Below are positions 1 through 64,000 of a stretch of 64,000 nt of DNA, one piece after another. The stretch spans positions 38,580 to 102,579 of the forward strand of contig NZ_KB890434.1 in the NCBI RefSeq assembly GCF_000373105.1, given 5' to 3'. Position numbers and translations under genes: made by a program. The notes under the pieces are model-generated. The model was not told the DNA's origin and searched no databases. It saw only the letters and a program-made list of their open reading frames with translations. Position 1 is the first letter of the stretch; each line of letters begins with the position of its first letter. Source of the stretch: Neolewinella persica DSM 23188. GTDB lineage: Bacteria; Bacteroidota; Bacteroidia; Chitinophagales; Saprospiraceae.

Positions 1-252
1 CTTTGCCGCCTCCGCCTGGGCGGGGTACCAGCGGCTGACGGGTAGTTCCCGGTACTGCAGCCGTTCTGTATAGTCCTGGACGCGGCGGTAAACCCGGCTA
101 CTATCGACTTGCAGATGATGGGAAAATCCGACGGGGAGATTACCGTAGGCTAGTTTACTATCGGCATAATCCGCCTGAGCGTAAAGACAGACAAGGGGAC
201 TCAACACAAGAAATGTGAGCATTAGAAGCTGGCGGAAGTAACCTGATGACAT
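1..252 (-). CDS. Partial secreted protein, possibly alpha/beta hydrolase (N-terminal 84 residues)
   Basis: The gene reads leftward off the window edge, so only the N-terminus is present. From the ATG at 252 the protein begins with a hydrophobic stretch ending near Ala-Gln, which looks like an export signal peptide. The mature part contains YGNLPVGF, then SRVYRR, then LPVSRWYPA. A GxxxVGF start, an SRxY motif and a WYPA motif in this order recall the N-terminus of secreted PAF-acetylhydrolase or dienelactone-hydrolase-like enzymes. No catalytic residues lie inside the window, so the family call is tentative. Coding of the visible part is uninterrupted. Confidence 0.45.
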   Translation of the reverse strand, partial: MSSGYFRQLLMLTFLVLSPLVCLYAQADYADSKLAYGNLPVGFSHHLQVDSSRVYRRVQDYTERLQYRELPVSRWYPAQAEAAK

Positions 253-333
253 GGAAGATAAATGTATAGTGAAGTTGATAAATCAGACTACTTACAAGAT
301 ACTACTTCACCGACAGGTCCACTAGGTTATCCC

Positions 334-365
334 ACGAGCGCAGCGAGCAGAACCGTGCGGCAGCC
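334..365. repeat. 32-bp direct repeat, copy 1
   Basis: This segment starts ACGAGCGCAGCGAGCAG and ends CGTGCGGCAGCC. It recurs at 407-438 with two substitutions, and a more diverged inverted relative lies at about 6772-6810. It sits in the gap between the partial secreted gene and rny. Confidence 0.8.
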
Positions 366-406
366 AATCTAAAATCGAGACTCCAAAATCGAGAATCGAG
401 ATTCAG

Positions 407-438
407 ACGAGCGCAGCGAACAGAACCGTGCGGTAGCC
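407..438. repeat. 32-bp direct repeat, copy 2
   Basis: This is the second copy of the 334-365 repeat, differing by one G-to-A and one C-to-T change. A short AATCGAG-rich stretch (371-403) separates the copies. The mini-hairpin cluster begins directly after it. Confidence 0.8.
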
Positions 439-440
439 TA

Positions 441-528
441 CAAGCGAAGCGTCTACAAGCCGCAGGCGTCTACCAGGTTGCGAAGCAACCGTCTACAAGC
501 GAGCGCAGCGAGCGTCTAAACCGCGCGC
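441..528. repeat. Mini-hairpin cluster next to the rny stop codon
   Basis: Small inverted repeats with three-base loops follow one another: GCGAAGC at 444-450, GCC-GCA-GGC at 459-467 and GGTTGC-GAA-GCAACC at 476-490. They are separated by GTCTACAAG or GTCTACCAG, and a GC-rich tail reaches the rny stop codon at 529-531. GCGAAGC is a DNA sequence known to form an unusually stable mini-hairpin. Similar clusters lie at 7031-7083 and 38340-38393. Confidence 0.75.
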
Positions 529-2217
529 TTAGCGAGCGAAATTAACCGCTCGCGTCTCCCGAATCACCATCACCTTAATCTGGCCAGGGTACTGCATAGA
601 TTCCTGAATCTCCTGGCTGATTTTGAAGCTCAGTTCGTTCGCGTGCTGATCGGATACCTTGTCGGCTTCCACCATAACGCGAAGTTCCCGACCGGCCTGC
701 ATGGCAAAAGCAGATTCGACGCCGGGGTTCTTCTTGGCAATCTCTTCCAGTTCTTTGATCCGGTTGATGTAGCCGTCCAGCACTTCCCGCCGGGCGCCCG
801 GCCGGGCGCCGCTGATGGCGTCACACGCCTGTACGATGCAGGAGATGATGTTGTTCATCTCGATCTCGTCGTGGTGAGCACCTACCGCGTTGACCACGAT
901 GGCATCTTCCTTAAGCTTCTCACACAAGGCCATGCCGTACAGGGCGTGGCTCAGTTCGCTGTCTTCCTCCGCTACTTTGCCGATGTCGTGCAGCAAACCG
1001 GCGCGCTTGGCCAGCTTGATCTGCTTTTTGTTGAGGCCCATCTCGGCCGCCATGGTGGCACAGAGGTGAGCAGTTTCCACAGAGTGCTTCAATAGGTTCT
1101 GACCGTAGCTGCTCCGGAAGCGCATACGGCCGACGTAGCGGACGAGTTCAGTTGGCAAGCCATGAATGTCCAACTCCACCACCGTCTTCTTACCGATTTC
1201 CATGATCTGCTGCGTCAGCTCTTTGCGGGTCTTATTCACCACTTCCTCTACACGAGCTGGGTGGATACGACCGTCGGTGACCAAACGCTTCAGCGACAAG
1301 CGGGCAATCTCCCGGCGGATCGGATCAAAACTGGAGATAATGATCGTCTCCGGTGTGTCGTCTACCACAAGTTCTGCACCGGTTGCTGCTTCGATGGCCC
1401 GGATGTTCCGGCCTTCCCGACCGATGATCTGGCCTTTAACGTTGTCGTTGTCAAGCGCAAATACGGAAACGGTGTTTTCAATGGTCATCTCAGCACACAT
1501 CCGTTGGATGGTGTTGATGACAATCTTACGGGCATCCTTAGCCGCTTCTTCCCGCGCTTCTTCCAGGAGTTCCCGTTTGAGGTTCAGGGCTTCGTTGGCC
1601 GTCTTGTTCTTTACGTCTTCCAGCAGTCGGGTCTTGGCGTCAGCCTGGCTGAGGCCGGCAATTTTTTCCAACTCGTTGGTGAAGCGCTCGTGCTGGCTTT
1701 CCAGCTCTTCTTGCTTTTGCTTGGCGAGGGCCAGTTCCTGATCGAGTAGCTTAGTCCGTTCATTAAGTTTCTGCTCCTCCTGAACCAGGGCTTTCTGCTC
1801 TCGGGCAATGTCTGCGCGCTCGGAATTGAATCCGGCCCGCTCTTCCTTCATGGCCGTAGCTTCTTCCCGCAGGGCTTCCCGCTTTTCTTTCAGCTCAACC
1901 AGTTCGTCCGCTTTTTCTTGCTTGAACTCGTCCTTGAATTTTTGGAACTTATCCCGGCTTTCCTTGATCTTCTCTTTCTTGAAAGCCTCTTGCTTCTCCT
2001 TAAATTCCGCAAAGGTTTTTTCAGCTTTCAGCTTGGCTTCGGAAACCGTTTTTTCAGCTTTTAATTTAGCATCGGCAATAGCCTTCTCCGCTACCAGCTT
2101 ATAACTTTGGTCTTGCTTGGTGTTGCCATCCTGCAATTTTTTGCGCTGGCCAGCTCCGACAAAGTACATGACGACAACGCCCAGTACCAAACCGACAAGT
2201 CCTAAAATGTATTCCAT
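529..2217 (-). CDS. rny: Ribonuclease Y
   Basis: RNase Y is a membrane-anchored endoribonuclease that starts bulk mRNA decay. The 562-residue protein has the family layout. A single N-terminal membrane segment (about residues 3-22) is followed by a long charged coiled coil (about 30-200). A KH RNA-binding domain contains [11 protein letters not shown] (about 265-275), and an HD phosphohydrolase domain contains LLHDIGK (near residue 410). The C-terminus, ending [12 protein letters not shown], matches the family's conserved tail. The ATG at 2217 places the membrane segment immediately after the start. The gene follows zapA on the same strand, a common Bacteroidota order. Its stop codon touches the mini-hairpin cluster. 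Confidence 0.96.
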
Positions 2218-2356
2218 TGTAGTTGTGATTGTGTAGATGAAAGAAATTGCACTGTCGGTTATTGCCGCAGTACAGATAAGGTGCCGACAGCATCGGCGCT
2301 ACAAACAATCAACAATCAGTGGGGCTGCAGAAACGGCCCACGAGGATAAATTTTCT

Positions 2357-2659
2357 CTACAGCATACCGTCCACCAGCGTATTCAACGCCTGCAGACGGT
2401 GGGCCAGCTCTCCCTCGAGGCTGGTATCAGCCATTTTACGGGCACTGCGGAGCTCATCAGCATAAGTTAACAGCGTCATAACCAGGCAGTCCTGTTTGTC
2501 GCGGTCTGAGTACTTGACTTGAAAATCATTGAATCGTTCGTTGATTTCCTTGACGAGTGCACGCAGGCCCTCCTCTTCCCGAGCGGCGATGCGCAATGGG
2601 TAAGGTCGGCCGGCGATGACCAAGATGATGGGATTGCTATCCTGGGCGGATTCTGCCAT
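2357..2659 (-). CDS. zapA: Cell division protein ZapA
   Basis: ZapA is a small cytoplasmic protein that cross-links FtsZ filaments at the division ring. The 100-residue product has the expected size. Its N-terminal part contains ILVIAGRPYPLRI and is followed by a helical region with LVMTLLTYADEL and a C-terminal coiled coil. It starts only 4 nt after the stop of the upstream coiled-coil gene, so the two are probably co-transcribed. A 139-bp gap separates it from rny. The family call rests on the characteristic start and on gene order. Confidence 0.88.
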   Translation of the reverse strand: MAESAQDSNPIILVIAGRPYPLRIAAREEEGLRALVKEINERFNDFQVKYSDRDKQDCLVMTLLTYADELRSARKMADTSLEGELAHRLQALNTLVDGML

Positions 2660-2663
2660 AATG

Positions 2664-2975
2664 CTAATTCCGTTGCAGCCAGTCCAGGCATCGGTCTACC
2701 TCACGGAGGCAGAATTCGATGGTCTCCCGCTGCTGTTTACTGATGGCGGCACCACCAGAAGGGGTATCCGTATCCGTTTCAGCTTTAGCTGCGGGCTGAC
2801 TGCGTTCTAATTTATCCTTCAGCGAGTTCACGATGCCGGTTTGGCGATCGAGCACTTGCTTGAGTTGTTGATTTTCGGCAAGCACGCGCTCGTAGTCCGC
2901 CCGTTGGCGATCAGCGGAGGCGTTCAATTGCCGGAGTTTTATTTCCAGACCATCTAGTAAGGCTAGAGGTTCCAT
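2664..2975 (-). CDS. Coiled-coil protein, ZapB-like, upstream of zapA
   Basis: A 103-residue, mostly helical protein. Residues 1-55 form a coiled coil, followed by a polar linker rich in Thr, Asp and Pro, and a short C-terminal helix with REVDRCLDWLQRN. The ATG at 2975 is preferred. A longer reading upstream would translate the heptad repeat array into a meaningless ATCNLQ segment. The position between pheT and zapA fits the small coiled-coil protein often found before zapA in Bacteroidota, so a role at the division site is plausible. That is inferred from context, not from a recognised domain. Confidence 0.7.
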   Translation of the reverse strand: MEPLALLDGLEIKLRQLNASADRQRADYERVLAENQQLKQVLDRQTGIVNSLKDKLERSQPAAKAETDTDTPSGGAAISKQQRETIEFCLREVDRCLDWLQRN

Positions 2976-2983
2976 ATCATGTT

Positions 2984-3055
2984 GAAGGTTACAGGTTGCA
3001 AATTGCATGTAATACAAATGGTGAATCGCAGATTACAAGTTGCAGGTCGCAAGAT
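2984..3055. repeat. 7-nt repeat array before the ZapB-like start codon
   Basis: Degenerate heptads such as ACAGGTT, GCAAATT, GCAGATT, ACAAGTT and GCAGGTC run from just upstream of the ATG at 2975. Read in the gene direction they become AACCTGT / AACTTGT. This is the opposite polarity to the array at 3100-3169, so the two arrays bracket the gap between pheT and this gene as inverted repeats. Confidence 0.75.
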
Positions 3056-3099
3056 ACTACAAGGTTTCCTAACGTCCATGGCCGTCTTTAGCGTATGCT

Positions 3100-3169
3100 A
3101 ACTTGCAACTTGCAACTTGCAACTTGCAACCTGCAACTTGCAACCTGTAACGTGCAACCTGTAACGTGT
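3100..3169. repeat. 7-nt tandem array adjoining the pheT stop codon
   Basis: Ten consecutive heptads of consensus AACYTGC: AACTTGC four times, then AACCTGC, AACTTGC, AACCTGT, AACGTGC, AACCTGT and AACGTGT. The last unit runs into the pheT stop codon (3169-3171). The same unit occurs before ileS (34922-34977) and before argH (46090-46131). Confidence 0.9.
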
Positions 3170-5616
3170 TATCGGCGTACTTCAGCTCCCAATTGTTTAC
3201 TGAGGCTGCCTTCTATGGAAGACATGACTTTGTCTACCTGTTTGTCCTTGAGGGTTTGTTCGTCGCTTTCCAGCTGGAAGCTGACGGCGTAACTTTTCTT
3301 ACCCGCACCGAGTTGTTCTTCGTTTTCATAAACGTCGAACAGATTGATGTCGGTAAGGAGTTTTTTCTCGGCTTTCCGGGCGAGCCGTTCGATATCGGCA
3401 AAGCTGACTTGCTTATCGAGGATAAGCGCGAGGTCACGGCGGACCGAGGGGTATTTACCCGGCGTGGAAACCTGAACGGGCTTTTTAGGAAGCACCTTCA
3501 GGACGTTGTCCCAGTTGATGTCGGCGTAGAAGACATCAGATTTTATTTGGCGGGCACGCAGGTGCAGGGGAAGGACCTGGCCAAAGTCAGCTAAAACCAT
3601 TGGCCCTTTGTGGTAACGCAGACCGTAGCTGAATTCATCAGCCGGTGCCTCGTCGGTCCGGTAACCGGTAATGCCAAGCCGCCGGAAGACGAGCTCAACG
3701 GCTGCCTTCACGGTGTAAAACCCAACTTCGTTCTTCCCCTTCGGGGTAGGGTGCCAGGTCTCCGCTTTCTGCTGACCGGTTAGGGTCAGGGTCAGGTGGT
3801 TAACTTCTTTGTACTGCTCGCCTTCTAAATGATAGCTTCTGCCAAATTCGAAGAGCCGCAGGTCATTTTGCTGGCGGTTCAGGTTGTGGGCTACGGTGCC
3901 GAGGGCGCTTTGTAGCATTCCCGGGCGCATGACGTTGAGGTGAACGTTGGAGGTGTTGTTGATGTACACCAACCCTTCCATTTGCTTGTCTTTTTCCACT
4001 TCGCCGTAGAACCGGCTTTCGTCGAGGGACAGCGCCATCATTTCGTAGTAACCATTGGTGGCCAGGAGGTCGCCAATTAGTTCGCGGATGTAGTTGGGAT
4101 CCGGGTTCGGAGCAACGATCATCGCCGTGGTAATCATCTGCGGAATCGGAACATTGTCGAAACCGTAGATGCGGAGAATTTCTTCAATTATGTCGATCTC
4201 CCGGAGGACTTCGGACTTGTTGGTCGGGACTGCCACGACGAAGCCGTCGTCATCGTTGCTAACGATGTTCATTCCCATGCTTTTCAAGATGCTTTGCACC
4301 TGCGGCCGCGCCAAATCAGCACCAATTACATCCACCACCCGTTGATCACGGACCTTAATCTCCAGCGGTTTAACCGGGTTAGGGTACAGGTCGAGCAACT
4401 CGCTGGTTACTTCACCACCGGCCAGTTCTTCCAGCAGGAGTGCGGCCCGCTTAAGGGCGTAGACCGTGATGTTGGGGTCGCTGCCCTTTTCGAATACTCG
4501 CGCGGCATCGGTCCGCAGGGTGTGGCGCATGCTGCTGCGCCGGGTAGTTCCCGCTTCGAAATGTGCCGCTTCGAGGAAAATTTTTGTGGTGCCCTCACTC
4601 ACGCCACTATTCGCACCGCCGAATACTCCGGCGATACACATTGGCTGATGGTTGGCATCGCAGATCATCAGGTCGTCAGCGCTGAGGGAGCGCTCGACGT
4701 CGTCGAGGCTGAGGAATTTTGTTCCTTCCGGAAGCTTTTCCACAACGATCTCACCGCCACCGATTTTGTCCAAATCGAAGGCGTGCAGTGGTTGGCCAAG
4801 TTCGTGCAGAACGAAGTTGGTAACGTCTACTACATTATTGATCGGCCGCACGCCGATGGCCTGTAGCCGGGTCCGGAGCCACTTAGGGCTGGGGGCCACG
4901 GTCAGGTTCTCAATGGTCAGGCCCGCGTAGCGTGGTGCCTGGGTTGGGTCCTTTACGGTGACTTTTACCGGTGTACGACTACCTGCATTGAAGGCACTGA
5001 TGTCGGGCCGTTGAACCGCCACACTTTTATCGTGATTAACGTTGAGCGCCGCCGCCAGGTCAAAGGCCACACCCAGGTGGTTGGTCGCGTCGGAGCGATT
5101 GGGGGTCAGGCCAATATCGTAAACGTAGTCTTCTTCAAGCTCGTAAACTTCAGCGGCGGGAGTGCCGGGCTTAAATGGTTTGTCCAAAACGATGATGCCG
5201 TCGTGGCTTTCGCCCAACCCGAGTTCGTCTTCCGCACAAAGCATTCCTTCAGAAACTTCTCCCCGGATCTTGCCTTTTTTGATTTTGAAGGGATCGCCGC
5301 TCATTGGGTGCAACATAGCACCGACGGTAGCTACTACTACGTGTTGGCCGGCGGCAACGTTTGGTGCTCCACAGACGATGGAGACGGGCTCGCCCGCTCC
5401 GGTATCGACCTTTGTTAAGGACAGGCGATCTGCCCCGGGATGCTTTCCACACTCCAGTACATGGCCAACGACCACACCTGCAAGACCGCCGGGAACGGAC
5501 TCAACTTTTTCCATGCCTTCTACCTCCAGCCCAGTGCCGGTAAGTACTTTGCCGATGGCTGTTGGTTCGATATCAATTGCTAAATACTGGCGGAGCCAGT
5601 TGAGGGACACTTTCAT
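3169..5616 (-). CDS. pheT: Phenylalanine--tRNA ligase beta subunit
   Basis: PheT is the beta subunit of the cytoplasmic (alpha-beta)2 enzyme that charges tRNA-Phe. The 815-residue product has the full set of domains. It starts MKVSLNWLRQYL, then has an EMAP-type tRNA-binding domain (about 40-155), the B3/B4 editing region (with NRSDATNHLGVAFDLAA nearby), the B5 domain (about 400-480), the catalytic-like core, and a C-terminal ferredoxin-fold anticodon-binding domain starting near KYPSVRRDLALILD. The ATG at 5616 lies 6 nt after a TAnnTTTG box. The alternative start three codons upstream would lie inside that spacer. Two copies of the GCACCTGCG motif lie within the coding sequence. pheS is not in the window. 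Confidence 0.96.
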   Translation of the reverse strand: MKVSLNWLRQYLAIDIEPTAIGKVLTGTGLEVEGMEKVESVPGGLAGVVVGHVLECGKHPGADRLSLTKVDTGAGEPVSIVCGAPNVAAGQHVVVATVGAMLHPMSGDPFKIKKGKIRGEVSEGMLCAEDELGLGESHDGIIVLDKPFKPGTPAAEVYELEEDYVYDIGLTPNRSDATNHLGVAFDLAAALNVNHDKSVAVQRPDISAFNAGSRTPVKVTVKDPTQAPRYAGLTIENLTVAPSPKWLRTRLQAIGVRPINNVVDVTNFVLHELGQPLHAFDLDKIGGGEIVVEKLPEGTKFLSLDDVERSLSADDLMICDANHQPMCIAGVFGGANSGVSEGTTKIFLEAAHFEAGTTRRSSMRHTLRTDAARVFEKGSDPNITVYALKRAALLLEELAGGEVTSELLDLYPNPVKPLEIKVRDQRVVDVIGADLARPQVQSILKSMGMNIVSNDDDGFVVAVPTNKSEVLREIDIIEEILRIYGFDNVPIPQMITTAMIVAPNPDPNYIRELIGDLLATNGYYEMMALSLDESRFYGEVEKDKQMEGLVYINNTSNVHLNVMRPGMLQSALGTVAHNLNRQQNDLRLFEFGRSYHLEGEQYKEVNHLTLTLTGQQKAETWHPTPKGKNEVGFYTVKAAVELVFRRLGITGYRTDEAPADEFSYGLRYHKGPMVLADFGQVLPLHLRARQIKSDVFYADINWDNVLKVLPKKPVQVSTPGKYPSVRRDLALILDKQVSFADIERLARKAEKKLLTDINLFDVYENEEQLGAGKKSYAVSFQLESDEQTLKDKQVDKVMSSIEGSLSKQLGAEVRR
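3549..3566 (-). repeat. GCACCTGCG-family dispersed motif, copy 1 (in pheT)
   Basis: Plus strand reads GGCGGGCACGCAGGTGCA. Together with its flanks it is almost identical over about 30 bp to the intergenic copy at 32482-32499, although this one codes for PheT residues. Confidence 0.8.
4296..4312 (+). repeat. GCACCTGCG-family dispersed motif, copy 2 (in pheT)
   Basis: GCACCTGCGGCCGCGCC, identical over 17 bp to the intergenic copies at 23963, 30263 and 34400, but inside the pheT coding sequence. Confidence 0.8.
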
Positions 5617-5622
5617 AGGCGG

Positions 5623-5630
5623 CAAAGGTA
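5623..5630 (-). promoter_or_regulatory. TAnnTTTG -7 box of pheT
   Basis: On the minus strand TACCTTTG ends 6 nt before the pheT ATG. In Bacteroidota this element is centred near -7, so transcription would start almost at the start codon. Confidence 0.65.
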
Positions 5631-5862
5631 AAAAAGGTTTGGCGGGTTTTTAAATACCCGCGCCAGAGGAACCCTCACAGGCATGATCGCCTTTCAGCGA
5701 AATATCCTGCCATAACCACTTTTTTAGGGTAGGACATGACTGAAGTTACCTGGTAACTAAGCACCGAAATGGAGAAGTTGCGCCCGGATGGCTTAATTTA
5801 ATGGCCTTCAAAGGTTAAATTTTTTCATATGTCGTGACTTTTTTTCTCTATACCTCATATTA

Positions 5863-5891
5863 TTGTGCCATCTTTGTTAACCTTACCTTTG
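5863..5891 (+). promoter_or_regulatory. Bacteroidota promoter of the T9SS gene at 5933
   Basis: TTG at 5863-5865 and TACCTTTG at 5884-5891 are separated by 18 nt, close to the TTG-N19-TAnnTTTG consensus. The ATG at 5933 is about 40 nt downstream. Confidence 0.65.
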
Positions 5892-5932
5892 TTCTCCGGT
5901 TACAAGTAAAACGGTCTCCCAGAAACTTTACT

Positions 5933-6709
5933 ATGAAAGTACATCTACTCTTACTACTTATGGCCCTGAGTATTTGCAGCTTCGCTCAGCGTAGTGCTTT
6001 ACGTGTGGAACCAGCCACGGTGGTAAAGGATGTAGTTGTGGATGATCTCGACGATGGTTACCAGGACATCACCACGATAACGGTGACCAATGATTCCCCA
6101 CGATCGATGCTGCTCACCGGCAAGCAGGTCATAATTGGTAAGCCTTCCGAATGGAAGTATGGCACGTTTAACAGTCAGAGACGTAGTAACCCTTACGTTA
6201 TATCTGATACGAATACAGCGGATAATACAATAAACCTTGATCCTGGTGCCTCGGCTACGTTTCAAGTAGTATTACAACCATTTGGTATTGCCGGAGACGG
6301 GAGGGTAGAGGTTCAGTTCTCAGACCTTAACGATCCCCGACAGCTTCTCGGAAAGGCTATTGTTACTTCCGAAATCGTAAAGCGGTCCGCTTCCACTTCC
6401 GGGATTCACGGCTCAAATGTCTCCGGAGGTAACGATGATGCGCGACCGACACCAACCTCCGTCCGCCTTTTTCCCAATCCAACCCAGGAGAGCCGCTTCT
6501 TCGTCGAAGCTCCTCCAGGTACTAAGCTTGGGCGGATTGAAGTCTCTAATACCCTCGGCAACCGCCTCCGTAAATTTGATCGTCCTGACGGTAAAAATGG
6601 CTATGACGTGGAAGGGCTACCGGATGGTTTATACCTGATCTCTATTTACGACGATAAGGGTAAAAAGCTGAAAACGCTGCGGTTGTTACACCGTCAGTAC
6701 GGAGCTTAA
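5933..6709 (+). CDS. Secreted protein with T9SS type A sorting domain
   Basis: A 258-residue protein. From the ATG at 5933 it starts with a signal peptide (MKVHLLLLLMALSICSFAQ). A beta-rich middle domain (about 20-150) has no family I recognise. A Gly/Asn/Asp-rich linker follows, then a C-terminal domain beginning VRLFPNPTQE and ending with GLPDGLYLISIYDDKGKK and LKTLRLLHR. The FPNP start and the GLYLISI / KTLRLL end are hallmarks of the type A sorting domain that directs export through T9SS and cell-surface attachment. The ATG at 5933 is chosen over an upstream in-frame ATG because it places the signal peptide at the N-terminus and fits the promoter. Confidence 0.88.
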   Translation: MKVHLLLLLMALSICSFAQRSALRVEPATVVKDVVVDDLDDGYQDITTITVTNDSPRSMLLTGKQVIIGKPSEWKYGTFNSQRRSNPYVISDTNTADNTINLDPGASATFQVVLQPFGIAGDGRVEVQFSDLNDPRQLLGKAIVTSEIVKRSASTSGIHGSNVSGGNDDARPTPTSVRLFPNPTQESRFFVEAPPGTKLGRIEVSNTLGNRLRKFDRPDGKNGYDVEGLPDGLYLISIYDDKGKKLKTLRLLHRQYGA

Positions 6710-6747
6710 TGTAGACGAAATTTTACTTCGTTCAATTTCCGGTAGAT

Positions 6748-6758
6748 GCGCTTCGCGC
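6748..6758. repeat. Mini-hairpin GCGC-TTC-GCGC
   Basis: With its flanks this is the reverse complement of the 7033-7052 unit (TACAAG, hairpin, TCTAC) except for one base, so the two form an inverted pair about 280 bp apart. Confidence 0.7.
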
Positions 6759-7030
6759 TTGTAATAAGTAGAGGGTAGGCTACCGCACGGCTGTACTCGC
6801 CTCGCTCGTACATCACGGCTAGTAAAGCGTAATTTAAGTTTTTAGAAATTTAGCGGACCCAAACTTTGCGTAGCGAATACACAATGGTTACCCTGGACGA
6901 AGTCCGGGGTAGCGGACTAGCCGCTAGCGGTACGACGCTTAGCGCCGTCAGACCATAGGGGCACCGCTGTGACCTGGGACTGCGTTGTCCTTCCTTATTC
7001 CAGGCAACGAAAGTTTAGTCAGTCTACCTT

Positions 7031-7083
7031 CTACAAGCGCGAAGCGCGTCTACAAGGCCGAAGGCCGTCTACCGAGCGAAGCG
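7031..7083. repeat. Mini-hairpin cluster with GAA loops
   Basis: GCGC-GAA-GCGC at 7037-7047, GGCC-GAA-GGCC at 7056-7066 and GCGAAGC at 7076-7082, separated by GTCTACAAG or GTCTACCGA. The layout is the same as the cluster at 441-528. It lies about 60 bp upstream of the proA promoter. Confidence 0.8.
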
Positions 7084-7144
7084 TTTTCAACCTCACGCAG
7101 CGAGTGTCTGCCCCTATAAACCGTAAAACGATAAAGACCTGATA

Positions 7145-7174
7145 TTGTCCGGACCGACCAGGCCGCTAACTTTG
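7145..7174 (+). promoter_or_regulatory. proA promoter (TTG-N19-TAnnTTTG)
   Basis: TTG at 7145-7147, a 19-nt spacer, then TAACTTTG at 7167-7174: an exact match to the Bacteroidota consensus and spacing. The ATG is 30 nt downstream of the box. Confidence 0.75.
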
Positions 7175-7203
7175 TTGTTCCTACTACAGCAATTAAACAT
7201 TCG

Positions 7204-8466
7204 ATGACTTCTACTGACGCTTCCTCCCAAATTCTTAAAGAACTTGCCAACCTGCGGCTTGCAGCCGCAGGGCTAAATCGCGTATCTCCGTCGAGTTTGA
7301 ACAGCTGCCTTTTAAAGTTGGCGGAATTGACCGAAGCGAACATGGGGCGTATTCTGCAGGCCAATGCACTTGACTTAGCCCGGATGGACCCGGAAAATCC
7401 AAAATACGATCGCCTGTTGCTGAATGAAGATCGGCTGTGGGCCATTGCGGCAGATCTGCGGCGGGTGGCTGCTTTACCCTCTCCCCTCGGCGTTGTACAC
7501 GAGGCTAATACGCTGGCAAATGGCTTGGAACTAAGCCGGGTCAGCGTACCAATTGGCGTAGTAGGTATTGTCTTTGAATCCCGGCCGAACGTTACGTTCG
7601 ATGTCTTCGCACTTAACCTCAAGGCTGGTAATGCTTCGGTGCTGAAGGGGAGTCGGGACGCCCGCGACAGTAACCAAGCCATCAAGTTAATTATAGATGA
7701 GGCGTTAGCGTCTACGGGGTTGCCACCTGCCTGCTACCTCGCTCCGGCGGAGCGCGAAGCGCTCGTTCCCATTCTCAAGGCTGACGGGCTGGTTGATGTT
7801 ATCATTCCCCGGGGTAGTCAGGGTCTGATCGATTTCGTGCGGGCCAATTCCTCGGTTCCGGTCATTGAAACAGGAGCCGGTATTTGCCATGTTTACGTCG
7901 ACGCCGACGCCAATCTGGAATGGGCAAAGGCCATCATTACCAATGCTAAGAGCCGGCGGGTCAGTGTCTGCAATGCGCTGGACTGCTTGCTGGTACATCG
8001 GGACCACCTCGGTGTACTTCATGACTTGATCTATGAGCTGGGGCAAGACCATAACTGTGTGGTTTACGCCGATCCGGAAGCGTTTGCCGTTACCATCGGC
8101 CTGTATCCGGGAGAACTACTGGAGGCTACGGAAGAAAGCTTTGGCACCGAATTTCTGAGCATGAAGATGTCTGTCAAATGCGTTGACGACATCAGCGAAG
8201 CCATTGCTCACGTTGAACGCTACGGCAGTAGGCACAGTGAAACCATAGTGAGCAATAACACTGAAAATATTCAACGTTACCTCAAAGAGGTGGATGCAGC
8301 AGTCGTTTACGCCAACGCCAGTACGGCCTTTACCGACGGCGGGCAGTTTGAACTAGGCGCAGAAATCGGGATCAGTACGCAAAAGCTTCACGCCCGTGGG
8401 CCGATGGGGCTGGCAGCACTGACCAGCTATAAGTGGTTGGTTAGGGGGGAAGGGCAGGTTAGGTAG
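7204..8466 (+). CDS. proA: Glutamate-5-semialdehyde dehydrogenase (gamma-glutamyl phosphate reductase)
   Basis: ProA reduces gamma-glutamyl phosphate to glutamate-5-semialdehyde with NADPH, the second step of proline synthesis in the cytoplasm. The 420-residue length is normal. Visible motifs are SVPIGVVGIVFESRPNVTFD, the PRGSQGLIDFV segment, the catalytic-cysteine region SVCNALDCLLVH, and the family signature ISTQKLHARGPMGLAALTSYKW near the C-terminus. proB is not adjacent, unlike the usual proBA operon. The gene has its own promoter. Its TAG stop codon is the first unit of an 8-nt TAGT array (8464-8492). Confidence 0.96.
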   Translation: MTSTDASSQILKELANLRLAAAGLNRVSPSSLNSCLLKLAELTEANMGRILQANALDLARMDPENPKYDRLLLNEDRLWAIAADLRRVAALPSPLGVVHEANTLANGLELSRVSVPIGVVGIVFESRPNVTFDVFALNLKAGNASVLKGSRDARDSNQAIKLIIDEALASTGLPPACYLAPAEREALVPILKADGLVDVIIPRGSQGLIDFVRANSSVPVIETGAGICHVYVDADANLEWAKAIITNAKSRRVSVCNALDCLLVHRDHLGVLHDLIYELGQDHNCVVYADPEAFAVTIGLYPGELLEATEESFGTEFLSMKMSVKCVDDISEAIAHVERYGSRHSETIVSNNTENIQRYLKEVDAAVVYANASTAFTDGGQFELGAEIGISTQKLHARGPMGLAALTSYKWLVRGEGQVR

Positions 8467-8492
8467 TCTTATAGTCGGGTGCTCTAGTAAGC
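8464..8492 (+). repeat. 8-nt TAGT array anchored on the proA stop codon
   Basis: TAGTCTTA (8464-8471) and TAGTCGGG (8472-8479) are followed by TGCTC and TAGTAAGC (8485-8492). The first TAG is the proA stop. Polarity matches the arrays after the glycosyltransferase, guaB and glucosaminidase genes. Confidence 0.7.
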
Positions 8493-8633
8493 TACCGCAT
8501 TAGGCTGCTCGCTTCGATCGTTTTGGGGTTTAAGAATCCACAAGCTCATTTTAAGTGAGAAGATTAATGGTCTGGGTATTACCCAAATAAACCACGGGCT
8601 CATGAGCAGTAGCGAGCATCCCCCTGCGGCAGC

Positions 8634-8669
8634 TTACAAGACTATAAAACTATCGAACTACAAGACTTT
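8634..8669 (-). repeat. 8-nt TAG array anchored on the glycosyltransferase stop codon
   Basis: In the gene direction, TAG at 8660 (the stop codon), TAG at 8652, TAG at 8644 and TAA at 8636 recur at exact 8-nt spacing (TAGTTCGA, TAGTTTTA, TAGTCTTG, TAA). Because 8 is not a multiple of 3, these stops fall in all three frames. One further unit lies inside the last codons. Confidence 0.85.
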
Positions 8670-9758
8670 CTCATAAGCTTCATGTAACTCCCGCACCGTC
8701 CGGTCTGCCTGGTAATGCTTTGTAATGTAGGCTTTGCCGGCGGGGCCCAATCGGTTTCGGAGCGTTTCGTCTTCGGCGATCCGGGTCATGGCAGTGGTGA
8801 GGGGCTCATCGTCCCGAGCGGGAATGATCAAGGCGGTTTCACCATTGATGCCCAGTCCTTTATTACCACCAATGTCGGTCATGATGGTGGGGCGGCCCAG
8901 GAACATGCTTTCCAGGAGGACCTTGCTAAGGCCTTCACCTTTGACACTGGGGAGTAGACTTACGTCGGCGGCGGCGAGAATCCGGAGTACATCGGTCCTG
9001 AATCCGGCGAAGGTAAACTGATGGCCATAATAGCTATCGGCCAGGTCGGATTTAATCTCGGGTGTTTCGAGGCCGCGACCAACGAAGAGGAAATGAATGC
9101 CCAACTCCGGCGGGAGCCGCCGGATAGCAGTGCCGAGATAATCCATTCCCTTCATCCGGCGGGCGTTGGCAACGATAATGATGGTGATCCGTTCTGGCGG
9201 AATGTTGAACTCGGCTTCGAGGTTAATGGGTATAATGTCCGTGTACCATTCAGGGTCATGCCCTTTGCCAGCGACGAGGGTTTTACTTTTGTCGAAGAAG
9301 GGTAGTCGGTCAAAACTGTCTTTTACGGCTTGGCTGACGCAGATGATACCATCAACCCGGGAGTTTAAGTGCTGAAAGTAAGCGCCTGGATCCCACCAGT
9401 GGATGTTGCCAGTGTAACCACGGTAGGTCAGCACTTTACCCGGCCAGCCTTTGGCGGCGCGAATGCCAGCAACAATACTTTTGTTGTTGAACAGGTGGAG
9501 CAGGTCATAATGGTTGGCTTGTAGCTCGGCCCGGATGCCATCGCGGTCTGCTGCACCGAATTTCGACTCGGGGTGCCAGTCGATCACCCGGACGCCCCCG
9601 GCTTCCAGTTCCCCGATGTAGTTGGCGCCTTTCCGTCGGGTCATTACTGTGACGGAATAACCATAATCGCGGACCAGGCCGATGAACCAGCGTCCCTCCG
9701 GACGAACGGCGTTCAGGCTGTCCCGGTAATCACTGACGACTAGGAGGGATGTTGACAT
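8658..9758 (-). CDS. Glycosyltransferase family 4-like protein
   Basis: A 366-residue GT-B type glycosyltransferase, probably transferring a sugar from a nucleotide donor during surface polysaccharide or glycolipid synthesis. The N-terminal acceptor domain starts SLLVVSDYRD. The C-terminal donor domain contains IIIVANARRMKGMDYL, LFVGRGLE and the EX7E-like stretch LLPSVKGEGLSKVLLESMFLGRPTIMTDIGG, typical of GT4 enzymes. No signal peptide or membrane segment is seen. It stands alone on the minus strand, so the substrate cannot be deduced from neighbours. Two direct TTGATGGAAATT repeats lie just upstream (about 9762-9773 and 9792-9803). Confidence 0.85.
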   Translation of the reverse strand: MSTSLLVVSDYRDSLNAVRPEGRWFIGLVRDYGYSVTVMTRRKGANYIGELEAGGVRVIDWHPESKFGAADRDGIRAELQANHYDLLHLFNNKSIVAGIRAAKGWPGKVLTYRGYTGNIHWWDPGAYFQHLNSRVDGIICVSQAVKDSFDRLPFFDKSKTLVAGKGHDPEWYTDIIPINLEAEFNIPPERITIIIVANARRMKGMDYLGTAIRRLPPELGIHFLFVGRGLETPEIKSDLADSYYGHQFTFAGFRTDVLRILAAADVSLLPSVKGEGLSKVLLESMFLGRPTIMTDIGGNKGLGINGETALIIPARDDEPLTTAMTRIAEDETLRNRLGPAGKAYITKHYQADRTVRELHEAYEKVL

Positions 9759-9848
9759 CGTTGATGGAAATTTGTCGGTACGGTACCGGATTGATGGAAA
9801 TTAACGACAGTGTTGGCGCGCGCGCACTTTGCTGCAAAACCTCTTTTT

Positions 9849-9865
9849 GCACCTGCGATCTCGCC
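9849..9865 (+). repeat. GCACCTGCG-family dispersed motif, copy 3
   Basis: GCACCTGCGATCTCGCC, intergenic, followed by CTGATTAG. It forms an inverted pair with copy 4 at 9954-9970. Confidence 0.85.
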
Positions 9866-10048
9866 TGATTAGTCAAATAGTCTACAGTCAAGTAGTCTTT
9901 AGTACAGTCCTACTCTATCTGACTACAAACTTCTTAACTATCGGAATAATGAAGCGAGGCCGCAGGTGCAAAGAAGAGTTAAAGAGCAAAATTGGAATAC
10001 ATTGTCCAACTCCCCCGCTACTTGACTCTCTGACTGTAGACTACTTAA
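9866..10048. repeat. AGTC/TAGT degenerate array between glycosyltransferase and guaB
   Basis: Two blocks of 7-8 nt units: TAGTCTAC, AGTCAAG, TAGTCTT, TAGTACAG at about 9876-9908, and their inverse at about 10017-10051. The second block starts at the guaB stop codon (TAG at 10051, TAG at 10043 and a further TAG at 10020, read on the minus strand). No gene is supported here. Confidence 0.7.
9954..9970 (-). repeat. GCACCTGCG-family dispersed motif, copy 4
   Basis: Plus strand GCGAGGCCGCAGGTGCA, intergenic. It is the inverted partner of copy 3, so the two enclose about 90 bp of AGTC-type array. Confidence 0.85.
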
Positions 10049-11622
<1,574 letters not shown>

Positions 11623-11664
11623 AGGAAATATGCGGGTTTCGGGGCTTCGATTTGGGCCTTGTCA

Positions 11665-11680
11665 AACTTTTTAAAAAGTT
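11665..11680. repeat. 16-bp palindrome AACTTTTTAAAAAGTT
   Basis: This repeats the core of the 30-bp palindrome at 11593-11622, 72 bp away. Two copies of the same core in one gap suggest a repeated element rather than a single terminator. Confidence 0.6.
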
Positions 11681-11745
11681 GTAAGCACGGGCTGGCCACT
11701 CCTGCATTCAGGAGTAAGTGTACAAATTCTATCCACTTAACCCGC

Positions 11746-12459
11746 TCACCCCGCAGTGATGGCCAAAGTAGCTATCCCAACCCGCAACTCCGGGTGGTGC
11801 TCCAACAGTATGTTACCGCAAAAATCAAGTGTAGCGCCGGTCGTCAGTACATCGTCAATCAACAGGAGATGCTTTCCGGTAAAATCACCGGTGCCGGTAA
11901 TGAAAGAATCCCGGGTGTTTTCAACCCGTTCAAAACGACTCTTCTTCGTTTGGGAACCTTTGAAACTTCTTCTGCGTAACGCATCCGCATACATTGGTTT
12001 TCCGAGTGCCCTTGAAACGCCCCGGCCAATTTCTTCCGCCTGGTTGTACCCTCTTTGGTGGCGACGGTCAGGGTGTATTGGTACGGGGACGAGGCCGTCC
12101 AGGTCCTGAAGTGCCGGATGTTCTTTTAGCAAGGCTCCTAACCGCTGACCTAATTCTACGCCAATATCTGGTCGGTGATGGTATTTTAAGGCATGGATCA
12201 ACTGCTGGCAGACGGTACCCGTATTAAAAAAGAGCAGGGCCGCTCCGAAGGTGAGGGGGAGGCGACCAGTCAGCCGATCCGTAAGTTCATTTTCGGGCAG
12301 CAGCCAGTGCTCGGTCAGCGCAAGGTCGCTTTGGCAGGAAAAGCAGAGTTGGGTGGGTTGGCCACGGGTGACCGTCTGCCGGCAATTGAGGCAGAGCCGG
12401 GGGTAAAGCAGACCGGAGAGCCCTTCGCCCAAGGTGCGAAATTGTTGCTTAATTGACAT
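11746..12459 (-). CDS. comF: ComF family phosphoribosyltransferase-like protein
   Basis: ComF proteins are cytoplasmic, have a PRTase fold and are needed for natural transformation in several bacteria; their reaction is unclear. The 237-residue product starts MSIKQQF. An N-terminal zinc-ribbon-like part has CLNCRQ and CFSC (two CxxC pairs). Next come the family segment LVPVPIHPDRRHQRGYNQAEEI and the PRPP-binding motif LLIDDVLTTGAT. The ATG at 12459 is chosen because the frame upstream of it is inside the preceding gene. It overlaps the 3' end of the outer-membrane protein gene by 11 bp, which suggests translational coupling. Confidence 0.9.
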   Translation of the reverse strand: MSIKQQFRTLGEGLSGLLYPRLCLNCRQTVTRGQPTQLCFSCQSDLALTEHWLLPENELTDRLTGRLPLTFGAALLFFNTGTVCQQLIHALKYHHRPDIGVELGQRLGALLKEHPALQDLDGLVPVPIHPDRRHQRGYNQAEEIGRGVSRALGKPMYADALRRRSFKGSQTKKSRFERVENTRDSFITGTGDFTGKHLLLIDDVLTTGATLDFCGNILLEHHPELRVGIATLAITAG

Positions 12460-13243
12460 ATTTCCACTTACGCATGAAGCGCAGCCCGAAGCTGATCTCG
12501 ATGGTGAAGTTTCGGATTTGCCGGGCACCGATTGTTCGGGGTGCGCCGCCAAATGGATCGATCACGTTCTCGATTGGCCCTTGATTGTACTGAAAGGTAA
12601 AGTCGGGATTTGCGGTGATTTCGATAAATCCACTCGTTTTATCGGAGATGGGAATGAGTGCGCCGGCACCAAAAATTGCACCAGCCATGATTGGCCTGAC
12701 GGACCTGGTAGGCTCCTCGACCTCGATAGGGTAATTTAGCCTAAAGGCGGCACTTACGCTATTGCTGAGGTCATTGTACTCGCTCAAGTTGTTGCTGAGT
12801 GTGTAGTCTACTCTTAATCCTAAAACGTAGTAAATATCTGCAGCACGCGTATAGGCGAAAACAGATTTGCCACCAATTGCGGCCGAGACATTCTGGAAGC
12901 GAAAATCATCTGCTGGCAAGGTGACCTGCCCGCCATTAAAGGTGAAACCTCGCCGCCGACTGATTTTACTGCCTCTGACGTGATATCCCAGCTGGCCAAA
13001 GAAGCTAAATCTCCCTTGGGCAGGAATGGTTTCGTAGTATAATGCACCGTGGTAAGCGAGCAATAATTCCGTTTCTAACCCGGACCAATCCTGATTGCCA
13101 AGGCTCGGTCCGCCCTTGATGCCAAAGAGATAGCCACCCCAATCGACGCCATATTCACCTTCTTGTTCTAGGTCCTGAGCGATGAGCTGGTTACTGCCGA
13201 ATGAAATCGTCAGTAACAGAAGTAAAGAGAGTTTTAGCCGCAC
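12449..13243 (-). CDS. Probable outer-membrane beta-barrel protein
   Basis: A 264-residue protein with an N-terminal signal peptide ending near LIAQ. It has alternating hydrophobic/polar strands rich in Gly, Tyr and Phe (LFGIKGGPSLG, RFSFFGQLGYHVRG, YYVLGLRVDYTLSNN), typical of small Bacteroidota barrel proteins. The C-terminal strand ISFGLRFMRKWKYVN would close the barrel, although the last residue is Asn rather than aromatic. It precedes comF with an 11-bp overlap. A TACCTTAG promoter-like box lies at 13265-13272. No specific function can be assigned. Confidence 0.65.
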   Translation of the reverse strand: MRLKLSLLLLLTISFGSNQLIAQDLEQEGEYGVDWGGYLFGIKGGPSLGNQDWSGLETELLLAYHGALYYETIPAQGRFSFFGQLGYHVRGSKISRRRGFTFNGGQVTLPADDFRFQNVSAAIGGKSVFAYTRAADIYYVLGLRVDYTLSNNLSEYNDLSNSVSAAFRLNYPIEVEEPTRSVRPIMAGAIFGAGALIPISDKTSGFIEITANPDFTFQYNQGPIENVIDPFGGAPRTIGARQIRNFTIEISFGLRFMRKWKYVN

Positions 13244-13264
13244 GGAAAATGGTTTGTTGTTGGG

Positions 13265-13272
13265 CTAAGGTA
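13265..13272 (-). promoter_or_regulatory. TAnnTTTG-like box upstream of the beta-barrel gene
   Basis: TACCTTAG on the minus strand (7 of 8 match), about 20 nt before the ATG at 13243. Confidence 0.4.
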
Positions 13273-13300
13273 AGTCGTACCGTAGCCGCCAGACAAACTT

Positions 13301-13328
13301 TTACCGGACTATAAAACTACCGAACCCG
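13301..13328 (-). repeat. 8-nt TAG array anchored on the glucosaminidase stop codon
   Basis: In the gene direction TAG at 13319 (the stop codon), TAG at 13311 and TAA at 13303 are spaced exactly 8 nt, so all three frames are closed within 16 nt. Units are TAGTTTTA and TAGTCCGG. Confidence 0.8.
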
Positions 13329-14708
13329 CAGGCGCTGGCCGATGGAAATAGTGTTGCCCGTCAGGCGATTCAACTGCTTGAGCGCATCTACCGTCAGGCC
13401 ATACCGCCGGCTGATGGCATAAAGTGTTTCTCCGGCGGATACGCTGTGGAACTGCTCTGTGGTGTTTGTTGGAGTAGTTGTCGGCTGGCCAGGAGGGTTC
13501 GTTACGGCTGGTGGCAATACAACCGGGGGAATCGGGCTTGGATTAGTCGTTGGTGGAGTCGTAGGCCGGGGAGTCGTAGTCGTAGGAACATTTGTACCGG
13601 GTCTTGGCACGGTTGGTTGGGTGTTGGTATCCGTCGGGTCGTCAATGAGGATACGGCCGTCGTCTCCGGTAGGAACATTGTTCGTTGGAGCGTTCGGATC
13701 ACGCTCCCCTTCAAGGCGAACGAGCTCCTTAACCTTGCTGCCACGTAGTTTTATGCGTTCGCCGGTGGCGGGATCACTGTTTTCGCGCAGGCGGTTTCGC
13801 TTGGCGAGTTTCTCTAGTTTGAGGGCGTAGCGCTGTGCAATGTCGTAAAGATTCTCTCCCTCTTCCACTACGTGGTATTTCTCGTATCCGCGATAAGCGT
13901 TACGTTTTTTCTGCAAGTAGACACGGTCACCAGAATCAACATTCTGATTTTGCTGGAGCAGGCCTTCATTGTAGTCGAGCAGGCGGCTCACACTTACGTC
14001 TACCTGGCGGGCGATGTCCTGTACGCTGATGGGGGCATCGTTAACAAAGTAGCTGACATCGTTTGTCCGCAGAATACCGCGCTGCAATTCTGCAATTGGT
14101 TCGAGTACGACTTCAGGCGTTTCAACAACAACACTTGACTGGTCGTATTGATTGAGGTTGTACCGTTCAATCAAAGAAATGAGCAGTTTGGGGTAGTCAG
14201 GGTTAGTGGCATAGCCGGAACGACGAAGCCCTTCTGCCCATGCTTTGTAGTCAACAGGGTCAAGACGGAACAAAAACCCGTAACGGAAAGACTTTGCCGG
14301 ATCTCGAAGAAATTCAGAATGAGCAACAAAACTGGCTTCTGCATTTCTGTATTGACGGAAGCAACTTTTGACCAGACGCCCTTGCTCATTATAGTCGTCG
14401 TCTTCCTTAAAATACGTGTCACCATTCCACTGGCTGCCACACTTGATCCCAAAATGGTTATTGGCGCTGCGGGCAAGTCTGCTCTTGCCGGAATCACTTT
14501 CTAATAAGCCTTGGGCAAGTTTAATGCTGGCCGGAACACCGGTGCGTTCCATTTCCCGCATGGCTACTTCCTTGTAGCGTTTAATGTACTCAGCTTGGTC
14601 AACAACGGATGAAGTCATCACTTCGTCAAGAAGAACTTCTGGTGTAGCGGCAGTGGCAATGCCAAGGGAGCTTAATAAAAGCAGGCTGGTGAATATGTAC
14701 TTAATCAT
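13317..14708 (-). CDS. Secreted glucosaminidase with LysM domains (peptidoglycan hydrolase)
   Basis: A 463-residue exported cell-wall enzyme. A signal peptide (about 1-20) is followed by a mannosyl-glycoprotein endo-beta-N-acetylglucosaminidase-type domain (about 45-195) with AQGLLESDSGKSRLARSANN and HFGIKC. One degenerate LysM-like unit lies around 215-270, and one LysM around 278-325 (YHVVEEGENLYDIAQRYAL). A Thr/Pro/Asn-rich linker (about 345-412) leads to a terminal LysM (HSVSAGETLYAISRRYGL). It should cleave glycan strands and bind peptidoglycan, so a role in cell separation or wall turnover is likely. A 73-bp gap separates it from the beta-barrel gene. Confidence 0.88.
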   Translation of the reverse strand: MIKYIFTSLLLLSSLGIATAATPEVLLDEVMTSSVVDQAEYIKRYKEVAMREMERTGVPASIKLAQGLLESDSGKSRLARSANNHFGIKCGSQWNGDTYFKEDDDYNEQGRLVKSCFRQYRNAEASFVAHSEFLRDPAKSFRYGFLFRLDPVDYKAWAEGLRRSGYATNPDYPKLLISLIERYNLNQYDQSSVVVETPEVVLEPIAELQRGILRTNDVSYFVNDAPISVQDIARQVDVSVSRLLDYNEGLLQQNQNVDSGDRVYLQKKRNAYRGYEKYHVVEEGENLYDIAQRYALKLEKLAKRNRLRENSDPATGERIKLRGSKVKELVRLEGERDPNAPTNNVPTGDDGRILIDDPTDTNTQPTVPRPGTNVPTTTTPRPTTPPTTNPSPIPPVVLPPAVTNPPGQPTTTPTNTTEQFHSVSAGETLYAISRRYGLTVDALKQLNRLTGNTISIGQRLRVR

Positions 14709-14850
14709 GTCTCTATGCTCTAAATGAATATCGGTGCGTGTTTAACGATAAAACAGGGTGTAATCGGTGCCTTACTTATTGAGTTTTTACATTTGTTTAA
14801 GGGAAAGAAATCGAGTTTAAGACTTTTTAAGCAAACGATGAGCTGAAATA

Positions 14851-17800
14851 CTACCTCAAGAGTAGTACGTCACCTGCCAATTCGACTGTCCGGCCATCGA
14901 GTAATTGCACTTTTACCTTGTAAATATAAACGTCTTGCTCGTTGATGTCACCATTCGGTGCAAAGCCATCCCAGCCCCAGGAGGCATCTGTGGGGCTTAC
15001 TGTATCCTCAAGGTGATAGACCATTGCTCCCCAACGATTGAAAATGGTGAAATTGGAAAAATTCAGCACCGTCCTCGGTCTGGCATAGAGCCGGAAAAGA
15101 TCATTGACCCCATCCTCGTTAGGAGTGAAGACGTTTGGAACATAAACTGGAACAAAATCATCAATGATTACCTCCACCATAGTGGAAGCAAAGCAGCCGA
15201 ACTCATCCATCACCGAAATCTGATAAGTTGTATTCTCGGTCGGGCCGACAAAAAAGTTGTCGTTGAAGATCATGGAGTCTGGCCATGGGCTAACCTGAAA
15301 CCCCGTCACGTCCAGGTTAGTTAGTACCCTAATGTTGGCACTATCACCCTGTGCAATGATCGTGCGTGAAGGCGTAGCAAAAACCTCAGCAAGTGGAGGT
15401 GGGCCGAAAGTGAAGGTCTCTGAAAGCAGGCAACCATTGACGTCTTCTACCTCTAACAAAGACCGGCCAACGGGCAACAGCAAGGTGTCCGGTAAATTGT
15501 TTATCGGCCTGAATCCACTGTTATTACCAATACGGAAAAGGTAAGGACTTACGCCGCCTTGTACGTCTCTTAAAATGATTGATGGCAAGGTGTCACGACA
15601 GTTGGCATCTACCTCCGAGAGTACGGAAACCAGAATTTCGGGGGCCGTTAGTCCTATCCTGGCTTCCGCCCGGCAACCCCGGGAGCTCGTTACCTGAACA
15701 TTATAATTCCCGGCCGGCAGGTTCCGTAGCTCCGCATTTTCTCCACCGTTATTCCATTGGAAGGTGTAAGGTGGTACTCCTCCGCTGGGTATGGCCAATA
15801 CTTCTCCATCCGAACCATCGGCACAGCTTACGGCAAAAACGCCGTCTCCGCTCAGGATGTCAATATTTACCGCCAGGTCTGTTTCTCTGACGGTGATGCT
15901 TCCTGAACTGATGGCCGGGCAGGGACCTTCACCCGTCACGTCTATTATGGTTACCACGGAGCCCGCCGGAACCAGCCGGTTGATGGTGGTCGAACCCGCC
16001 ACAAGGGTAATTCTTTCCGTAGGGTTTGAGCTGAGAATGACCGTTGCAATCCCTGGCCCATCATAAGAAAAGTTAATTTCCAGTTCTCCTCCCGGACAAA
16101 TAATCCCATCTCCTGAAATCCTCACTTCAGGAATAGGGATGGTACTAACGGTGACGAAAACAAGGCTGTCACAACCGTAACGATCCGGAATGTCGAGCTG
16201 GGTAAGCACATTATTCGCCGCGCCTTCGAACAGTACATCGCCGTACTGAAGGGTTGTGCCTTCGCAAATGGCCGTATCCAGCACACCAATTACCTCTGGG
16301 TGAAAATCGACGCTCACCATTACCGTACTGTCGCAGCCAGCAGCAGAAGGAATGGGAAGGCGGACCATACCGCGTGGACGGTTGATGTCGAAGTATTGCC
16401 CAAAATAAAACAGACGGGTGTAATTGCAGATCGTGGTATCCAATACGCCCATGGCTTCCGGGAAGAAGTTTACCGTCACCATCACCGTGCTGTCACATCC
16501 GTTTACTGATGGTGTTGGCACGACGACTTCTCCGGTAGTCCGGTTGGAGTGGAAAATTTGACCGAAGTAATTCAGTCGTTGGCCGGGGCAGAGGGTGGTG
16601 TCAAGTGTACTGATTGATGGCGCGAAGAAATCAACAGTCACCAGCACCGTACTGTCGCAACCACCTGCTGAAGGTGTGGGAACTATTACGCTTCCGGAAC
16701 GACGGTTGTTGTTAAATGTCTGGCCAAAGAAGTTTAATTGGGTGCCGATACAGAGGGTAGTGTCAAAGGCGCTGAACGCAGGTGCAAAGTATTGAACGTT
16801 GACGAGCAAGGTACTGTCACAGCCGTTGACGGATGGAAACGGAAGGACGGTTTGTCCCATTAGCCGGTTTTCGTCAAAAACGTCACCGAAAATATTTAAA
16901 CGTTGCCCCACACAAAGAACCGTGTCCAATCGGCCAATAGCTTGTGGGAATACCGCCACTGGAAGGCTACGGTCAATGGGCCGTAAACAGCCGTTTCCAT
17001 CGGTAATGTCAAGTAGCCTGAGGGTGACGTCCTGAAGTGAAGTCAGTCCCAGGTCAGCAGGACAAATGGACTCCTGTCCGGAGGTCGAACGGTTAATGGT
17101 GCGTATTTGCTCGGGTTCGCCAGGTCTGCTGAAGGCATAGTTAATGGCAAACGGCGGAGTACCCGACAGGCCAAGCTGCAGGTTAGTGCAGCCGTCGTCA
17201 CACACACCGGTAATTCCGGAAGTCGTGAGGCCAGGAGTATCGGTAAAGGGTGAGATGATTACGCGTCCGGTCGCTTCACATCCGGAAGCGTCAACGATGG
17301 TCACCCGGTAGGAACCAGCGCGCAGGCTATCTGCTACCGCCAGCGTGTCACCGTTGCTCCATTGATAAGAGACGGGACCGAAGGGGTTAGTTGGTGTTGC
17401 GGTTGCGGAGCCCAGTGGGTTGTCGCAATCAGGCTGGACGGTAGACGTCATTAAACCGATCTGACATGGGCCAGGGTTGACAATGGCGGAACATTCCGTT
17501 GTACACCCGTTCTGGTCCGTTATGATCAGGTCATATGTTCCTGGGTTCAGATCGGTAAAGGTTGTATCTGAGTTCGCGCTCAGCGAGAAGGAGCCCAGGT
17601 CCCCACTCAGCATTACAACACCTACTGCACCTGCGTTCCCGACTGATACTGTGCCGTCCATTACACCCGCAATGGTTTCCGCAGTAGCACTGCAATTCAT
17701 GGTGAGCAAAGGTGGTTGTGTGATGATAATGTTGTCGGTAGCCTGGCACCCATTGGCGTCGGTTACCACTACAGAATAAGTGCCATTTATGAGGCCATCA

Positions 17801-20016
17801 ACGGTCGCTGTGCCCGGCAAAGAATCTACCGACCAATCATAAACAACGGCTCCTGTGCCACCAACAACGGTTGCCAGTAAACTACCGGTACTGTCTCCAA
17901 AACATAGAATTGGATCCACCTGGCTAAGGTCTACGCTAAGCAACGCCGGTTCGGTAAGTATGATGGTGTCGGGCTCAAGCGGGCACTGCGTCTGGTCTGA
18001 AATGTTGATGATGTAGGTCCCGGCAGGCAAATTATTGACGACCCAGCGACCATCATAAGCGTCTACGTTCCAATCAACGATTAACCCCGCTCCGGCCCCG
18101 TTAATGTCAAGAGCTATGCGACCATCATCATTGGCAAAACAACGCGGTTGACTGAAGGAGGAGTTGAAGGACAAAGTACAAGGTGGAGGAACGATAGAAA
18201 AGGTACAGCTCCCCGTACAACCTTCTGTATTGTAGACGCTTACGACGTAGTTTCCCTGAGGCAAGTCGTCCAGGAAAACGTTAGGAGTTGAGCTAACAAA
18301 AGTTGTATCCTTCGGCCCGCTCAGCGTAATGAACCAGTCGGGCCCGCTGTCAAAGTTCAGGGTAACGCTTCCATTGCCACTCACGGATAATGGATCCTGA
18401 GGCGTACAATTGGGGAAAATATCACAATTCGCTTCTCCGATCGTTGCAACGCAGGTCCTGGTACAACCGGTCTGGTCCACGATTTCGAGGAAATAAGCAC
18501 CGGCGGGAAGGTTACGAATCGTATCCCCATCGGTAACGATGAGGTTGTTTACGGGTGGCAGGCTATCACCTGCCTGGTCAATAGCCACGTAACTTAGTAC
18601 GAAGGGGGGGCTTCCTCCTCCCGTCAGACTGAGCCCGATCAGTCCATCATCCAGAAAAGGCAACGTTTCGTCAACGCCACCACAATTGAAGTTGAAGGAG
18701 GGTTCGGAAATCAACATAATGCTACCTGTTTCGGAACAGTTCCGACTATCAACAACAGTGTAGGCGTAGGTGCCCGGCCCCAGGTCTTCCAGGGTTGTCA
18801 GGGAAGAACCATCTACCCCCGGGCCATTCCAGGTTAGAACAGGGTTAAAGCTGCCGGAGAAGGTGATTTCTATCCTGCCGTTAAGCCCACCATCACAATC
18901 ACTGTTTTGTTGATCAACGATGTTTACGCTCAGGTCATCGCAGTCTGGGGGGGAGATGGTTACCTGACAATCTTCCGTACAAGTGCTTTCAAGGTCGACA
19001 ACGGTGAATACGTAATCGCCGGCGGGGAGGTTGGGGATAACGACCTCACCGTCGGTGATGTTGAGCAGAGAATCTACCCTGGGCCCGGTCCAGTAAAGGT
19101 TATAATCTCCAAGTCCGGCGATGATGTCAATGGTGATAGAACCATCCGTTCCGTTGACGGTGGTTGGTATGCTTCGGAGTGCGCAGGAGAAGGACACGTT
19201 GTCAAGTTCAACAATGTTAACGTCCCAGTAGGCCGTACAACCGTAATAGTCCATAATCTCCGCACTGTAAATGCCGGGTAAAAGATTGGTTATTTCCGGA
19301 CCTGTGGCGGAAAATGTGCCCGGCCCGGTCCAATTGATCGTGGTCCCTCCTCCATCGTTGTCGATGCAATACATGTTTTCGGTGCGGAAATCATAGAGGC
19401 GCACGGAGCCACCATTTTCACTACAACCAATGTTGCGTGCATCCACGGTAAAAAACGAAAGCGTGCTGCTGGCACAAGAAGGGCGGAACTCGAAAGAGCA
19501 CTCCACAAAACAGCCGATGATGGCACCAGTAGCAGGATCTACGTCAGGGAGCAAATTACCGTCAAGGTCCTGAACGCTCCAGACCTGCACGGTGTAAATT
19601 CCTTCAGGGATACAGTCGTTTTGAATGTTATCACCTATGGCCAGGGAATTACTGTAAGAGATGCCGTCTGGCTCGTTTGGGAAGAAAACGGTACGGTCAA
19701 CGAAGTCCGGCCGGAATACTTCAAAAGTATCCGTCAGGCTTAAAATTCTGGTGTAGTACAAGTTACTGCCAGTAGCCGACCATTCCATAAATGCACCGTT
19801 TTCAGGATTGTTGTCTCCATTAATTGGTGTTTCCCCGTCGCATTGGACAGAGAGTGTGGTATTAGTGGGATCACAAAGCATTTTGGTAGTAGATGGCCAG
19901 TAAGGCGTTCCGGTGATGCGGCGTAATTCCAGGTCGTTTTTGGGAGTCGAACTAGTCTGAGCGAGTAAAATACCCCCGACCAAACAGAGCGCGAGACAAA
20001 ATAAATGCGCTTTCAT
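14851..20016 (-). CDS. Giant SprB-like surface protein with gliding-motility type C-terminal domain
   Basis: A 1721-residue secreted protein. A signal peptide ends near LLAQTSS. Residues about 170-960 are a series of Cys-containing SprB/PKD-like repeats, each with patterns such as NLPAGTYIINI and VTDANGCQAT. Residues about 1029-1293 contain five tandem units of about 53 residues. The C-terminus (about 1625-1721), starting VYVPNVFTPNEDGVNDLF and containing FTIFNRWGAMVYH and DVYIYKVKVQLLDG, is the type B T9SS sorting domain of gliding-motility adhesins. It is expected to be a cell-surface filament or adhesin. No partner T9SS genes lie nearby. Confidence 0.9.
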   Translation of the reverse strand: MKAHLFCLALCLVGGILLAQTSSTPKNDLELRRITGTPYWPSTTKMLCDPTNTTLSVQCDGETPINGDNNPENGAFMEWSATGSNLYYTRILSLTDTFEVFRPDFVDRTVFFPNEPDGISYSNSLAIGDNIQNDCIPEGIYTVQVWSVQDLDGNLLPDVDPATGAIIGCFVECSFEFRPSCASSTLSFFTVDARNIGCSENGGSVRLYDFRTENMYCIDNDGGGTTINWTGPGTFSATGPEITNLLPGIYSAEIMDYYGCTAYWDVNIVELDNVSFSCALRSIPTTVNGTDGSITIDIIAGLGDYNLYWTGPRVDSLLNITDGEVVIPNLPAGDYVFTVVDLESTCTEDCQVTISPPDCDDLSVNIVDQQNSDCDGGLNGRIEITFSGSFNPVLTWNGPGVDGSSLTTLEDLGPGTYAYTVVDSRNCSETGSIMLISEPSFNFNCGGVDETLPFLDDGLIGLSLTGGGSPPFVLSYVAIDQAGDSLPPVNNLIVTDGDTIRNLPAGAYFLEIVDQTGCTRTCVATIGEANCDIFPNCTPQDPLSVSGNGSVTLNFDSGPDWFITLSGPKDTTFVSSTPNVFLDDLPQGNYVVSVYNTEGCTGSCTFSIVPPPCTLSFNSSFSQPRCFANDDGRIALDINGAGAGLIVDWNVDAYDGRWVVNNLPAGTYIINISDQTQCPLEPDTIILTEPALLSVDLSQVDPILCFGDSTGSLLATVVGGTGAVVYDWSVDSLPGTATVDGLINGTYSVVVTDANGCQATDNIIITQPPLLTMNCSATAETIAGVMDGTVSVGNAGAVGVVMLSGDLGSFSLSANSDTTFTDLNPGTYDLIITDQNGCTTECSAIVNPGPCQIGLMTSTVQPDCDNPLGSATATPTNPFGPVSYQWSNGDTLAVADSLRAGSYRVTIVDASGCEATGRVIISPFTDTPGLTTSGITGVCDDGCTNLQLGLSGTPPFAINYAFSRPGEPEQIRTINRSTSGQESICPADLGLTSLQDVTLRLLDITDGNGCLRPIDRSLPVAVFPQAIGRLDTVLCVGQRLNIFGDVFDENRLMGQTVLPFPSVNGCDSTLLVNVQYFAPAFSAFDTTLCIGTQLNFFGQTFNNNRRSGSVIVPTPSAGGCDSTVLVTVDFFAPSISTLDTTLCPGQRLNYFGQIFHSNRTTGEVVVPTPSVNGCDSTVMVTVNFFPEAMGVLDTTICNYTRLFYFGQYFDINRPRGMVRLPIPSAAGCDSTVMVSVDFHPEVIGVLDTAICEGTTLQYGDVLFEGAANNVLTQLDIPDRYGCDSLVFVTVSTIPIPEVRISGDGIICPGGELEINFSYDGPGIATVILSSNPTERITLVAGSTTINRLVPAGSVVTIIDVTGEGPCPAISSGSITVRETDLAVNIDILSGDGVFAVSCADGSDGEVLAIPSGGVPPYTFQWNNGGENAELRNLPAGNYNVQVTSSRGCRAEARIGLTAPEILVSVLSEVDANCRDTLPSIILRDVQGGVSPYLFRIGNNSGFRPINNLPDTLLLPVGRSLLEVEDVNGCLLSETFTFGPPPLAEVFATPSRTIIAQGDSANIRVLTNLDVTGFQVSPWPDSMIFNDNFFVGPTENTTYQISVMDEFGCFASTMVEVIIDDFVPVYVPNVFTPNEDGVNDLFRLYARPRTVLNFSNFTIFNRWGAMVYHLEDTVSPTDASWGWDGFAPNGDINEQDVYIYKVKVQLLDGRTVELAGDVLLLR
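16136..16935 (-). repeat. Five tandem ~160-nt coding repeats in the SprB-like gene
   Basis: Repeat starts fall near 16930, 16770, 16608, 16446 and 16284, an even spacing of about 160 nt. Each unit encodes LDT-x-(L/I)C...FG...(F/N)xxNRxxG...PxPSxxGCDST, with two conserved cysteines. The last unit is the most diverged. Confidence 0.8.
16768..16786 (-). repeat. GCACCTGCG-family dispersed motif, copy 5 (in SprB-like gene)
   Basis: Plus strand GGCGCTGAACGCAGGTGCA. It lies at the junction of the first and second tandem units and is absent from the other units. Confidence 0.65.
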
Positions 20017-20283
20017 AAATTGGGCGTAGTGTTCTGATCCAATCGGCGATGACTAAACAATAAAGAATTCAAAGATAATCAGCAATTTACCAAAAAGATG
20101 CCCATTTTCTGCTTAAGGGGCTAATTGGCGACGGAATAGGCGCAAAAATGGCGTGAAACCTAGTCAAAATAAGGCTTTCGGGGGAAGTGTGGGTTTGCTG
20201 AGATTACCCTTAAAACAAGGTGTCAAAAAAAAACTAAAGATTATTTGATGGGCTTGTCCACAAAATACTTATTAATCTTGTTG

Positions 20284-20291
20284 TAAGTTTG
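20284..20291 (+). promoter_or_regulatory. TAnnTTTG -7 box of acpP
   Basis: TAAGTTTG matches the consensus exactly. I do not see a clear -33 TTG at 19 nt. The start of transcription would fall just before the palindrome. Confidence 0.55.
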
Positions 20292-20304
20292 CACCGCGGT
20301 TTTG

Positions 20305-20320
20305 GATCACAGCTGTGATC
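20305..20320. promoter_or_regulatory. 16-bp perfect palindrome GATCACAGCTGTGATC
   Basis: A perfect inverted repeat placed directly downstream of the predicted acpP transcription start. This is a position typical of an operator for a dimeric repressor. The cognate regulator is unknown. Confidence 0.55.
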
Positions 20321-20336
20321 TGGATTTGCCTATAGG

Positions 20337-20356
20337 TGCCCCTTCGGGCATTTTTT
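20337..20356 (+). terminator. Small terminator-like hairpin in the acpP leader
   Basis: TGCCC, loop CTTC, GGGCA, then six T. The stem is only 5 bp, but GC-rich with a perfect T-tract. It lies between the acpP promoter and its ATG, so it could act as an attenuator. Confidence 0.45.
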
Positions 20357-20389
20357 GCGCCGCAATTGTTCATTAAACGCCAATAAGTT

Positions 20390-20629
20390 ATGGCTAGCAT
20401 TGAGGAAAAAGTAAAACAAATCATTGTCGACAAGCTCGGCGTAGACGAAGCTGAGGTCACCAAAGACGCCAGTTTCCAAAACGACCTGGGAGCAGACAGT
20501 CTCGACACTGTCGAATTGATCATGGAATTCGAAAAGGAATTCGATATCAGTATTCCAGACGAGCAGGCGGAAAACATCCAGACTGTCGGCCATGCTGTTA
20601 CCTACCTTGAAAGCAGCGTGGAGAAGTAA
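20390..20629 (+). CDS. acpP: Acyl carrier protein
   Basis: ACP carries growing fatty acids on a phosphopantetheine arm in the cytoplasmic type II fatty-acid synthase. The 79-residue acidic protein has the normal size. The phosphopantetheine attachment site is Ser37 in [13 protein letters not shown]. It is followed by fabF and rnc on the same strand, the standard arrangement. A GC-rich terminator-like hairpin lies between acpP and fabF, which would let acpP be made in excess over its neighbours. Confidence 0.97.
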
Positions 20630-20650
20630 TTGTTCCCGTTCCCTTTCTTT

Positions 20651-20695
20651 CCGCCGCCCGACGTGCCCACTTTGTGAGCCACGGGCGGCGGTTTT
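20651..20695 (+). terminator. Terminator between acpP and fabF
   Basis: A 10-bp perfect stem CCGCCGCCCG (20651-20660) / CGGGCGGCGG (20682-20691), followed by TTTT. Read-through would still supply fabF. A weak TATCTTTA box at 20739-20746 may be a separate fabF promoter. Confidence 0.75.
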
Positions 20696-20780
20696 GTATG
20701 TAGCCCCGGCATGACTAATTAGCTCATCGCCCAGGGCATATCTTTAGGCGCCTGGCGCTACAAAAACAAAAAGCAAACCC

Positions 20781-22052
20781 ATGAATCGTGTTGTCGTTAC
20801 CGGAATCGGAGCCCTGACCGCCATCGGGAACAGCGTTCCGGAATACCTTGAAGGACTAAAGACAGGCCGCAGTGGTGCTGGCCCAATCACTCAATTCGAT
20901 CCGGAATTATTCAAAACACAGTTTGCCTGTGAGGTGAAGGACTGGGACCCGGCTACCAAGCTCGATGCCCGGGCCATTCGCCGTCAGGATCGTTATACCG
21001 TCATGGCCCTTTACACCGCTTATGAAGCGTTGGAAATGTCAGGGCTCCTGACTATTGACGAAGAAGGGAAACCACAGGTCGCTGTTGACCCTGACCGTGC
21101 AGGTTGCATTTGGGCCAGCGGAATCGGTGGTCTGCGTTCCCTCGAAGAACAAATCGAAATTTTTGAAGGAGGTAACGGTACGCCCCGTTATAACCCCTTC
21201 ATGATCCCCCGGATGATCGCCAACATGGGGGCTGGCTACGTCAGCATGGAGTTCAACCTCCGCGGCCCTAGCTATGCCACCGTTTCCGCCTGTGCGTCGG
21301 GGGGGCATGCCCTTGCGGCCGCTGCGGACGATATCCGCCTCGGCCGTGCCGACATTATGGTGACCGGTGGCTCCGAAGCAGTTGTTACTAAAGTCGGTAT
21401 CGGTGGCTTCAACTCCATGAAGGCCCTCAGTACACGTAACGATGACATGGCCACGGCCAGCCGTCCATACGACGCGGACCGCGACGGGTTCGTGCTCGGT
21501 GAAGGTGCCGGAGCCTTCGTACTTGAAAGCCTGGAGCACGCTCAGGCGCGTGGCGCGACCATCCTGGCTGAAGTTGCCGGCTACGCCGCCAGCTCAGATG
21601 CCTACCACATCTCTGCCCCACATCCCGAAGGTGCCGGCGCAAAGATGGCCATGGTCAATGCACTTAAATATGCCAACCTAAGCCCTGCTGACGTTGATTA
21701 CATCAATACCCACGGCACCTCTACGCCACTGGGAGATACCGCAGAACTAAAAGCCATTCAGCTTGCCTTCGGAGAAGACGCGTACAACCTACACATCAGC
21801 TCCACCAAGTCGATGACTGGCCACCTGCTGGGTGCTGCTGCTGCAATTGAATCAGTTGCTTGTGTCCTGGCGATTCAACATAATTTTGTTCCGCCGACCA
21901 TCAATCACTTCACCGACGACCCGAACATCGATCCTAAATTGAACCTGACGTTTAATAAATCGGTAGAAAAGACGATTGATGTTGCGCTGAGTAATACTTT
22001 TGGCTTTGGTGGTCATAATTCCGCTACCATTTTTAAGCGTTTTAATCCATAG
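20781..22052 (+). CDS. fabF: 3-oxoacyl-ACP synthase II
   Basis: FabF condenses malonyl-ACP with acyl-ACP to lengthen fatty acids. The 423-residue product is a standard thiolase-fold KAS II. The nucleophile Cys lies in VSACASGGHALAAA (near residue 170), the two catalytic His are in INTHGTSTPLGD and STKSMTGHLLGAA, and the C-terminus contains SNTFGFGGHNSATIF. It follows acpP and runs into rnc with a 6-nt gap, so fabF and rnc are almost certainly co-transcribed. Confidence 0.97.
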   Translation: MNRVVVTGIGALTAIGNSVPEYLEGLKTGRSGAGPITQFDPELFKTQFACEVKDWDPATKLDARAIRRQDRYTVMALYTAYEALEMSGLLTIDEEGKPQVAVDPDRAGCIWASGIGGLRSLEEQIEIFEGGNGTPRYNPFMIPRMIANMGAGYVSMEFNLRGPSYATVSACASGGHALAAAADDIRLGRADIMVTGGSEAVVTKVGIGGFNSMKALSTRNDDMATASRPYDADRDGFVLGEGAGAFVLESLEHAQARGATILAEVAGYAASSDAYHISAPHPEGAGAKMAMVNALKYANLSPADVDYINTHGTSTPLGDTAELKAIQLAFGEDAYNLHISSTKSMTGHLLGAAAAIESVACVLAIQHNFVPPTINHFTDDPNIDPKLNLTFNKSVEKTIDVALSNTFGFGGHNSATIFKRFNP

Positions 22053-22058
22053 GTAACC

Positions 22059-22799
22059 GTGATCAAAGCGATCAGACGATTCTATAATTATTACTTGTCT
22101 CCGGAAAAGGATTTTGTCCGTCGGTTGCGCCGTCTGCTCGGCTTCACGCCCGCTTACCTGAAGCTTTTTAAGCTTGCTTTTCATCACAAAAGCAGTAACG
22201 ACGGAAAGGTCTCCCCCTACGGAGGACAAAGTAACGAACGCCTGGAATACCTCGGTGATGCCGTATTGGGAACCATCGTGGCGGAGTACCTGTACAAGAA
22301 ATACCCAACGGAAGATGAAGGCTTCCTGACAAAAATGCGGTCCAAAATCGTAAAGCGTAAGAGCCTCAACGAGATTGGTTTCAACATGGGCCTTGACGAG
22401 ATCCTCTCAACGTTCAATAATACCAGAATAGCCAAGTCCATGCTCGGAAATGCCGTAGAAGCATTAGTTGGCGCAGTGTACGTAGAGCAGGGATACAAAC
22501 TCACCACCCGGTTCGTACTCCGTAAAATGCTGCGCAGCTATGTTGACGTGGAAGGTCTGGAAACTTACGACGATAACTATAAAAGCCAGTTATTGGAGCA
22601 TTGCCAGAAAAACGGACAACGGGTAGATTACGAAATCCTCCGCCGCTTCAAGCAAGATAAGCGAGACCGTTTCCGTGTCGCCGTGCTGGTAAATGGCGAT
22701 CGCCTCGCCGTAGGCGAAGACTTCAATAAGAAGAGTGCCGAGCAAATTGCCAGCCGAAGAGCGCTGCAGGGGCTGGGGCTGCCGGTTACAACCGGGTAA
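22059..22799 (+). CDS. rnc: Ribonuclease III
   Basis: RNase III cuts double-stranded RNA, including rRNA precursors. The 246-residue protein has the nuclease signature NERLEYLGDAVLG (near residue 55), the second acidic patch around NAVEALVGAVYVEQGY, and a C-terminal dsRNA-binding domain starting around NYKSQLLEHCQKNGQRVDYEI. It starts with GTG 6 nt after fabF, a usual position in Bacteroidota acpP-fabF-rnc clusters. A repeat-rich gap with CAGTATTCAG-like units begins right after its TAA stop. Confidence 0.96.
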   Translation: MIKAIRRFYNYYLSPEKDFVRRLRRLLGFTPAYLKLFKLAFHHKSSNDGKVSPYGGQSNERLEYLGDAVLGTIVAEYLYKKYPTEDEGFLTKMRSKIVKRKSLNEIGFNMGLDEILSTFNNTRIAKSMLGNAVEALVGAVYVEQGYKLTTRFVLRKMLRSYVDVEGLETYDDNYKSQLLEHCQKNGQRVDYEILRRFKQDKRDRFRVAVLVNGDRLAVGEDFNKKSAEQIASRRALQGLGLPVTTG

Positions 22800-23120
22800 G
22801 AGATCAGTGTTCAGGTTTCAGGAATCAGGCTAAGGAGTCAGTATTCAGTACCTCAGGTTGTCGGGCTATTGTTTTTCAGACTGAACTTCACGAGCATACC
22901 GAACCTCCCTGTGCGGCAGCACTAGTAAGACCAATAGGACCACAATACTAAATTAGGCGCGCGATCGCAGGTGCAGTGGAATACGTTAAGAAGCAAGCTG
23001 ATTTTGTGCCATTATCCTTACTGACAAGTTGGTTTTCCCACCCCTAAGCACTGATTGCCGTGCACTGAAAACTGAATACCGGGCACTGAACCCTAAGCAC
23101 TGAATACTAAAACCTAAGCC
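22800..23120. repeat. Convergent gap with inverted degenerate arrays
   Basis: A 321-bp gap between convergent genes. The left end (about 22803-22866) repeats CAG-TTCAG-like units. The right end (about 23040-23117) repeats the inverse, CTGAAtaC / GCACTGAA. Each block starts at a stop codon (rnc on the left, the DUF2064 gene on the right). One GCACCTGCG copy lies between them. No gene is seen. Confidence 0.7.
22956..22975 (-). repeat. GCACCTGCG-family dispersed motif, copy 6
   Basis: Plus strand GGCGCGCGATCGCAGGTGCA, intergenic. It has two extra bases in the variable part. Confidence 0.85.
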
Positions 23121-23726
23121 CTATTCCGGCATCGCCCACCCATACCCAAGCCAGTCTGCCAGGTAGTCTACGTCAGAGAGGGGTTTTAATTCATGCACGG
23201 TTTTACCGGCTGCTGCGGCCCTGGCGAGCGTAGTGGGGAATACTTCTTCGGTGCTCCAGGCCATGTCAGTAAATAACGAAGGGAGGAAGGAGCGCATTCC
23301 GAGCAGCGTATAGCCACCATCGAGTGCGGGGCCGATGACTACGTCGTCGTTGTCCAGGGCGGCGAAAGCCGCCTGAAGGTAGTCCGTGTCAATGCCCGGG
23401 CAATCGCTGCCGATGATGACCACCCGCCGGTGCCCGGCGGCAAAAGCTGCCTGTATCCCCTCTGCCATTCGTTCGCCCAGGTCGCCGGGGTGCTGGAGCC
23501 GTTTGTGGAAGTGCTCGGCAGGCCAGGCATCCGGTTCCGTAATTTCGTTTGAATAATAGAGATACCGGTCAGCATCGGGCAGTCCCTGCGCCTGCTCCCG
23601 CGTCCAGTCGCAAAGAACGTGGTACATCCGTAGGGCCATTTCATTGCCTACGTCGGCGGCAAGACGGGTCTTGGTTTTACCCGGAATCGGGTTTTTGATG
23701 AATAGAAGTAGGGCGTTTTCTGACAT
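23121..23726 (-). CDS. DUF2064 / TIGR04282-type nucleotide-sugar-transferase-fold protein
   Basis: A 201-residue cytoplasmic protein with a Rossmann-like GT-A fold. It starts LLLFIKNPIPGKTKTRLAADVG, resembling the NTP-binding loop of nucleotidyltransferases. It has LGERMAEGI and the segment VVIIGSDCPGIDTDYLQAA, followed by VVIGPALDGGYTLLGM. These motifs mark the DUF2064 family, called arsenosugar biosynthesis glycosyltransferase-like in some schemes; the true substrate is unknown. It is transcribed divergently from the ABC-F gene, and the two upstream regions share a long inverted repeat. Confidence 0.85.
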   Translation of the reverse strand: MSENALLLFIKNPIPGKTKTRLAADVGNEMALRMYHVLCDWTREQAQGLPDADRYLYYSNEITEPDAWPAEHFHKRLQHPGDLGERMAEGIQAAFAAGHRRVVIIGSDCPGIDTDYLQAAFAALDNDDVVIGPALDGGYTLLGMRSFLPSLFTDMAWSTEEVFPTTLARAAAAGKTVHELKPLSDVDYLADWLGYGWAMPE

Positions 23727-23962
23727 AGGCGGGAAGGTAGGTATTTAGTCTTGTAGTTCAGTAGTCTTGTGGTCTGGTGGGCTCCGCAAGTGGGTTGCTC
23801 GCTGCGCTCGTAAATATTCGCTTTTGGGGGTATATTCATCACGAAGTGGTTTGGGAAATGCCGCAGCGCTGAGCGCCTGCAATCGCTGCTGCTCTCAAGT
23901 CAACTGTATCCTAAGCCTTTACGGTTTGGGTATAGGAACACTTGCTTATTTGTGCCTCCCTT

Positions 23963-23979
23963 GCACCTGCGGCCGCGCC
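23963..23979 (+). repeat. GCACCTGCG-family dispersed motif, copy 7
   Basis: GCACCTGCGGCCGCGCC, intergenic, preceded by CTCCCTT and followed by CTTATTAG. Confidence 0.9.
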
Positions 23980-24004
23980 CTTATTAGCCTTGTGGTAGCA
24001 TTAC

Positions 24005-24036
24005 AAGACTACCGGACTACAAGACTACAAGACTAA
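24005..24036 (+). repeat. Four 8-nt units before the ABC-F promoter
   Basis: AAGACTAC, CGGACTAC, AAGACTAC, AAGACTAA in perfect 8-nt register, ending 5 nt before the TACCTTTG box. The units are the reverse complement of the TAGTCTTG units found after stop codons. Confidence 0.85.
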
Positions 24037-24041
24037 ATACC

Positions 24042-24049
24042 TACCTTTG
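24042..24049 (+). promoter_or_regulatory. TAnnTTTG -7 box of the ABC-F gene
   Basis: TACCTTTG at 24042-24049. The first ATG downstream (24060) opens a 24-codon frame that ends at 24134, overlapping the ABC-F start at 24128 by a few bases. This suggests possible translational coupling. Confidence 0.6.
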
Positions 24050-24127
24050 CGCGCCCAAAATGATGACTTCTAGGGCTTTTACTTCAAAAGGCAATAGGAC
24101 AAATAGTACCAAAAGACCAATAAGACT

Positions 24128-26071
24128 ATGCTAAGCGCAACCGGTATATACCAACAGTACGGCGATCGGGTGCTGTTCAATCACATTTCTTTCGTCATTA
24201 TGGCGAGAGATAAGGTCGGCCTGGTGGGCCGTAACGGGGCTGGCAAGTCTACTATTTTGAAAATTATTGCCGGAGACCAGGGGTGTGACGAAGGCACCGT
24301 AGTACGCCCTACCGGAAGTACGCTCGGGTTCCTGCACCAGGAGATGGACCTGCCCACCGGCCGCACCGTAATGGAGGAAACGCTGACCGCCTTCGCCCAT
24401 ATTCTGGCCATGGAAGACCGCCTGGAAGAACTGAATAAGGAAATGGAAACGCGGACCGATTATACGTCCGACTCTTACGCCAGTATGTTGGAAGAGTTTA
24501 CCTCACTGACGGAGCGCTTCGCCATTGTTGGCGGCATCACGATGGAGGCCGAAGCAGAGAAATTCCTGAAGGGCCTCGGCTTCGAACAAAAAGACTTCAA
24601 CCGCCAAACGACCGAGTTCTCCGGCGGCTGGCAAATGCGCATCGAACTGGCCAAGATGCTTCTGATGCGTCCGGATTACCTCCTGCTCGATGAGCCTACG
24701 AACCACCTTGATATCGAATCCATCATCTGGCTCGAAAACTGGCTGAGTAGCTACTCCGGTGCAGTCGTTACCATCAGTCACGATAAGCAGTTCCTCGACA
24801 ACGTTACGAACCGTACCCTGGAAGTCGAATTGGGTAAGATCTACGACTACAAAGCCAACTACTCCAAGTACGTTGAACTGCAGGCCGAGCGTCGGGAGAA
24901 GGCCGAAGCGGCCTACGAAAACCAGCAGAAGGTGATTGCCGAAAAAGAGCGGACGATCACCCGCTTTATGGCCAAAGCCACCAAGACTAAGATGGCCCAG
25001 AGTATGCAGAAGCAACTCGATAAGGTCGAACGCATTGAGCTGGACGTAACCAACAACGCGGTGATGAACCTCCGTTTCCCGAAAGCTCCCCGCTCGGGCG
25101 CCATCACGCTTACCGCACGCAACATCACTAAAAGCTACGGCGACCTCAACGTTTTACGCGGCGTCGACCTGAAAATCGACAAAGGAGACCGTGTTTCCTT
25201 CGTAGGACAGAATGGCCAGGGGAAGACGACACTTGCCAAGATACTGATCGATGAGATTCCCGCCACTAGTGGTGAAGTCGAACTCGGTCACAACGTTACC
25301 GTCGGCTACTACGCGCAGAACCAGGCAGAGGAACTCAACGGTAAGATGACCCTGTTGGAAACCATGGAGGAAGTCAGCCCGCCCGAAATGCGGACTAAGT
25401 TGCGGGCTATGCTCGGATCCTTCCTGTTCAGCGGGGAAGATGTGGACAAGAAAGTATCCGTCCTCTCCGGTGGCGAACGCGCCCGGCTGGCCCTGGCCTG
25501 TATGCTCCTGCGTCCGTTCTCGCTACTCGTACTGGACGAACCTACTAACCACCTCGACATGGCCAGTAAGGACATGCTGAAGCAGGCAGTACTCAACTAC
25601 GACGGTACCCTCATCGTGGTTAGCCACGACCGGGAATTCCTGGCAGGGCTGACCGAACGCACCATCGAGTTCCGCGATCACAAGCTACACGAGCACCTTG
25701 GCGATATCAACTTCTACCTGGAAAAACGTAAGATTGATAATATGCGGGCGGTGGAATTGGAGAAATCAAAGGCCGACGATGATGTTCCTGCGGCAAAGTC
25801 CAACGGCAGCGCTCCGCCAGTCTCCCAAAAGGTTTCTAACCTCAGCCATGAAGAAAAGCGTCGGTTGGAAAAAGACATCGGTAATGCCGAACGCAAGATT
25901 GAACGGCTCGAAAAAGATATTGAGAAGATTCACCTGAAGATGTCCGACCCGAATTTTTACAACGACCCCGCTAAGGTCGACAAGACGACCGCTGAACTGA
26001 AATCCAAGCAGGCCGAATTGGCAGAAGTGATGGAGACCTGGGAGGAGGCTTCGGAGGCCTTGGAGGGGTAG
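24128..26071 (+). CDS. ABC-F family ATPase
   Basis: A 647-residue soluble protein with two ABC ATPase domains and no membrane part. Domain 1 has GRNGAGKST (near residue 36), SGGWQMRIELAKMLL and YLLLDEPTNHLD. A helical interdomain linker (about 240-310) follows. Domain 2 has GQNGQGKTT, LSGGERARLALACMLL and LLVLDEPTNHLD. The C-terminal coiled coil (about 575-645) is typical of the Uup/YdiF branch. ABC-F proteins act on ribosomes, either as translation factors or in antibiotic protection; which applies here cannot be told. The TAG stop begins an 8-nt GTTGG array. Confidence 0.92.
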   Translation: MLSATGIYQQYGDRVLFNHISFVIMARDKVGLVGRNGAGKSTILKIIAGDQGCDEGTVVRPTGSTLGFLHQEMDLPTGRTVMEETLTAFAHILAMEDRLEELNKEMETRTDYTSDSYASMLEEFTSLTERFAIVGGITMEAEAEKFLKGLGFEQKDFNRQTTEFSGGWQMRIELAKMLLMRPDYLLLDEPTNHLDIESIIWLENWLSSYSGAVVTISHDKQFLDNVTNRTLEVELGKIYDYKANYSKYVELQAERREKAEAAYENQQKVIAEKERTITRFMAKATKTKMAQSMQKQLDKVERIELDVTNNAVMNLRFPKAPRSGAITLTARNITKSYGDLNVLRGVDLKIDKGDRVSFVGQNGQGKTTLAKILIDEIPATSGEVELGHNVTVGYYAQNQAEELNGKMTLLETMEEVSPPEMRTKLRAMLGSFLFSGEDVDKKVSVLSGGERARLALACMLLRPFSLLVLDEPTNHLDMASKDMLKQAVLNYDGTLIVVSHDREFLAGLTERTIEFRDHKLHEHLGDINFYLEKRKIDNMRAVELEKSKADDDVPAAKSNGSAPPVSQKVSNLSHEEKRRLEKDIGNAERKIERLEKDIEKIHLKMSDPNFYNDPAKVDKTTAELKSKQAELAEVMETWEEASEALEG

Positions 26072-26110
26072 GCTGGTCTGTCAGTAGGTTGGTCGGTTGG
26101 TCTGTTGGTG
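26069..26110 (+). repeat. 8-nt GTTGG array anchored on the ABC-F stop codon
   Basis: TAGGCTGG, TCTGTCAG, TAGGTTGG, TCGGTTGG, TCTGTTGG in perfect 8-nt register, starting with the stop codon. The polarity is the reverse of the ACCAAC-type units before the M42 peptidase start codon. Confidence 0.8.
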
Positions 26111-26206
26111 GGAGAAGCTCGCGCTGAAAGGAGTGGCTGCTTTTAGAAATTTAAGGTAGTTGTTACATTGTGCTAGTAAACTCACCATGGCAACCGGGCT
26201 TCCCTT

Positions 26207-27175
26207 ATGAAAACAGTGCTTTCTTTATTCCTGCTATTTACCAGTAGCCTACTCGTTGCTCAGTCAGATTGCAGTATTTTGGACTTCCTATACGACGAGC
26301 TTGATGGACAGGCCACCCAGATCATGCTCAACGAAATGGTTTCCGGCGGTACAGCGACTGACCGGCCCATCGAATTTGACTCCACCAGGCGTGCGGAGTA
26401 CATCTCCGCACTGTTTGCCGTTCATCAGCTAGAGAGTTCGCCCGAACGCGATACTGTGATTGATCAGCTTAGGGTACAGCCGTTCCCGTTGGTCTCTACC
26501 AAAAAAATCAATATTTATGCCGATCCCAGCCTGCCCTGGATGATCAACCTCCGGGCCGGTAATCCGTCCGGTAATGCTGCCCTGGACAGTATGTTGGCCC
26601 TCTATGAGGTTGAAGTAACCCGCTACAACGATTTTCTGATTCTTAATTCCCACCGACTAGAACTGACAAGTACCAGCCACCTGAACACTCCGGCGCTCGC
26701 CGAGGCCTTCAAAATAGCTATCTCTGAACATAATTTTGTTGAACCTGTATCTGCGTTCGGCGACGGTAATAACATCGAAATGATACCTGTTCTTCCTGAC
26801 GGCCTGCGGGTCCGTTATTCAGTCGGGTCGGGCGATTGCCCATCGGGATGCATCTTTCGGCGCAACTATGACTTTGACGTTGAGCCGGACTGTACCGAGT
26901 TCGACATACAGCAGACTGGAGGGACGGCTACCCGACAGGCAGCGATTATTCCGCTCAAGGTTTACCCCGTTCCGTTCACCGATGAAATTCATCTGCCGGA
27001 AACGTTTGTCAACTACAATTATCAGCTATTTGACGCAGTAGGGCGTAACGTGAAAAGTTCCGGGGAGGAGCAAGGTGGCCCCATTGTCGGCCTGACAAAC
27101 CTGGTTTCGGGCTGGTATATTTTAAGAATCCAGGACCAGGCGGGAAAGAGCTACGTGGCACGTTTGATTAAGTGA
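26207..27175 (+). CDS. Secreted protein with T9SS type A sorting domain
   Basis: A 322-residue protein with a signal peptide (MKTVLSLFLLFTSSLLVAQ). Its middle domain (about 20-240), with a CPSGCIFRR cysteine pair, belongs to no family I recognise. The C-terminal domain has LKVYPVPFTDEIHLPE and VSGWYILRIQDQAGKSYVARLIK, the usual type A T9SS sorting layout (YPxP start, GxYxLxI, Lys-ending tail). It should be exported and either released or attached at the surface. It stands as a single gene after the ABC-F gene. Confidence 0.8.
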   Translation: MKTVLSLFLLFTSSLLVAQSDCSILDFLYDELDGQATQIMLNEMVSGGTATDRPIEFDSTRRAEYISALFAVHQLESSPERDTVIDQLRVQPFPLVSTKKINIYADPSLPWMINLRAGNPSGNAALDSMLALYEVEVTRYNDFLILNSHRLELTSTSHLNTPALAEAFKIAISEHNFVEPVSAFGDGNNIEMIPVLPDGLRVRYSVGSGDCPSGCIFRRNYDFDVEPDCTEFDIQQTGGTATRQAAIIPLKVYPVPFTDEIHLPETFVNYNYQLFDAVGRNVKSSGEEQGGPIVGLTNLVSGWYILRIQDQAGKSYVARLIK

Positions 27176-27350
27176 TTTAGCCAGGATCTCCCAATAATAT
27201 TTTGTTATTGACGCACTTTGTAAAGGTTAAACTCTTATCGAAGGCCTTTTTAGCATACTTTTCTTCTTTCCTCAACGTATATTGACCACACATATTCAGG
27301 AACGTCAACCCAGCCGCTTCCCTTTAGAACTTTTACACCTCAGTTGACGA

Positions 27351-28550
27351 ATGAAAACGATTTTTGCCTCCCTCTCCTTTGCAGCGGCTTTTTTGTTGCT
27401 GCTAGCTGGTTCCAGCGCTCCCCGCCTGGGTGACCCCACTACCTACAGTAGATTTGAGCTGCCGTTTTACGCGCAGCCGATAGCCGTCGTTTACGATCCG
27501 GCCATGGTCATCCCCGATCCCGGGCCATTGACCAATGCCAGTATTCGAAATGCTTACCGGCAATCTATACGAAAACCAAGCCGTGTCTTGCTCAATAGCC
27601 TGTTGGAAGCAAAACAGCGCTATGAACTGAATGATTTCTTGTTTTATAAGCTGGCGCGTACCAGCCTGCAGGTAGTCTACGGAGACCGTGATCGCAACGC
27701 CAGGGAGATCACCCTGTTCGGCTTACTGATCGATGCAGGATTCGATGCCCGGCTTACCTTCCGTGGCAACCAGGTTTTCGTCAACGTTTATACCACCGAA
27801 GACCTCTTTGAGGTACCGATTATCAATACCGGTGGCCGACCGTACGCCAACCTGAGCTGCCTTGATGGTGCGTGTAACGGTCGGCAAAGACTCTTCATCA
27901 TCGATGAACGGCCGAACCCCCACGGCCGGTCTTTTGGCTTCCAGCTGCGTAAGTGGCCCGCACTTGGCGTGCAGCCCGAGACAAAAGCGATGCGCTTCAA
28001 CTACCACGGCGTACAGCAAAATATGGACATCACTTTTGACCGTACAATGGTCGATATTATGTCCGATTATCCCTTCATTCACGAATACTGTTACCTGGAA
28101 ACTCCACTCTCACCAACACTGCGTGAGAGCCTGCTACCACAGCTTCGCCGCTACCTGGAACCATTGGATGATCAACAACGCATCGAATTGCTCGTGAGCT
28201 TTACCCGCTCGGCTTTCAACTATAAAGAAGACAATGAGTACTTCGGTCACTCTAAACCAATGGTGCCGGAAGAACTTTTCGGGTACAGCTTTTCCGATTG
28301 CGAAGATCGCTCTGCCCTGTTCTTTGCCCTCGTCCGTGACCTTTTAAATATGCCCATGGCAGTCGTCGCCTATGATGATCACCTGACCATTGCAGTAGGA
28401 ACGGACGCCATAAGAGGTGATGGTTTTACCTATGATGGGCAGCGTTATGTTTTTTGTGATCCTACTGGTCCGAAAAATTCTAGCCGAATCGGTCAGATTC
28501 CTCCAGGTTATGAAAATAAAAAATTTCAAATCATCGGTACTTACAAGTAA
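27351..28550 (+). CDS. Transglutaminase-like secreted protein
   Basis: A 399-residue protein. A hydrophobic N-terminus (FAAAFLLLLAGSSA) is a probable signal peptide. The C-terminal third has a transglutaminase-like (papain-fold) active-site pattern: Cys in FSDCEDRSALFFALVRDLLNM, His in VAYDDHLTIAVG and Asp in YVFCDPTGP. The order Cys-His-Asp and spacing suit a peptidase or cross-linking enzyme, but substrates are unknown. The first 230 residues are unassigned and mostly beta. No T9SS tail is present, so it is probably periplasmic. Confidence 0.65.
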   Translation: MKTIFASLSFAAAFLLLLAGSSAPRLGDPTTYSRFELPFYAQPIAVVYDPAMVIPDPGPLTNASIRNAYRQSIRKPSRVLLNSLLEAKQRYELNDFLFYKLARTSLQVVYGDRDRNAREITLFGLLIDAGFDARLTFRGNQVFVNVYTTEDLFEVPIINTGGRPYANLSCLDGACNGRQRLFIIDERPNPHGRSFGFQLRKWPALGVQPETKAMRFNYHGVQQNMDITFDRTMVDIMSDYPFIHEYCYLETPLSPTLRESLLPQLRRYLEPLDDQQRIELLVSFTRSAFNYKEDNEYFGHSKPMVPEELFGYSFSDCEDRSALFFALVRDLLNMPMAVVAYDDHLTIAVGTDAIRGDGFTYDGQRYVFCDPTGPKNSSRIGQIPPGYENKKFQIIGTYK

Positions 28551-28692
28551 TTGAAAGTCAGCATTTTATCGTTAATTCGTGACTTCCTCGCGCTGGTTTG
28601 CGTCCAATTGTTACATTTGTGGCCCGGTAACGGGGAAACAAATTGCCTGCTTAAGGGCTTCTTTTAATAGCAACAAAAAACCACGCGTTAGT

Positions 28693-28914
28693 ATGTATTG
28701 GACTCTAGAACTCGCTTCCCACCTCGAGGATGCACCTTGGCCCGCCACCCGGGATGAATTGATCGATTATGCGGTCCGCTCCGGCTCCCCGCTGGAAGTG
28801 ATCGAAAACCTCCAGGCAATGGAAGATGAAGGTGAAACTTACGAGATCATCGATGATGTCTGGCCGGATTACCCCCGTAAGGACGACTTCCTTTTCAATG
28901 AGGATGAATACTAA
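28693..28914 (+). CDS. DUF2795-type small acidic protein
   Basis: A 73-residue acidic protein: MYWTLELASHLEDAPWPATRDELIDYA, then SGSPLEVIENLQAMEDEG, ending WPDYPRKDDFLFNEDEY. This is the form of DUF2795 protein common in Bacteroidota, whose function is unknown. The ATG at 28693 matches the conserved family start; upstream codons in frame are not conserved-looking. A strong terminator follows 22 nt after the stop. Confidence 0.85.
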   Translation: MYWTLELASHLEDAPWPATRDELIDYAVRSGSPLEVIENLQAMEDEGETYEIIDDVWPDYPRKDDFLFNEDEY

Positions 28915-28936
28915 TGGGCTGAATACTTTTCCCACG

Positions 28937-28966
28937 CGAAGCCGATGATGCAAATCATCGGCTTCG
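28937..28966 (+). terminator. Strong hairpin after the DUF2795 gene
   Basis: CGAAGCCGATGAT, loop GCAA, ATCATCGGCTTCG: a 13-bp perfect stem followed by a short TTGT rather than a long T-run. It separates the DUF2795 gene from cmk. Confidence 0.75.
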
Positions 28967-29002
28967 TTGTGTGAAGAGGCCAACAGATCAATCATACCAC
29001 TG

Positions 29003-29035
29003 GACCAATAGCACCAAAAGACCAATACCCCCAAC
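29003..29035 (+). repeat. ACCAA-type units before the cmk start codon
   Basis: TGGACCAA, TAGCACCA, AAAGACCA, then ATACCCCCAAC before the ATG. The central 19 nt are the same as those just before the ABC-F start (about 24107-24125) except for one C/T difference. Confidence 0.7.
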
Positions 29036-29698
29036 ATGTCCTACACAATCGCCATCGACGGTTATAGCGCCTGCGGCAAATCAACGCTGGCCAAGGCCAT
29101 GGCGCGACAACTCGGCTACCGGTTCATTGATACGGGAGCCATGTACCGTATGGTGACCTTATATTTTTTACGAGAGAATATAGACATTGATAATGCGGGT
29201 GCGGTCGCAGGTGCATTGGAAGGTTTACGGGTTGACTTTGTCCCGGGCTCTAACCATGCACTACTCAACGGCGAGGACGTTGAAATGGAAATCCGGGAAC
29301 CAGCAGTATCGGGGTTCGTATCTCCGGTGGCGGCCATCTCTGCCGTCCGCCGCTGGGTAGTCCCACAGCAAAGGGAAATGGGCAAAACCGGCGGTATCGT
29401 GATGGATGGCCGGGATATCGGCACCGTCGTCTTTCCCGATGCTGACCTGAAGCTTTTCGTCACGGCAAGTATCGACGTTCGTACCGACCGTCGCCTGGCC
29501 GAAATGATGGCCAAGGGCGTGGCCACCACCCGCGCCGAAGTCGCGGCTAACCTCGCCCAACGCGACCACATCGACAGTACCCGAGCCGACAGCCCTCTTC
29601 GCCAGGCCGAGGACGCCATCCTTCTCGACAACAGCAACCTCTCTTTGGGAGAATTTATCGCAGCAGGTATGGCGGAGGTGGAAAAACTAAGCGCTTAA
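29036..29698 (+). CDS. cmk: Cytidylate kinase
   Basis: Cmk phosphorylates CMP and dCMP using ATP. The 220-residue protein has the P-loop GYSACGKSTLAKAMA at residues 8-22, DTGAMYRMVTLY just after it, MDGRDIGTVVFPDADLKLFVTAS in the core, and the C-terminal RDHIDSTRADSPLRQAEDAILLDNS segment that binds the substrate. The length is normal. A GCACCTGCG copy lies inside the coding sequence at the AVAGAL residues without lengthening the protein. The next gene begins 4 nt downstream. Confidence 0.96.
   Translation: MSYTIAIDGYSACGKSTLAKAMARQLGYRFIDTGAMYRMVTLYFLRENIDIDNAGAVAGALEGLRVDFVPGSNHALLNGEDVEMEIREPAVSGFVSPVAAISAVRRWVVPQQREMGKTGGIVMDGRDIGTVVFPDADLKLFVTASIDVRTDRRLAEMMAKGVATTRAEVAANLAQRDHIDSTRADSPLRQAEDAILLDNSNLSLGEFIAAGMAEVEKLSA
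29198..29215 (-). repeat. GCACCTGCG-family dispersed motif, copy 8 (in cmk)
   Basis: Plus strand GGTGCGGTCGCAGGTGCA, coding for GAVAGA in the NMP-binding part of Cmk. Confidence 0.75.
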
Positions 29699-29702
29699 AC
29701 TG

Positions 29703-30158
29703 ATGGCTCAAAAAACAACCCAAGACTACCTCTTCGTAGGCATTCAACTCATACTGTTCATGGCCTACGCCTTGGAGCCGGACTTGCTTACTTTCGGCCG
29801 ATCAGATACATTAGGTAACCTGGGGCTATTGCTTGCGGTCATTGCAGTACTTACCGGCTTTGGTGCCTTCACCTTCCTTTGGAAGAAATTCTCTCCGTTC
29901 CCGACTCCCGTCGCTGGCGGAGAACTGATCACGGTTGGGCCCTTCGCTTACGCTCGTCACCCGATTTACACTTGCCTGGTTGCCGCAGCGTTTGGTTATG
30001 CGTTTTACACCGGTTCGGGATATCGGATGGTAGTAGGATTGGCTTTATTGGTTCTATTCTATTTCAAATCCAGCTATGAAGAAAAACTATTGGAGGCTCA
30101 ATACCCTGCGTATTCAGCGTACCGGAAAAGGGTAGGGCGGTTTACGCCCTGGATCTGA
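29703..30158 (+). CDS. Isoprenylcysteine carboxyl methyltransferase-like membrane protein
   Basis: A 151-residue integral membrane protein with about four hydrophobic segments. The C-terminal half holds the family signature GPFAYARHPIYTCLVAAAFGYA and then YEEKLLEAQYPAYSAYRKRVGRFTPWI, as in ICMT/PEMT-like SAM-dependent methyltransferases. The substrate is unknown; bacterial members are usually annotated only at family level. It lies 4 nt after cmk, so the two are probably co-transcribed. Confidence 0.85.
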   Translation: MAQKTTQDYLFVGIQLILFMAYALEPDLLTFGRSDTLGNLGLLLAVIAVLTGFGAFTFLWKKFSPFPTPVAGGELITVGPFAYARHPIYTCLVAAAFGYAFYTGSGYRMVVGLALLVLFYFKSSYEEKLLEAQYPAYSAYRKRVGRFTPWI

Positions 30159-30262
30159 CGGGTCTGGTGATCTGCCCAGTAAGACCAATGCGGGTTTGTT
30201 CCGGAAAATGGAAGACTGAAAACGAAGCGTCCTGTTTTTCCTGCTCCTTGATCCCTTCCCTT

Positions 30263-30279
30263 GCACCTGCGGCCGCGCC
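30263..30279 (+). repeat. GCACCTGCG-family dispersed motif, copy 9
   Basis: GCACCTGCGGCCGCGCC, intergenic, preceded by TTCCCTT. Identical to copies at 4296, 23963 and 34400. Confidence 0.9.
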
Positions 30280-30344
30280 CTGCTTGGTATTATTGGAGCT
30301 ATTGGTCTTTTAGCACTAACGGACCAAGAGCACCCACAGACCAC

Positions 30345-31682
30345 CTAAGGCTTACTAAGGTCTAAATCCCGCACCATTCCCAAAAACGACCGTCCGAAAT
30401 CCATCAGGTTGTCGAAATTCAACTGGCTGACGGCAGGGCGGAGCCGGGGGAATGCCTCGCGGTGCTTATCGGTCAGGTCATTGATGGCGGCGCGTATGGC
30501 GCGCCGGGCCGGTCGTCCGTCCCGGTCAAGGAACTGCTGTTTATAGCCCAGTACCTGGAAATATTTGTCTTCGCAGACCCTGTAGTAAAGTTGTAACAAA
30601 TCTTTGTCGGGCGGCGGTACGGCATAATTGAACAAGGCATAGCCGGCGATGTAGCCAGGAACTGCCTGAGCAACTTCGGGGAAGCCGTTGTCCTGATACC
30701 AGTCCATATTGGGCAGCTCGTTATTGATCAGGTTGGCCAACCGGTCGTGGTTGGCGGGTAGGGTGATGCCAAAGGTGGACTTCCCGGCATACAACTCTTC
30801 GGAGAAGGACTCCGGCGCCCGTCGCAACAGGTGCTGAAGCTCCCCCAGCAAACGTACGTTCTTATAGGTTACTGGTTGGTCGTCTTCGCGGGCAAAGTAC
30901 ATGCGGTGCATCCGCTCCAGTGCCTCCATGGTGTATCCTTCAGGAATGAGCAGGTAATCAAGCCGGTACACCAGGTCAAGGAGTAGATAGGCTACCGCTC
31001 CCGGTTGTTCTTCGGGGTTCAGGGTGCCGCTGGCAAGGTAATCGATGACCTGCTGGATATGGTTGCGCAGGAAATCCAGTTTAAGCTGTTTCTCATCACT
31101 TGACAGCTCCCGCAGGTGGGTGATCTCAACGGGGCTGAGAAAATCGCCGAACTCTTCGAGGAGCAGATCATCCTGCTTGTCGGCCCGCAGGGCCATTTCT
31201 TTAAGGGCGTGGTAGAGTTTGTGGGGGCTGGCATCGTTGATGGGGGAGTCGAAAATGATGGTAAGACAGTCCTCTTCGTCGATGGCGAAGCGGCTGTATT
31301 TCATCTCATAGTTCATCGTGGTCAGGCGATGCAGCAGGTCGGCATTATTGGCGTCCAGGCGGGCAATGCGGGCGGTAGCCCGCAGTTGCTCCACATCAGC
31401 AAAACCGGTAACCCGCTTACTGCCCTGGTAAAATTCGAAGTAGAGTTTGCCGTCTTCTGATTTCCACTTTACATTGTCTTCCTTTGGGTCGTAGAGATAG
31501 GCCATGAAGGCTTCGCAACTTTGCAGGTAGTTGCCTTTTTCGAAGGCTTGTAAGGATTTGTCCCACGCTGCATAGTTTTCCGGCGTTTTGAACGCGTCGG
31601 TGTACCGCCCGAAACTGAAGTCGGGCCCGTTGGTAGGGTCGTAGCCAGGGGCGCGGCCGAATAGGGTATCCCAGATGCTCAA
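30345..31682 (-). CDS. YbjN-like domain protein of unknown function
   Basis: A 445-residue soluble, acidic protein without signal peptide. Residues about 60-190 resemble a YbjN / type III chaperone-like fold: LHRLTTMNYEMKYSRFAIDEEDCLTIIFDSPI, then KLYHALKEMALRADKQDDLLLEEFG. The rest is largely helical and I do not recognise it. The function is unknown. The stop codon borders a GGTC/TTGG repeat block (about 30295-30345). Confidence 0.55.
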   Translation of the reverse strand: MSIWDTLFGRAPGYDPTNGPDFSFGRYTDAFKTPENYAAWDKSLQAFEKGNYLQSCEAFMAYLYDPKEDNVKWKSEDGKLYFEFYQGSKRVTGFADVEQLRATARIARLDANNADLLHRLTTMNYEMKYSRFAIDEEDCLTIIFDSPINDASPHKLYHALKEMALRADKQDDLLLEEFGDFLSPVEITHLRELSSDEKQLKLDFLRNHIQQVIDYLASGTLNPEEQPGAVAYLLLDLVYRLDYLLIPEGYTMEALERMHRMYFAREDDQPVTYKNVRLLGELQHLLRRAPESFSEELYAGKSTFGITLPANHDRLANLINNELPNMDWYQDNGFPEVAQAVPGYIAGYALFNYAVPPPDKDLLQLYYRVCEDKYFQVLGYKQQFLDRDGRPARRAIRAAINDLTDKHREAFPRLRPAVSQLNFDNLMDFGRSFLGMVRDLDLSKP

Positions 31683-31723
31683 ATGGTAGGTTTTATTATC
31701 ACGGCCAAGATACGTGATTCGGA

Positions 31724-31924
31724 GTGGTATTGTCGGATTGGAAACGTATTCTTCAGGAGTATTGGATCATAAATCTTCGGAAGCGCAAAATCGAGGTGTA
31801 TCTCCAGCCTGATCCGGATCAATGGCTCTATGCCTCAATGAATCATTATGCAGAGAGTGCTACGTTTATAAGTCCTTTTGCCGGTGAGGTGATCGTCGCT
31901 GAGCTGCTGCCTGAAAGTGAGTAG
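31724..31924 (+). pseudogene. C-terminal fragment of a Uma2 (DUF820) family protein
   Basis: Only about 65 residues remain, starting from a non-ATG codon. The pattern QEYWIINLRKRKIEVY, then SATFISPFAGEVIVAELLPE, matches the end of Uma2 proteins (EYWII, VEVY, SP-F-G). The N-terminal two thirds, with the nuclease-fold acidic residues, are missing, so this is a remnant. A second, frameshifted Uma2 copy lies at 46216-46805. Confidence 0.65.
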
Positions 31925-32476
31925 TCACACCCTCAGCATAACCCGCCACATCCCCCGATATTCAGGGTGCATCTGCTCGAAAGGGAGCCGGAATTGTCCA
32001 CTTTCTATGAAGCCCAACTTGCGATAGAAACCGATGGTGGCTTCGTTGGAATCCATTCTGTCCAACCAAAGAATCTCCTTACCCTTGCGGCGGGTTTCCT
32101 CTCGGGCATAGGCCACGAGGGCTTTGCCTATTCCCTGCCCGCGCACTTCGTCGGCCAGGTACATCCGGTCGAGTTTGAGGGCCGGCACCGCTGGACAATC
32201 GGGACAAAGAGCGTGCAACTTCAGCTGGAATATACCGACGAGTTTTTCGTGTTGGTAAACGTGATAGTAGGGCGCGTCTGGCCTTTCGAGGTCTTTAAGG
32301 AATGCTTGTTTACCGTGCACATGGTTGATGTACCAGGCTCCTTTATCCGGCCAGAGGTAAGCAAAGGCGGGCGGGTATATTCGTTGCATCAACGCCAAAT
32401 GTGTCGGATGGTCTTCGGGGCGGATGGGGGCAAGACACAGCGTGTTGCTCAGGCGGATATGGTTAGTGGGAAGCAT
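31925..32476 (-). CDS. GNAT family N-acetyltransferase
   Basis: A 183-residue acetyl-CoA dependent transferase. The acetyl-CoA binding motif A is visible as LDRMYLADEVRGQGIGKALVAYAREETRRKG (R-G-Q-G-I-G-K), followed by LWLDRMDSNEATIGFYRKLGFIESG (motif B with NxxAxxFYxKxGF-like spacing). The substrate is unknown. Its start codon lies 5 nt from a GCACCTGCG copy, and bioD is transcribed away from it. Confidence 0.9.
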   Translation of the reverse strand: MLPTNHIRLSNTLCLAPIRPEDHPTHLALMQRIYPPAFAYLWPDKGAWYINHVHGKQAFLKDLERPDAPYYHVYQHEKLVGIFQLKLHALCPDCPAVPALKLDRMYLADEVRGQGIGKALVAYAREETRRKGKEILWLDRMDSNEATIGFYRKLGFIESGQFRLPFEQMHPEYRGMWRVMLRV

Positions 32477-32481
32477 TATTT

Positions 32482-32499
32482 GGCGGGAACGCAGGTGCA
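32482..32499 (-). repeat. GCACCTGCG-family dispersed motif, copy 10
   Basis: Plus strand GGCGGGAACGCAGGTGCA, immediately upstream of the GNAT start codon. Its flanks (TTATTT before, GGGGAA after) match the pheT copy at 3549-3566. Confidence 0.9.
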
Positions 32500-32553
32500 G
32501 GGGAATGGTTGAGGAGCAGAGAACGTTAATTGGGGAGGTAGCGTTATCAGGCT

Positions 32554-33183
32554 ATGAAATACTTTGTTACGGGCATCCACACCGACGCCGGCAAAACGGT
32601 CGCCAGCGCATTCCTGCAAAAAGCACTGAATGCCGATTACTGGAAACCCATCCAGGCCGGAGACCTCAACTTCGGTGATGCTGACCGTGTACGGTCCTGG
32701 ACCGGTACACCGCCCGACCGTTTCCACCCCGTTCGCCATGCGCTGAACACGCCGGCCAGTCCACACTATGCCGCCCACCTCGATGGCGTCGCCATCAGGT
32801 TATCCGATTTCTCCCTGCCCGAAACAAACGGTCGACCCCTCATCGTAGAAGGAGCAGGAGGACTGTTGGTTCCCATCAATGACCAGGAGACGGTCACCGA
32901 CCTTATGGTTCATCTAGGCCTGCCGGTCATCCTGGTTTCCCGCCACTACCTCGGGAGCATCAACCATACGCTGTTAAGCATCGCCTGCCTCCGCCAACGA
33001 GGGGTCCCGATTGCCGGCCTGATCTATTCCGGCGGCGACAGCCCGGAAACGGTACGCATCGTCAGGGAGTTGACCGGTATCCAACCTTTGGTGGAACTAC
33101 CGGAGTTGGAGATAATAAATGCGGAAGGCATTGCCAAGTTGGTCGCAGAGTTTGGCCCCCGGGTAGCCGCTCAATTGACTTGA
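32554..33183 (+). CDS. bioD: Dethiobiotin synthase
   Basis: BioD closes the ureido ring of dethiobiotin from 7,8-diaminopelargonate, CO2 and ATP. The 209-residue protein starts MKYFVTGIHTDAGKTVASAFLQ, with the P-loop variant TDAGKT. It has KPIQAGD and LIVEGAGGLLVPINDQETVTDLMVHLGLPVILV, the family's Mg/ATP-binding segment. No other biotin synthesis gene is adjacent, although birA is 17.6 kb away. It is divergent from the GNAT gene. Confidence 0.94.
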   Translation: MKYFVTGIHTDAGKTVASAFLQKALNADYWKPIQAGDLNFGDADRVRSWTGTPPDRFHPVRHALNTPASPHYAAHLDGVAIRLSDFSLPETNGRPLIVEGAGGLLVPINDQETVTDLMVHLGLPVILVSRHYLGSINHTLLSIACLRQRGVPIAGLIYSGGDSPETVRIVRELTGIQPLVELPELEIINAEGIAKLVAEFGPRVAAQLT

Positions 33184-33401
33184 TTTGAGCGCGTTCCATG
33201 CACCATGCCTTGTGTGGACGAGTGCTCAATGCTATTGTTCGCAATCTGACGGATCGTTTTCACCTGACGCAGTCGGTAAAAACTCCGTCCGGCGGCTGCC
33301 GAGTTAGCAGCTAAGTTTCATTTGTTATCTACTACCTAATAAATCAAAGCCACGTCAACTCGCCAACTGTCCGTAATTTAGCCTGGTACAAAGACACCAC
33401 C

Positions 33402-33872
33402 ATGAAAGACCACCACTACCAGATAAAAACAGAATGGACGGGCAACCGCGGCTCCGGCACCCTTGATTACCGCGCCTACGCGCGCGATCACACCATCTCC
33501 GCTGCCGGCAAATCCGGAACCATCTCCGGGTCCTCCGACCCCATTTTTCGGGGCGACAGCAAGCGGTATAATCCGGAGGAGCTATTTGTCTCCTCTCTTT
33601 CAGCCTGTCATATGCTGTGGTACCTCCACCTGGCTTCCGTCAATGGAATTACCGTCCTGGAATATGTGGATCAGGCCGAAGGCACGATGACGGAAGATGC
33701 TGATGGGGGTGGTCGTTTTGCTTCGGTTACCTTAAAGCCCCACATTGTCATCGCTCAGGCTGATAAATTAGATCGCGCCCGGGAACTCCACCAGGAAGCT
33801 GGGACGAAGTGCTTTATTGCTAATTCGGTGAACGTAAAACTTAGGTACGAGGGGGAGATTGTGGTGGGCTAA
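33402..33872 (+). CDS. OsmC family peroxiredoxin-like protein
   Basis: OsmC/Ohr proteins reduce organic hydroperoxides with a cysteine pair. The 156-residue protein has the first reactive cysteine in LFVSSLSACHMLWYLHLA. The usual partner cysteine region appears as HQEAGTKCFIANSVN. The N-terminal beta-strands (KTEWTGNRGSGTLDYRAYARDHTI) fit the family. It ends 6 nt before the stop of the convergent DUF1493-like gene. Confidence 0.9.
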   Translation: MKDHHYQIKTEWTGNRGSGTLDYRAYARDHTISAAGKSGTISGSSDPIFRGDSKRYNPEELFVSSLSACHMLWYLHLASVNGITVLEYVDQAEGTMTEDADGGGRFASVTLKPHIVIAQADKLDRARELHQEAGTKCFIANSVNVKLRYEGEIVVG

Positions 33873-33877
33873 CGCTG

Positions 33878-34321
33878 TCAATAGGTTCGGATAGCAGCGT
33901 CTTTTCGTAAGCAAAAATCACCCGCTAACCTCCAGGCGATGAGGTCCCCAACGGTCAGGTCTTTGCGTGGATTAAGACGGTTCTCCCATCGATTAAGGAA
34001 TTCAGGTGTAGTATATCCGGGAGCCGCACGCTCGATGATTTTCCATACGAGCCAGGCCACCATGACAAATGGAGCTACAATTTGAGTGCAGAACGTAATA
34101 ATCTCCCCTTCACTTTCAAAGTATACATCATGGCAGTACTCTTCGTGCCCGAGCTTAAAGCGTTCAACAAAATCTAACAGGAGGAAGTAGTTATCGTCTC
34201 CCCAATGACCAAGGTCTTCCGCTATTTTGTTATTCAAAGTTACAGGCACCTCATCCTTCATCTGTAACAGCTCAATCGTGTCTAAATAGGCAAGCTTAAC
34301 TTCAGAATAGGAATAATGCAT
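33878..34321 (-). CDS. DUF1493-like small protein
   Basis: A 147-residue soluble protein from the ATG at 34321 (a GTG three codons upstream is possible). The pattern IAEDLGHWGDDNYFLLLDFVERFKL, then CHDVYFESEGEI, and near the end DLTVGDLIAWRLAGDF, resembles DUF1493 proteins, which have an acyl-carrier-like fold but no certain role. There is a hydrophobic stretch (APFVMVAWLVWKII) in the middle. The neighbours do not explain its job. Confidence 0.5.
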   Translation of the reverse strand: MHYSYSEVKLAYLDTIELLQMKDEVPVTLNNKIAEDLGHWGDDNYFLLLDFVERFKLGHEEYCHDVYFESEGEIITFCTQIVAPFVMVAWLVWKIIERAAPGYTTPEFLNRWENRLNPRKDLTVGDLIAWRLAGDFCLRKDAAIRTY

Positions 34322-34399
34322 TGTGCCCACATTGATTGTCAGGCAAATATAAGGTCAGGGCAATAACTCCAGGCACCTGTGCTTTCAAACCACTATCCT

Positions 34400-34416
34400 G
34401 CACCTGCGGCCGCGCC
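34400..34416 (+). repeat. GCACCTGCG-family dispersed motif, copy 11
   Basis: GCACCTGCGGCCGCGCC, intergenic, preceded by CTATCCT. Confidence 0.9.
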
Positions 34417-34746
34417 CATGTCCGTAAAATACTATAAACCTGTTCGTTTGTACGGGTTCTCCTGCTCCGCCTGCCTCGCAATTGATGCCACTAAGCACCA
34501 ATTGAGCACAAAAAAAGAGGCAACACCGTTGCCTCCCAATAACCCCAAAAAACCAAATGAAAACTAAATCAATCAAACATTAACAATACTTTGTACCGCT
34601 TGATTGTAGCCTCAAGGTATAATAAATTCTTTTGTCTGCAAGCGATTTTCATCTTTTTTTTCTTCATAAGCGAACTTTCGCTTTGCTTGCCTTCTAAGCT
34701 TACCCCGCAACTTCGTGGAGATTCAACCCATTTAGTCCCTACGTGT

Positions 34747-34754
34747 TACCTTTG
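34747..34754 (+). promoter_or_regulatory. TAnnTTTG -7 box of the ileS leader
   Basis: TACCTTTG ends 4 nt before the ATG of the leader peptide. No good -33 element is visible. Transcription would begin at or next to the peptide start codon. Confidence 0.6.
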
Positions 34755-34758
34755 CCAT

Positions 34759-34815
34759 ATGACTACTACGCGAATTATTGACGGCATAATTATTACGAGC
34801 GCTCCGCGTCCGTAG
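34759..34815 (+). CDS. Ile-rich leader peptide of ileS (putative)
   Basis: An 18-residue reading frame encoding MTTTRIIDGIIITSAPRP. Five of 18 residues are Ile (ATT ATT, ATA ATT ATT) and four are Thr. It starts directly after the -7 box. It is followed by a pause-type hairpin (34822-34837) and a terminator (34841-34880), then ileS. This is the arrangement of ribosome-mediated attenuation, with Ile-tRNA shortage stalling the ribosome. No expression evidence is available; the call rests on composition and geometry. Confidence 0.7.
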   Translation: MTTTRIIDGIIITSAPRP

Positions 34816-34821
34816 GTTGCC

Positions 34822-34837
34822 GCTGTTCGCCAACAGC
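34822..34837 (+). promoter_or_regulatory. Pause-type hairpin of the ileS leader
   Basis: GCTGTT, loop CGCC, AACAGC: a 6-bp perfect stem beginning 7 nt after the leader peptide stop codon. This is where a transcription pause hairpin is found in classic attenuators. Confidence 0.6.
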
Positions 34838-34840
34838 ATG

Positions 34841-34880
34841 AAAGCTCCGACGGACTTGTTCCGCCGGAGCTTTTTTTATC
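34841..34880 (+). terminator. Attenuator terminator upstream of ileS
   Basis: AAAGCTCCG (34841-34849) pairs with CGGAGCTTT (34865-34873). An inner CGGA/TCCG helix extends the stem, and a seven-T run ends it. An alternative pairing, GTCCGT (34808-34813) with ACGGAC (34850-34855), would break the 5' arm and could act as antiterminator. Confidence 0.8.
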
Positions 34881-34883
34881 AGG

Positions 34884-34977
34884 TTTCAAGTTTCAAGTTG
34901 CAGGTTACAGGTCGCGCACCCAACCTGCAACTCGTAATCTGTAACCTGCAACTTGTAACCTGCAACTTGTAACATGT
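34884..34977 (+). repeat. Inverted 7-nt arrays running into the ileS start codon
   Basis: 34884-34911 carries GTT-polarity heptads, and 34922-34977 carries eight AAC-polarity heptads (AACCTGC, AACTCGT, AATCTGT, AACCTGC, AACTTGT, AACCTGC, AACTTGT, AACATGT). The last unit contains the ATG of ileS. CAAGTTGCAGGTTACAG (34894-34910) is the exact reverse complement of 34939-34955, so a 17-bp RNA stem can form just before the start codon. Confidence 0.85.
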
Positions 34978-37900
34978 TTGAAGAGTATAAAAACCTCAAC
35001 CTTCCCGAAGTAGATAAGCAGATCCTGGAATTCTGGGAGCGTGAAGATATTTTCGCGCGCAGCATCGAAGAACGGGACGTTGACAACTCCTTCGTCTTCT
35101 ATGAAGGACCACCTTCTGCCAACGGTATGCCGGGCATTCACCACGTGATGGCCCGTACCATCAAGGACATCTTTTGCCGCTACCAAACGCTGACCGGTAA
35201 ACGGGTAGAGCGTAAAGGCGGATGGGATACCCACGGCCTGCCGATTGAACTAAAGGTGGAGTCTGAATTGGGCATCACAAAGGAAGACATCGGGACGAAG
35301 ATCTCGGTCGATGACTACAATAAGGCCTGCCGTGAAACGGTCATGCGCTACAAGGGCATATGGGACGACATCACGGTAAAAATGGGTTATTGGGTTGACC
35401 TCGAGAACCCCTACGTGACCTACGAGAAAGAATACATGGAGTCCGTCTGGTGGCTGCTGAAGCAGATCTACGATAAGGGCCTGATGTATAAGGGGTATAC
35501 CATCCAGCCTTATTCTCCGGCGGCGGGTACCGGCCTGAGCTCGCATGAGCTTAACATGCCCGGTGCTTACCAGGACGTGAGTGACACTACCGTGGTAGCT
35601 ATGTTTAAGGCACAGAAAAAGGATGATTCAGCTTGGCTGTGGAGCCTTCCGGTTTCGCCTCCTGTAGAAGATAGTGAAGAAGAGGGCGCGGTCGCAGGTG
35701 CCGTAATGGGATCTGAAGACAGCAGTGCGGTATACCTCACCGCCTGGACGACGACGCCGTGGACGCTGCCAAGTAACACGGCGCTCACCGTCGGTCCCAA
35801 AATAGAATACGTAAAGGTCAGGACCAGGAACCAGTACACCGGTGACGCCAACGACGTCGTGATGGCCAAAGAATTAGTCAGTAAATGGTTTGGTGGCCAT
35901 AACCAGCCCGTGATCGAAGCCATCTCCGCCCCCTTCCCCGGTAGTAAACTGGAAGGTATCCGCTATGAGCAGTTGCTGGAAGGGCCAAAGCCTGCTGATG
36001 GTGACGCCTTCCGCGTCATCTCCGGCCACTTCGTGACCACCGACGCCGGTACCGGCATCGTCCATACCGCCCCCAGCTTCGGACAGGATGATATGGCGGT
36101 GGGCAAAGCCAACGGCATCGGCTCCCTCACCCTGGTAGACAAACAGGGTAAATTCACCGACGACGCCGGTCTCTTCGCTGGTCGCTACGTTAAGGACTAC
36201 AAGAACGATCCAGCGTATAAGGACGTAAACGTAGACATCGCCATCCACCTCAAAACCGTGGGCCTGGCCTTCAACGTCGCCAAATACAACCACAGCTACC
36301 CACACTGCTGGCGGACGGACAAGCCCGTGCTCTACTACCCGCTAGACAGCTGGTTCATCAAAGCAAGTGCCGTCAAAGAACGGATGTCGGAACTCAACGA
36401 TACGATCAACTGGCAGCCGGAAAGCACCGGCACCGGACGCTTTGGCAAGTGGCTCGAAAACCTTCAGGACTGGAACCTGAGCCGTTCCCGTTACTGGGGC
36501 ATTCCGCTTCCGATCTGGAGAAGTGAGGACGGCACCGAGGAAGTTTGCATCGGCTCCATTGCAGAACTTAAAGCCGGCATTGACCTGGCCAATAAAGAAC
36601 TAGGCCTCAGTCAGGAAGTGCCGCAAGACCTTCACCGGCCTTACATTGATGACGTCGTACTGTGGCAAAACGGCAAGAAGCTTATCCGCGAACTCGACCT
36701 CATCGACGTTTGGTTCGATAGTGGCTCCATGCCCTACGCACAGTGGCATTACCCTTTCGAGAACAAAGACAAATTTGACCGGGTTTTCCCCGCCGATTTC
36801 ATCGCCGAAGGCGTAGACCAGACCCGCGGTTGGTTCTACACCCTCCATGCCATCGGTACGATGGTGTTCGACTCCGTTGCGTACAAAAATGTTGTCTCCA
36901 ACGGCCTGGTACTGGACAAGGAAGGTAAAAAAATGTCGAAGCGTCTCGGCAATGCCGTGGATCCGTTCGTAACCATCGACAATTATGGCGCCGACGCTAC
37001 CCGCTGGTACATGATCAGCAACGCCAACCCCTGGGATAACCTCAAATTTAACGAGGAGGGCATCCAGGAGGTACGTCGTGTCTTCTTTGGCACCTTGTAC
37101 AACACCTATGGCTTCTTCGCCCTCTACGCCAACGTTGATGGCTATGACCCGACGACGGACAAGAAGGTGGCTAAAAAAGACCTTGCTGAACTTGATCACT
37201 GGATCATCAGCCGTTTGAACTCGCTCACGAAGGAGGTGACCGAACTGTACGCCGCTTACGATGCTACGCCGGCCTGCCGGGCCATCGAGAACTTCGTCAA
37301 CGCCGAGTTGTCCAACTGGTACGTGCGCCAATGCCGTCGCCGTTTTTGGAAGGGCGAAATGTCCACCGATAAGCGTGCAGCTTACCAAACCTTACATGCC
37401 TGCCTGGTGCGGGTGGCGCAGCTGATGAGCCCCGTGGCACCTTTCTACGCCGAGCAGCTCTTCCGCGACTTATTGGGTGCCAGCTCGTCGGCCGAGGCGG
37501 GCGCTAGCCCTGACTCGTCCGCCGAGCGGAAGGCTGACTCCGTCCACTTAAGCATCCTGCCCCAGGCCGATGATTCCCTGATCGACAAAGACCTGGAAAC
37601 CCGTATGGACTATGCCCAGCGCATCAGTTCCCTCACGCTTTCCCTGCGTAAGGCAGATAACCTCCGGGTGCGCCAGCCGCTGCAAAAGATCCTGGTGCCG
37701 GGCACCGACGCTGATTTTCAGCGCCACGTAGAAGCCGTTGCCGACATCATCAAGAGCGAAACCAACGTAAAGGAAGTTGAATTCCTGACCGATGGCGACT
37801 TCCTGAAAAAGAGCATCAAACCCAACTTCCGGGTACTCGGCAAGAAAGTCGGTAAGCGGATGAAGGACGTTGCCGCAAAGATCGGAGAGATGACACCGGA

Positions 37901-38330
37901 GGCCATTGCTGCACTCGAAGAGCACGGCCAGTTTGCCATCCAGGCTACTCCTGACCAAATCGATTACATCACGCTGGAGGATGTCCTCATCGCTACCGAA
38001 GACATTCCTGGCTGGAAGGTGGCCTCTGATGGTGAAGTGACGGTGGCCCTGGACGTTACGGTCACGCCGGAACTCGCTAAGGAGGGCCTTGCCCGTGAAC
38101 TGGTGAACCGGATCCAGAACATGCGTAAGGATCTTGGTTTTGAAGTAACGGACCGCATCCGCGTCCGGCTACAGGGCTCTGCTGCCGTTGAAGAAGCTGC
38201 TACTGCTTACCGCGACTACATCTCCGCTGAAGTACTGGCTGACAGCCTGGTGCTGGATGGTGATGTGGACGGCGAGGAGCTGGAGCTGCCTGGGGAGGAG
38301 GTGGTTACTTTGGCTGTTGGGCGGGTGTAG
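34974..38330 (+). CDS. ileS: Isoleucine--tRNA ligase
   Basis: IleRS charges tRNA-Ile in the cytoplasm. The 1118-residue product has the class I signature as GIHHVMARTIKDI (HIGH-like), then GGWDTHGLPIELKVE, the editing-domain segment TAWTTTPWTLPSNTAL, SRSRYWGIPLPIW, and KMSKRLGNAVDP (KMSKS). It is longer than the compact bacterial type and looks like the IleS2/eukaryote-like branch; that is my impression from motifs. Two odd low-complexity stretches are present: GAVAGAVMG near residue 240, which carries a GCACCTGCG motif, and a Ser/Ala-rich insertion near 840. It is probably controlled by the leader attenuator. Confidence 0.96.
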   Translation: MFEEYKNLNLPEVDKQILEFWEREDIFARSIEERDVDNSFVFYEGPPSANGMPGIHHVMARTIKDIFCRYQTLTGKRVERKGGWDTHGLPIELKVESELGITKEDIGTKISVDDYNKACRETVMRYKGIWDDITVKMGYWVDLENPYVTYEKEYMESVWWLLKQIYDKGLMYKGYTIQPYSPAAGTGLSSHELNMPGAYQDVSDTTVVAMFKAQKKDDSAWLWSLPVSPPVEDSEEEGAVAGAVMGSEDSSAVYLTAWTTTPWTLPSNTALTVGPKIEYVKVRTRNQYTGDANDVVMAKELVSKWFGGHNQPVIEAISAPFPGSKLEGIRYEQLLEGPKPADGDAFRVISGHFVTTDAGTGIVHTAPSFGQDDMAVGKANGIGSLTLVDKQGKFTDDAGLFAGRYVKDYKNDPAYKDVNVDIAIHLKTVGLAFNVAKYNHSYPHCWRTDKPVLYYPLDSWFIKASAVKERMSELNDTINWQPESTGTGRFGKWLENLQDWNLSRSRYWGIPLPIWRSEDGTEEVCIGSIAELKAGIDLANKELGLSQEVPQDLHRPYIDDVVLWQNGKKLIRELDLIDVWFDSGSMPYAQWHYPFENKDKFDRVFPADFIAEGVDQTRGWFYTLHAIGTMVFDSVAYKNVVSNGLVLDKEGKKMSKRLGNAVDPFVTIDNYGADATRWYMISNANPWDNLKFNEEGIQEVRRVFFGTLYNTYGFFALYANVDGYDPTTDKKVAKKDLAELDHWIISRLNSLTKEVTELYAAYDATPACRAIENFVNAELSNWYVRQCRRRFWKGEMSTDKRAAYQTLHACLVRVAQLMSPVAPFYAEQLFRDLLGASSSAEAGASPDSSAERKADSVHLSILPQADDSLIDKDLETRMDYAQRISSLTLSLRKADNLRVRQPLQKILVPGTDADFQRHVEAVADIIKSETNVKEVEFLTDGDFLKKSIKPNFRVLGKKVGKRMKDVAAKIGEMTPEAIAALEEHGQFAIQATPDQIDYITLEDVLIATEDIPGWKVASDGEVTVALDVTVTPELAKEGLARELVNRIQNMRKDLGFEVTDRIRVRLQGSAAVEEAATAYRDYISAEVLADSLVLDGDVDGEELELPGEEVVTLAVGRV
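35685..35702 (-). repeat. GCACCTGCG-family dispersed motif, copy 12 (in ileS)
   Basis: Plus strand GGCGCGGTCGCAGGTGC followed by C, in a variable loop of ileS coding for GAVAGA, the same residues as in the cmk copy. Confidence 0.75.
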
Positions 38331-38339
38331 GTTGGTTCC

Positions 38340-38393
38340 CCAGCATTTATGCTGGCTATCGCAACTTCTGTTGCTGACTGTGTACTTTACAGT
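38340..38393 (+). repeat. Three consecutive small hairpins after ileS
   Basis: CCAGCAT-TT-ATGCTGG (38340-38355), GCAAC-TTCT-GTTGC (38361-38374) and ACTGT-GTACTTT-ACAGT (38377-38393), with only 2-5 nt between them. They begin 9 nt after the ileS stop. There is no T-run, so this is not a canonical terminator. Confidence 0.7.
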
Positions 38394-38459
38394 GAGTTGC
38401 TGAAGCTGCGACCACTTGGTTCATCTTAAGTTCCATAATCCGTATACAAGCTTATTATA

Positions 38460-39191
38460 ATGAAGCAGACACCATTATGGATACTTCGCTCCATGCAGGG
38501 TAAGATTTATCAGGATGAAGATGGGGACACTTATTCAATCACTCTGTTGCCAGGGATGAGCCCGGAAGAGATTACCGCAGTAGCTGCGAATATGCCAAAG
38601 GGATTGCTGCCAGAAGAAATCATTGAGCTTCTTTCTTATGCTAGTGGATTAGAGTATGGCTGGCTCGATGAAATACGTTTTACCGATAAACTGAGAGGTT
38701 GGAATGATAGGTTTTTTGCCCATCCAATCACCCTCTGCGGCGATGGCAGAGGAAATTCCTGGATAGTGGATGTTGATTCTGAGGGGAATTGGGGACCGGT
38801 TTACTTTATGGATCATGATCCTCCCGTCCTGATGAAGTTTGCAGATGACCTCGCTGGCTTTCTTCTCCTTTTGGACGAAGACGGCAAAAATCGTAATAAA
38901 TCCTTTTTCCAAAAATTGTATGGACCGATTGAGGGAGAAATTTATAACTGTGGAAGGCATCCCGTGGCAGATTATCACCATGCTTACGATCTGTCTTCCG
39001 TTAGTAACCTCCCCGAAGCTTATCGCGTTGAGTCGTTAGAGAATCAACCGCCGGGAGCTGGATTTATGTGGGCACCGAACCGCCACGAAGATTTTGTTGC
39101 TCGTCTGGGCGATCGTCCTGTTTGGATAATTGAGGTGAAGAAACGACCAGATTTGCTGAAAAGATTGTTTTCTCTGTTCCAATCGCTGTGA
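38460..39191 (+). CDS. SMI1/KNR4 (SUKH)-like protein
   Basis: A 243-residue soluble, acidic protein. An N-terminal helical part (EEITAVAANMPKGLLPEEIIELLSYASGL) is followed by the SUKH core with TLCGDGRGNSWIVDVDSEGNWGPVYFMDHDPPVLMKFADDLAGFLLLL. SUKH proteins are often immunity proteins against polymorphic toxins, but free-standing ones of unknown role are common. No toxin gene is adjacent. Local composition is more AT-rich than that of ileS, which could mean recent acquisition. Confidence 0.7.
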   Translation: MKQTPLWILRSMQGKIYQDEDGDTYSITLLPGMSPEEITAVAANMPKGLLPEEIIELLSYASGLEYGWLDEIRFTDKLRGWNDRFFAHPITLCGDGRGNSWIVDVDSEGNWGPVYFMDHDPPVLMKFADDLAGFLLLLDEDGKNRNKSFFQKLYGPIEGEIYNCGRHPVADYHHAYDLSSVSNLPEAYRVESLENQPPGAGFMWAPNRHEDFVARLGDRPVWIIEVKKRPDLLKRLFSLFQSL

Positions 39192-39231
39192 CTAAATTTT
39201 AGGGTACTGTTGATCGGTAAGCTTAAAACTA

Positions 39232-39480
39232 ATGAAAATGGGTTATGAAATCCTGTACTATATCTTTCTAATTCTACATTATGTTCTCTTTCTCTATGCT
39301 ATGTTTTTAACCATGAAAATAATCTCCTTAAGCTGGAAATCCTACTCTCTACACGATAAGCTTATTGAATCAGAGAGAAAAGCCAAGGAAGAGATTCAAA
39401 GAATCTATTGGCATCCTACATGGTTAATCGCAGGGAGTATTTTAGCATTTTTTATAGCAACCATCTTCAATAATATTTGA
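39232..39480 (+). CDS. Small membrane protein of unknown function
   Basis: An 82-residue protein with two hydrophobic segments (about 5-27 and 62-78) separated by a charged loop (LIESERKAKEEIQRIYW). It lies 40 nt after the SUKH-like gene on the same strand and shares its AT-rich composition, so the two may be linked. I do not recognise the family. Confidence 0.55.
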   Translation: MKMGYEILYYIFLILHYVLFLYAMFLTMKIISLSWKSYSLHDKLIESERKAKEEIQRIYWHPTWLIAGSILAFFIATIFNNI

Positions 39481-39502
39481 TCCCAGACTGAAAAAAGATA
39501 TA

Positions 39503-39994
39503 GTGGCAGCCCATCAAATACTAATCCTCCAGTCCTCCGCCCGCCCCCAAGGCGACACCTACCACGTAGCCCGCCAACTCGCCAAGGAATTACAAGCCGA
39601 CCACCTCGACCTGCTCAACTACACCATCTACCCCTTTAACTACGAGCAGATTTACCCCGCTAACGACGACTTCCTGCGCCTGGTCGAAACACAAATCCTG
39701 CCCCGCCAGCAAATCATCTTCGCCAGCCCCGTTTACTGGTACTCCATGAGTGGGCCGATGAAAATCTTCTTTGATCGGCTGAGCGATCTGCTCAAGAGCA
39801 GGAAAGACCTCGGGCGGCAGCTGCGGGGAAAGCAACTATCGGTAATGTCTTGCGGAAACGATGCGGAGGTCAACGATTCCTTTTTTGCCGCCTTCCGCCT
39901 GTCGGCAGAATATCTTGGAATGGCTTATGGCCCTGAGTGGCACGGCTGGCTGGAAGGGGCGTCGGCCTGTATCGTAGAGCGGTCGCTGGAGTAG
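39503..39994 (+). CDS. NAD(P)H-dependent oxidoreductase of flavodoxin fold
   Basis: A 163-residue FMN-binding reductase. The N-terminus reads ILILQSSARPQGDTYHVARQLAKEL, where the SSARPQGDT loop binds FMN phosphate. Next comes QIIFASPVYWYSMSGPMKIFFDRLSDLL, the second FMN loop of the NADPH-dependent FMN reductase/flavodoxin-like family. The start is a GTG at 39503. The substrate is unknown. The stop is followed by a gap with a GCACCTGCG copy. Confidence 0.85.
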   Translation: MAAHQILILQSSARPQGDTYHVARQLAKELQADHLDLLNYTIYPFNYEQIYPANDDFLRLVETQILPRQQIIFASPVYWYSMSGPMKIFFDRLSDLLKSRKDLGRQLRGKQLSVMSCGNDAEVNDSFFAAFRLSAEYLGMAYGPEWHGWLEGASACIVERSLE

Positions 39995-40020
39995 TGGCTG
40001 GCCTGTTTTTCAACTTTCCC

Positions 40021-40038
40021 TGCACCTGCGTTCGCGCC
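40021..40038 (+). repeat. GCACCTGCG-family dispersed motif, copy 13
   Basis: TGCACCTGCGTTCGCGCC, intergenic, preceded by CTTTCCC. Confidence 0.88.
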
Positions 40039-40239
40039 TGCTCCCTGATCAGAAGGCTAATTTCCTCCCAAAATCATACCTCGCCGACATATCTTAGAAC
40101 TTTTGCTAAGAACTTTTGCATAAATACTACTTTCGTGCAAGATTTAGATATTCTAGTGGTCGGATCTAACTCGCCGACCACTAGGCACCCTAACAACACA
40201 TTCCACTTTCAGACTTACTTCTTCACGCGACCTTTCATC

Positions 40240-42894
40240 ATGCTACGTAACTTCTTTCTCTTTGCTTTCTTGATGGCAAGCACCACCACCTTTTTTGCAC
40301 AAGCAGCCTTCAATACTACTTTCCGGGACAGCCTGACTTTTCCTTCAGATTTGAACGATGTATGGGGCTACGTAGCTCCCGATGGTACGGAATATGCCCT
40401 CGTCGGCCGAAACGATGGTATCTCCGTCGTCAGTCTTACGGACCCTGACGACATCGTTGAAGTGGCCTTCGTTGCCGGCGCGACGTCTGTTTGGCGAGAT
40501 ATTAAAACTTTTGGCACTTATGCCTACGTAGTTGCTGATAGAGGATCTGATGGTATTGTGGCCATTGACCTTTCGGGGCTTCCGAACTCAGTCAGTAGCG
40601 AATTCTTCACCTCCGGCACCATTGCCGGAGCAAACCTGAGCAGAGCACACAACATTTATATCGACGAGCCTACCGGCCTGGCTTATGTGGCCGGGGCTAA
40701 CATCAACAATGGCGGAATGGTCATTTATGACCTAGCTACTACTCCCGGCACGCCGATTTTTGAGGCATTCGCTCCGAGCATTTACTCTCACGATGTCTAC
40801 GTTTCTAACGGAATTATGTACGCCAGTGAACTCAATATAGGGGACCTCACGCTCTACGATGTTTCGGATCCATCCAATATTATTGCGTTAGGTGCCCGGG
40901 AAACGCCTTTTTCGTTTACGCATAATGCCTGGGCCACGCCTGATGGGAACTATGTTTTTACCACCGATGAAGAGGAGAATGCCTCTACGGCAGCTTACGA
41001 TGTCTCTGACCCTTTGGACATTAAGTTGCTCGATGAATTTCGCCCCCGGCGGAGCCTTAACCGTAACACTATCCCACACAACGTTCACGTCCTGAACGAT
41101 TACCTGGTAATCAGCCACTATACTGATGGGGTGGAAATTATTGACGCTTCCGTACCGGACAATTTAGTGGAAGTGGCTTATTACGATCACTGGTATGGTG
41201 GAGACGGAGGCTTTTTTGGCTCCTGGGGAGCTTACCCCTTCCTGCCATCCGGACTGGTGCTTTCAACAGATATTGACAACGGCCTTTTTATTATTGACGT
41301 AAATTATCAAAGGGCTGCCAGACTGCGGGGAATTGTTACGGATGCTACAAGCAATAATGTGCTCAATAATGCAACCGTCACAATTACCAGCGCAGAGGGG
41401 GTTACCTCAACAACAAATGCTCTGGGCGCTTATAAAATGGGACTGGTAACTGCGGGGTCTTATAATGTTACCTATTCTCTTGGTGGCTATGTAAGTAAGA
41501 CCTTTACCCTTGACTTCGCTAACGGAGTGGAGGAAATCATGGACGTAGCTCTGGAGCCTAAGGTCTCGTTCGCTCTTTCCGGAGAGGTGACCTCAATCGA
41601 AACAAACGCCAGTATACCTGCCGCTGAGGTAAGGTTAGAGGGAGTAGAAGGAACCTTTAATGCCGTTGCCAATGGCAACGGTGAGCTTACCATCCCTAAT
41701 ATCTTTGAGGGAGACTATGTAGCTCACGTCAGTAGATGGGGGTTTGAAAACATCATCACTGACGTTACGATAGAGCCGGGAGAAAGCCTCAACCTGCAAC
41801 TGGCTCCCGGTTACCTCGATGGCTTTGATATGGATCAGGGATGGACGGTCAGCAGTGACGCAACTTCCGGTGCCTGGGAAAGAGGGGTGCCTAACGGGAC
41901 CACTCTGGGAGGAGTGCCTTCGAATCCTGATCAGGACGTAGACGGAGGTACCGACATCGGCAATTTTGCCTACGTGACGGGGAACACTGCTGGAGGGTCT
42001 GCGGGTACTGATGACGTGGATAACGGTAATACTACTTTACTTTCTCCCGCTTTTGATCCCGCTTTCTTCGGAGCCTTGAGCGAGGTGCAAATCAACTTTT
42101 CCTACTGGTTCTTCAATGCTGGAGGTACTGGATTGGCTAATGATACACTGAAGATATTCCTCGATAATGGTAGTGAAAGAGAATTCGTGCGGGTGTTCTA
42201 CTCGAACGATCAAGACTCGAATACACCTACCAGCACCTGGGTGCCAGTAAGCGTAAACCTCAGTGAATTAACCATTCCCCTGACGGCTACCATGCGTTTC
42301 GGAGCACTGATCGGAGACAATAACGGAGGACATGTAGTAGAAGGCGGCATCGATGATTTCAGCATAGTGGGGGTTAATTCTCTACCGGTGGATCTGGTCG
42401 GATTCACGGCCACCCGCCTCGGGAAACAGTCTGTCAGGTTATCCTGGACAACCGTAACGGAAGTTGGAAGCGACTATTTTGACGTTCAGCGCAGCAACGA
42501 CGGAATTGATTTCCTGCCCATTGGCCGTGTAGCGGCTGCTGGTAACAGCGAGCAGGTTGAGGAGTACCGGTTTGACGATGAGCGCGCGCTCGCCGGCCGT
42601 AATTTCTACCGCCTCCGGCAGGTGGACCTTGATGGGCAAACGACCTTTAGCGAAGTTCGTCTCGTTACCCTTGAAGGTGAATTAGATAAGGTACAGGTCT
42701 GGCCTAACCCTGCGCAAGAGTTTCTCAAATTATCTTCTTCCTTCTCCGGATCAATCATCATCTATCGCCAGAACGGTCAGTTGGTTGGGCAACAGCAAAT
42801 TACCATCGGACAAGCTGTTGATGTGCGTCAGCTACCCGCCGGCTACTACCTCCTTAAGGCGGGAGAGGAAGTGATCCCTTTTGTGAAGCGATAG
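40240..42894 (+). CDS. Secreted choice-of-anchor-B (LVIVD repeat) protein with T9SS tail
   Basis: An 884-residue exported protein from the ATG at 40240. A signal peptide (MLRNFFLFAFLMASTTTFFAQ) is followed by a beta-propeller of LVIVD repeats (about 20-360; for example ISVVSLTDPDDIVEVAFV and LTLYDVSDPSNIIALG). Two carboxypeptidase-regulatory-like beta domains lie at about 365-530, and a jelly-roll-like domain containing GWTVSSDATSGAWERG at about 535-705. A C-terminal T9SS type A domain (VQVWPNPAQEFLKLSS, then GYYLLKAGEEVIPFVKR) ends the protein. The upstream in-frame extension overlaps the previous gene and is rejected. A strong terminator follows. Confidence 0.9.
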   Translation: MLRNFFLFAFLMASTTTFFAQAAFNTTFRDSLTFPSDLNDVWGYVAPDGTEYALVGRNDGISVVSLTDPDDIVEVAFVAGATSVWRDIKTFGTYAYVVADRGSDGIVAIDLSGLPNSVSSEFFTSGTIAGANLSRAHNIYIDEPTGLAYVAGANINNGGMVIYDLATTPGTPIFEAFAPSIYSHDVYVSNGIMYASELNIGDLTLYDVSDPSNIIALGARETPFSFTHNAWATPDGNYVFTTDEEENASTAAYDVSDPLDIKLLDEFRPRRSLNRNTIPHNVHVLNDYLVISHYTDGVEIIDASVPDNLVEVAYYDHWYGGDGGFFGSWGAYPFLPSGLVLSTDIDNGLFIIDVNYQRAARLRGIVTDATSNNVLNNATVTITSAEGVTSTTNALGAYKMGLVTAGSYNVTYSLGGYVSKTFTLDFANGVEEIMDVALEPKVSFALSGEVTSIETNASIPAAEVRLEGVEGTFNAVANGNGELTIPNIFEGDYVAHVSRWGFENIITDVTIEPGESLNLQLAPGYLDGFDMDQGWTVSSDATSGAWERGVPNGTTLGGVPSNPDQDVDGGTDIGNFAYVTGNTAGGSAGTDDVDNGNTTLLSPAFDPAFFGALSEVQINFSYWFFNAGGTGLANDTLKIFLDNGSEREFVRVFYSNDQDSNTPTSTWVPVSVNLSELTIPLTATMRFGALIGDNNGGHVVEGGIDDFSIVGVNSLPVDLVGFTATRLGKQSVRLSWTTVTEVGSDYFDVQRSNDGIDFLPIGRVAAAGNSEQVEEYRFDDERALAGRNFYRLRQVDLDGQTTFSEVRLVTLEGELDKVQVWPNPAQEFLKLSSSFSGSIIIYRQNGQLVGQQQITIGQAVDVRQLPAGYYLLKAGEEVIPFVKR

Positions 42895-42939
42895 GGTAGA
42901 TCTTCAGAGAAATTATTGTTGGCTCGTGGGCTAACTGTT

Positions 42940-43007
42940 GCCTCTGCGAAAAGAGAATAGTCTACTTGAGGGTAAGCTGTTTTCTTTTCGCAGAGGCTTC
43001 TTTTTTT
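42940..43007 (+). terminator. Terminator after the choice-of-anchor-B gene
   Basis: GCCTCTGCGAAAAGA (42940-42954) and its exact reverse complement (42983-42997) form a 15-bp stem with a 28-nt loop, followed by TTCTTTTTTT. It lies between convergent genes. Confidence 0.85.
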
Positions 43008-43017
43008 GTACAACCGC

Positions 43018-44121
43018 CTATACCTTGAAGAAGATTCGCTTCTTATACAGGAAGTAGCACAGATACCACATCATACCCAGGGTGATAAAAGCGCTCACAA
43101 TATTGGCCAGACCTTCGGAGACGCCCAGGGGCTCCAGGATGCCATTTCCAAAGATCTGCCCAAAGCCAGTCAGCCATTGATGACCAATAGTCTCAGCGAA
43201 GAGGTAGATGAAAATGGAGTTAGCACCAACGACGGCAAAAAAGACCGTCCAGCGCTGTACTTTCTGAACGTCCACCAGCCAGTAAAAGAAGCCAAGTGCC
43301 AGTATCGCCCAGCCACCTGAAGCCAGCGTAAACGAACTGGTGGCGATGCGCTTGATGATTGGGGTAATGCCGGTAAGGTCCAGGCCATACCCTATTACCA
43401 AACCGGTAACTCCAGCCAGGGCAAGCCAACGGATTTTGGACTGTTCGGGAGTAGACGACATCAACAGGTTGCCACAAATGGCACCCCAAATGGTATGCGC
43501 CGCGGTTGGCAGGCAATTTACCGTAACCCAGCCACCACCACCATTAATTTTACCCATCAGGACCATGTCCAGCCAGCTTCCAAAATTCTGATCTTTTACG
43601 AAGGGCGCGGCGGGGTCGTAAAGCCGGTACAGGACTTCCGTGAGCACCAGACAGGCAAGGGCAACACCCAGTTGCTTTTTCCAGTCCCAGCGCAAGATGA
43701 GAAAGGTCAATAAGATGGTGAAAGATAACTGAGTTAGTACATTCCACAGCTCCCAGACTGGGTGGCCATTATAAACCCAGTGCAGTCCTACGCCAAAGCA
43801 CAATAACAGAAAGCAGCGCCGCAAAATGTGTTGGAAGGACTGGTTCCAGGTGGCCCCTTTTCGTTCCCGGGAGGCCAGGGAAAAGGGCATCGCAACACCG
43901 ACGATGAACATGAAGAAAGGCTGGATCAGGTCCCAGAAGCGGAGACCGTTCCAGGGGTGGTGGTGAAACTGTTGCATGATCGCCGCGCCGGTACTCTCCT
44001 CGGGGAAGTATTGGGTTATCGTTCCGTATACCAAAGCAGCTTCGGCCAGGAGGAGAAACATCGTTATTCCCCGGTAAGCATCCAGGGAGAGTAAGCGACC
44101 AGTGGGGAATTGCGTCTTCAT
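43018..44121 (-). CDS. DUF5009 / HGSNAT-like membrane acyltransferase
   Basis: A 367-residue protein with about ten predicted membrane segments. It starts RLLSLDAYRGITMFLLLAEAAL, the RxxSLDxxRG motif of the DUF5009/DUF1624 family related to heparan-alpha-glucosaminide N-acetyltransferase. It has FWDLIQPFFMFIVGVAMPFS and several conserved His/Trp residues (HHHPWNGLRFWD). It probably acetylates a surface glycan using cytoplasmic acetyl-CoA, but the substrate is unknown. Confidence 0.85.
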   Translation of the reverse strand: MKTQFPTGRLLSLDAYRGITMFLLLAEAALVYGTITQYFPEESTGAAIMQQFHHHPWNGLRFWDLIQPFFMFIVGVAMPFSLASRERKGATWNQSFQHILRRCFLLLCFGVGLHWVYNGHPVWELWNVLTQLSFTILLTFLILRWDWKKQLGVALACLVLTEVLYRLYDPAAPFVKDQNFGSWLDMVLMGKINGGGGWVTVNCLPTAAHTIWGAICGNLLMSSTPEQSKIRWLALAGVTGLVIGYGLDLTGITPIIKRIATSSFTLASGGWAILALGFFYWLVDVQKVQRWTVFFAVVGANSIFIYLFAETIGHQWLTGFGQIFGNGILEPLGVSEGLANIVSAFITLGMMWYLCYFLYKKRIFFKV

Positions 44122-44249
44122 ACGTTAGGTTCTATAACCTTAAGATAGGAGCGTTACGGGTATATTGGCTAGAGTTAGGAAAAAACCATTTTTTAGCAGG
44201 GGCGATCCCCTGCGGTCGCCCCAGCTAGGCACGCCCAATCATACCCCCG

Positions 44250-44262
44250 TTCGCTACGCGAA
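44250..44262. repeat. Mini-hairpin TTCGC-TAC-GCGAA at a start codon
   Basis: A 5-bp stem with a three-base loop ends at the first base of the ATG at 44262. A second hairpin, GGGGCGA/TCGCCCC, lies about 45 bp upstream. Confidence 0.5.
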
Positions 44263-44792
44263 TGCAAAATCACCTTGATCACCTCATTATAACCATGCGC
44301 GACAATCAAAAATTCATCTGCCGGAGGTGCGGCAAACCACATCAACTGGAAACAGTGATGGAGTTCCCTTTGCCCGACGATATCTCCGACATTACCAGTG
44401 GGAGGAAGCCGGGCGAACTCAAAACCCTGTTCAAGCAGAGTTATTTAATTGACGGGAAATACATCTTGACTAAATGCGCGCTTCACATTAATATTGTCGA
44501 CTTACCTGATGAGCTGGAACTTCAAACCTGGATCAGGATTGAACGAGCCGAGGCAAAACGTGCTTACGGTAACACGGATGGAGAAGAAATAATTGTAACG
44601 GGCAAGCTGGTCTATCCGATACCATTTTATGGTATGTCAGATTACCCCGTCGTCAAAGTTGATCTGGTGGCAGAAGAGGTTTATCCCGTAGGGAAACTGA
44701 TCTTTTCAAGTGAAGCTTTTAGGCGAGACTGGCATGACGGAATCACTACCGCCCGGCTGCAGGAGATCCTTTCGGATTTGCATCACGCTTAA
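44262..44792 (+). CDS. DUF2199-like protein
   Basis: A 176-residue soluble protein. From the second possible start (ATG at 44295) it reads MRDNQKFICRRCGKPHQL, a CxxCGxxH knuckle as in DUF2199 proteins. It continues with a beta-rich part containing YILTKCALHINI and LELQTWIRIE. The function is unknown. Its last 47 bp overlap the 3' end of argH in antiparallel orientation. Confidence 0.6.
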   Translation: MQNHLDHLIITMRDNQKFICRRCGKPHQLETVMEFPLPDDISDITSGRKPGELKTLFKQSYLIDGKYILTKCALHINIVDLPDELELQTWIRIERAEAKRAYGNTDGEEIIVTGKLVYPIPFYGMSDYPVVKVDLVAEEVYPVGKLIFSSEAFRRDWHDGITTARLQEILSDLHHA

Positions 44793-46086
44793 AACTGTCC
44801 ATCACCTTCTCCAATTTCTCCCGAATCCGGTCATTACCCAGGTTGCCAAGGCTGCCGAGGTGGGTATGCTTCAGTTCGGTGGGCGGCACGAAGGTGCCGG
44901 CTTCGATGTCGCGGCCCACCTGGGTGTAAGCATCGCGGAAGGGCACGCCTTCCAGTACCAGGTTGTTGACGGCTTCCACGCTGTAGAGGTAGGTGTATCT
45001 TGGGTCGGTAGGGAGTTCCTGGGCGCGGACGCTGGTGCGGGGGAGGGCGTAAAGAGCAATGGCCAACCCGTCCTCCAGCTGATCCAGTGCGGGGAAGATG
45101 GCTTCCTTCAGGAGTTGGAAGTCGCGGTGATAGCCCGAAGGTAAGTTGGCGGTCAACTGGCTCATCTGTGCCGGTAGCGATTGCAGCAGGTTACAACGGC
45201 CCCGGAGCAATTCGAATACGTCCGGATTCTTCTTGTGTGGCATGATGCTGGAGCCGGTCGTCAGCTCGGGGGGCAATTGCAGGAAACCGAAGTTTTGACT
45301 GCTGTACAGGCATACGTCCATTGCCATTTTGCCAACGGTTTGGGCCAGACCGGCAATGGCAAAGGCTACCAGCAATTCCGTCTTTCCCCGGCCCATTTGG
45401 GCGGCAACGACGTTGACGACTGGTTCGTCAAAGCCAAGTAATTCAGTAGTGCGATCCCGGTTCAAGGGGAAGCTGGAGCCGTAGCCAGCGGCAGAGCCAA
45501 GCGGGTTCTGGTTAACGACGTCGTAAACACCCTTCCACATCCGCAGGTCATCGATCAGCGCTTCGCCGTAGGCACCGAACCACAGTCCGAAGCTGGATAC
45601 CATCGCAATTTGCAGGTGGGTGTAACCCGGGATCAGCTTGTCCTTATGTTCATCGCTCAGGTCAGTTAGCGTCCGGCTAAGTTCTGCGGTCTGTGCAACA
45701 ATGCCTTCGATCCGGTGGCGGAAGTACAGCCGAAGATCCACCAGTACCTGGTCGTTTCTGCTTCTGCCAGAGTGTATCTTTTTCCCGTCATCGCCAAGGG
45801 CACGGGTCAGTAGTAATTCCACCTGGCTGTGTACGTCTTCCACCCCATCTTCGATCACAAAGTCTCCGGCCAGGGCTACCGCATGCAGCTCCTCTAACTT
45901 TTCCTTGCACCTGCGCGCCGCGCCCGCATCAAGCAAACCTACTTCGGAAAGCATCTGGACGTGCGCCAGAGATCCCTGAATGTCAAAAGGGGCCAGCTCA
46001 AGATCGAGCTCACGGTCGCGCCCGACGGTGAAGTCAGCAATACGTTGATCGAGGTCGTAGTCTTTTTCCCAGAGTTTGGTTGGCAT
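44746..46086 (-). CDS. argH: Argininosuccinate lyase
   Basis: ArgH splits argininosuccinate into arginine and fumarate, the last step of arginine synthesis. The 446-residue product has GRSRNDQV (residues about 108-115), the THLQIAM segment and the superfamily signature GSSIMPHKKNPD (near 275). It ends in a basic, Ser/Pro-rich tail (ANPKGSPAAGR) encoded in the overlap with the convergent gene. A GCACCTGCG motif lies at residues AARRCK without changing the length. A 7-nt array ends just before its start codon. No other arg genes are nearby. Confidence 0.96.
   Translation of the reverse strand: MPTKLWEKDYDLDQRIADFTVGRDRELDLELAPFDIQGSLAHVQMLSEVGLLDAGAARRCKEKLEELHAVALAGDFVIEDGVEDVHSQVELLLTRALGDDGKKIHSGRSRNDQVLVDLRLYFRHRIEGIVAQTAELSRTLTDLSDEHKDKLIPGYTHLQIAMVSSFGLWFGAYGEALIDDLRMWKGVYDVVNQNPLGSAAGYGSSFPLNRDRTTELLGFDEPVVNVVAAQMGRGKTELLVAFAIAGLAQTVGKMAMDVCLYSSQNFGFLQLPPELTTGSSIMPHKKNPDVFELLRGRCNLLQSLPAQMSQLTANLPSGYHRDFQLLKEAIFPALDQLEDGLAIALYALPRTSVRAQELPTDPRYTYLYSVEAVNNLVLEGVPFRDAYTQVGRDIEAGTFVPPTELKHTHLGSLGNLGNDRIREKLEKVMDSFKRDANPKGSPAAGR
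45907..45924 (+). repeat. GCACCTGCG-family dispersed motif, copy 14 (in argH)
   Basis: GCACCTGCGCGCCGCGCC, preceded by TTCCTT as in intergenic copies, inside argH. Confidence 0.8.
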
Positions 46087-46089
46087 CGC

Positions 46090-46131
46090 GGTGGAGGTTG
46101 GAGGTTACAAGTTGCACATTACAGGTTGTAC
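46090..46131 (-). repeat. 7-nt array before the argH start codon
   Basis: Plus-strand units GGAGGTT, GGAGGTT, ACAAGTT, GCACATT, ACAGGTT; in the gene direction AACCTGT, AATGTGC, AACTTGT, AACCTCC, AACCTCC, ending a few bases before the ATG at 46086. It has the same unit and polarity as the ileS start-side array. Confidence 0.8.
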
Positions 46132-46215
46132 AAGACCGTAAAAAGGTTTCGTTCCGGCAAAGATCAACCCATAGCGCTCAACTTCCCAACCTATAGGCTG
46201 GAAGAAATTTTTTTT

Positions 46216-46805
46216 CTACGAAAGCAGGGTCAGATCAAAGGAAAAACCCGGCAAGACATCTTCTCCTCCAATTTCGCGATTCAGGGGCGTGACCAGTTCC
46301 ACAGAACGATCAGCCCGGTAAATCCACAGGCGATCGGAATCCACGTCGATCAGCCAGGCTAGTTTGACACCATTTTTAATCCAGACATTACGCATTTTAT
46401 CTTCCCGATCAGCAGCTTGTCAGTTGGCGAAATAACCTCAACAATAAATTCCGGAACAATTGGCGCAAAGTGGCGTAAGCCTGACTCAGTGACTTGATCC
46501 ATTTGTTCTGCTGAAACGTAACTCGCATCAGGAGGTTTTACTGAAGTATCCGGTAAGCGAAAGCCAGTGCTACTACTAAAAGCTTTTCCTCCATGAGCTC
46601 GTGCATAAAGGTTAAGGTCGGTACTGATCTCGTTTTCACGATTACCACTTAAGGGAGATACAGGCGACATAATAGTAAGGGTTCCGTTCGGTTCACGTTC
46701 AATAACCAATTCGGGATTGGCAAAACAAAAACCCTCAAACTCTTCGTTTGTCATTTCACGTGCATAAGAGATCGGCGTGCTGATGTCCGGCAGTTCTATG
46801 TACAT
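46216..46805 (-). pseudogene. Frameshifted Uma2 family (DUF820) endonuclease-like gene
   Basis: The first frame runs from the ATG at 46805 and gives a Uma2 N-terminus (REMTNEEFEGFCFANPELVIEREPNGTLTIMSPVSP, then PPDASYVS and PEFIVEVISPTDKL), but stops at 46359. The adjacent frame continues the family sequence at once (ADREDKMRNVWIKNGVKLAWLIDVD, ending DVLPGFSFDLTLLS) to a stop at 46216. Joining them needs one added base near the CTGCTG at the DKL codons, giving about 196 residues, the normal Uma2 length. This is either a recent one-base deletion or a sequencing error. Confidence 0.85.
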
Positions 46806-46862
46806 AGTGTACTTGGCGAAAATTTTGTTACTATCAAGATGACGTTTTTGGCAGACAGTTAG

Positions 46863-47537
46863 TTACTCATACCAAACACTCATATCCTCCAACTCCTTTC
46901 GTGAAATCACCGGAACCGCAGCATCCTCTGCCGGGTACCCCACCGGCAGCAGCAAAAACGCTTTCTCATTCTCTGGCCGTTCCAGCACCTTTTGCAGGAA
47001 GTTCATCGGGCTTGGGGTGTGGGTGACCGTAACTAATCCAGCGTGGTGGATGGCATTGATAAGCATGCCACAGGCCAGACCGACGGACTCGTTCACGTAG
47101 TAGTTCTTTTCTTTTTCACCCGCGGCGTTCAGGTCATAGGTCTTCTTGAAGGCAACGATGATGTACGGGGCGGTGGTGATAAAGGGCTTATGCCAGTCGG
47201 TACCGAATTTTTTCAGATCGTCGAGCCAATCTTCCGACATACGGCCGTGGTAGTTCTCATATTCTTCCTTCTCTGCGGCTTCCCGGATTATTGCCTTGAT
47301 GTCCGGGTTCGTAACGACGCAAAAATTCCAGGGCTGTTTATTTGCTCCGCTAGGCGCCGTTGACGCCGTTTTGAGGACCAATTCGATCACCTCTTTCGCT
47401 ACCGTCCGGTCACTAAATTCCCTTACCGTCCGGCGTTCGTTTGCCTGTAGAAAAAGCCTTTTGGCTCTTTCAAGCATCTCTTCCTGGGGGTATTCCTTAT
47501 GTTCGAGGAGCTGAAAACCATCTTTAGTGTGTGCCAT
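46863..47537 (-). CDS. Nitroreductase family protein, iodotyrosine-deiodinase-like
   Basis: A 224-residue FMN-dependent reductase. Visible motifs are ANERRTVREFSDRTV, TASTAPSGANKQPWNFCVV (FMN phosphate binding), the lid region YHGRMSEDWLDDLKKFGTDWHKPFITTAPYIIVAF, and THTPSPMNFLQKVLERPENEKAFLLLPVGYP. The APSGANKQPW and TDWxKPF patterns place it near the iodotyrosine deiodinase branch of the family. Whether it dehalogenates is not known. A TACCTTTG box lies 4 nt before the ATG. Confidence 0.88.
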   Translation of the reverse strand: MAHTKDGFQLLEHKEYPQEEMLERAKRLFLQANERRTVREFSDRTVAKEVIELVLKTASTAPSGANKQPWNFCVVTNPDIKAIIREAAEKEEYENYHGRMSEDWLDDLKKFGTDWHKPFITTAPYIIVAFKKTYDLNAAGEKEKNYYVNESVGLACGMLINAIHHAGLVTVTHTPSPMNFLQKVLERPENEKAFLLLPVGYPAEDAAVPVISRKELEDMSVWYE

Positions 47538-47541
47538 AGAG

Positions 47542-47549
47542 CAAAGGTA
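47542..47549 (-). promoter_or_regulatory. TAnnTTTG -7 box of the nitroreductase gene
   Basis: TACCTTTG on the minus strand, 4 nt before the ATG at 47537: another predicted leaderless start. Confidence 0.65.
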
Positions 47550-47579
47550 AGTAACGGGCCGAGGCTACCCTAAAACAAA

Positions 47580-47613
47580 GCCGGCCGTCAGACATAATGG
47601 TCTGGCGGCCGGC
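47580..47613 (-). terminator. ftsH terminator
   Basis: A 14-bp stem (GCCGGCCG..CAGAC with one G-T pair) and a 6-nt loop. On the minus strand it is followed by TTTGTTTT. It lies 30 bp after the ftsH stop codon. Confidence 0.85.
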
Positions 47614-47642
47614 AGTTCGGTTACTTTATGGTGTTCAGGACA

Positions 47643-49634
47643 CTAGCTGACTCCGTTTGGTGAGGAGTCCAGCGAGTTATCCACTACTCCTGGCATCTCT
47701 ACCGGAGGGAGTTTGTCTGCATCTACCGGTCGTGGGCCAATAAGGCGAACGAGGTCTTTGCTACTGAGCACCTCCTTGTCGAGGAGTTCTTTAGCCAACA
47801 GTTCCACTTCAGCACGTTTGTCCTTCAGCAGTTCTTGCGCACGCATGTACTGGCTGTCCAGCAACCTCCGGACCTGATTGTCAATGAGGGTAGCCGTTTC
47901 ATCAGAGTAAGGGCGCTGATAAGCATCCTTGCTCATACCATAAAAGCTGACCTGGCCGACTTCCGGGTTCATACCGTAAACGGTAATCATATCGTAAGCC
48001 TGCTTAGTTACTTTATCAAGGTCATTCTGAGCGCCAGTGCTGATCTTTCCGAAGATGACCTGCTCGGCGGCGCGGCCACCGAAGGTCATACACATCATGT
48101 CGAGCATCTGCTCGGTACGGGTGATGTATTGCTCCTTTGGCAGGTACTGGGCATAGCCGAGCGCGGCAACGCCGCGGGGGACGATGGTCACCTTCACCAG
48201 CGGGCTGGCGTGCTCGAGGAACCAACCACAAATGGCGTGACCGGCTTCGTGGTAAGCAATGATTTCCTTTTCGTCTGGATTGATCAGTTTGTTCTTTTTT
48301 TCGAGTCCGCCAATGGCTTTGTCGAGGGCGTAGTTGAAGTCAACCAAGGTTACGCTGTCCTGATTGCGACGGGCAGCGATAAGGGCTGCTTCATTACAGA
48401 TGTTGGCGATTTCGGCACCGGCGAAGCCTGGGGTCATTTCGGCCAGGGTGAAGGCATCAACGGTAACACCGTCGGTCTTGATGGTCTTCAGGTGCACCTT
48501 GAAGATGGCTTCGCGTCCCTTCAGGTCCGGGCGGTCGATGCCGATCTGGCGATCGAAGCGGCCCGGGCGCAGCAGGGCGCTGTCCAGTACATCGGGGCGG
48601 TTAGTTGCCGCCATCAGGATTACGCCTTTATCTGTGCTGAAACCGTCCATCTCCACCAGGAGTTGGTTCAGGGTATTTTCCCTTTCGTCGTTACCACCTT
48701 GCATACCATTACGACCACGAGCGCGGCCAATAGCGTCGATCTCATCGATGAAGATGATACAGGGCGCTTTTTCACGAGCCTGCTTAAAGAGATCACGGAC
48801 CCGGCTGGCACCGACACCGACGAACATTTCAACGAAGTCTGAGCCGGACATGGTAAAGAATGGAACGCCTGCTTCACCAGCAACGGCTTTAGCCAGGAGC
48901 GTTTTACCCGTTCCGGGAGGGCCTACAAGTAAGACACCTTTAGGGATTTTACCACCGAGTGCAGTGTACTTCTTAGGGTTTTTGAGGAAGTCAACAACTT
49001 CCATTACTTCTTCTTTGGCTTCGTCAAGACCGGCAACATCGGCGAACGTGATGTTCACCTTACTGTTCTGATCGAAGAGGGTTGCCTTGGACTTGCCGAT
49101 ATTGAAGATCTGACCGCCGGGGCCGCCGCCACCGCCGCCAAGGCGACGCATCAGGACGATCCAGATGATCGCGATGACTGCCAGTGGCAATAACCACTGC
49201 AGGGCTTCACCGATGTAATTGGTCCGACGAACTGATTTTACCTGTACGCGATCTTCAAAAGGAATATTGAGGTTGTCCTCCTTCTCTTTGAGTTTGCTGT
49301 AAAAGACAGAAGCGTCAACTACCGGCATCACATAATCGTACCGGGTTCCACTAATACCTCCCTGAGAGGCATCCTGGTAGGCTCCGGTATCTCCTTTCTT
49401 TTCGGGAGAAATGTAGATTTCGGCAGACCGGCCATTGACCAGGTCAATATGCTCGATGGCTCCTTTGTCCTGTAGCATCTGATACAGGCGCGCGTCGTCG
49501 ATCTCGTTGCTGCTTCCGCTGCCGAGACTCGAAACCACCAGTGCCAGTAGCACCAGAGACATAATGGCGTAAAGCCAGTAGCTTTGGAACTTCGGCCCTC
49601 CTTCGGGCTTGTTATCTTGATTGTTATTATCCAT
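47643..49634 (-). CDS. ftsH: ATP-dependent zinc metalloprotease FtsH
   Basis: FtsH is an inner-membrane AAA+ protease that degrades damaged membrane proteins and regulators. The 663-residue protein has two membrane segments (about 20-40 and 145-163) around a periplasmic domain. The AAA core has GPPGTGKT, the Walker [16 protein letters not shown] and the [20 protein letters not shown]. The protease domain carries the zinc site HEAGH. The order rsfS-ftsH is usual in Bacteroidota. A terminator follows. Confidence 0.97.
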
Positions 49635-49705
49635 GTTCTTAGGCTAACGCACGATTTCCCGATTCGTTGGGAAAATCATGCTGATTTTAGGATAGAGTAG
49701 TTTGT

Positions 49706-50050
49706 TTACTGATCGTAAGTCGTAACTACTCCGTCACTCCAGAGGTCTTCTAACTCGTAAAACTTACGGGTTTCCGGGTAAAAAACGTGTACGACCACGT
49801 CGAAATAGTCCAGACAAATCCAATTTGCATGCCGCCCGCCGGTAACGGTTTTGGGCACTTCATTGAGTTCTACCTTCATGCGCTTCTGTACCTGTCCGGC
49901 AATGGATGATACTTGAGTAGTGGAGTCTCCTTCGCAGACGAAAAAGAACTCAGCCGGCCGGTCGTGCAGGTGGCGCAAGTCGATGCGGACAATGTTTTTA
50001 CCTTTGATGTCCCGGATGCTATCGAGGATAAGTTCCAGCCTCTCCTCCAT
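49706..50050 (-). CDS. rsfS: Ribosomal silencing factor RsfS
   Basis: RsfS binds ribosomal protein uL14 and blocks subunit joining in starvation. The product is 114 residues from the ATG at 50050: LDSIRDIKGKNIVRIDLRHLHDRPAEFFFVCEGDSTTQVSSIAGQV, then the Trp/Asp-rich WICLDYFDVVVHVFYPETRKFYELEDLW. In-frame coding continues upstream (NTSVTTAPANLSTQ) to non-ATG codons only (CTG, ATT), so the true start may lie further upstream on an unusual codon. It is divergent from birA and followed by ftsH. Confidence 0.9.
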   Translation of the reverse strand: MEERLELILDSIRDIKGKNIVRIDLRHLHDRPAEFFFVCEGDSTTQVSSIAGQVQKRMKVELNEVPKTVTGGRHANWICLDYFDVVVHVFYPETRKFYELEDLWSDGVVTTYDQ

Positions 50051-50161
50051 TTGAGTAGAGAGATTAGCGGGGGCAGTGGTTACAGACGTGTTCAGAATAA
50101 TTGATTTTTCTTATTAAAGGTAGCAAAAACCGTACCTCTTTAGAACGAACTAAACCCTCTT

Positions 50162-50995
50162 TTGGGTCATTCGATACCGGTATTATCTTCAAATCAAGAC
50201 AATAGGACGACATTGCCCCTTATAAACACTACACTTTTTCCTAAAGTTGCCCGCCACTACGGCGAAACAGACGGTACGAATGCTGAGGCAATGCGGGCCA
50301 TCTCCGGTTCGGAGCCCCCCACAGCCGGTGCAGTGTACCGGGCCGATGAGCAAACTGCGGGTAGAGGGCAGGGAACAAACCGATGGCATTCTACCCCGGG
50401 TGACAACCTGACGTTTAGCATGGTGGTATACCCTGACCATTTGGCGGTAGACCGGATTTTTGCCCTGACACAACTGTCCGGCTTGGCAGTAGCAGAAACG
50501 GTGGCCCACTTTTTAAGCCCGGGGCTCGCCGCAACCGTTCGCCTTAAATGGCCCAACGATGTTTACGTCGGAGACCAGAAAATAGCCGGTATCCTGGTGC
50601 AGAACGGCCTGCGTGGCAGCAGCGTTTCCTGGTCAGTCATTGGCATCGGTTTGAACGTAAATGAAGCGGACTTTCCGGAGGAATTGTCGGATAAAGCCAC
50701 TTCTCTTGCTCAGCTTTCCAGTACCCTCTTTTCCACCGATGAAGTTTTGAACTTTCTGCTGGCTCGGTTGGCCCAAAATTATCAGCTGTCTGATCCCCGG
50801 CGATTGAAGGAGCTCGGCCACCGCTATCAGGGCTTGCTCTATCGTCACAACCTGCCTGGCCGTTATCAGGAAGTTGAAACTGGTACATACTTCTTCGCCG
50901 TTTTACGGGGTGTGAATGAAATTGGCCAGCTACGACTGGAGCTGGCGGAGGGGGGAGAACGGATGTTTTCTTTACGGGAAGTTAGGTTTGTTTAA
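50162..50995 (+). CDS. birA: Biotin--[acetyl-CoA-carboxylase] ligase
   Basis: BirA attaches biotin to the carboxyl-carrier subunit of acetyl-CoA carboxylase. The 277-residue frame has the catalytic motif ADEQTAGRGQGTNRWHS, the segment LKWPNDVYVGDQKIAGILVQN, and a C-terminal SH3-like domain (from about residue 230). The N-terminal DNA-binding domain of the E. coli type is absent, so it is a monofunctional ligase. There is no ATG near the 5' end: TTG at 50162 or TTG at 50213 are candidate starts. Its 3' end overlaps the convergent IF-1-like gene by 14 bp. Confidence 0.92.
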   Translation: MGHSIPVLSSNQDNRTTLPLINTTLFPKVARHYGETDGTNAEAMRAISGSEPPTAGAVYRADEQTAGRGQGTNRWHSTPGDNLTFSMVVYPDHLAVDRIFALTQLSGLAVAETVAHFLSPGLAATVRLKWPNDVYVGDQKIAGILVQNGLRGSSVSWSVIGIGLNVNEADFPEELSDKATSLAQLSSTLFSTDEVLNFLLARLAQNYQLSDPRRLKELGHRYQGLLYRHNLPGRYQEVETGTYFFAVLRGVNEIGQLRLELAEGGERMFSLREVRFV

Positions 50996-51317
50996 CTCGT
51001 TTAACCAATGTGTAGTCATTGGTATAAGGTCCGAATTTAGCCTCGTATCGTTTCCGGACATCCAGATAACTGCCAAATACACTCTGATTTCCTTTAAGTG
51101 AAGTTTTGGTAATGATTCTTCCCCTGAAAACGTCATGGGGAGACATCTGGATGATACATTCGTCTTCTAGTTGAAGGTATGGGGAAGCAACCATTCGCAT
51201 TCTTCCCAAGACAGAGACTCGTACTTCCGAACCATCAAATACATCTTCTGCCAGGTACAAGTCATTTCCCAGGTGCCTGGTGATTCTTACGATTGCAACA
51301 ATAAAGTTCTGCTCCAT
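50982..51317 (-). CDS. IF-1-like S1/OB-fold protein with C-terminal extension
   Basis: A 111-residue protein from the ATG at 51317. Residues about 5-75 align by eye with translation initiation factor IF-1: the strand pattern FIVAIVRITRHLGNDLYLAEDVFDGSEVRVSVLGRMRM matches the IF-1 core with its G-K/R-MR motif. It is followed by LEDECIIQMSPHDVFRGRII, matching the IF-1 end (SPYDLxxGRI). A charged tail of about 35 residues is extra. The genuine infA is usually in the ribosomal operon, so this is probably a paralogue. An earlier in-frame start would translate a repeat and is rejected. Confidence 0.7.
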   Translation of the reverse strand: MEQNFIVAIVRITRHLGNDLYLAEDVFDGSEVRVSVLGRMRMVASPYLQLEDECIIQMSPHDVFRGRIITKTSLKGNQSVFGSYLDVRKRYEAKFGPYTNDYTLVKRVKQT

Positions 51318-51342
51318 GACTGCTTCTCTTTTATCATTCCTT

Positions 51343-51359
51343 GCACCTGCGGCCCCGCC
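51343..51359 (+). repeat. GCACCTGCG-family dispersed motif, copy 15
   Basis: GCACCTGCGGCCCCGCC, intergenic, preceded by ATTCCTT and followed by a TAGTCTTG, TAGTTCGG, TAGTCGG, TAGTCTGG array (51367-51397). Confidence 0.88.
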
Positions 51360-51366
51360 CCAATAA

Positions 51367-51397
51367 GTAGTCTTGTAGTTCGGTAGTCGGTAGTCTG
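51367..51397. repeat. TAGT array upstream of the IF-1-like gene
   Basis: TAGTCTTG, TAGTTCGG, TAGTCGG (7 nt), TAGTCTGG. It lies between the divergent start of the IF-1-like gene and the S9 peptidase stop codon, next to GCACCTGCG copy 15. Confidence 0.75.
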
Positions 51398-51470
51398 GTA
51401 GAGCTACCACAAGTGCCATTAGCTGCGCTTTGCACACTCACCCATCACATGCGATAGTTCTACAAGTTTA

Positions 51471-54221
51471 TCAATCTAAGCCCTTTGCCCTTTCAATAGG
51501 CTTGACCCCTTCCGCCATCCACATGGGCATCGGTTCTCCCATCAAATAATGATCAAAGAAGGCAGCCATGCGTGTCTGGAAATCGGCCCGATTTGCAGTT
51601 TTCAGTGGCCAGTGCGGCTCGCCCCGGTAATTGAGCATCCAGGCAGGTTTACCCAATCGGCGTAAAGCAGTAAACCACTCAATGCCCTGCTCCCACGGCA
51701 CCGCACTGTCGTGATCGTTGTGCAGGATCAGCAGCGGTGTATTGATCTTGTCGGTAGTGAACAGCGGGCTGTTTTCGTAATATCGCTGGAAGTGACTCCA
51801 CGGCGTGCCGCCGATGCGACTCTGCGTATGCTCATACTGAAACTGCCGGCTTCGCCCCGAGCCCCAGCGAATACCGCCATAGGCAGAAAACATGTTGACC
51901 ACCGGTGCGCCAGACTCGACGGCGGCGAACAGGTCGGTCTTCGTCACCAGATAGGCTGCCTGGTAACCACCCCAACTATGTCCCTGCATCCCAATTCGCT
52001 CTTTGTCGATGAACCCTTCCGCCAGTAGGCTGGTCAAACCACTCATCACACAGTCGTAGGCACTTTCGCCAGGGTACCCAATACGGTAAACCACGTCCGG
52101 ATTGAAAATAACGTAGCCCTTGCTGACGTAGTGGCTGTAGTTGATGCTACTCCGCCCCACTAAGGGTGTCTGGTGGCGGTAGACCCGCTCGCTGCTCCGC
52201 TCGTAGTAGTTGACCATCAGCGGGTATTTCTTGTTTGGGTCGAAATTGTCTGGTTTTACCAACTGGCCCTTAAGGGTACGGCCCTGCAGATCGGTCCATT
52301 CATAGGTTTCATTGGTGCCCCAGGCGAAGTCTTTTTGTTGAGGGTTGGCCTGAGATATCCTGGTTCCTTCTTTAGCCATGTCGCCGGTCAGTCGCAGATC
52401 AGGGAATTCCCTGAAGTCGGATCGGGTATAGAGGTACTGTTCGGCCGACCGTGCTTTGGCGAAATCGCCGAAATTCTTCGGGCCGGAACGTAAACTGGTG
52501 AAGCTGCCGTCGGTCAGCTTCAACCAACCGTAACCTTCATGGTAAGTGTCTTGGTGAAACGTGGCGGCCAATACCTTTTCCGAGGGATCGATGAACCGAT
52601 TTTCCGGATCGAGATCCTGAAGGAAGTAGCGAATGTTCTTCTCCCGGCCTTTTGTTAGTCGAACCGGTTTTTCTTTCCCGGCGGGGTCCAGTTGCCAGAG
52701 GTCGTAACGATCAGCTACTAAGAACTTGTTGCCGCCGGACAGCGTGCCCTGGTAACCATAGCTGCTGGGGTGCATCGGCCGGTCGTTGATCTCGTCGTAG
52801 AAAACGCCGGTGGCGTTGGTGGTCAATACGTGCGCCTGGCCATTGGCGGCATCAAAACTGTTCCAGGTGGTGTCTGTCTGGTTGTACCAAACCAGGTATT
52901 TACCGCCTTCGAGCCAGCGGGCGGGGGTGACTTGGCCGTCGAGCATTGCTTTGCGTTCGCCCGTGCGCAGATCCACTACGGTGGTATTCCGGGCGCCGGG
53001 CCCGCCTTCCCACATAGTCTCTTTGGAGTAGGGACGATCGTCATAGACCATTACATAGTGGCCGGTGAGGTCGTTGGGTTGGTAATCGTAAGGCCGATCC
53101 GGGGTGCCGAGTTGCAGGAAACTGTTGGCTTTGGTCCGGTAAACGGCCAGGAAGGTGCGTTTCTCTTCCGCTCTAAGGCGGAGGTTTTCCTCGGTGTACA
53201 TCCGGTCGTCATCGGTCGTCCAAATTTCGACGTCGGCAATTTCTTCGTCGAGTAGATTAGTGTCACGCTCCGGCCGGCGCGGCGTAGTACCGAAGAAGAG
53301 GTAGTCGCCGTTGTCGCTGAACTCCGGAGTGCGGTCGTCAGAGATGCGGCTGCCTTGCGGCATCCAGTCGAGGGCCTCGCCCGTCAGCTTTTCTGCCGTG
53401 CGGTCATCGCCCTGCCAGTGGTGAAGGTGGAAGGGCTTTTGAGCGTCCTTCGCCTCTTTATTAGCGGTGAGGAAGGCGGCTTGGCTGCCGTCGTTGCTCA
53501 GTGCCAGGGCAGTGTAGTCGCCCTCATCGCTGCTGAGGGTTTGCCACTGTAGATCGTCGGCAAGGCGTAGAATACCGGCTTTCCAGGAGCTGTCCTTGGC
53601 GGTTTGGTGCGCCAGCACTACGGCGGCGTCACGAGCCAGGAGGAAGGATTTTACGCCTTCGAGGTAGAAGCTGTCCGGGGTGCTGAACGACCGCACCAGC
53701 AGTCGGTGCGCATCTTTGTCCAGTCCTTTTTGCAGGCTGTCGGGTAGGGTAGAGTCGGTCGTATAGGCGTAACGACCACTCCAGCGTTCTCCGGTTTTGA
53801 AGTCATAGACCCGGGGAATGATGCGGGGCTCCGGTTCGGTCAGGTGCCATACCAGTAGGCTGTCCATTTTGGCCAGTTTGTCCTTGGCTTTCTTTTTTTC
53901 GGAGAGTTTTAGTGCTTTCACGGTAGCCATGCCTGGCTTGAGCAGACCGATCAGGTGTTGACCATCGTAACTTAGTCGGGCGCGGTGTAGCCGGGGAAAC
54001 CGGCGTTCGGTTTTCGTCTTGCCGTCATAGACTACGGCAATGGGGTCGCCAACGTCTTTTGTCAGGGTGTAAAGGACAAACCTGCCATCGGCACCGATCT
54101 CTTCATCGTCGATCACGTTCCAGGTCTGCATGTCTGGAATGGTGATGGCTTTTTGGGCGCGGCCGCTGGTGCAGAGGAGGGTTAGGAGGAGCAGGGTGGG
54201 GAGGAAGTGGTGGAATCGCAT
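51471..54221 (-). CDS. S9 family peptidase (prolyl oligopeptidase / DPP-like)
   Basis: A 916-residue exported serine peptidase. The signal peptide (FLPTLLLLTLLCTSGRAQ) is followed by a beta-propeller-like region (about 30-640). The C-terminal alpha/beta-hydrolase domain has the nucleophile in MQGHSWGGYQAAYLV (G-x-S-x-G), Asp in LILHNDHDSAVPWEQG and His in YRGEPHWPLK. It should cleave peptides in the periplasm or at the surface. The signal-peptide codons contain a near copy of the GCACCTGCG motif with one mismatch (54156-54173). It is divergent from the gluconokinase gene. Confidence 0.9.
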   Translation of the reverse strand: MRFHHFLPTLLLLTLLCTSGRAQKAITIPDMQTWNVIDDEEIGADGRFVLYTLTKDVGDPIAVVYDGKTKTERRFPRLHRARLSYDGQHLIGLLKPGMATVKALKLSEKKKAKDKLAKMDSLLVWHLTEPEPRIIPRVYDFKTGERWSGRYAYTTDSTLPDSLQKGLDKDAHRLLVRSFSTPDSFYLEGVKSFLLARDAAVVLAHQTAKDSSWKAGILRLADDLQWQTLSSDEGDYTALALSNDGSQAAFLTANKEAKDAQKPFHLHHWQGDDRTAEKLTGEALDWMPQGSRISDDRTPEFSDNGDYLFFGTTPRRPERDTNLLDEEIADVEIWTTDDDRMYTEENLRLRAEEKRTFLAVYRTKANSFLQLGTPDRPYDYQPNDLTGHYVMVYDDRPYSKETMWEGGPGARNTTVVDLRTGERKAMLDGQVTPARWLEGGKYLVWYNQTDTTWNSFDAANGQAHVLTTNATGVFYDEINDRPMHPSSYGYQGTLSGGNKFLVADRYDLWQLDPAGKEKPVRLTKGREKNIRYFLQDLDPENRFIDPSEKVLAATFHQDTYHEGYGWLKLTDGSFTSLRSGPKNFGDFAKARSAEQYLYTRSDFREFPDLRLTGDMAKEGTRISQANPQQKDFAWGTNETYEWTDLQGRTLKGQLVKPDNFDPNKKYPLMVNYYERSSERVYRHQTPLVGRSSINYSHYVSKGYVIFNPDVVYRIGYPGESAYDCVMSGLTSLLAEGFIDKERIGMQGHSWGGYQAAYLVTKTDLFAAVESGAPVVNMFSAYGGIRWGSGRSRQFQYEHTQSRIGGTPWSHFQRYYENSPLFTTDKINTPLLILHNDHDSAVPWEQGIEWFTALRRLGKPAWMLNYRGEPHWPLKTANRADFQTRMAAFFDHYLMGEPMPMWMAEGVKPIERAKGLD

Positions 54222-54363
54222 GGTGGGGGGCTTGTTGGAGCCGAAAGCTACGGTATTTGGCGCGAATGAAGGGTAGCGCCTTGTTGACGGGACTACTCCC
54301 TAGTCGGAAGACGAACTTTCGTCCGGCTACGCCAGGCCAAAAGAATTCGGCTGACGACTTTAG

Positions 54364-54371
54364 TACCTTAG
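54364..54371 (+). promoter_or_regulatory. TAnnTTTG-like box of the gluconokinase gene
   Basis: TACCTTAG (7 of 8 match), ending 5 nt before the ATG at 54377, consistent with a leaderless start. Confidence 0.5.
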
Positions 54372-54376
54372 CCCCC

Positions 54377-55735
54377 ATGACCCCCTACCACATCGGCCTG
54401 GACGTAGGCACCACCGCCACCAAAGCCTGCGCCTTCAATGCTTCCGGCGAAATGATCGGCATTGCCGAACGGGAGTACGAATTGCTTCACCCGGAACCGG
54501 GCGCTGCCATTCAGCGGCCTGTGGAAGTGCTCAGGGCCGCCGGGGAAGCACTGGCCGAACTGGTTGAATCTACCGATGGCCAGCCGGCCGGCGTCGGCCT
54601 GAGCTGCCCGATGCACAGCCTCATTTTATGTGATGAGAATGAAGTGCCGCTGGACCATGTCATCACCTGGGCCGATACCCGTGCGCAGGCAGTGATGGAC
54701 GAGATCAGCCAGGAAGACCGCAGGGAGTTACACCGGATTACCGGTACGCCCGTCCATCCGATGTCTCCGTTAGTGAAGCTGCGTTGGCTGCTGCGGGAAG
54801 ACCCCGCACTGAAAGACAAGGCAGCGTACTGTTATGACCTTAAATCTTTCCTGACGAAATCCTGGACAAAAAAGGCGGCGCTGGATGAGCAGCTCGCCTC
54901 CGCCACCGGGATGTACGACAATAGAAAGGGGGAATGGTCGGAACTGGCACTAACCATCGCCTCAGGAGAGGCGAAGAATGGATTTCCCTTTGAGTTACCA
55001 CCAGTACTCCCCGCCAACCACGAACTAAAATGGGATAAGGAAGTGGCCGAACGCCTCGGCCTTACCGGCGTTCCGCTCTTCCTCGGAGGTTCCGACGGCG
55101 TACTGGCCAACGTGGGCAGCGGGATCATGGAACCGGGAGACGTGGCGCTGAGTATCGGTACCAGCGGTGCCGTCCGCACCACCCACGGCAGCGCAGAGGT
55201 TGACCCTAAATACGGTCTATTTAACTACAAGATGAAGGACGGCCTGTACGTCATTGGTGGCCCCACTAATAACGGCGCCAAGGTGCTGGAATATTGGCAA
55301 GGACTCCTCTCCGGGCATTACGCCAACGTGGGCGAACTGATCGATGGTGCCTTTACCGTCGATCCGGAAGATTGCCCCACCTTCTCCCCCTGGCTCTATG
55401 GCGAGCGCGCGCCTCTGTGGGATGCCGCTGCTGCGGCAGGTTTAGAAGGCCTGCGTGGCCATCACGGCCCAGCTCACATCGCCCGTGCCGTTTTGGAAGG
55501 GGTAACCGGAAACATCGTCAACATCCTCCGGAAGCTGGAAGAAGTCGTAGGCCCCGCCAATCGGATCCTGGCCAGTGGCGGCTTTACGAAGTCGCCGGAA
55601 TGGGTAGCACTGGTCGCCGTCCGTTCCGGCCGGAAGGTGGAGGTGGCTGATGCGGCGCAGGCTTCCGCTTACGGCGCCGCCCTGGTTGCCATCAACGCCC
55701 AAACGGACCTCGAAGCGTCGCGTAGCGACCTTTGA
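54377..55735 (+). CDS. gntK: FGGY family carbohydrate kinase, probable gluconokinase
   Basis: A 452-residue sugar kinase of the FGGY family from the ATG at 54377. The N-terminal ATP-binding domain starts YHIGLDVGTTATKACAFN. ITWADTRAQAVMDEI and TGTPVHPMSPLVKLRWLL resemble gluconate kinases, as does CYDLKSFLTKSW. The C-terminal domain has LASGGFTKSPEWVALVA. The exact sugar is inferred from motif similarity. The last codons form a 5-bp mini-hairpin with a GTA loop (55717-55729). No gluconate transporter or 6-phosphogluconate dehydrogenase gene is adjacent. Confidence 0.8.
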   Translation: MTPYHIGLDVGTTATKACAFNASGEMIGIAEREYELLHPEPGAAIQRPVEVLRAAGEALAELVESTDGQPAGVGLSCPMHSLILCDENEVPLDHVITWADTRAQAVMDEISQEDRRELHRITGTPVHPMSPLVKLRWLLREDPALKDKAAYCYDLKSFLTKSWTKKAALDEQLASATGMYDNRKGEWSELALTIASGEAKNGFPFELPPVLPANHELKWDKEVAERLGLTGVPLFLGGSDGVLANVGSGIMEPGDVALSIGTSGAVRTTHGSAEVDPKYGLFNYKMKDGLYVIGGPTNNGAKVLEYWQGLLSGHYANVGELIDGAFTVDPEDCPTFSPWLYGERAPLWDAAAAAGLEGLRGHHGPAHIARAVLEGVTGNIVNILRKLEEVVGPANRILASGGFTKSPEWVALVAVRSGRKVEVADAAQASAYGAALVAINAQTDLEASRSDL

Positions 55736-55778
55736 GCGTCCGTTCGCGCATCCACCTTCGCCCGCTCCCCCTTTGCTT

Positions 55779-56750
55779 TCAAATTCCGAAGCCCGCACCC
55801 GCGCCCGCGCCCAAAATCGACATCAGCCAGTAAGCAAACGGCGGCACCAATAACAAGCCATTCACCACTATGGCATACCAGTTCTCGTCCTGCTTGCGGT
55901 AAGTCAGGTAGGTTATTGGTAAAAGGGCCAGATAAGCAAGCCCCAGAGATATGCCCAGATTAGAAGGGTAGATGCATCCGTCCCATAGGTTTTGAGCCAT
56001 CAGAATACAAAAGATCAGTGCGCCATAGACCAGGACCTTGTGCAACCTTGGTCGTTCATTCGCCATGGTTCGAACGCCCTGTGACCGATCAAGAACCACG
56101 TCTCGTAGATCGAATAACATCGCCGCGGCACCGGTGAATAATAGGCGAATGAGACATTCAACATAAAAATTCTGCGCCGTCATTGTTGGAGGAAGACATG
56201 AAAAAGGGGTGATCAAGCCGAGTAAGTCATTCTCTGATTCCGGTACTATAAAAGCGCTAGCAGCAGTGTTGATCACCATAACCGGTAAGACGACGGTCAT
56301 GATCGTCCACGCAACGGCAACCCACACAACTTTTAGGTAGGGCAGGTCCCGTAGTCGCCGCCAGCCAGGCAGCGGCGGCGTTAGATAGAAAACTGTGAGC
56401 GGGACGGCGGCTAAGAGGCACCACCAAATTGCCTTAAGGAAGGTAAAACTAAGGAGAATCGCCAAGGCTATGGACAGGCCGCCTATCCATAGACTCGTTT
56501 TTGGGGCTTCGGCGACAAGTTCATATCGCCGGCTCTGCGGTCGGATGCCGGCACGTTGGAAACTTAAGTAACGATGTAAGGTGTAAACGCCGAGCGTAGC
56601 TAAGAAAATAAAGGAAAGAACGGGCCATTCACTAACGCAGGTTTGATTGCCATACACAAGCCGAAGGCTCAACCAAGACAAGCCCGTAGCCGCCAGCGCA
56701 ATCCAGACGTGCCCGTAGAATACCCAATTGAAAAGGCGGTTAGCGGTCAT
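55779..56750 (-). CDS. UbiA-like integral membrane protein
   Basis: A 323-residue membrane protein with about eight to nine hydrophobic segments. The segment LRDLPYLKVVWVAVAWTIMTVVLPV and the acidic site MLFDLRDVVLDRSQGVRTMA, with the spaced Asp residues of UbiA-type prenyltransferases, suggest this superfamily. The first Asp-rich motif of true prenyltransferases is not obvious, so the activity is uncertain. The C-terminus ends in a short Gly-Ala repeat (LGAGAGAGFGI). It is divergent from the VWA gene. Confidence 0.6.
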   Translation of the reverse strand: MTANRLFNWVFYGHVWIALAATGLSWLSLRLVYGNQTCVSEWPVLSFIFLATLGVYTLHRYLSFQRAGIRPQSRRYELVAEAPKTSLWIGGLSIALAILLSFTFLKAIWWCLLAAVPLTVFYLTPPLPGWRRLRDLPYLKVVWVAVAWTIMTVVLPVMVINTAASAFIVPESENDLLGLITPFSCLPPTMTAQNFYVECLIRLLFTGAAAMLFDLRDVVLDRSQGVRTMANERPRLHKVLVYGALIFCILMAQNLWDGCIYPSNLGISLGLAYLALLPITYLTYRKQDENWYAIVVNGLLLVPPFAYWLMSILGAGAGAGFGI

Positions 56751-56866
56751 AAGGAGGTGCCCGGACGGTGAAACGGTGTGGGTTACTTACGTCCCGTACC
56801 CCAAAAAGTTTGGCAAGGTTTGTGTATTTCAGTGGTAAGCTACATCCATGGTCTAAAATCCAAACC

Positions 56867-58660
56867 ATGAAACTCCTGTTTTCCCTTTTATTCTCCCTTC
56901 CCTTTTTCCTTCACGCCCAGTGCGTCACCGGTACGATCACTGATGCTGACGACGGTTCTCCATTGATCGGAGTTAGTATCCTTTGGGAAGGAACTACCCA
57001 GGGAACCGTTACCGATTTCGACGGAAAATTCAGCCTGTGTGTTTCCTCTCCTGATTCCGTGGTATTGGTGATGACTTATACCGGTTACGAAACGCTGGAA
57101 ACCCTGGTAGCCCCGGGCCAGAAAATAGGGATAGTAAAATTAGAATCTGGCAGCCAGTTACTGGAAGAGGTTGTCGTCACCGCATATGCCGTTCAGCGTA
57201 AAAAGGATGTGGCCCGGTCCGCAGCAATTTCCAGACCGGCCAACTATGGTGCCCGGTATCAAAACTCGCCCGCCTATGCACCGGAACCGACCCAGCAGGA
57301 ATCCTATAATAAAATTACCCGCAACGGATTTATTAAAACTAAAGAGCAAAACTTCTCCACAATTTCCACTGACGTGGACCGGGCCGCCTACGCCAACGTT
57401 CGCCGAATACTAAATGAAGGAAAAATCCCCCCGGCAGATGCCGTCCGCACAGAGGAATTAATTAATTATTTTAAATACCAGGATCCTGATCCCAAAACGA
57501 AAGACGGAATTGCATTGCGAACGGAGTTTATAACCTGCCCGTGGAACGAGCAAAACCAATTGCTTCGCGTAAGTGCCCGTACAATGCCCATCACAAATGA
57601 AGACTTACCGCCAGCTAATCTCGTCTTTTTACTGGACGTTTCCGGCAGTATGAGCAGTGCTAATAAATTGCCGTTGGTGAAGGAGAGCCTGAAAATGTTG
57701 ACCCAGAGTTTGCGCGCAGAGGATAAGGTTGCCATCGTGGTCTACGCCGGCGCAGCCGGCCTGGTATTACCACCTACTTCGGGTAAGGACCCGGCAACGA
57801 TCGTTGCCGCACTTGATAAGTTGAGCTCCGGTGGTTCCACTGCCGGCGGAGCCGGCATTCAGCTGGCCTATAACGTAGCCCGGAAGCATTTCGTCCAGGG
57901 CGGAAATAACCGTATTATTCTCGCCACCGACGGTGATTTCAACGTCGGTACCAGCAGCCAGGAAGGCTTGTTGAAACTTATCGAAAAAGAACGTGAAAGC
58001 GGCATCTATCTTACGGTTTTGGGCTTCGGAACCGGGAATTACCAGGAAGGAACGATGCAGGAATTAGCCGATCGCGGCAACGGTAACCATGGTTACATCG
58101 ATTCTCCGGCGGAGGCGAAAAAGATACTGGTCAGCGAGTTTGGTGGGACGATGTACACCGTCGCAAAAGACGTGAAGCTTCAGCTCGAATTCGATCCGGA
58201 AGTAGTCGCCGCTTACCGCCTCATCGGCTACGAAAACCGGCTGTTGGCCAAGGAGGACTTTGACGACGATACGAAGGACGCCGCCGAAATGGGGGCTGGC
58301 CATAACGTAACCGTTTTGTACGAAATAGTGCCGGCAGGAGAATATAAAGAAGCTAATTACTTAGGCTACCTCCGACTTCGGTATAAACCCAATACTGGCG
58401 GACCATCTAAAAAGGAATCTTATCCCGTTGCGGCCAACCACCATACCGATGCTACCGCCTCAAACGATATCCGTTGGGCCGCAGTGGTGGCGGAGTTCTC
58501 CATGCTTTTGACGGACAGTAAACATAAAGGATCGGCGAACTGGAAGCATTGCCTGGAAATGGCAAATAAATCTATTGGAAAGGATACTGAAGGGTATCGT
58601 TCGGAAATGATAACTTTGATTGGTAAGGCGGAGGCTGTTGCTAATGTGAAGAATAAGTAA
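56867..58660 (+). CDS. Exported VWA domain protein with carboxypeptidase-like N-terminus
   Basis: A 597-residue protein from the ATG at 56867. The signal peptide (LLFSLLFSLPFFLHAQ) is followed by a CarboxypepD_reg-like domain (about 18-100: ITDADDGSPLIGVSI, then VTDFDGKFSL). A short LLEEVVVTAYAVQRKKD segment resembles TonB-receptor N-termini. An YfbK-type region has FSTISTDVDRAAYANVRRILNEG. The VWA domain has the MIDAS motif LLDVSGSMSS (DxSxS), and a DUF3520-like C-terminus has NDIRWAAVVAEFSMLL. It probably binds partners in the periplasm or outer membrane. Confidence 0.87.
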   Translation: MKLLFSLLFSLPFFLHAQCVTGTITDADDGSPLIGVSILWEGTTQGTVTDFDGKFSLCVSSPDSVVLVMTYTGYETLETLVAPGQKIGIVKLESGSQLLEEVVVTAYAVQRKKDVARSAAISRPANYGARYQNSPAYAPEPTQQESYNKITRNGFIKTKEQNFSTISTDVDRAAYANVRRILNEGKIPPADAVRTEELINYFKYQDPDPKTKDGIALRTEFITCPWNEQNQLLRVSARTMPITNEDLPPANLVFLLDVSGSMSSANKLPLVKESLKMLTQSLRAEDKVAIVVYAGAAGLVLPPTSGKDPATIVAALDKLSSGGSTAGGAGIQLAYNVARKHFVQGGNNRIILATDGDFNVGTSSQEGLLKLIEKERESGIYLTVLGFGTGNYQEGTMQELADRGNGNHGYIDSPAEAKKILVSEFGGTMYTVAKDVKLQLEFDPEVVAAYRLIGYENRLLAKEDFDDDTKDAAEMGAGHNVTVLYEIVPAGEYKEANYLGYLRLRYKPNTGGPSKKESYPVAANHHTDATASNDIRWAAVVAEFSMLLTDSKHKGSANWKHCLEMANKSIGKDTEGYRSEMITLIGKAEAVANVKNK

Positions 58661-58696
58661 CTGATGGGAAATAGTTGGTTTTATACTCTATTGGGG

Positions 58697-59782
58697 TTAA
58701 ACCTCAAAATACTTGAAGCTCATCCCGCCATCAATCCGTTGCAAAGTCTCGTAAATCAGCTTGATCACGCCTTCCACGTCGTCCCTATGCGCCATCTCCA
58801 CCGTCGTATGCATATAACGTAGCGGTAGGCTGATCAAGGCTGAAGGTACGCCGCCGTTGGAGTAGGCAAAGGCGTCGGTGTCCGTGCCGGTGGCACGGCT
58901 GCTAGCCTCGCGCTGGATGTCGATATCGTTGGCTTCAGCGGTATCGATGATCAGCTTGAGCAATTTATTGTGTACTGCCGGAGCATAGGTGACGCTGGGC
59001 CCTTTACCCGCTATAACTTCTCCGACCTTAGCTTTATTAAGCAGCGGCGTACTGGTGTCGTGGGTTACATCAGTGACGATCGCTACGTGTGGTTTAATGT
59101 TGTCTGCGATCATTTCTGCACCCCGCAGGCCTACTTCTTCCTGCACCGAATTGACGATGTAGAGCGAAAAGTCCAGCTCGATGTTGTTCTCTTTAAGCAA
59201 TCGCGCCACCTCGGCAATACAGAAGCCGCCCATCCGGTTATCGAGGGCGCGGCCGCAGTAGAAGGTATCGTTCATTACCTCCAGTTCATCTGGGTAAGTG
59301 ATTACGGAGCCAACGTGAATACCCATTTCGAGGACCTCTGCCTTGTCCTTCGCACCTACGTCGATGGTGATGTTGTGAATTTGTGGTTGGAGTTTAGCTT
59401 CGTCTCCACGACGGGTGTGAATGGCCGGCCAGCCGAAAACACCGCGCACAATCCCCTTGTCTCCATGAATATTTACCCGCTTTGAAGGGGCGATTTGGTG
59501 GTCGCTGCCTCCGTTACGGATCACATGGATAAACCCACTTTCAGTGATGTAATGCACAAACCAGCTGATCTCATCAGCATGTCCTTCAATTACGACGCGA
59601 TAATCCTTGCCGGGGTTAATGATCCCGTAGGCCGTTCCGTAATTGTCCAGCCCTACCTCATCAACGAAAGGACGGATATACTCTAGCCACAGCTTCTGCC
59701 CAGACGACTCAAAGCCAGTCGGAGAGGCATTGTTAAGGTAACTGTTGAGGAATTTTTCAGATTGCTTGGTAAGTATTGCCAT
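58697..59782 (-). CDS. M42 family metallopeptidase (glutamyl aminopeptidase type)
   Basis: A 361-residue cytoplasmic aminopeptidase forming large complexes in known members. Metal ligands are recognisable: EGHADEI (His, Asp), ALDNRMGG (Asp), QEEVGLRGA (Glu), VTDVTHDT (Asp) and the terminal HTTVEMAHRDD (His). The catalytic Glu pair lies in SVQEEVG. Its start codon is preceded by ACCAAC-type units (about 59785-59825), which have the opposite polarity to the array after the ABC-F gene. Confidence 0.92.
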   Translation of the reverse strand: MAILTKQSEKFLNSYLNNASPTGFESSGQKLWLEYIRPFVDEVGLDNYGTAYGIINPGKDYRVVIEGHADEISWFVHYITESGFIHVIRNGGSDHQIAPSKRVNIHGDKGIVRGVFGWPAIHTRRGDEAKLQPQIHNITIDVGAKDKAEVLEMGIHVGSVITYPDELEVMNDTFYCGRALDNRMGGFCIAEVARLLKENNIELDFSLYIVNSVQEEVGLRGAEMIADNIKPHVAIVTDVTHDTSTPLLNKAKVGEVIAGKGPSVTYAPAVHNKLLKLIIDTAEANDIDIQREASSRATGTDTDAFAYSNGGVPSALISLPLRYMHTTVEMAHRDDVEGVIKLIYETLQRIDGGMSFKYFEV

Positions 59783-59784
59783 TG

Positions 59785-59825
59785 TTGGTCAGGTAGTTAG
59801 TTGGTCAGATCGTCAATTGGTAAGT
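59785..59825 (-). repeat. ACCAAC-type units before the M42 start codon
   Basis: In the gene direction ACCAATTGAC, GATCTGACCAACT, AACTACCTGACCAACA end at the ATG. The unit is the reverse complement of the GTTGG units after the ABC-F stop. Confidence 0.6.
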
Positions 59826-59849
59826 TGTTGCGTACTGTTTGACTAATAA

Positions 59850-59867
59850 GGCGGGAACGCAGGTGCA
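59850..59867 (-). repeat. GCACCTGCG-family dispersed motif, copy 16
   Basis: Plus strand GGCGGGAACGCAGGTGCA, intergenic, preceded by CTAATAA (the inverse of the CTTATTAG seen after copy 7). Confidence 0.9.
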
Positions 59868-59940
59868 GTAGAAATTTGTAGGAGCAGTGTAAACCAGCCA
59901 AAATCACCCGGTTCATTTTTGCTTTTGCTAAAGACGGAGG

Positions 59941-60582
59941 TTATGCAGCCTGGAAGTCCTCGCTCCATGCTCTTGGGTCTTCCCGCCAACTGCTTAGTGC
60001 TTTAGCTTCTTCATTGGAAATGTAGGCGGAATCTGCTGCTTCAACCAACAAGGTTTCGTAGCCGCTGATGGTGGCGAGTTGTATGTCTGCCAGGGCAAAG
60101 GCACGAACGGCGGCCGGGAACTCATAGCTGAAGATGGCCACTGCGCCGATAGCATCACCTCCCGCTGCCTTTAGCGCATCTATTGCTTTTAGTGAAGAAC
60201 CTCCCGTTGAGATCAGGTCCTCCACCACCAGGTATCGTTGGCCGGGGGTGACCCTGCCTTCAATTAGGTTTTGGCGACCATGCTCTTTCGCCTTCGATCT
60301 GATGTAAACGAAAGGCAAATTCAGCCGGTCGGCTAACAGTGCGCCGTGTGGGATACCTGCGGTCGCAACGCCTGCGATGCCTTCAATATTTTCAAAGCCT
60401 GCCGCCAACTCCACTAGGCCGTCAATGACTTCGGTACGAATGCTCGGGTAGGAGAGGAGTACCCGATTGTCACAATAAATGGGAGACCTCAGACCACTTG
60501 CCCAGGTGAATGGCGTAGTGGGTTGAAGCTTTACGGCACCTACCTCTAGGAGACGACGGGCTATTTTTGCAGCAGTACTCAT
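59941..60582 (-). CDS. pyrE: Orotate phosphoribosyltransferase
   Basis: PyrE joins orotate and PRPP to form OMP in pyrimidine synthesis. The 213-residue protein has the flexible catalytic loop RSKAKEHGRQNLIEG, with Lys and His, and the PRPP-binding motif YLVVEDLISTGGSSLKA. It starts MSTAAKIARRLLEVGAVKLQP and has the substrate segment FTWASGLRSPIYCDNR. It is divergent from the NUDIX gene with an 85-bp gap. No other pyr genes are present. Confidence 0.96.
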   Translation of the reverse strand: MSTAAKIARRLLEVGAVKLQPTTPFTWASGLRSPIYCDNRVLLSYPSIRTEVIDGLVELAAGFENIEGIAGVATAGIPHGALLADRLNLPFVYIRSKAKEHGRQNLIEGRVTPGQRYLVVEDLISTGGSSLKAIDALKAAGGDAIGAVAIFSYEFPAAVRAFALADIQLATISGYETLLVEAADSAYISNEEAKALSSWREDPRAWSEDFQAA

Positions 60583-60667
60583 ATCGTAACGTATTAGTTC
60601 AGAACCTTAAGAGAGGCAGGCGTACTGTAACTTACAGCGGAAAACCTATAACTTAAAATCGCCGCAA

Positions 60668-61309
60668 ATGTACGTAATCTATATCAACGACCGACCGCTT
60701 GCCCTGCTTTCAAAAACAGAACATCGCACCGGCGCCCTCGCCCAGGAAATCTTAAATTCAGAAACACACCTAACTGCGATGTACAGCGGGAAGCCAAGAA
60801 CCCTGCTTCATTACGCGGATATGCTGGAGAAAGGAAGCCCTAAAGTTGTATCCGTAGCTATCGTTGCCAAGGACCTGGGGGATTTATGGAAAGATTTTCA
60901 GAGCCATTATCGCTGGTTACCGGCAGCAGGTGGCGTGGTGCGCCACCGCGAACTGGATAAGCACCTGTTCATCTTTCGTCGAAACTTTTGGGATCTCCCC
61001 AAAGGGAAAATAGACAAAGGAGAAGATGAACCAACGGCGGCACTCCGGGAGGTGGAGGAAGAAACAGGTATCTCAGACCTGACGCTGGGTAAGGCGCTGC
61101 CAACAACCTACCATACCTATCGGAACCGAAAAGAGAAGCGAGTCCTAAAGCCAACCTACTGGTTTGAGATGGACACCAGCCAGTCAGCGCTTGTGCCACA
61201 GGTTGAAGAGGATATTGAAATCGCAGAATGGAGAACTATCTCAGAGGTGCTTGCGGGCCCGGACCCCATCTATAAGAGCCTCCGTTTTTTGCTGGAGCAA
61301 GTCTTGTGA
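60668..61309 (+). CDS. NUDIX hydrolase with N-terminal extension
   Basis: A 213-residue protein. The Nudix box GKIDKGEDEPTAALREVEEETGI (G-x5-E-x7-REUxEExGU) lies near residues 118-140. The first 85 residues form an extra domain without a recognised family (YVIYINDRPLALLSK). It likely hydrolyses a nucleoside diphosphate derivative; the substrate is unknown. The pyrE/NUDIX divergent arrangement is one I associate with Bacteroidota. Confidence 0.88.
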   Translation: MYVIYINDRPLALLSKTEHRTGALAQEILNSETHLTAMYSGKPRTLLHYADMLEKGSPKVVSVAIVAKDLGDLWKDFQSHYRWLPAAGGVVRHRELDKHLFIFRRNFWDLPKGKIDKGEDEPTAALREVEEETGISDLTLGKALPTTYHTYRNRKEKRVLKPTYWFEMDTSQSALVPQVEEDIEIAEWRTISEVLAGPDPIYKSLRFLLEQVL

Positions 61310-61525
61310 CTTCAACGTGGGAACAATTTAAACTTTTGACGCTGATACTAAAATTTTTACTGCCATCTCAAATCTGACCAATATGATCCCTTTTTGGGGG
61401 GTCGGGCTACTTTCTATTAGCATGGGGGCTCAAATTTGCGATTTTACTAAGGCAAAAAGGCAACAAGAAAGTATAAAGCACAGAGTTTTTTTTGCTTTCT
61501 TCTTCTCTAAATGCTTATTCGTATT

Positions 61526-61533
61526 ATATTTGT
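61526..61533 (+). promoter_or_regulatory. TAnnTTTG box upstream of the SdrD-like gene
   Basis: TATATTTG matches the consensus; no TTG at the usual -33 distance. If used, the leader before the ATG at 61960 is about 420 nt. Confidence 0.45.
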
Positions 61534-61841
61534 GTGTTCCTCTTTGGAGTTGACCTAGAGGTTTTTTTGAGTTGAAACCCACTTTTTTCTGTCCAATTCT
61601 TTTTAAAAAAAGTGTATATACTCCAGATCAGCTAGCACGCTAATAAGCTTTACTATTTGGTCTGAAATTGGTTACATATTTTTTTATTCTTAATGTTTTG
61701 GTTTTTACTTTGTGAGTTTCGACTCTGTGTTTTGCTTTTATTTTAATCTCTTATGAAAAATAGACTTCCGAATCCTTTAGGATTCTCTCCAGATTCAAGT
61801 CTGAGGCTTTTTCGTGCGTGCGCTACGGAAAAGAAAAATTT

Positions 61842-61869
61842 AGCCTTTTCCCGGCCCCGGGGAAGGGCT
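61842..61869 (+). terminator. GC-rich hairpin in the SdrD-like leader (possible attenuator)
   Basis: AGCCTTTTCCC pairs with GGGGAAGGGCT through an 11-bp stem with G-U pairs and a GGCCCC loop. The downstream stretch GTTGTCGTTTG..TTTTCTCTC is T-rich but not a clean T-run. Confidence 0.4.
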
Positions 61870-61959
61870 GTTGTCGTTTGTTTTCTCTCTAAAATCATGG
61901 AAATTTTAAACCTCTATTCGCTAGCCTCTCTGGGGCGGGCGAACTGCAACTCTCATCTC

Positions 61960-64000
61960 ATGAAAAATTGTTCTAATCAACGTCCCTGGAAATTCATCTT
62001 TCAAGGAATCCTGACATTATTTGTTTCCGTCTTGTCTTTAGCAAGTCTGTCAGGCCAGGTGGTGGTTACAGCTGCTGCAAGTTGTTCAGACGGCGCAGGA
62101 GGGAATGCTGCAGAAAACGCCTATTATGTTACGGTAAGTAATGTGACGAATGATACGGCCACTGTTATAACCGACTTTAACGTTACGGTCGATGGCGTAT
62201 TACTGACTTTCACACCAGGAGACGAGCCACTTGTTTTCGGCCCTTTCACCCATAGCGGTACCGGAGGTGCAGTCCGGGTGGTAGATGTCTTGGACAATAC
62301 TAATGGAGGAGATGCTACCCGAGAGGAGATTCCGGAAGTCTTGTGTGGTGTTCGCCCTGATGGCGGACAGGCATCGGGTGGTTTCTGTATGACAACAACA
62401 GATTCCGATGCGTTGAGCGGTGCAATTTTGGCACAGTCGGCTCCAGGAAGCTTCATGGCCGGAGGGACGAGTGGCCAGATTCAAACCTACGTACTGGTTG
62501 ATGCTGCCGGTTTCATAGTACAAACAAACCTGACGGGCCTCTTCACGGGCCTGCCAAGTGACACCTATCAGGTCTTCGCGGTAAACTATCGCGATACCGA
62601 ACCTGTAGACGAATTCCTTATTCCGGGGGAATCTTTTGATGAAGTCCTTAATGGCTTGCCCGGTGATGCGGATGACAGCCAATTGGATGGTGCCTGTTAT
62701 ACGGTATGTAATACGGATCCCGTGATTATGGTTCCGGTCAACTGCCTTAGCATCGGTTCTACCGTATTCACGGATATCGATAATGATGCTACCTACGAAC
62801 CGCTTGCCGGTGAAATGGGCATTCCCAACGTTACGGTAAACCTCTTTACCACAAGTGTACTTTCCGGTATGATCGATAGCTTAGTGGCTACGACAACTAC
62901 TGATTCTGACGGTAACTACTTTTTTGGAGGTCTGGGCGAAGGAAACTTCCAGGTTTCTATCCCTACCACTCCTACTGGATTCCCGCTGAGTTCAACTAAT
63001 GGAACAACTCCAACGGATGCTACAGGCGATAACATGGACAGTGGTATCCAGGCAATGACCGGAGATCCGGTTATCAGTCCGGTTATTATGCTGATGGCAG
63101 GGACGGAGCCTACGGGTTCGAGTGAATTCGGAGAAGGTGGCGATCAGGATGATAACACTAGCAACATTACGCAGAACAACGGCGTGGTAGTCTCTTCTTC
63201 CACAAATACAAGCGATGATGACGCGAACGGAGATATGACAGTCGATTTTGGCTTTGTGCCAGCTATGTCTCTTGGTTCTACCGTTTTCTATGATGTTGAC
63301 AACAGCGGTGACCAAAGCCTGACTGATCCACTGGAAGGCGGTATTGATATGTTGACGGTTAACCTATATACTACGAGTGTGCTTACAGGTTTGGTTGATA
63401 GCCTCGTTGAGTCGACCATGACGAACGAAAATGGCGATTACCTTTTTGACTCTTTACCTCCCGGTATCTATGTCGTTGGTGTCGTTGCGGGCTCAGAAGC
63501 TCCAGTCTCATCTTCCGGTACTGCCGTTTCAATAGACCCCGAAGACAATACGGACGGTAACAGTGATGGCTCTGCTACTACAGCTGCTCTTGATGAGTCA
63601 CTTTCAGGTCCCGTTATGCTGGTCTACAATATGGAGCCAAACGCTACGATTGAGACTTTCAGTGGTGGTGGTCAGGATGACGCCGACGAACTCAACGGCA
63701 ACATGACGGTTGACTTCGGCTTCGTGCCGACGAACAGCGTTGGCTCCACGGTCTTCTACGATATGAACAATGACGGTATGCAGGTTGGAGCCAACGAGAT
63801 TGGTATCGCCGGCGTAACGGTCGAGCTTTATGCCGATATCGACGGAGACGGCACGCCGGAGACCCTGGTCGGTACGACAATGACGAACCTCAATGGCGAT
63901 TACTTCTTCGGTAACCTTCCCGACGGTACCTACACGGTAGTGATCCCGACGTCTCCGGACGGAGCGGGTATGAACTCCGATGGACAGGACGTTACGCAGG
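61960..64000 (+). CDS. SdrD B-like domain surface protein (partial, runs off the end)
   Basis: The reading frame from the ATG at 61960 stays open for 680 codons to the window end. A signal peptide (FIFQGILTLFVSVLSLASLSGQ) is followed by about 220 residues of beta-rich sequence. Then come at least three SdrD_B / Cna_B-type repeats, each starting SLGSTVF-D-DN or VGSTVFYDMNNDG and containing NGDY-F--LP-G-Y-V. Asp-rich loops suggest calcium binding. Such proteins are large, exported adhesins; a T9SS tail would be expected beyond the window. In-frame ATGs at 61753 and 61899 could extend it, but would bury the signal peptide. Confidence 0.85.
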   Translation, partial: MKNCSNQRPWKFIFQGILTLFVSVLSLASLSGQVVVTAAASCSDGAGGNAAENAYYVTVSNVTNDTATVITDFNVTVDGVLLTFTPGDEPLVFGPFTHSGTGGAVRVVDVLDNTNGGDATREEIPEVLCGVRPDGGQASGGFCMTTTDSDALSGAILAQSAPGSFMAGGTSGQIQTYVLVDAAGFIVQTNLTGLFTGLPSDTYQVFAVNYRDTEPVDEFLIPGESFDEVLNGLPGDADDSQLDGACYTVCNTDPVIMVPVNCLSIGSTVFTDIDNDATYEPLAGEMGIPNVTVNLFTTSVLSGMIDSLVATTTTDSDGNYFFGGLGEGNFQVSIPTTPTGFPLSSTNGTTPTDATGDNMDSGIQAMTGDPVISPVIMLMAGTEPTGSSEFGEGGDQDDNTSNITQNNGVVVSSSTNTSDDDANGDMTVDFGFVPAMSLGSTVFYDVDNSGDQSLTDPLEGGIDMLTVNLYTTSVLTGLVDSLVESTMTNENGDYLFDSLPPGIYVVGVVAGSEAPVSSSGTAVSIDPEDNTDGNSDGSATTAALDESLSGPVMLVYNMEPNATIETFSGGGQDDADELNGNMTVDFGFVPTNSVGSTVFYDMNNDGMQVGANEIGIAGVTVELYADIDGDGTPETLVGTTMTNLNGDYFFGNLPDGTYTVVIPTSPDGAGMNSDGQDVTQ

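Follow-up and report, generated by a model that had tools for sequence, protein, structure and literature searches.

The window, by which we mean the whole 64-kb stretch of Neolewinella persica DNA analysed here, holds 17 exact copies of the word GCACCTGCG among genes assigned with a simple ORF caller of our own and family scans. Two of these copies are within pheT, one in the sense direction (3557–3565, minus strand) and one antisense (4296–4304, plus), and two are within the gene for an SprB-like secreted protein (14851–20016), at 16777–16785 (minus; a weak full-motif match of 12.3 bits) and 17627–17635 (plus). Single genic copies are found in cmk (29206–29214, minus, antisense), in the part of ileS that encodes a variable loop (35693–35701, minus, near residue 241) and in argH (45907–45915, plus, antisense), where the identical word occupies the same residues in genomes G012 and G020. 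The intergenic copies comprise a convergent pair at 9849–9857 (plus) and 9961–9969 (minus), one at 22966–22974 (minus) between the ribonuclease III gene (22059–22799) and a DUF2064 gene, one at 32490–32498 (minus) with divergent genes on either side, one upstream of ileS at 34400–34408 (plus), and others at 23963–23971 (plus), 30263–30271 (plus), 51343–51351 (plus) and 59858–59866 (minus). The copy at 40022–40030 (plus) falls at the extreme start of a mechanically called ORF (39937–42894), whose true start may lie downstream of it. Near-consensus copies are also present, with GCACCAGCG at 45030–45038 (minus, 34.4 bits in a weight matrix) and at 54164–54172 (minus, 49.0 bits), GCACCCGCG at 55795–55803 (plus, 32.9 bits) and GCACCGGCG at 60726–60734 (plus, 27.4 bits). 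All 16 copies listed in an earlier sequence-only reading of this DNA are real, at positions that agree within the motif length, but the copy at 17627 had been missed, and its division into ten intergenic and six genic copies becomes nine and seven, with the copy at 40022 set at an ORF start. The comF gene that it reported is there as a comF-like gene at 11746–12552 (minus), whose phosphoribosyltransferase domain scores over the cut-off and whose double zinc ribbon scores below its own.

The repeat is real and large. The 17 exact copies in the window compare with a mean of 0.67 and a largest count of 3 in 100 dinucleotide shuffles, in keeping with the excess claimed earlier, and across the whole 7.08-Mb genome the word occurs 1,478 times, about 50 times as often as the reversed word taken as a control (29, i.e. 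12 + 17 by strand). The sequence-only reading had named a frequency near that of composition-matched 9-mers as the outcome that would speak against it, and the count lies far from that; the near equality of the two orientations that it described also holds genome-wide (736 and 742). There is no replication-strand bias in the strand counts (63/61 on C1 and 62/54 on C2), with GC skew, negative in 18 of 18 bins of C1 and 15 of 18 of C2, as the replication reference. The full motif, as described by the weight matrix, is about 45 bp long and carries 34.5 bits, with an 18-bp strong block and flanks, and copies share only these ~18 strongly conserved bp. It is asymmetric, and no palindrome was found in it. 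In the 822 kb of host DNA sampled the matrix recovers 277 sites, where ~13 would be expected by chance, a density of one per 3.0 kb. A TTATTAG tail, previously said to follow the core often, is over-represented, since 9 of 177 exact copies have it where 0.16 would be expected, yet it remains rare. An Rfam scan of the window gave zero family matches, and our literature searches found no paper describing this motif.

Copies lie preferentially in permissive DNA. Though 81% of the DNA is coding by our own ORF caller, 98 of 177 copies are intergenic, and those inside genes occupy variable protein segments, with a local identity of 0.457 against 0.747 gene-wide (276 comparisons). Compared with the closest ortholog lacking the motif, 52 of the 53 testable genic sites have no insertion of at least 5 residues and one fits a gain of that size; length differences at genic sites have no fixed size. 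The earlier claim that genic copies were made without insertion is therefore borne out, and the outcome that it would have found damaging, copies that are insertions, is not what genic copies display. For example, the variable loop of ileS carries the motif in the same orientation in seven species (the host and 6 of the 16 relatives examined), each in its own dialect, and the loop of the other 10 relatives has no motif site. A terminator or rut-like role was considered and rejected: 48 copies are sense and 31 antisense in genes, and intergenic types occur roughly as length predicts.

Among the genomes sampled, such a motif density is seen in one Neolewinella-like genus only. Sites of at least 15 bits number 265 in the 822 kb of host DNA. 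The 57 loci of other genera, 1,141 kb in all (a set that leaves out L087, a genus member with 2 matches), contain a single one, another 21 loci (368 kb) contain none, and 300 kb of E. coli contains one. These comparisons rely on the weight matrix because the bare 9-mer is unspecific outside the genus, being modestly above control at low counts in many other Bacteroidota (for example, 102 against 3 in G207 and 132 against 11 in G169), which makes the reversed word an imperfect control. Within the genus the motif exists in dialects, with GCACCTGCG, GCACCCGCG and TACCTGCGC as the words and GCTACTTTG in one species. Counts against control are 968 to 79 for GCACCCGCG in G019, 660 to 49 for TACCTGCGC in G001 and 1,533 to 80 for GCTACTTTG, found in G010 only; the G019 sequence that was examined has 8 plus and 8 minus copies. 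In an IleS tree with some forks open, G010 and G019 are nested among species that use GCACCTGCG. Two of the 21 genus genomes, G004 and G006, gave no clear dialect in samples of 140 and 100 kb.

The spacing of the copies depends on their orientation. Gaps are more even than random (CV 0.733 against 0.985 ± 0.070), and only 33 same-orientation pairs lie within 3 kb where 136 are expected, an avoidance that opposite-orientation pairs do not show. The depletion of same-orientation pairs is still strong at 2–3 kb (14 seen, 44.6 expected) and stops abruptly at 3–4 kb (48 seen, 44.6 expected). Convergent pairs are scarce chiefly at distances under 1 kb (9 against 23.6) and have their normal number at 2–3 kb (26 against 22.9), where a simple one-sided drive would predict a loss extending to 3 kb. 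Divergent, back-to-back pairs pile up at 67–300 bp in G000, 67 bp being the smallest distance. Since a second copy in the same orientation is redundant within 3 kb and copies in the opposite orientation are disregarded, reading appears to be polar, and the strand-specific exclusion of ~3 kb suggests a polar reader. In the accessible portions of accounts of known uptake systems, we found no report of a strand-specific exclusion trace.

The motif is also present in two temperate phages, with the density and spacing that it has in the host. A related phage, at 40% terminase identity, has no sites in 20 kb. A near-DNA search with the ileS gene among phage records gave no match.

The most likely reading, to which we lend slightly more belief than doubt, is that the ~45-bp motif is a candidate DNA uptake sequence that biased transformation has spread. 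Sequences of this kind have been documented for Pasteurellaceae and Neisseriaceae; the neisserial type (DUS) is 10–12 bp long and has the pilin ComP as its receptor. The accessible text of two reports (PMC1939737, PMC7811141) describes the USS of Haemophilus and other Pasteurellaceae as a very abundant, non-palindromic core of ~9–10 bp with weaker flanks, without orientation bias, in excess in non-coding DNA and relatively evenly spread. The Neolewinella motif is likewise asymmetric, abundant, unbiased by orientation, enriched in non-coding DNA and evenly spread, but it is far longer, shows the 3-kb same-strand exclusion and occurs in Bacteroidota in which no type IV pilus ATPase was recognised. 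In H. influenzae, as far as the available source text goes, two inverted USS whose centres are no more than 14 bp apart serve as terminators, whereas the back-to-back pairs seen here are at least 67 bp apart. For neisserial DUS, the portions available of PMC3630211 and PMC2397512 describe dialects between related species, permissive locations, a spacing that matches recombination tract length and many recent copies that differ too much to have come about by point mutation. Dialects and permissive locations are shared by the Neolewinella motif; neisserial dialects keep a common CTG core, whereas the G010 dialect and those of its sisters have just a portion of the core in common.

Several marks of DUS and USS thus recur, namely an over-represented asymmetric core, both orientations, an excess in non-coding and permissive places, even spacing, dialects, competence genes and, at the genic sites, copies that arise without transposon-like insertion. 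Others do not. A type IV pilus to read the motif is not apparent, and the motif is not rare in mobile DNA: according to the accessible part of PMC2397512, recent insertions in Neisseria lack uptake sequences, and the two temperate phages at host density therefore count against an uptake role. Uptake in H. influenzae is independent of USS orientation in the available text of PMC1939737, and orientation-blind uptake does not predict strand-specific exclusion; that the exclusion acts within one orientation speaks, indirectly, against orientation being irrelevant here. The likeness to DNA uptake sequences that was suggested earlier, beside other options, is accordingly only partly supported: abundance, dialects, spacing and permissive loops fit it, while the strand-specific 3-kb exclusion and the host-level phage density were unforeseen.

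If the motif is an uptake sequence, a surface or envelope receptor would bind it on free DNA, and fragments bearing it would enter more often and recombine by way of ComEC, ComF and RecA. Alleles with a chance resemblance to the motif would then spread into recipients at a higher rate than that of their loss, a bias that could act as a drive and fill the genome with the motif. A shift in receptor preference would let the letters turn over at old places, giving rise to dialects, and polar reading would mean that one strand is read, or that entry proceeds from one side, over a tract of ~3 kb. Such a sequence would be new relative to those of Proteobacteria in its build and its phylum. A bolder form of this proposal, which we put forward tentatively and would sooner doubt than accept, is that of a strand-read sign of self-DNA outside Proteobacteria: a polar, pilus-free machine of Bacteroidota, serving to import or process DNA, would inspect what comes in strand by strand and need one oriented 45-bp sign per ~3–6 kb of either strand, and the chromosome and resident phages would have evolved two independent, evenly spaced ladders, rewritten in each species dialect.

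ComEC was found in 21 of 21 genus genomes, and giant secreted proteins sit beside comEC. In none of these 21 genomes was an ATPase of type IV pili or type II secretion (PF00437) recognised, so that the receptor is probably not part of a pilus and may belong to a Bacteroidota uptake route such as that of Riemerella. Borderline PF00437 matches occur in 11 of the 21 (24.9–25.5 bits, just at the cut-off, over 82–84 of 370 positions); the two of these that were scanned are ClpB. Natural transformation in Riemerella, a member of the same phylum, involves comEC, dprA, comF, recA, a DUF5689 protein, an outer-membrane barrel and others. In the accessible text of PMC8459023 and PMC7965970, the genes found essential include no pilus gene, and the latter reports that R. 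columbina takes its own DNA preferentially; its authors' k-mer count, in the part available, yielded nothing but A- and T-rich words, and they did not settle whether an uptake sequence exists. Neolewinella too has ComEC and a ComF-like protein, but the DUF5689/barrel pair was found in only one of the 21 genomes, G010, and is rejected as a general receptor; it is at most a receptor lead.

The main rival to the uptake reading is a Chi-like recombination signal. A helicase-nuclease that enters at a DNA end would respond to the motif on a single strand and in a single orientation, ceasing to degrade the DNA and turning to recombination instead, and phages would carry the motif to survive the enzyme. 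A polar reader of this kind predicts the strand-specific redundancy, with the two orientations independent, that is seen, and the motif-bearing temperate phages fit as well. A PDDEXK_1 nuclease in a frame of 998–1,147 residues occurs in 20 of 21 genomes (G009, 55% complete, has only a 406-residue frame) and lies within ~8 kb of comEC in 9; in the single protein examined, that of G012, the nuclease is accompanied by a UvrD-type helicase part. The E. coli Chi, GCTGGTGG, is an 8-bp word with about a thousand copies, read in one orientation, and GCAGGTGC matches it at 6 of 8 letters; like the Neolewinella motif, it is asymmetric. However, E. coli Chi is strand-biased in two of three stretches (9:8, 28:10 and 12:1), where our motif is not oriented with replication, and it shows no same-strand exclusion (31 pairs seen, 28.2 ± 4.9 expected). 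Chi sites are short words of about 5–11 nt, and any Chi known to us is far shorter than a motif of this length and information content; a Chi that changed all its letters inside one genus would, to our knowledge, be unusual. The G012 helicase-nuclease fragment reaches neither the AddA nor the RecB cut-off, and a second PDDEXK_1 frame (923–1,009 residues, perhaps AddB) was found in only 5 of 21 genomes, G000 not among them. We regard a Chi-like role as unlikely, though a serious contender.

It is quite unlikely that the motif binds a nucleoid-organising or chromosome-segregating protein and is evenly spaced for chromosome folding. The even spacing, the use of both orientations and the genic copies formed without insertion would suit such a site, but repulsion acts only between same-orientation copies rather than between binding sites as such, and the back-to-back pairs of G000 pile up at short range. 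Dialect turnover within a genus and presence in phages are also unexpected for it, and the motif has no link to replication direction and is not polarised by replichore as KOPS-type segregation signs are. For the exclusion alone, deletion between direct repeats could be invoked: nearby same-orientation copies would recombine and delete the DNA between them and inverted copies would not, in keeping with missing pairs that are chiefly direct repeats. Deletion between short repeats should fade smoothly with distance and act mostly below 1 kb, whereas the depletion holds to 3 kb and ends abruptly, and the shared block is only ~18 bp, which makes this account very unlikely. A small selfish or mobile repeat (REP/RAYT-like or a miniature transposon) is scarcely credible, since, for all its high copy number, genus restriction and intergenic excess, the motif is not palindromic, has no Rfam match in the window, is not inserted as a unit at genic sites and changes dialect in place in ileS, which is not transposition.

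Should the uptake reading be correct, an uptake sequence in Bacteroidota that works without type IV pili would imply an independent origin of DNA self-recognition, with a different receptor, and the motif would help in tracing the importer of DNA in the outer membrane of Bacteroidota. The dialect series, in which places are kept and letters changed, is a natural experiment on the co-evolution of a recognition protein with about two thousand targets, and the strand-specific exclusion would be the mark, measurable in numbers, that a polar molecular process has left. In the 822 kb sampled, no site-free stretch exceeds 15.3 kb; by eye, four of the five largest (13.7–15.3 kb) contain secreted-protein and housekeeping-like genes.

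The 9-mer core of the dispersed repeat, GCACCTGCG (the full motif is ~45 bp), occurs 736 times in one orientation and 742 times in the other in the whole assembly (7,080,844 bp), against 12 and 17 for the same word reversed, so that the excess and the nearly equal orientations claimed in the sequence-only reading hold genome-wide. Within the 64-kb window, 17 copies stand against 0.67 expected from shuffles. Conserved positions in the 111 exact copies of the first 464 kb sampled extend from roughly -24 to +22 relative to the core, in the order pyrimidine tract, A/T patch, CC, C, YYT, GCACCTGCG, GCC-S-CGCC-C and A-rich patch. An unconditioned weight matrix (total 34.5 bits) picked out 277 sites over 822 kb of this genome, compared with 13 when the sequence was reversed; by extrapolation, the genome would have ~2,400 sites. 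The position 3' of GCACC varies (T 169, C 25, A 17 and G 6 among the variants listed). A shifted core, CATCCTGCG, accounts for 16 of the 277 sites and may be an alternative form that is also accepted. With a threshold of 15 bits, the matrix gave 265 sites in the 822 kb, a single one in 300 kb of E. coli, 1 in 1,141 kb from other genera (57 loci) and none in 368 kb covering 21 additional loci, most of them from Saprospiraceae. Two loci of 23 kb each, from named members of the genus with different dialects (alternative core words), gave 1 and 2 matches.

The gaps between the 177 exact copies in 822 kb have a CV of 0.733 (random, 0.985 ± 0.070), the largest being 15.3 kb, and pairs closer than 3 kb number 10 in the same orientation and 54 in opposite orientations, with 56 expected for each. 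For matrix sites, 33 same-orientation pairs lie within 3 kb against 135.8 expected, and 48 against 44.6 at 3–4 kb; shuffling orientations only gave 88.2 ± 6.8 same-orientation pairs, none of 2,000 shuffles falling below 65. Each strand taken separately has gaps with a CV of 0.48–0.50 and a median of 5.4–5.9 kb, a pattern that matches a 3-kb dead zone plus chance. The same-to-opposite ratio was 0.19 for the motif and 0.60–2.69 for 60 control 7-mers of like count (from 1,299 candidates). In G010, a genus member with its own word, it was 0.36 against 0.66–3.22 for 60 controls (from 637). The deficit recurs with the own words of G010 (9 pairs vs 24.4) and of another relative, G019 (5 vs 12.0), and eleven further samples pooled gave, as raw counts, 18 same and 49 opposite pairs below 3 kb and 100 and 111 at 3–10 kb. 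Divergent pairs of matrix sites are in excess (94 vs 69 expected; 36 vs 6.9 below 300 bp), strongly so at close range in N. persica only, the G010 and G019 samples being small.

A one-strand reader moving along the DNA would produce such same-strand exclusion, and we prefer a form in which it acts during import. The main rival places this reader inside the cell, with the motif as a Chi-like signal for a recombinational helicase-nuclease, which we regard as rather unlikely. Convergent pairs, at 52 against 69.7 expected, are depleted below 1 kb (9 vs 23.6) and hardly reduced at 1–3 kb (43 vs 46.1), unlike the outcome of a purely one-sided import drive, which favours strand reading over simple coverage. 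E. coli Chi, on the other side, has no same-strand deficit (31 pairs vs 28.2 ± 4.9 expected in 300 kb of K-12), and its strand counts in three K-12 stretches are 9:8, 28:10 and 12:1. With slightly better than even confidence, we take the motif to be an uptake sequence spread by biased transformation, since most genomic hallmarks are present. Abundance, lack of strand or transcription bias, non-coding excess, permissive sites, even spacing and dialects are shared with known uptake sequences, as the available excerpts describe them (PMC1939737, PMC7811141, PMC2397512, PMC3630211), whereas same-strand exclusion and carriage by phages are a misfit with the known systems. Among the matches listed, literature searches on Bacteroidetes/Bacteroidota uptake sequences, Lewinella competence, and Saprospiraceae/Lewinella uptake sequence or natural transformation returned no description of the motif, and those for GCACCTGCG as a word had titles on unrelated subjects.

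A mobile repeat would be a very unlikely source of the genic copies because of length comparisons with orthologs. Dialect-bearing samples together yielded 70 distinct genic sites with an ortholog, including, in GC-rich species, a part of dialect words that arises by chance; 53 have an ortholog without the motif. When each site is compared with its closest motif-free ortholog, 31 of the 53 show no net length change, 16 a loss, 5 a gain of 1–4 residues and 1 a gain of at least 5, which bears out the earlier claim that genic copies arose without insertion. Over 276 comparisons of a site with its ortholog, identity is 45.7% for the 15 residues surrounding the site, against 74.7% gene-wide and 75.0% at random positions, with local identity below the gene-wide value in 237 and above it in 39. 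Ortholog gaps of at least 5 residues lie within 15 columns in 49 of the 276 (random positions, 1.8%), and an additional 83 have some gap at most 6 columns away (5.8%). The sites therefore occupy loose, indel-prone segments.

Roles in transcription or in marking the replication strand are disfavoured by the mix of sense (48) and antisense (31) genic copies, with genes defined by a simple purpose-written ORF caller, by intergenic copies (27 tandem, 21 divergent and 9 convergent in the first 464 kb) about proportional to the length of each type, and by balanced strands on two sampled contigs (63/61 and 62/54) where GC skew is negative in 18 of 18 and 15 of 18 bins. The close back-to-back pairs, at least 67 bp apart with pyrimidine sides toward each other, do not form overlapping palindromes, which rules them out as hairpin terminators.

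Among the 21 genus genomes, GCACCTGCG counts range from 1,491 (G005) to 37 (G010, equal to its reversed control). They stay at or below 265 in the genomes surveyed from other genera (39) and from the class (295), where the bare 9-mer is unspecific because it often modestly outnumbers the reversed word. Additional over-represented words turned up in genus samples. Word and control counts in whole genomes are 968/79 (G019), 672/111 (G016), 639/134 (G020) and 621/85 (G012) for GCACCCGCG; 1,533/80 in G010 for GCTACTTTG, with at most 81 copies in the remaining 20; and 660/49 in G001 for TACCTGCGC, with 41–193 in other genus genomes. The G004 and G006 samples yielded no clear dialect word. In the IleS tree, several forks of which are open, G010 and G019 fall among the GCACCTGCG species, and the letters therefore changed within the clade. 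The top named IleS matches are Neolewinella litorea (73%) and N. aquimaris (72%).

In N. persica and 6 of 16 genus relatives, the variable IleS loop near residue 241 carries a motif at the corresponding position, with its orientation conserved: GCACCTGCG in G002, G005, G013 and G014, GCACCCGCG in G019 and its own GCTACTTTG in G010. The other 10 have no motif in this loop. Across 17 samples, the ortholog has a site at most 10 residues away for 82 of 234 genic sites against 7.05 at random, a count of non-independent pairs, as relatives inherit sites. Words like CCTAACCCCTTAACCCC are over-represented in the G008 sample and CTCAATCCC in that of G017, and sequence similar to the CCTAACCCCTTAACCCC-like words fills the same loop in G006, G008 and G017. 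The ileS genes of G014 (L119/L121, L149:15224-19075) and G003 (L120/L122) are split in frame, near residue 595, by ~180 additional residues, which contain a DUF559 domain in the one scanned (G014) and would be like an intein or homing insert.

Viral contigs contain an 18-letter form of the motif in 93 stretches, duplicates included, of which 22 have two or more sites of at least 18 bits and 7 have three or more. Contig 3300012037_000001 has 9 sites, one weak (15.3 bits), in 36.0 of its 38.7 kb, the closest same-strand pair being 3,586 bp apart, and encodes an integrase, repressor, terminase and tape-measure protein. Contig 3300009467_000002, with integrase, repressor and anti-repressor genes, has 6 sites in 20.6 kb and a closest same-strand pair of 3,539 bp. 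Judged from their lysogeny genes, both are temperate phages, and hence may have acquired the motif during residence in such hosts. No site occurred in 20 kb of a phage whose terminase is 40% identical.

As for the competence machinery, ComEC is present in all 21 genus genomes, and the comF gene named in the sequence-only reading was recovered as a comF-like gene in the window. None of the 21 genomes (G009 being 55% complete) yielded a pilus-type ATPase when searched with PF00437. Eleven gave borderline matches at the cut-off (24.9–25.5 bits, 82–84 of 370 positions) in frames near 950 residues or longer, and the two scanned, from G010 and G016, are ClpB. In the available excerpts, the essentials for transformation in Riemerella, also of the Bacteroidota, are comEC, dprA, comF, recA, a DUF5689 protein, an outer-membrane barrel and two others, and a novel machinery is proposed there (PMC8459023). 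R. columbina shows a preference for self DNA; the k-mers listed in the excerpt are A- and T-rich only, its authors leaving uptake sequences open (PMC7965970). Within the genus, only G010 has a DUF5689 lipoprotein (L268:8514-10601) immediately downstream of an outer-membrane barrel, here TonB-receptor-like with a carboxypeptidase-regulatory domain (L268:5673-8474), the architecture of the Riemerella pair. G010 also has the most aberrant dialect, and this one case is only a lead towards a tie between the two. The immediate neighbour of comEC in N. persica (L260:15160-19155) and G010 (L262:11671-18429) encodes a giant secreted protein whose tail is of the type IX sorting type, a possible extracellular partner. 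In 9 of the 21 genomes (G001, G004, G006, G008, G011, G012, G016, G017 and G020), a long PDDEXK_1 protein is encoded no more than ~8 kb from comEC; the single such protein examined is of UvrD-helicase type.

The window also holds second and third intergenic repeat families, ACTACAAGACTA-like and AACTTGCAACCTGCAACTTG-like, for example downstream of 23963 and around 9849-9961. A SUKH-family (SMI1/KNR4) protein (38460-39191) and one with a weak YbjN/chaperone-like match (30345-31682) are possibly immunity-type.
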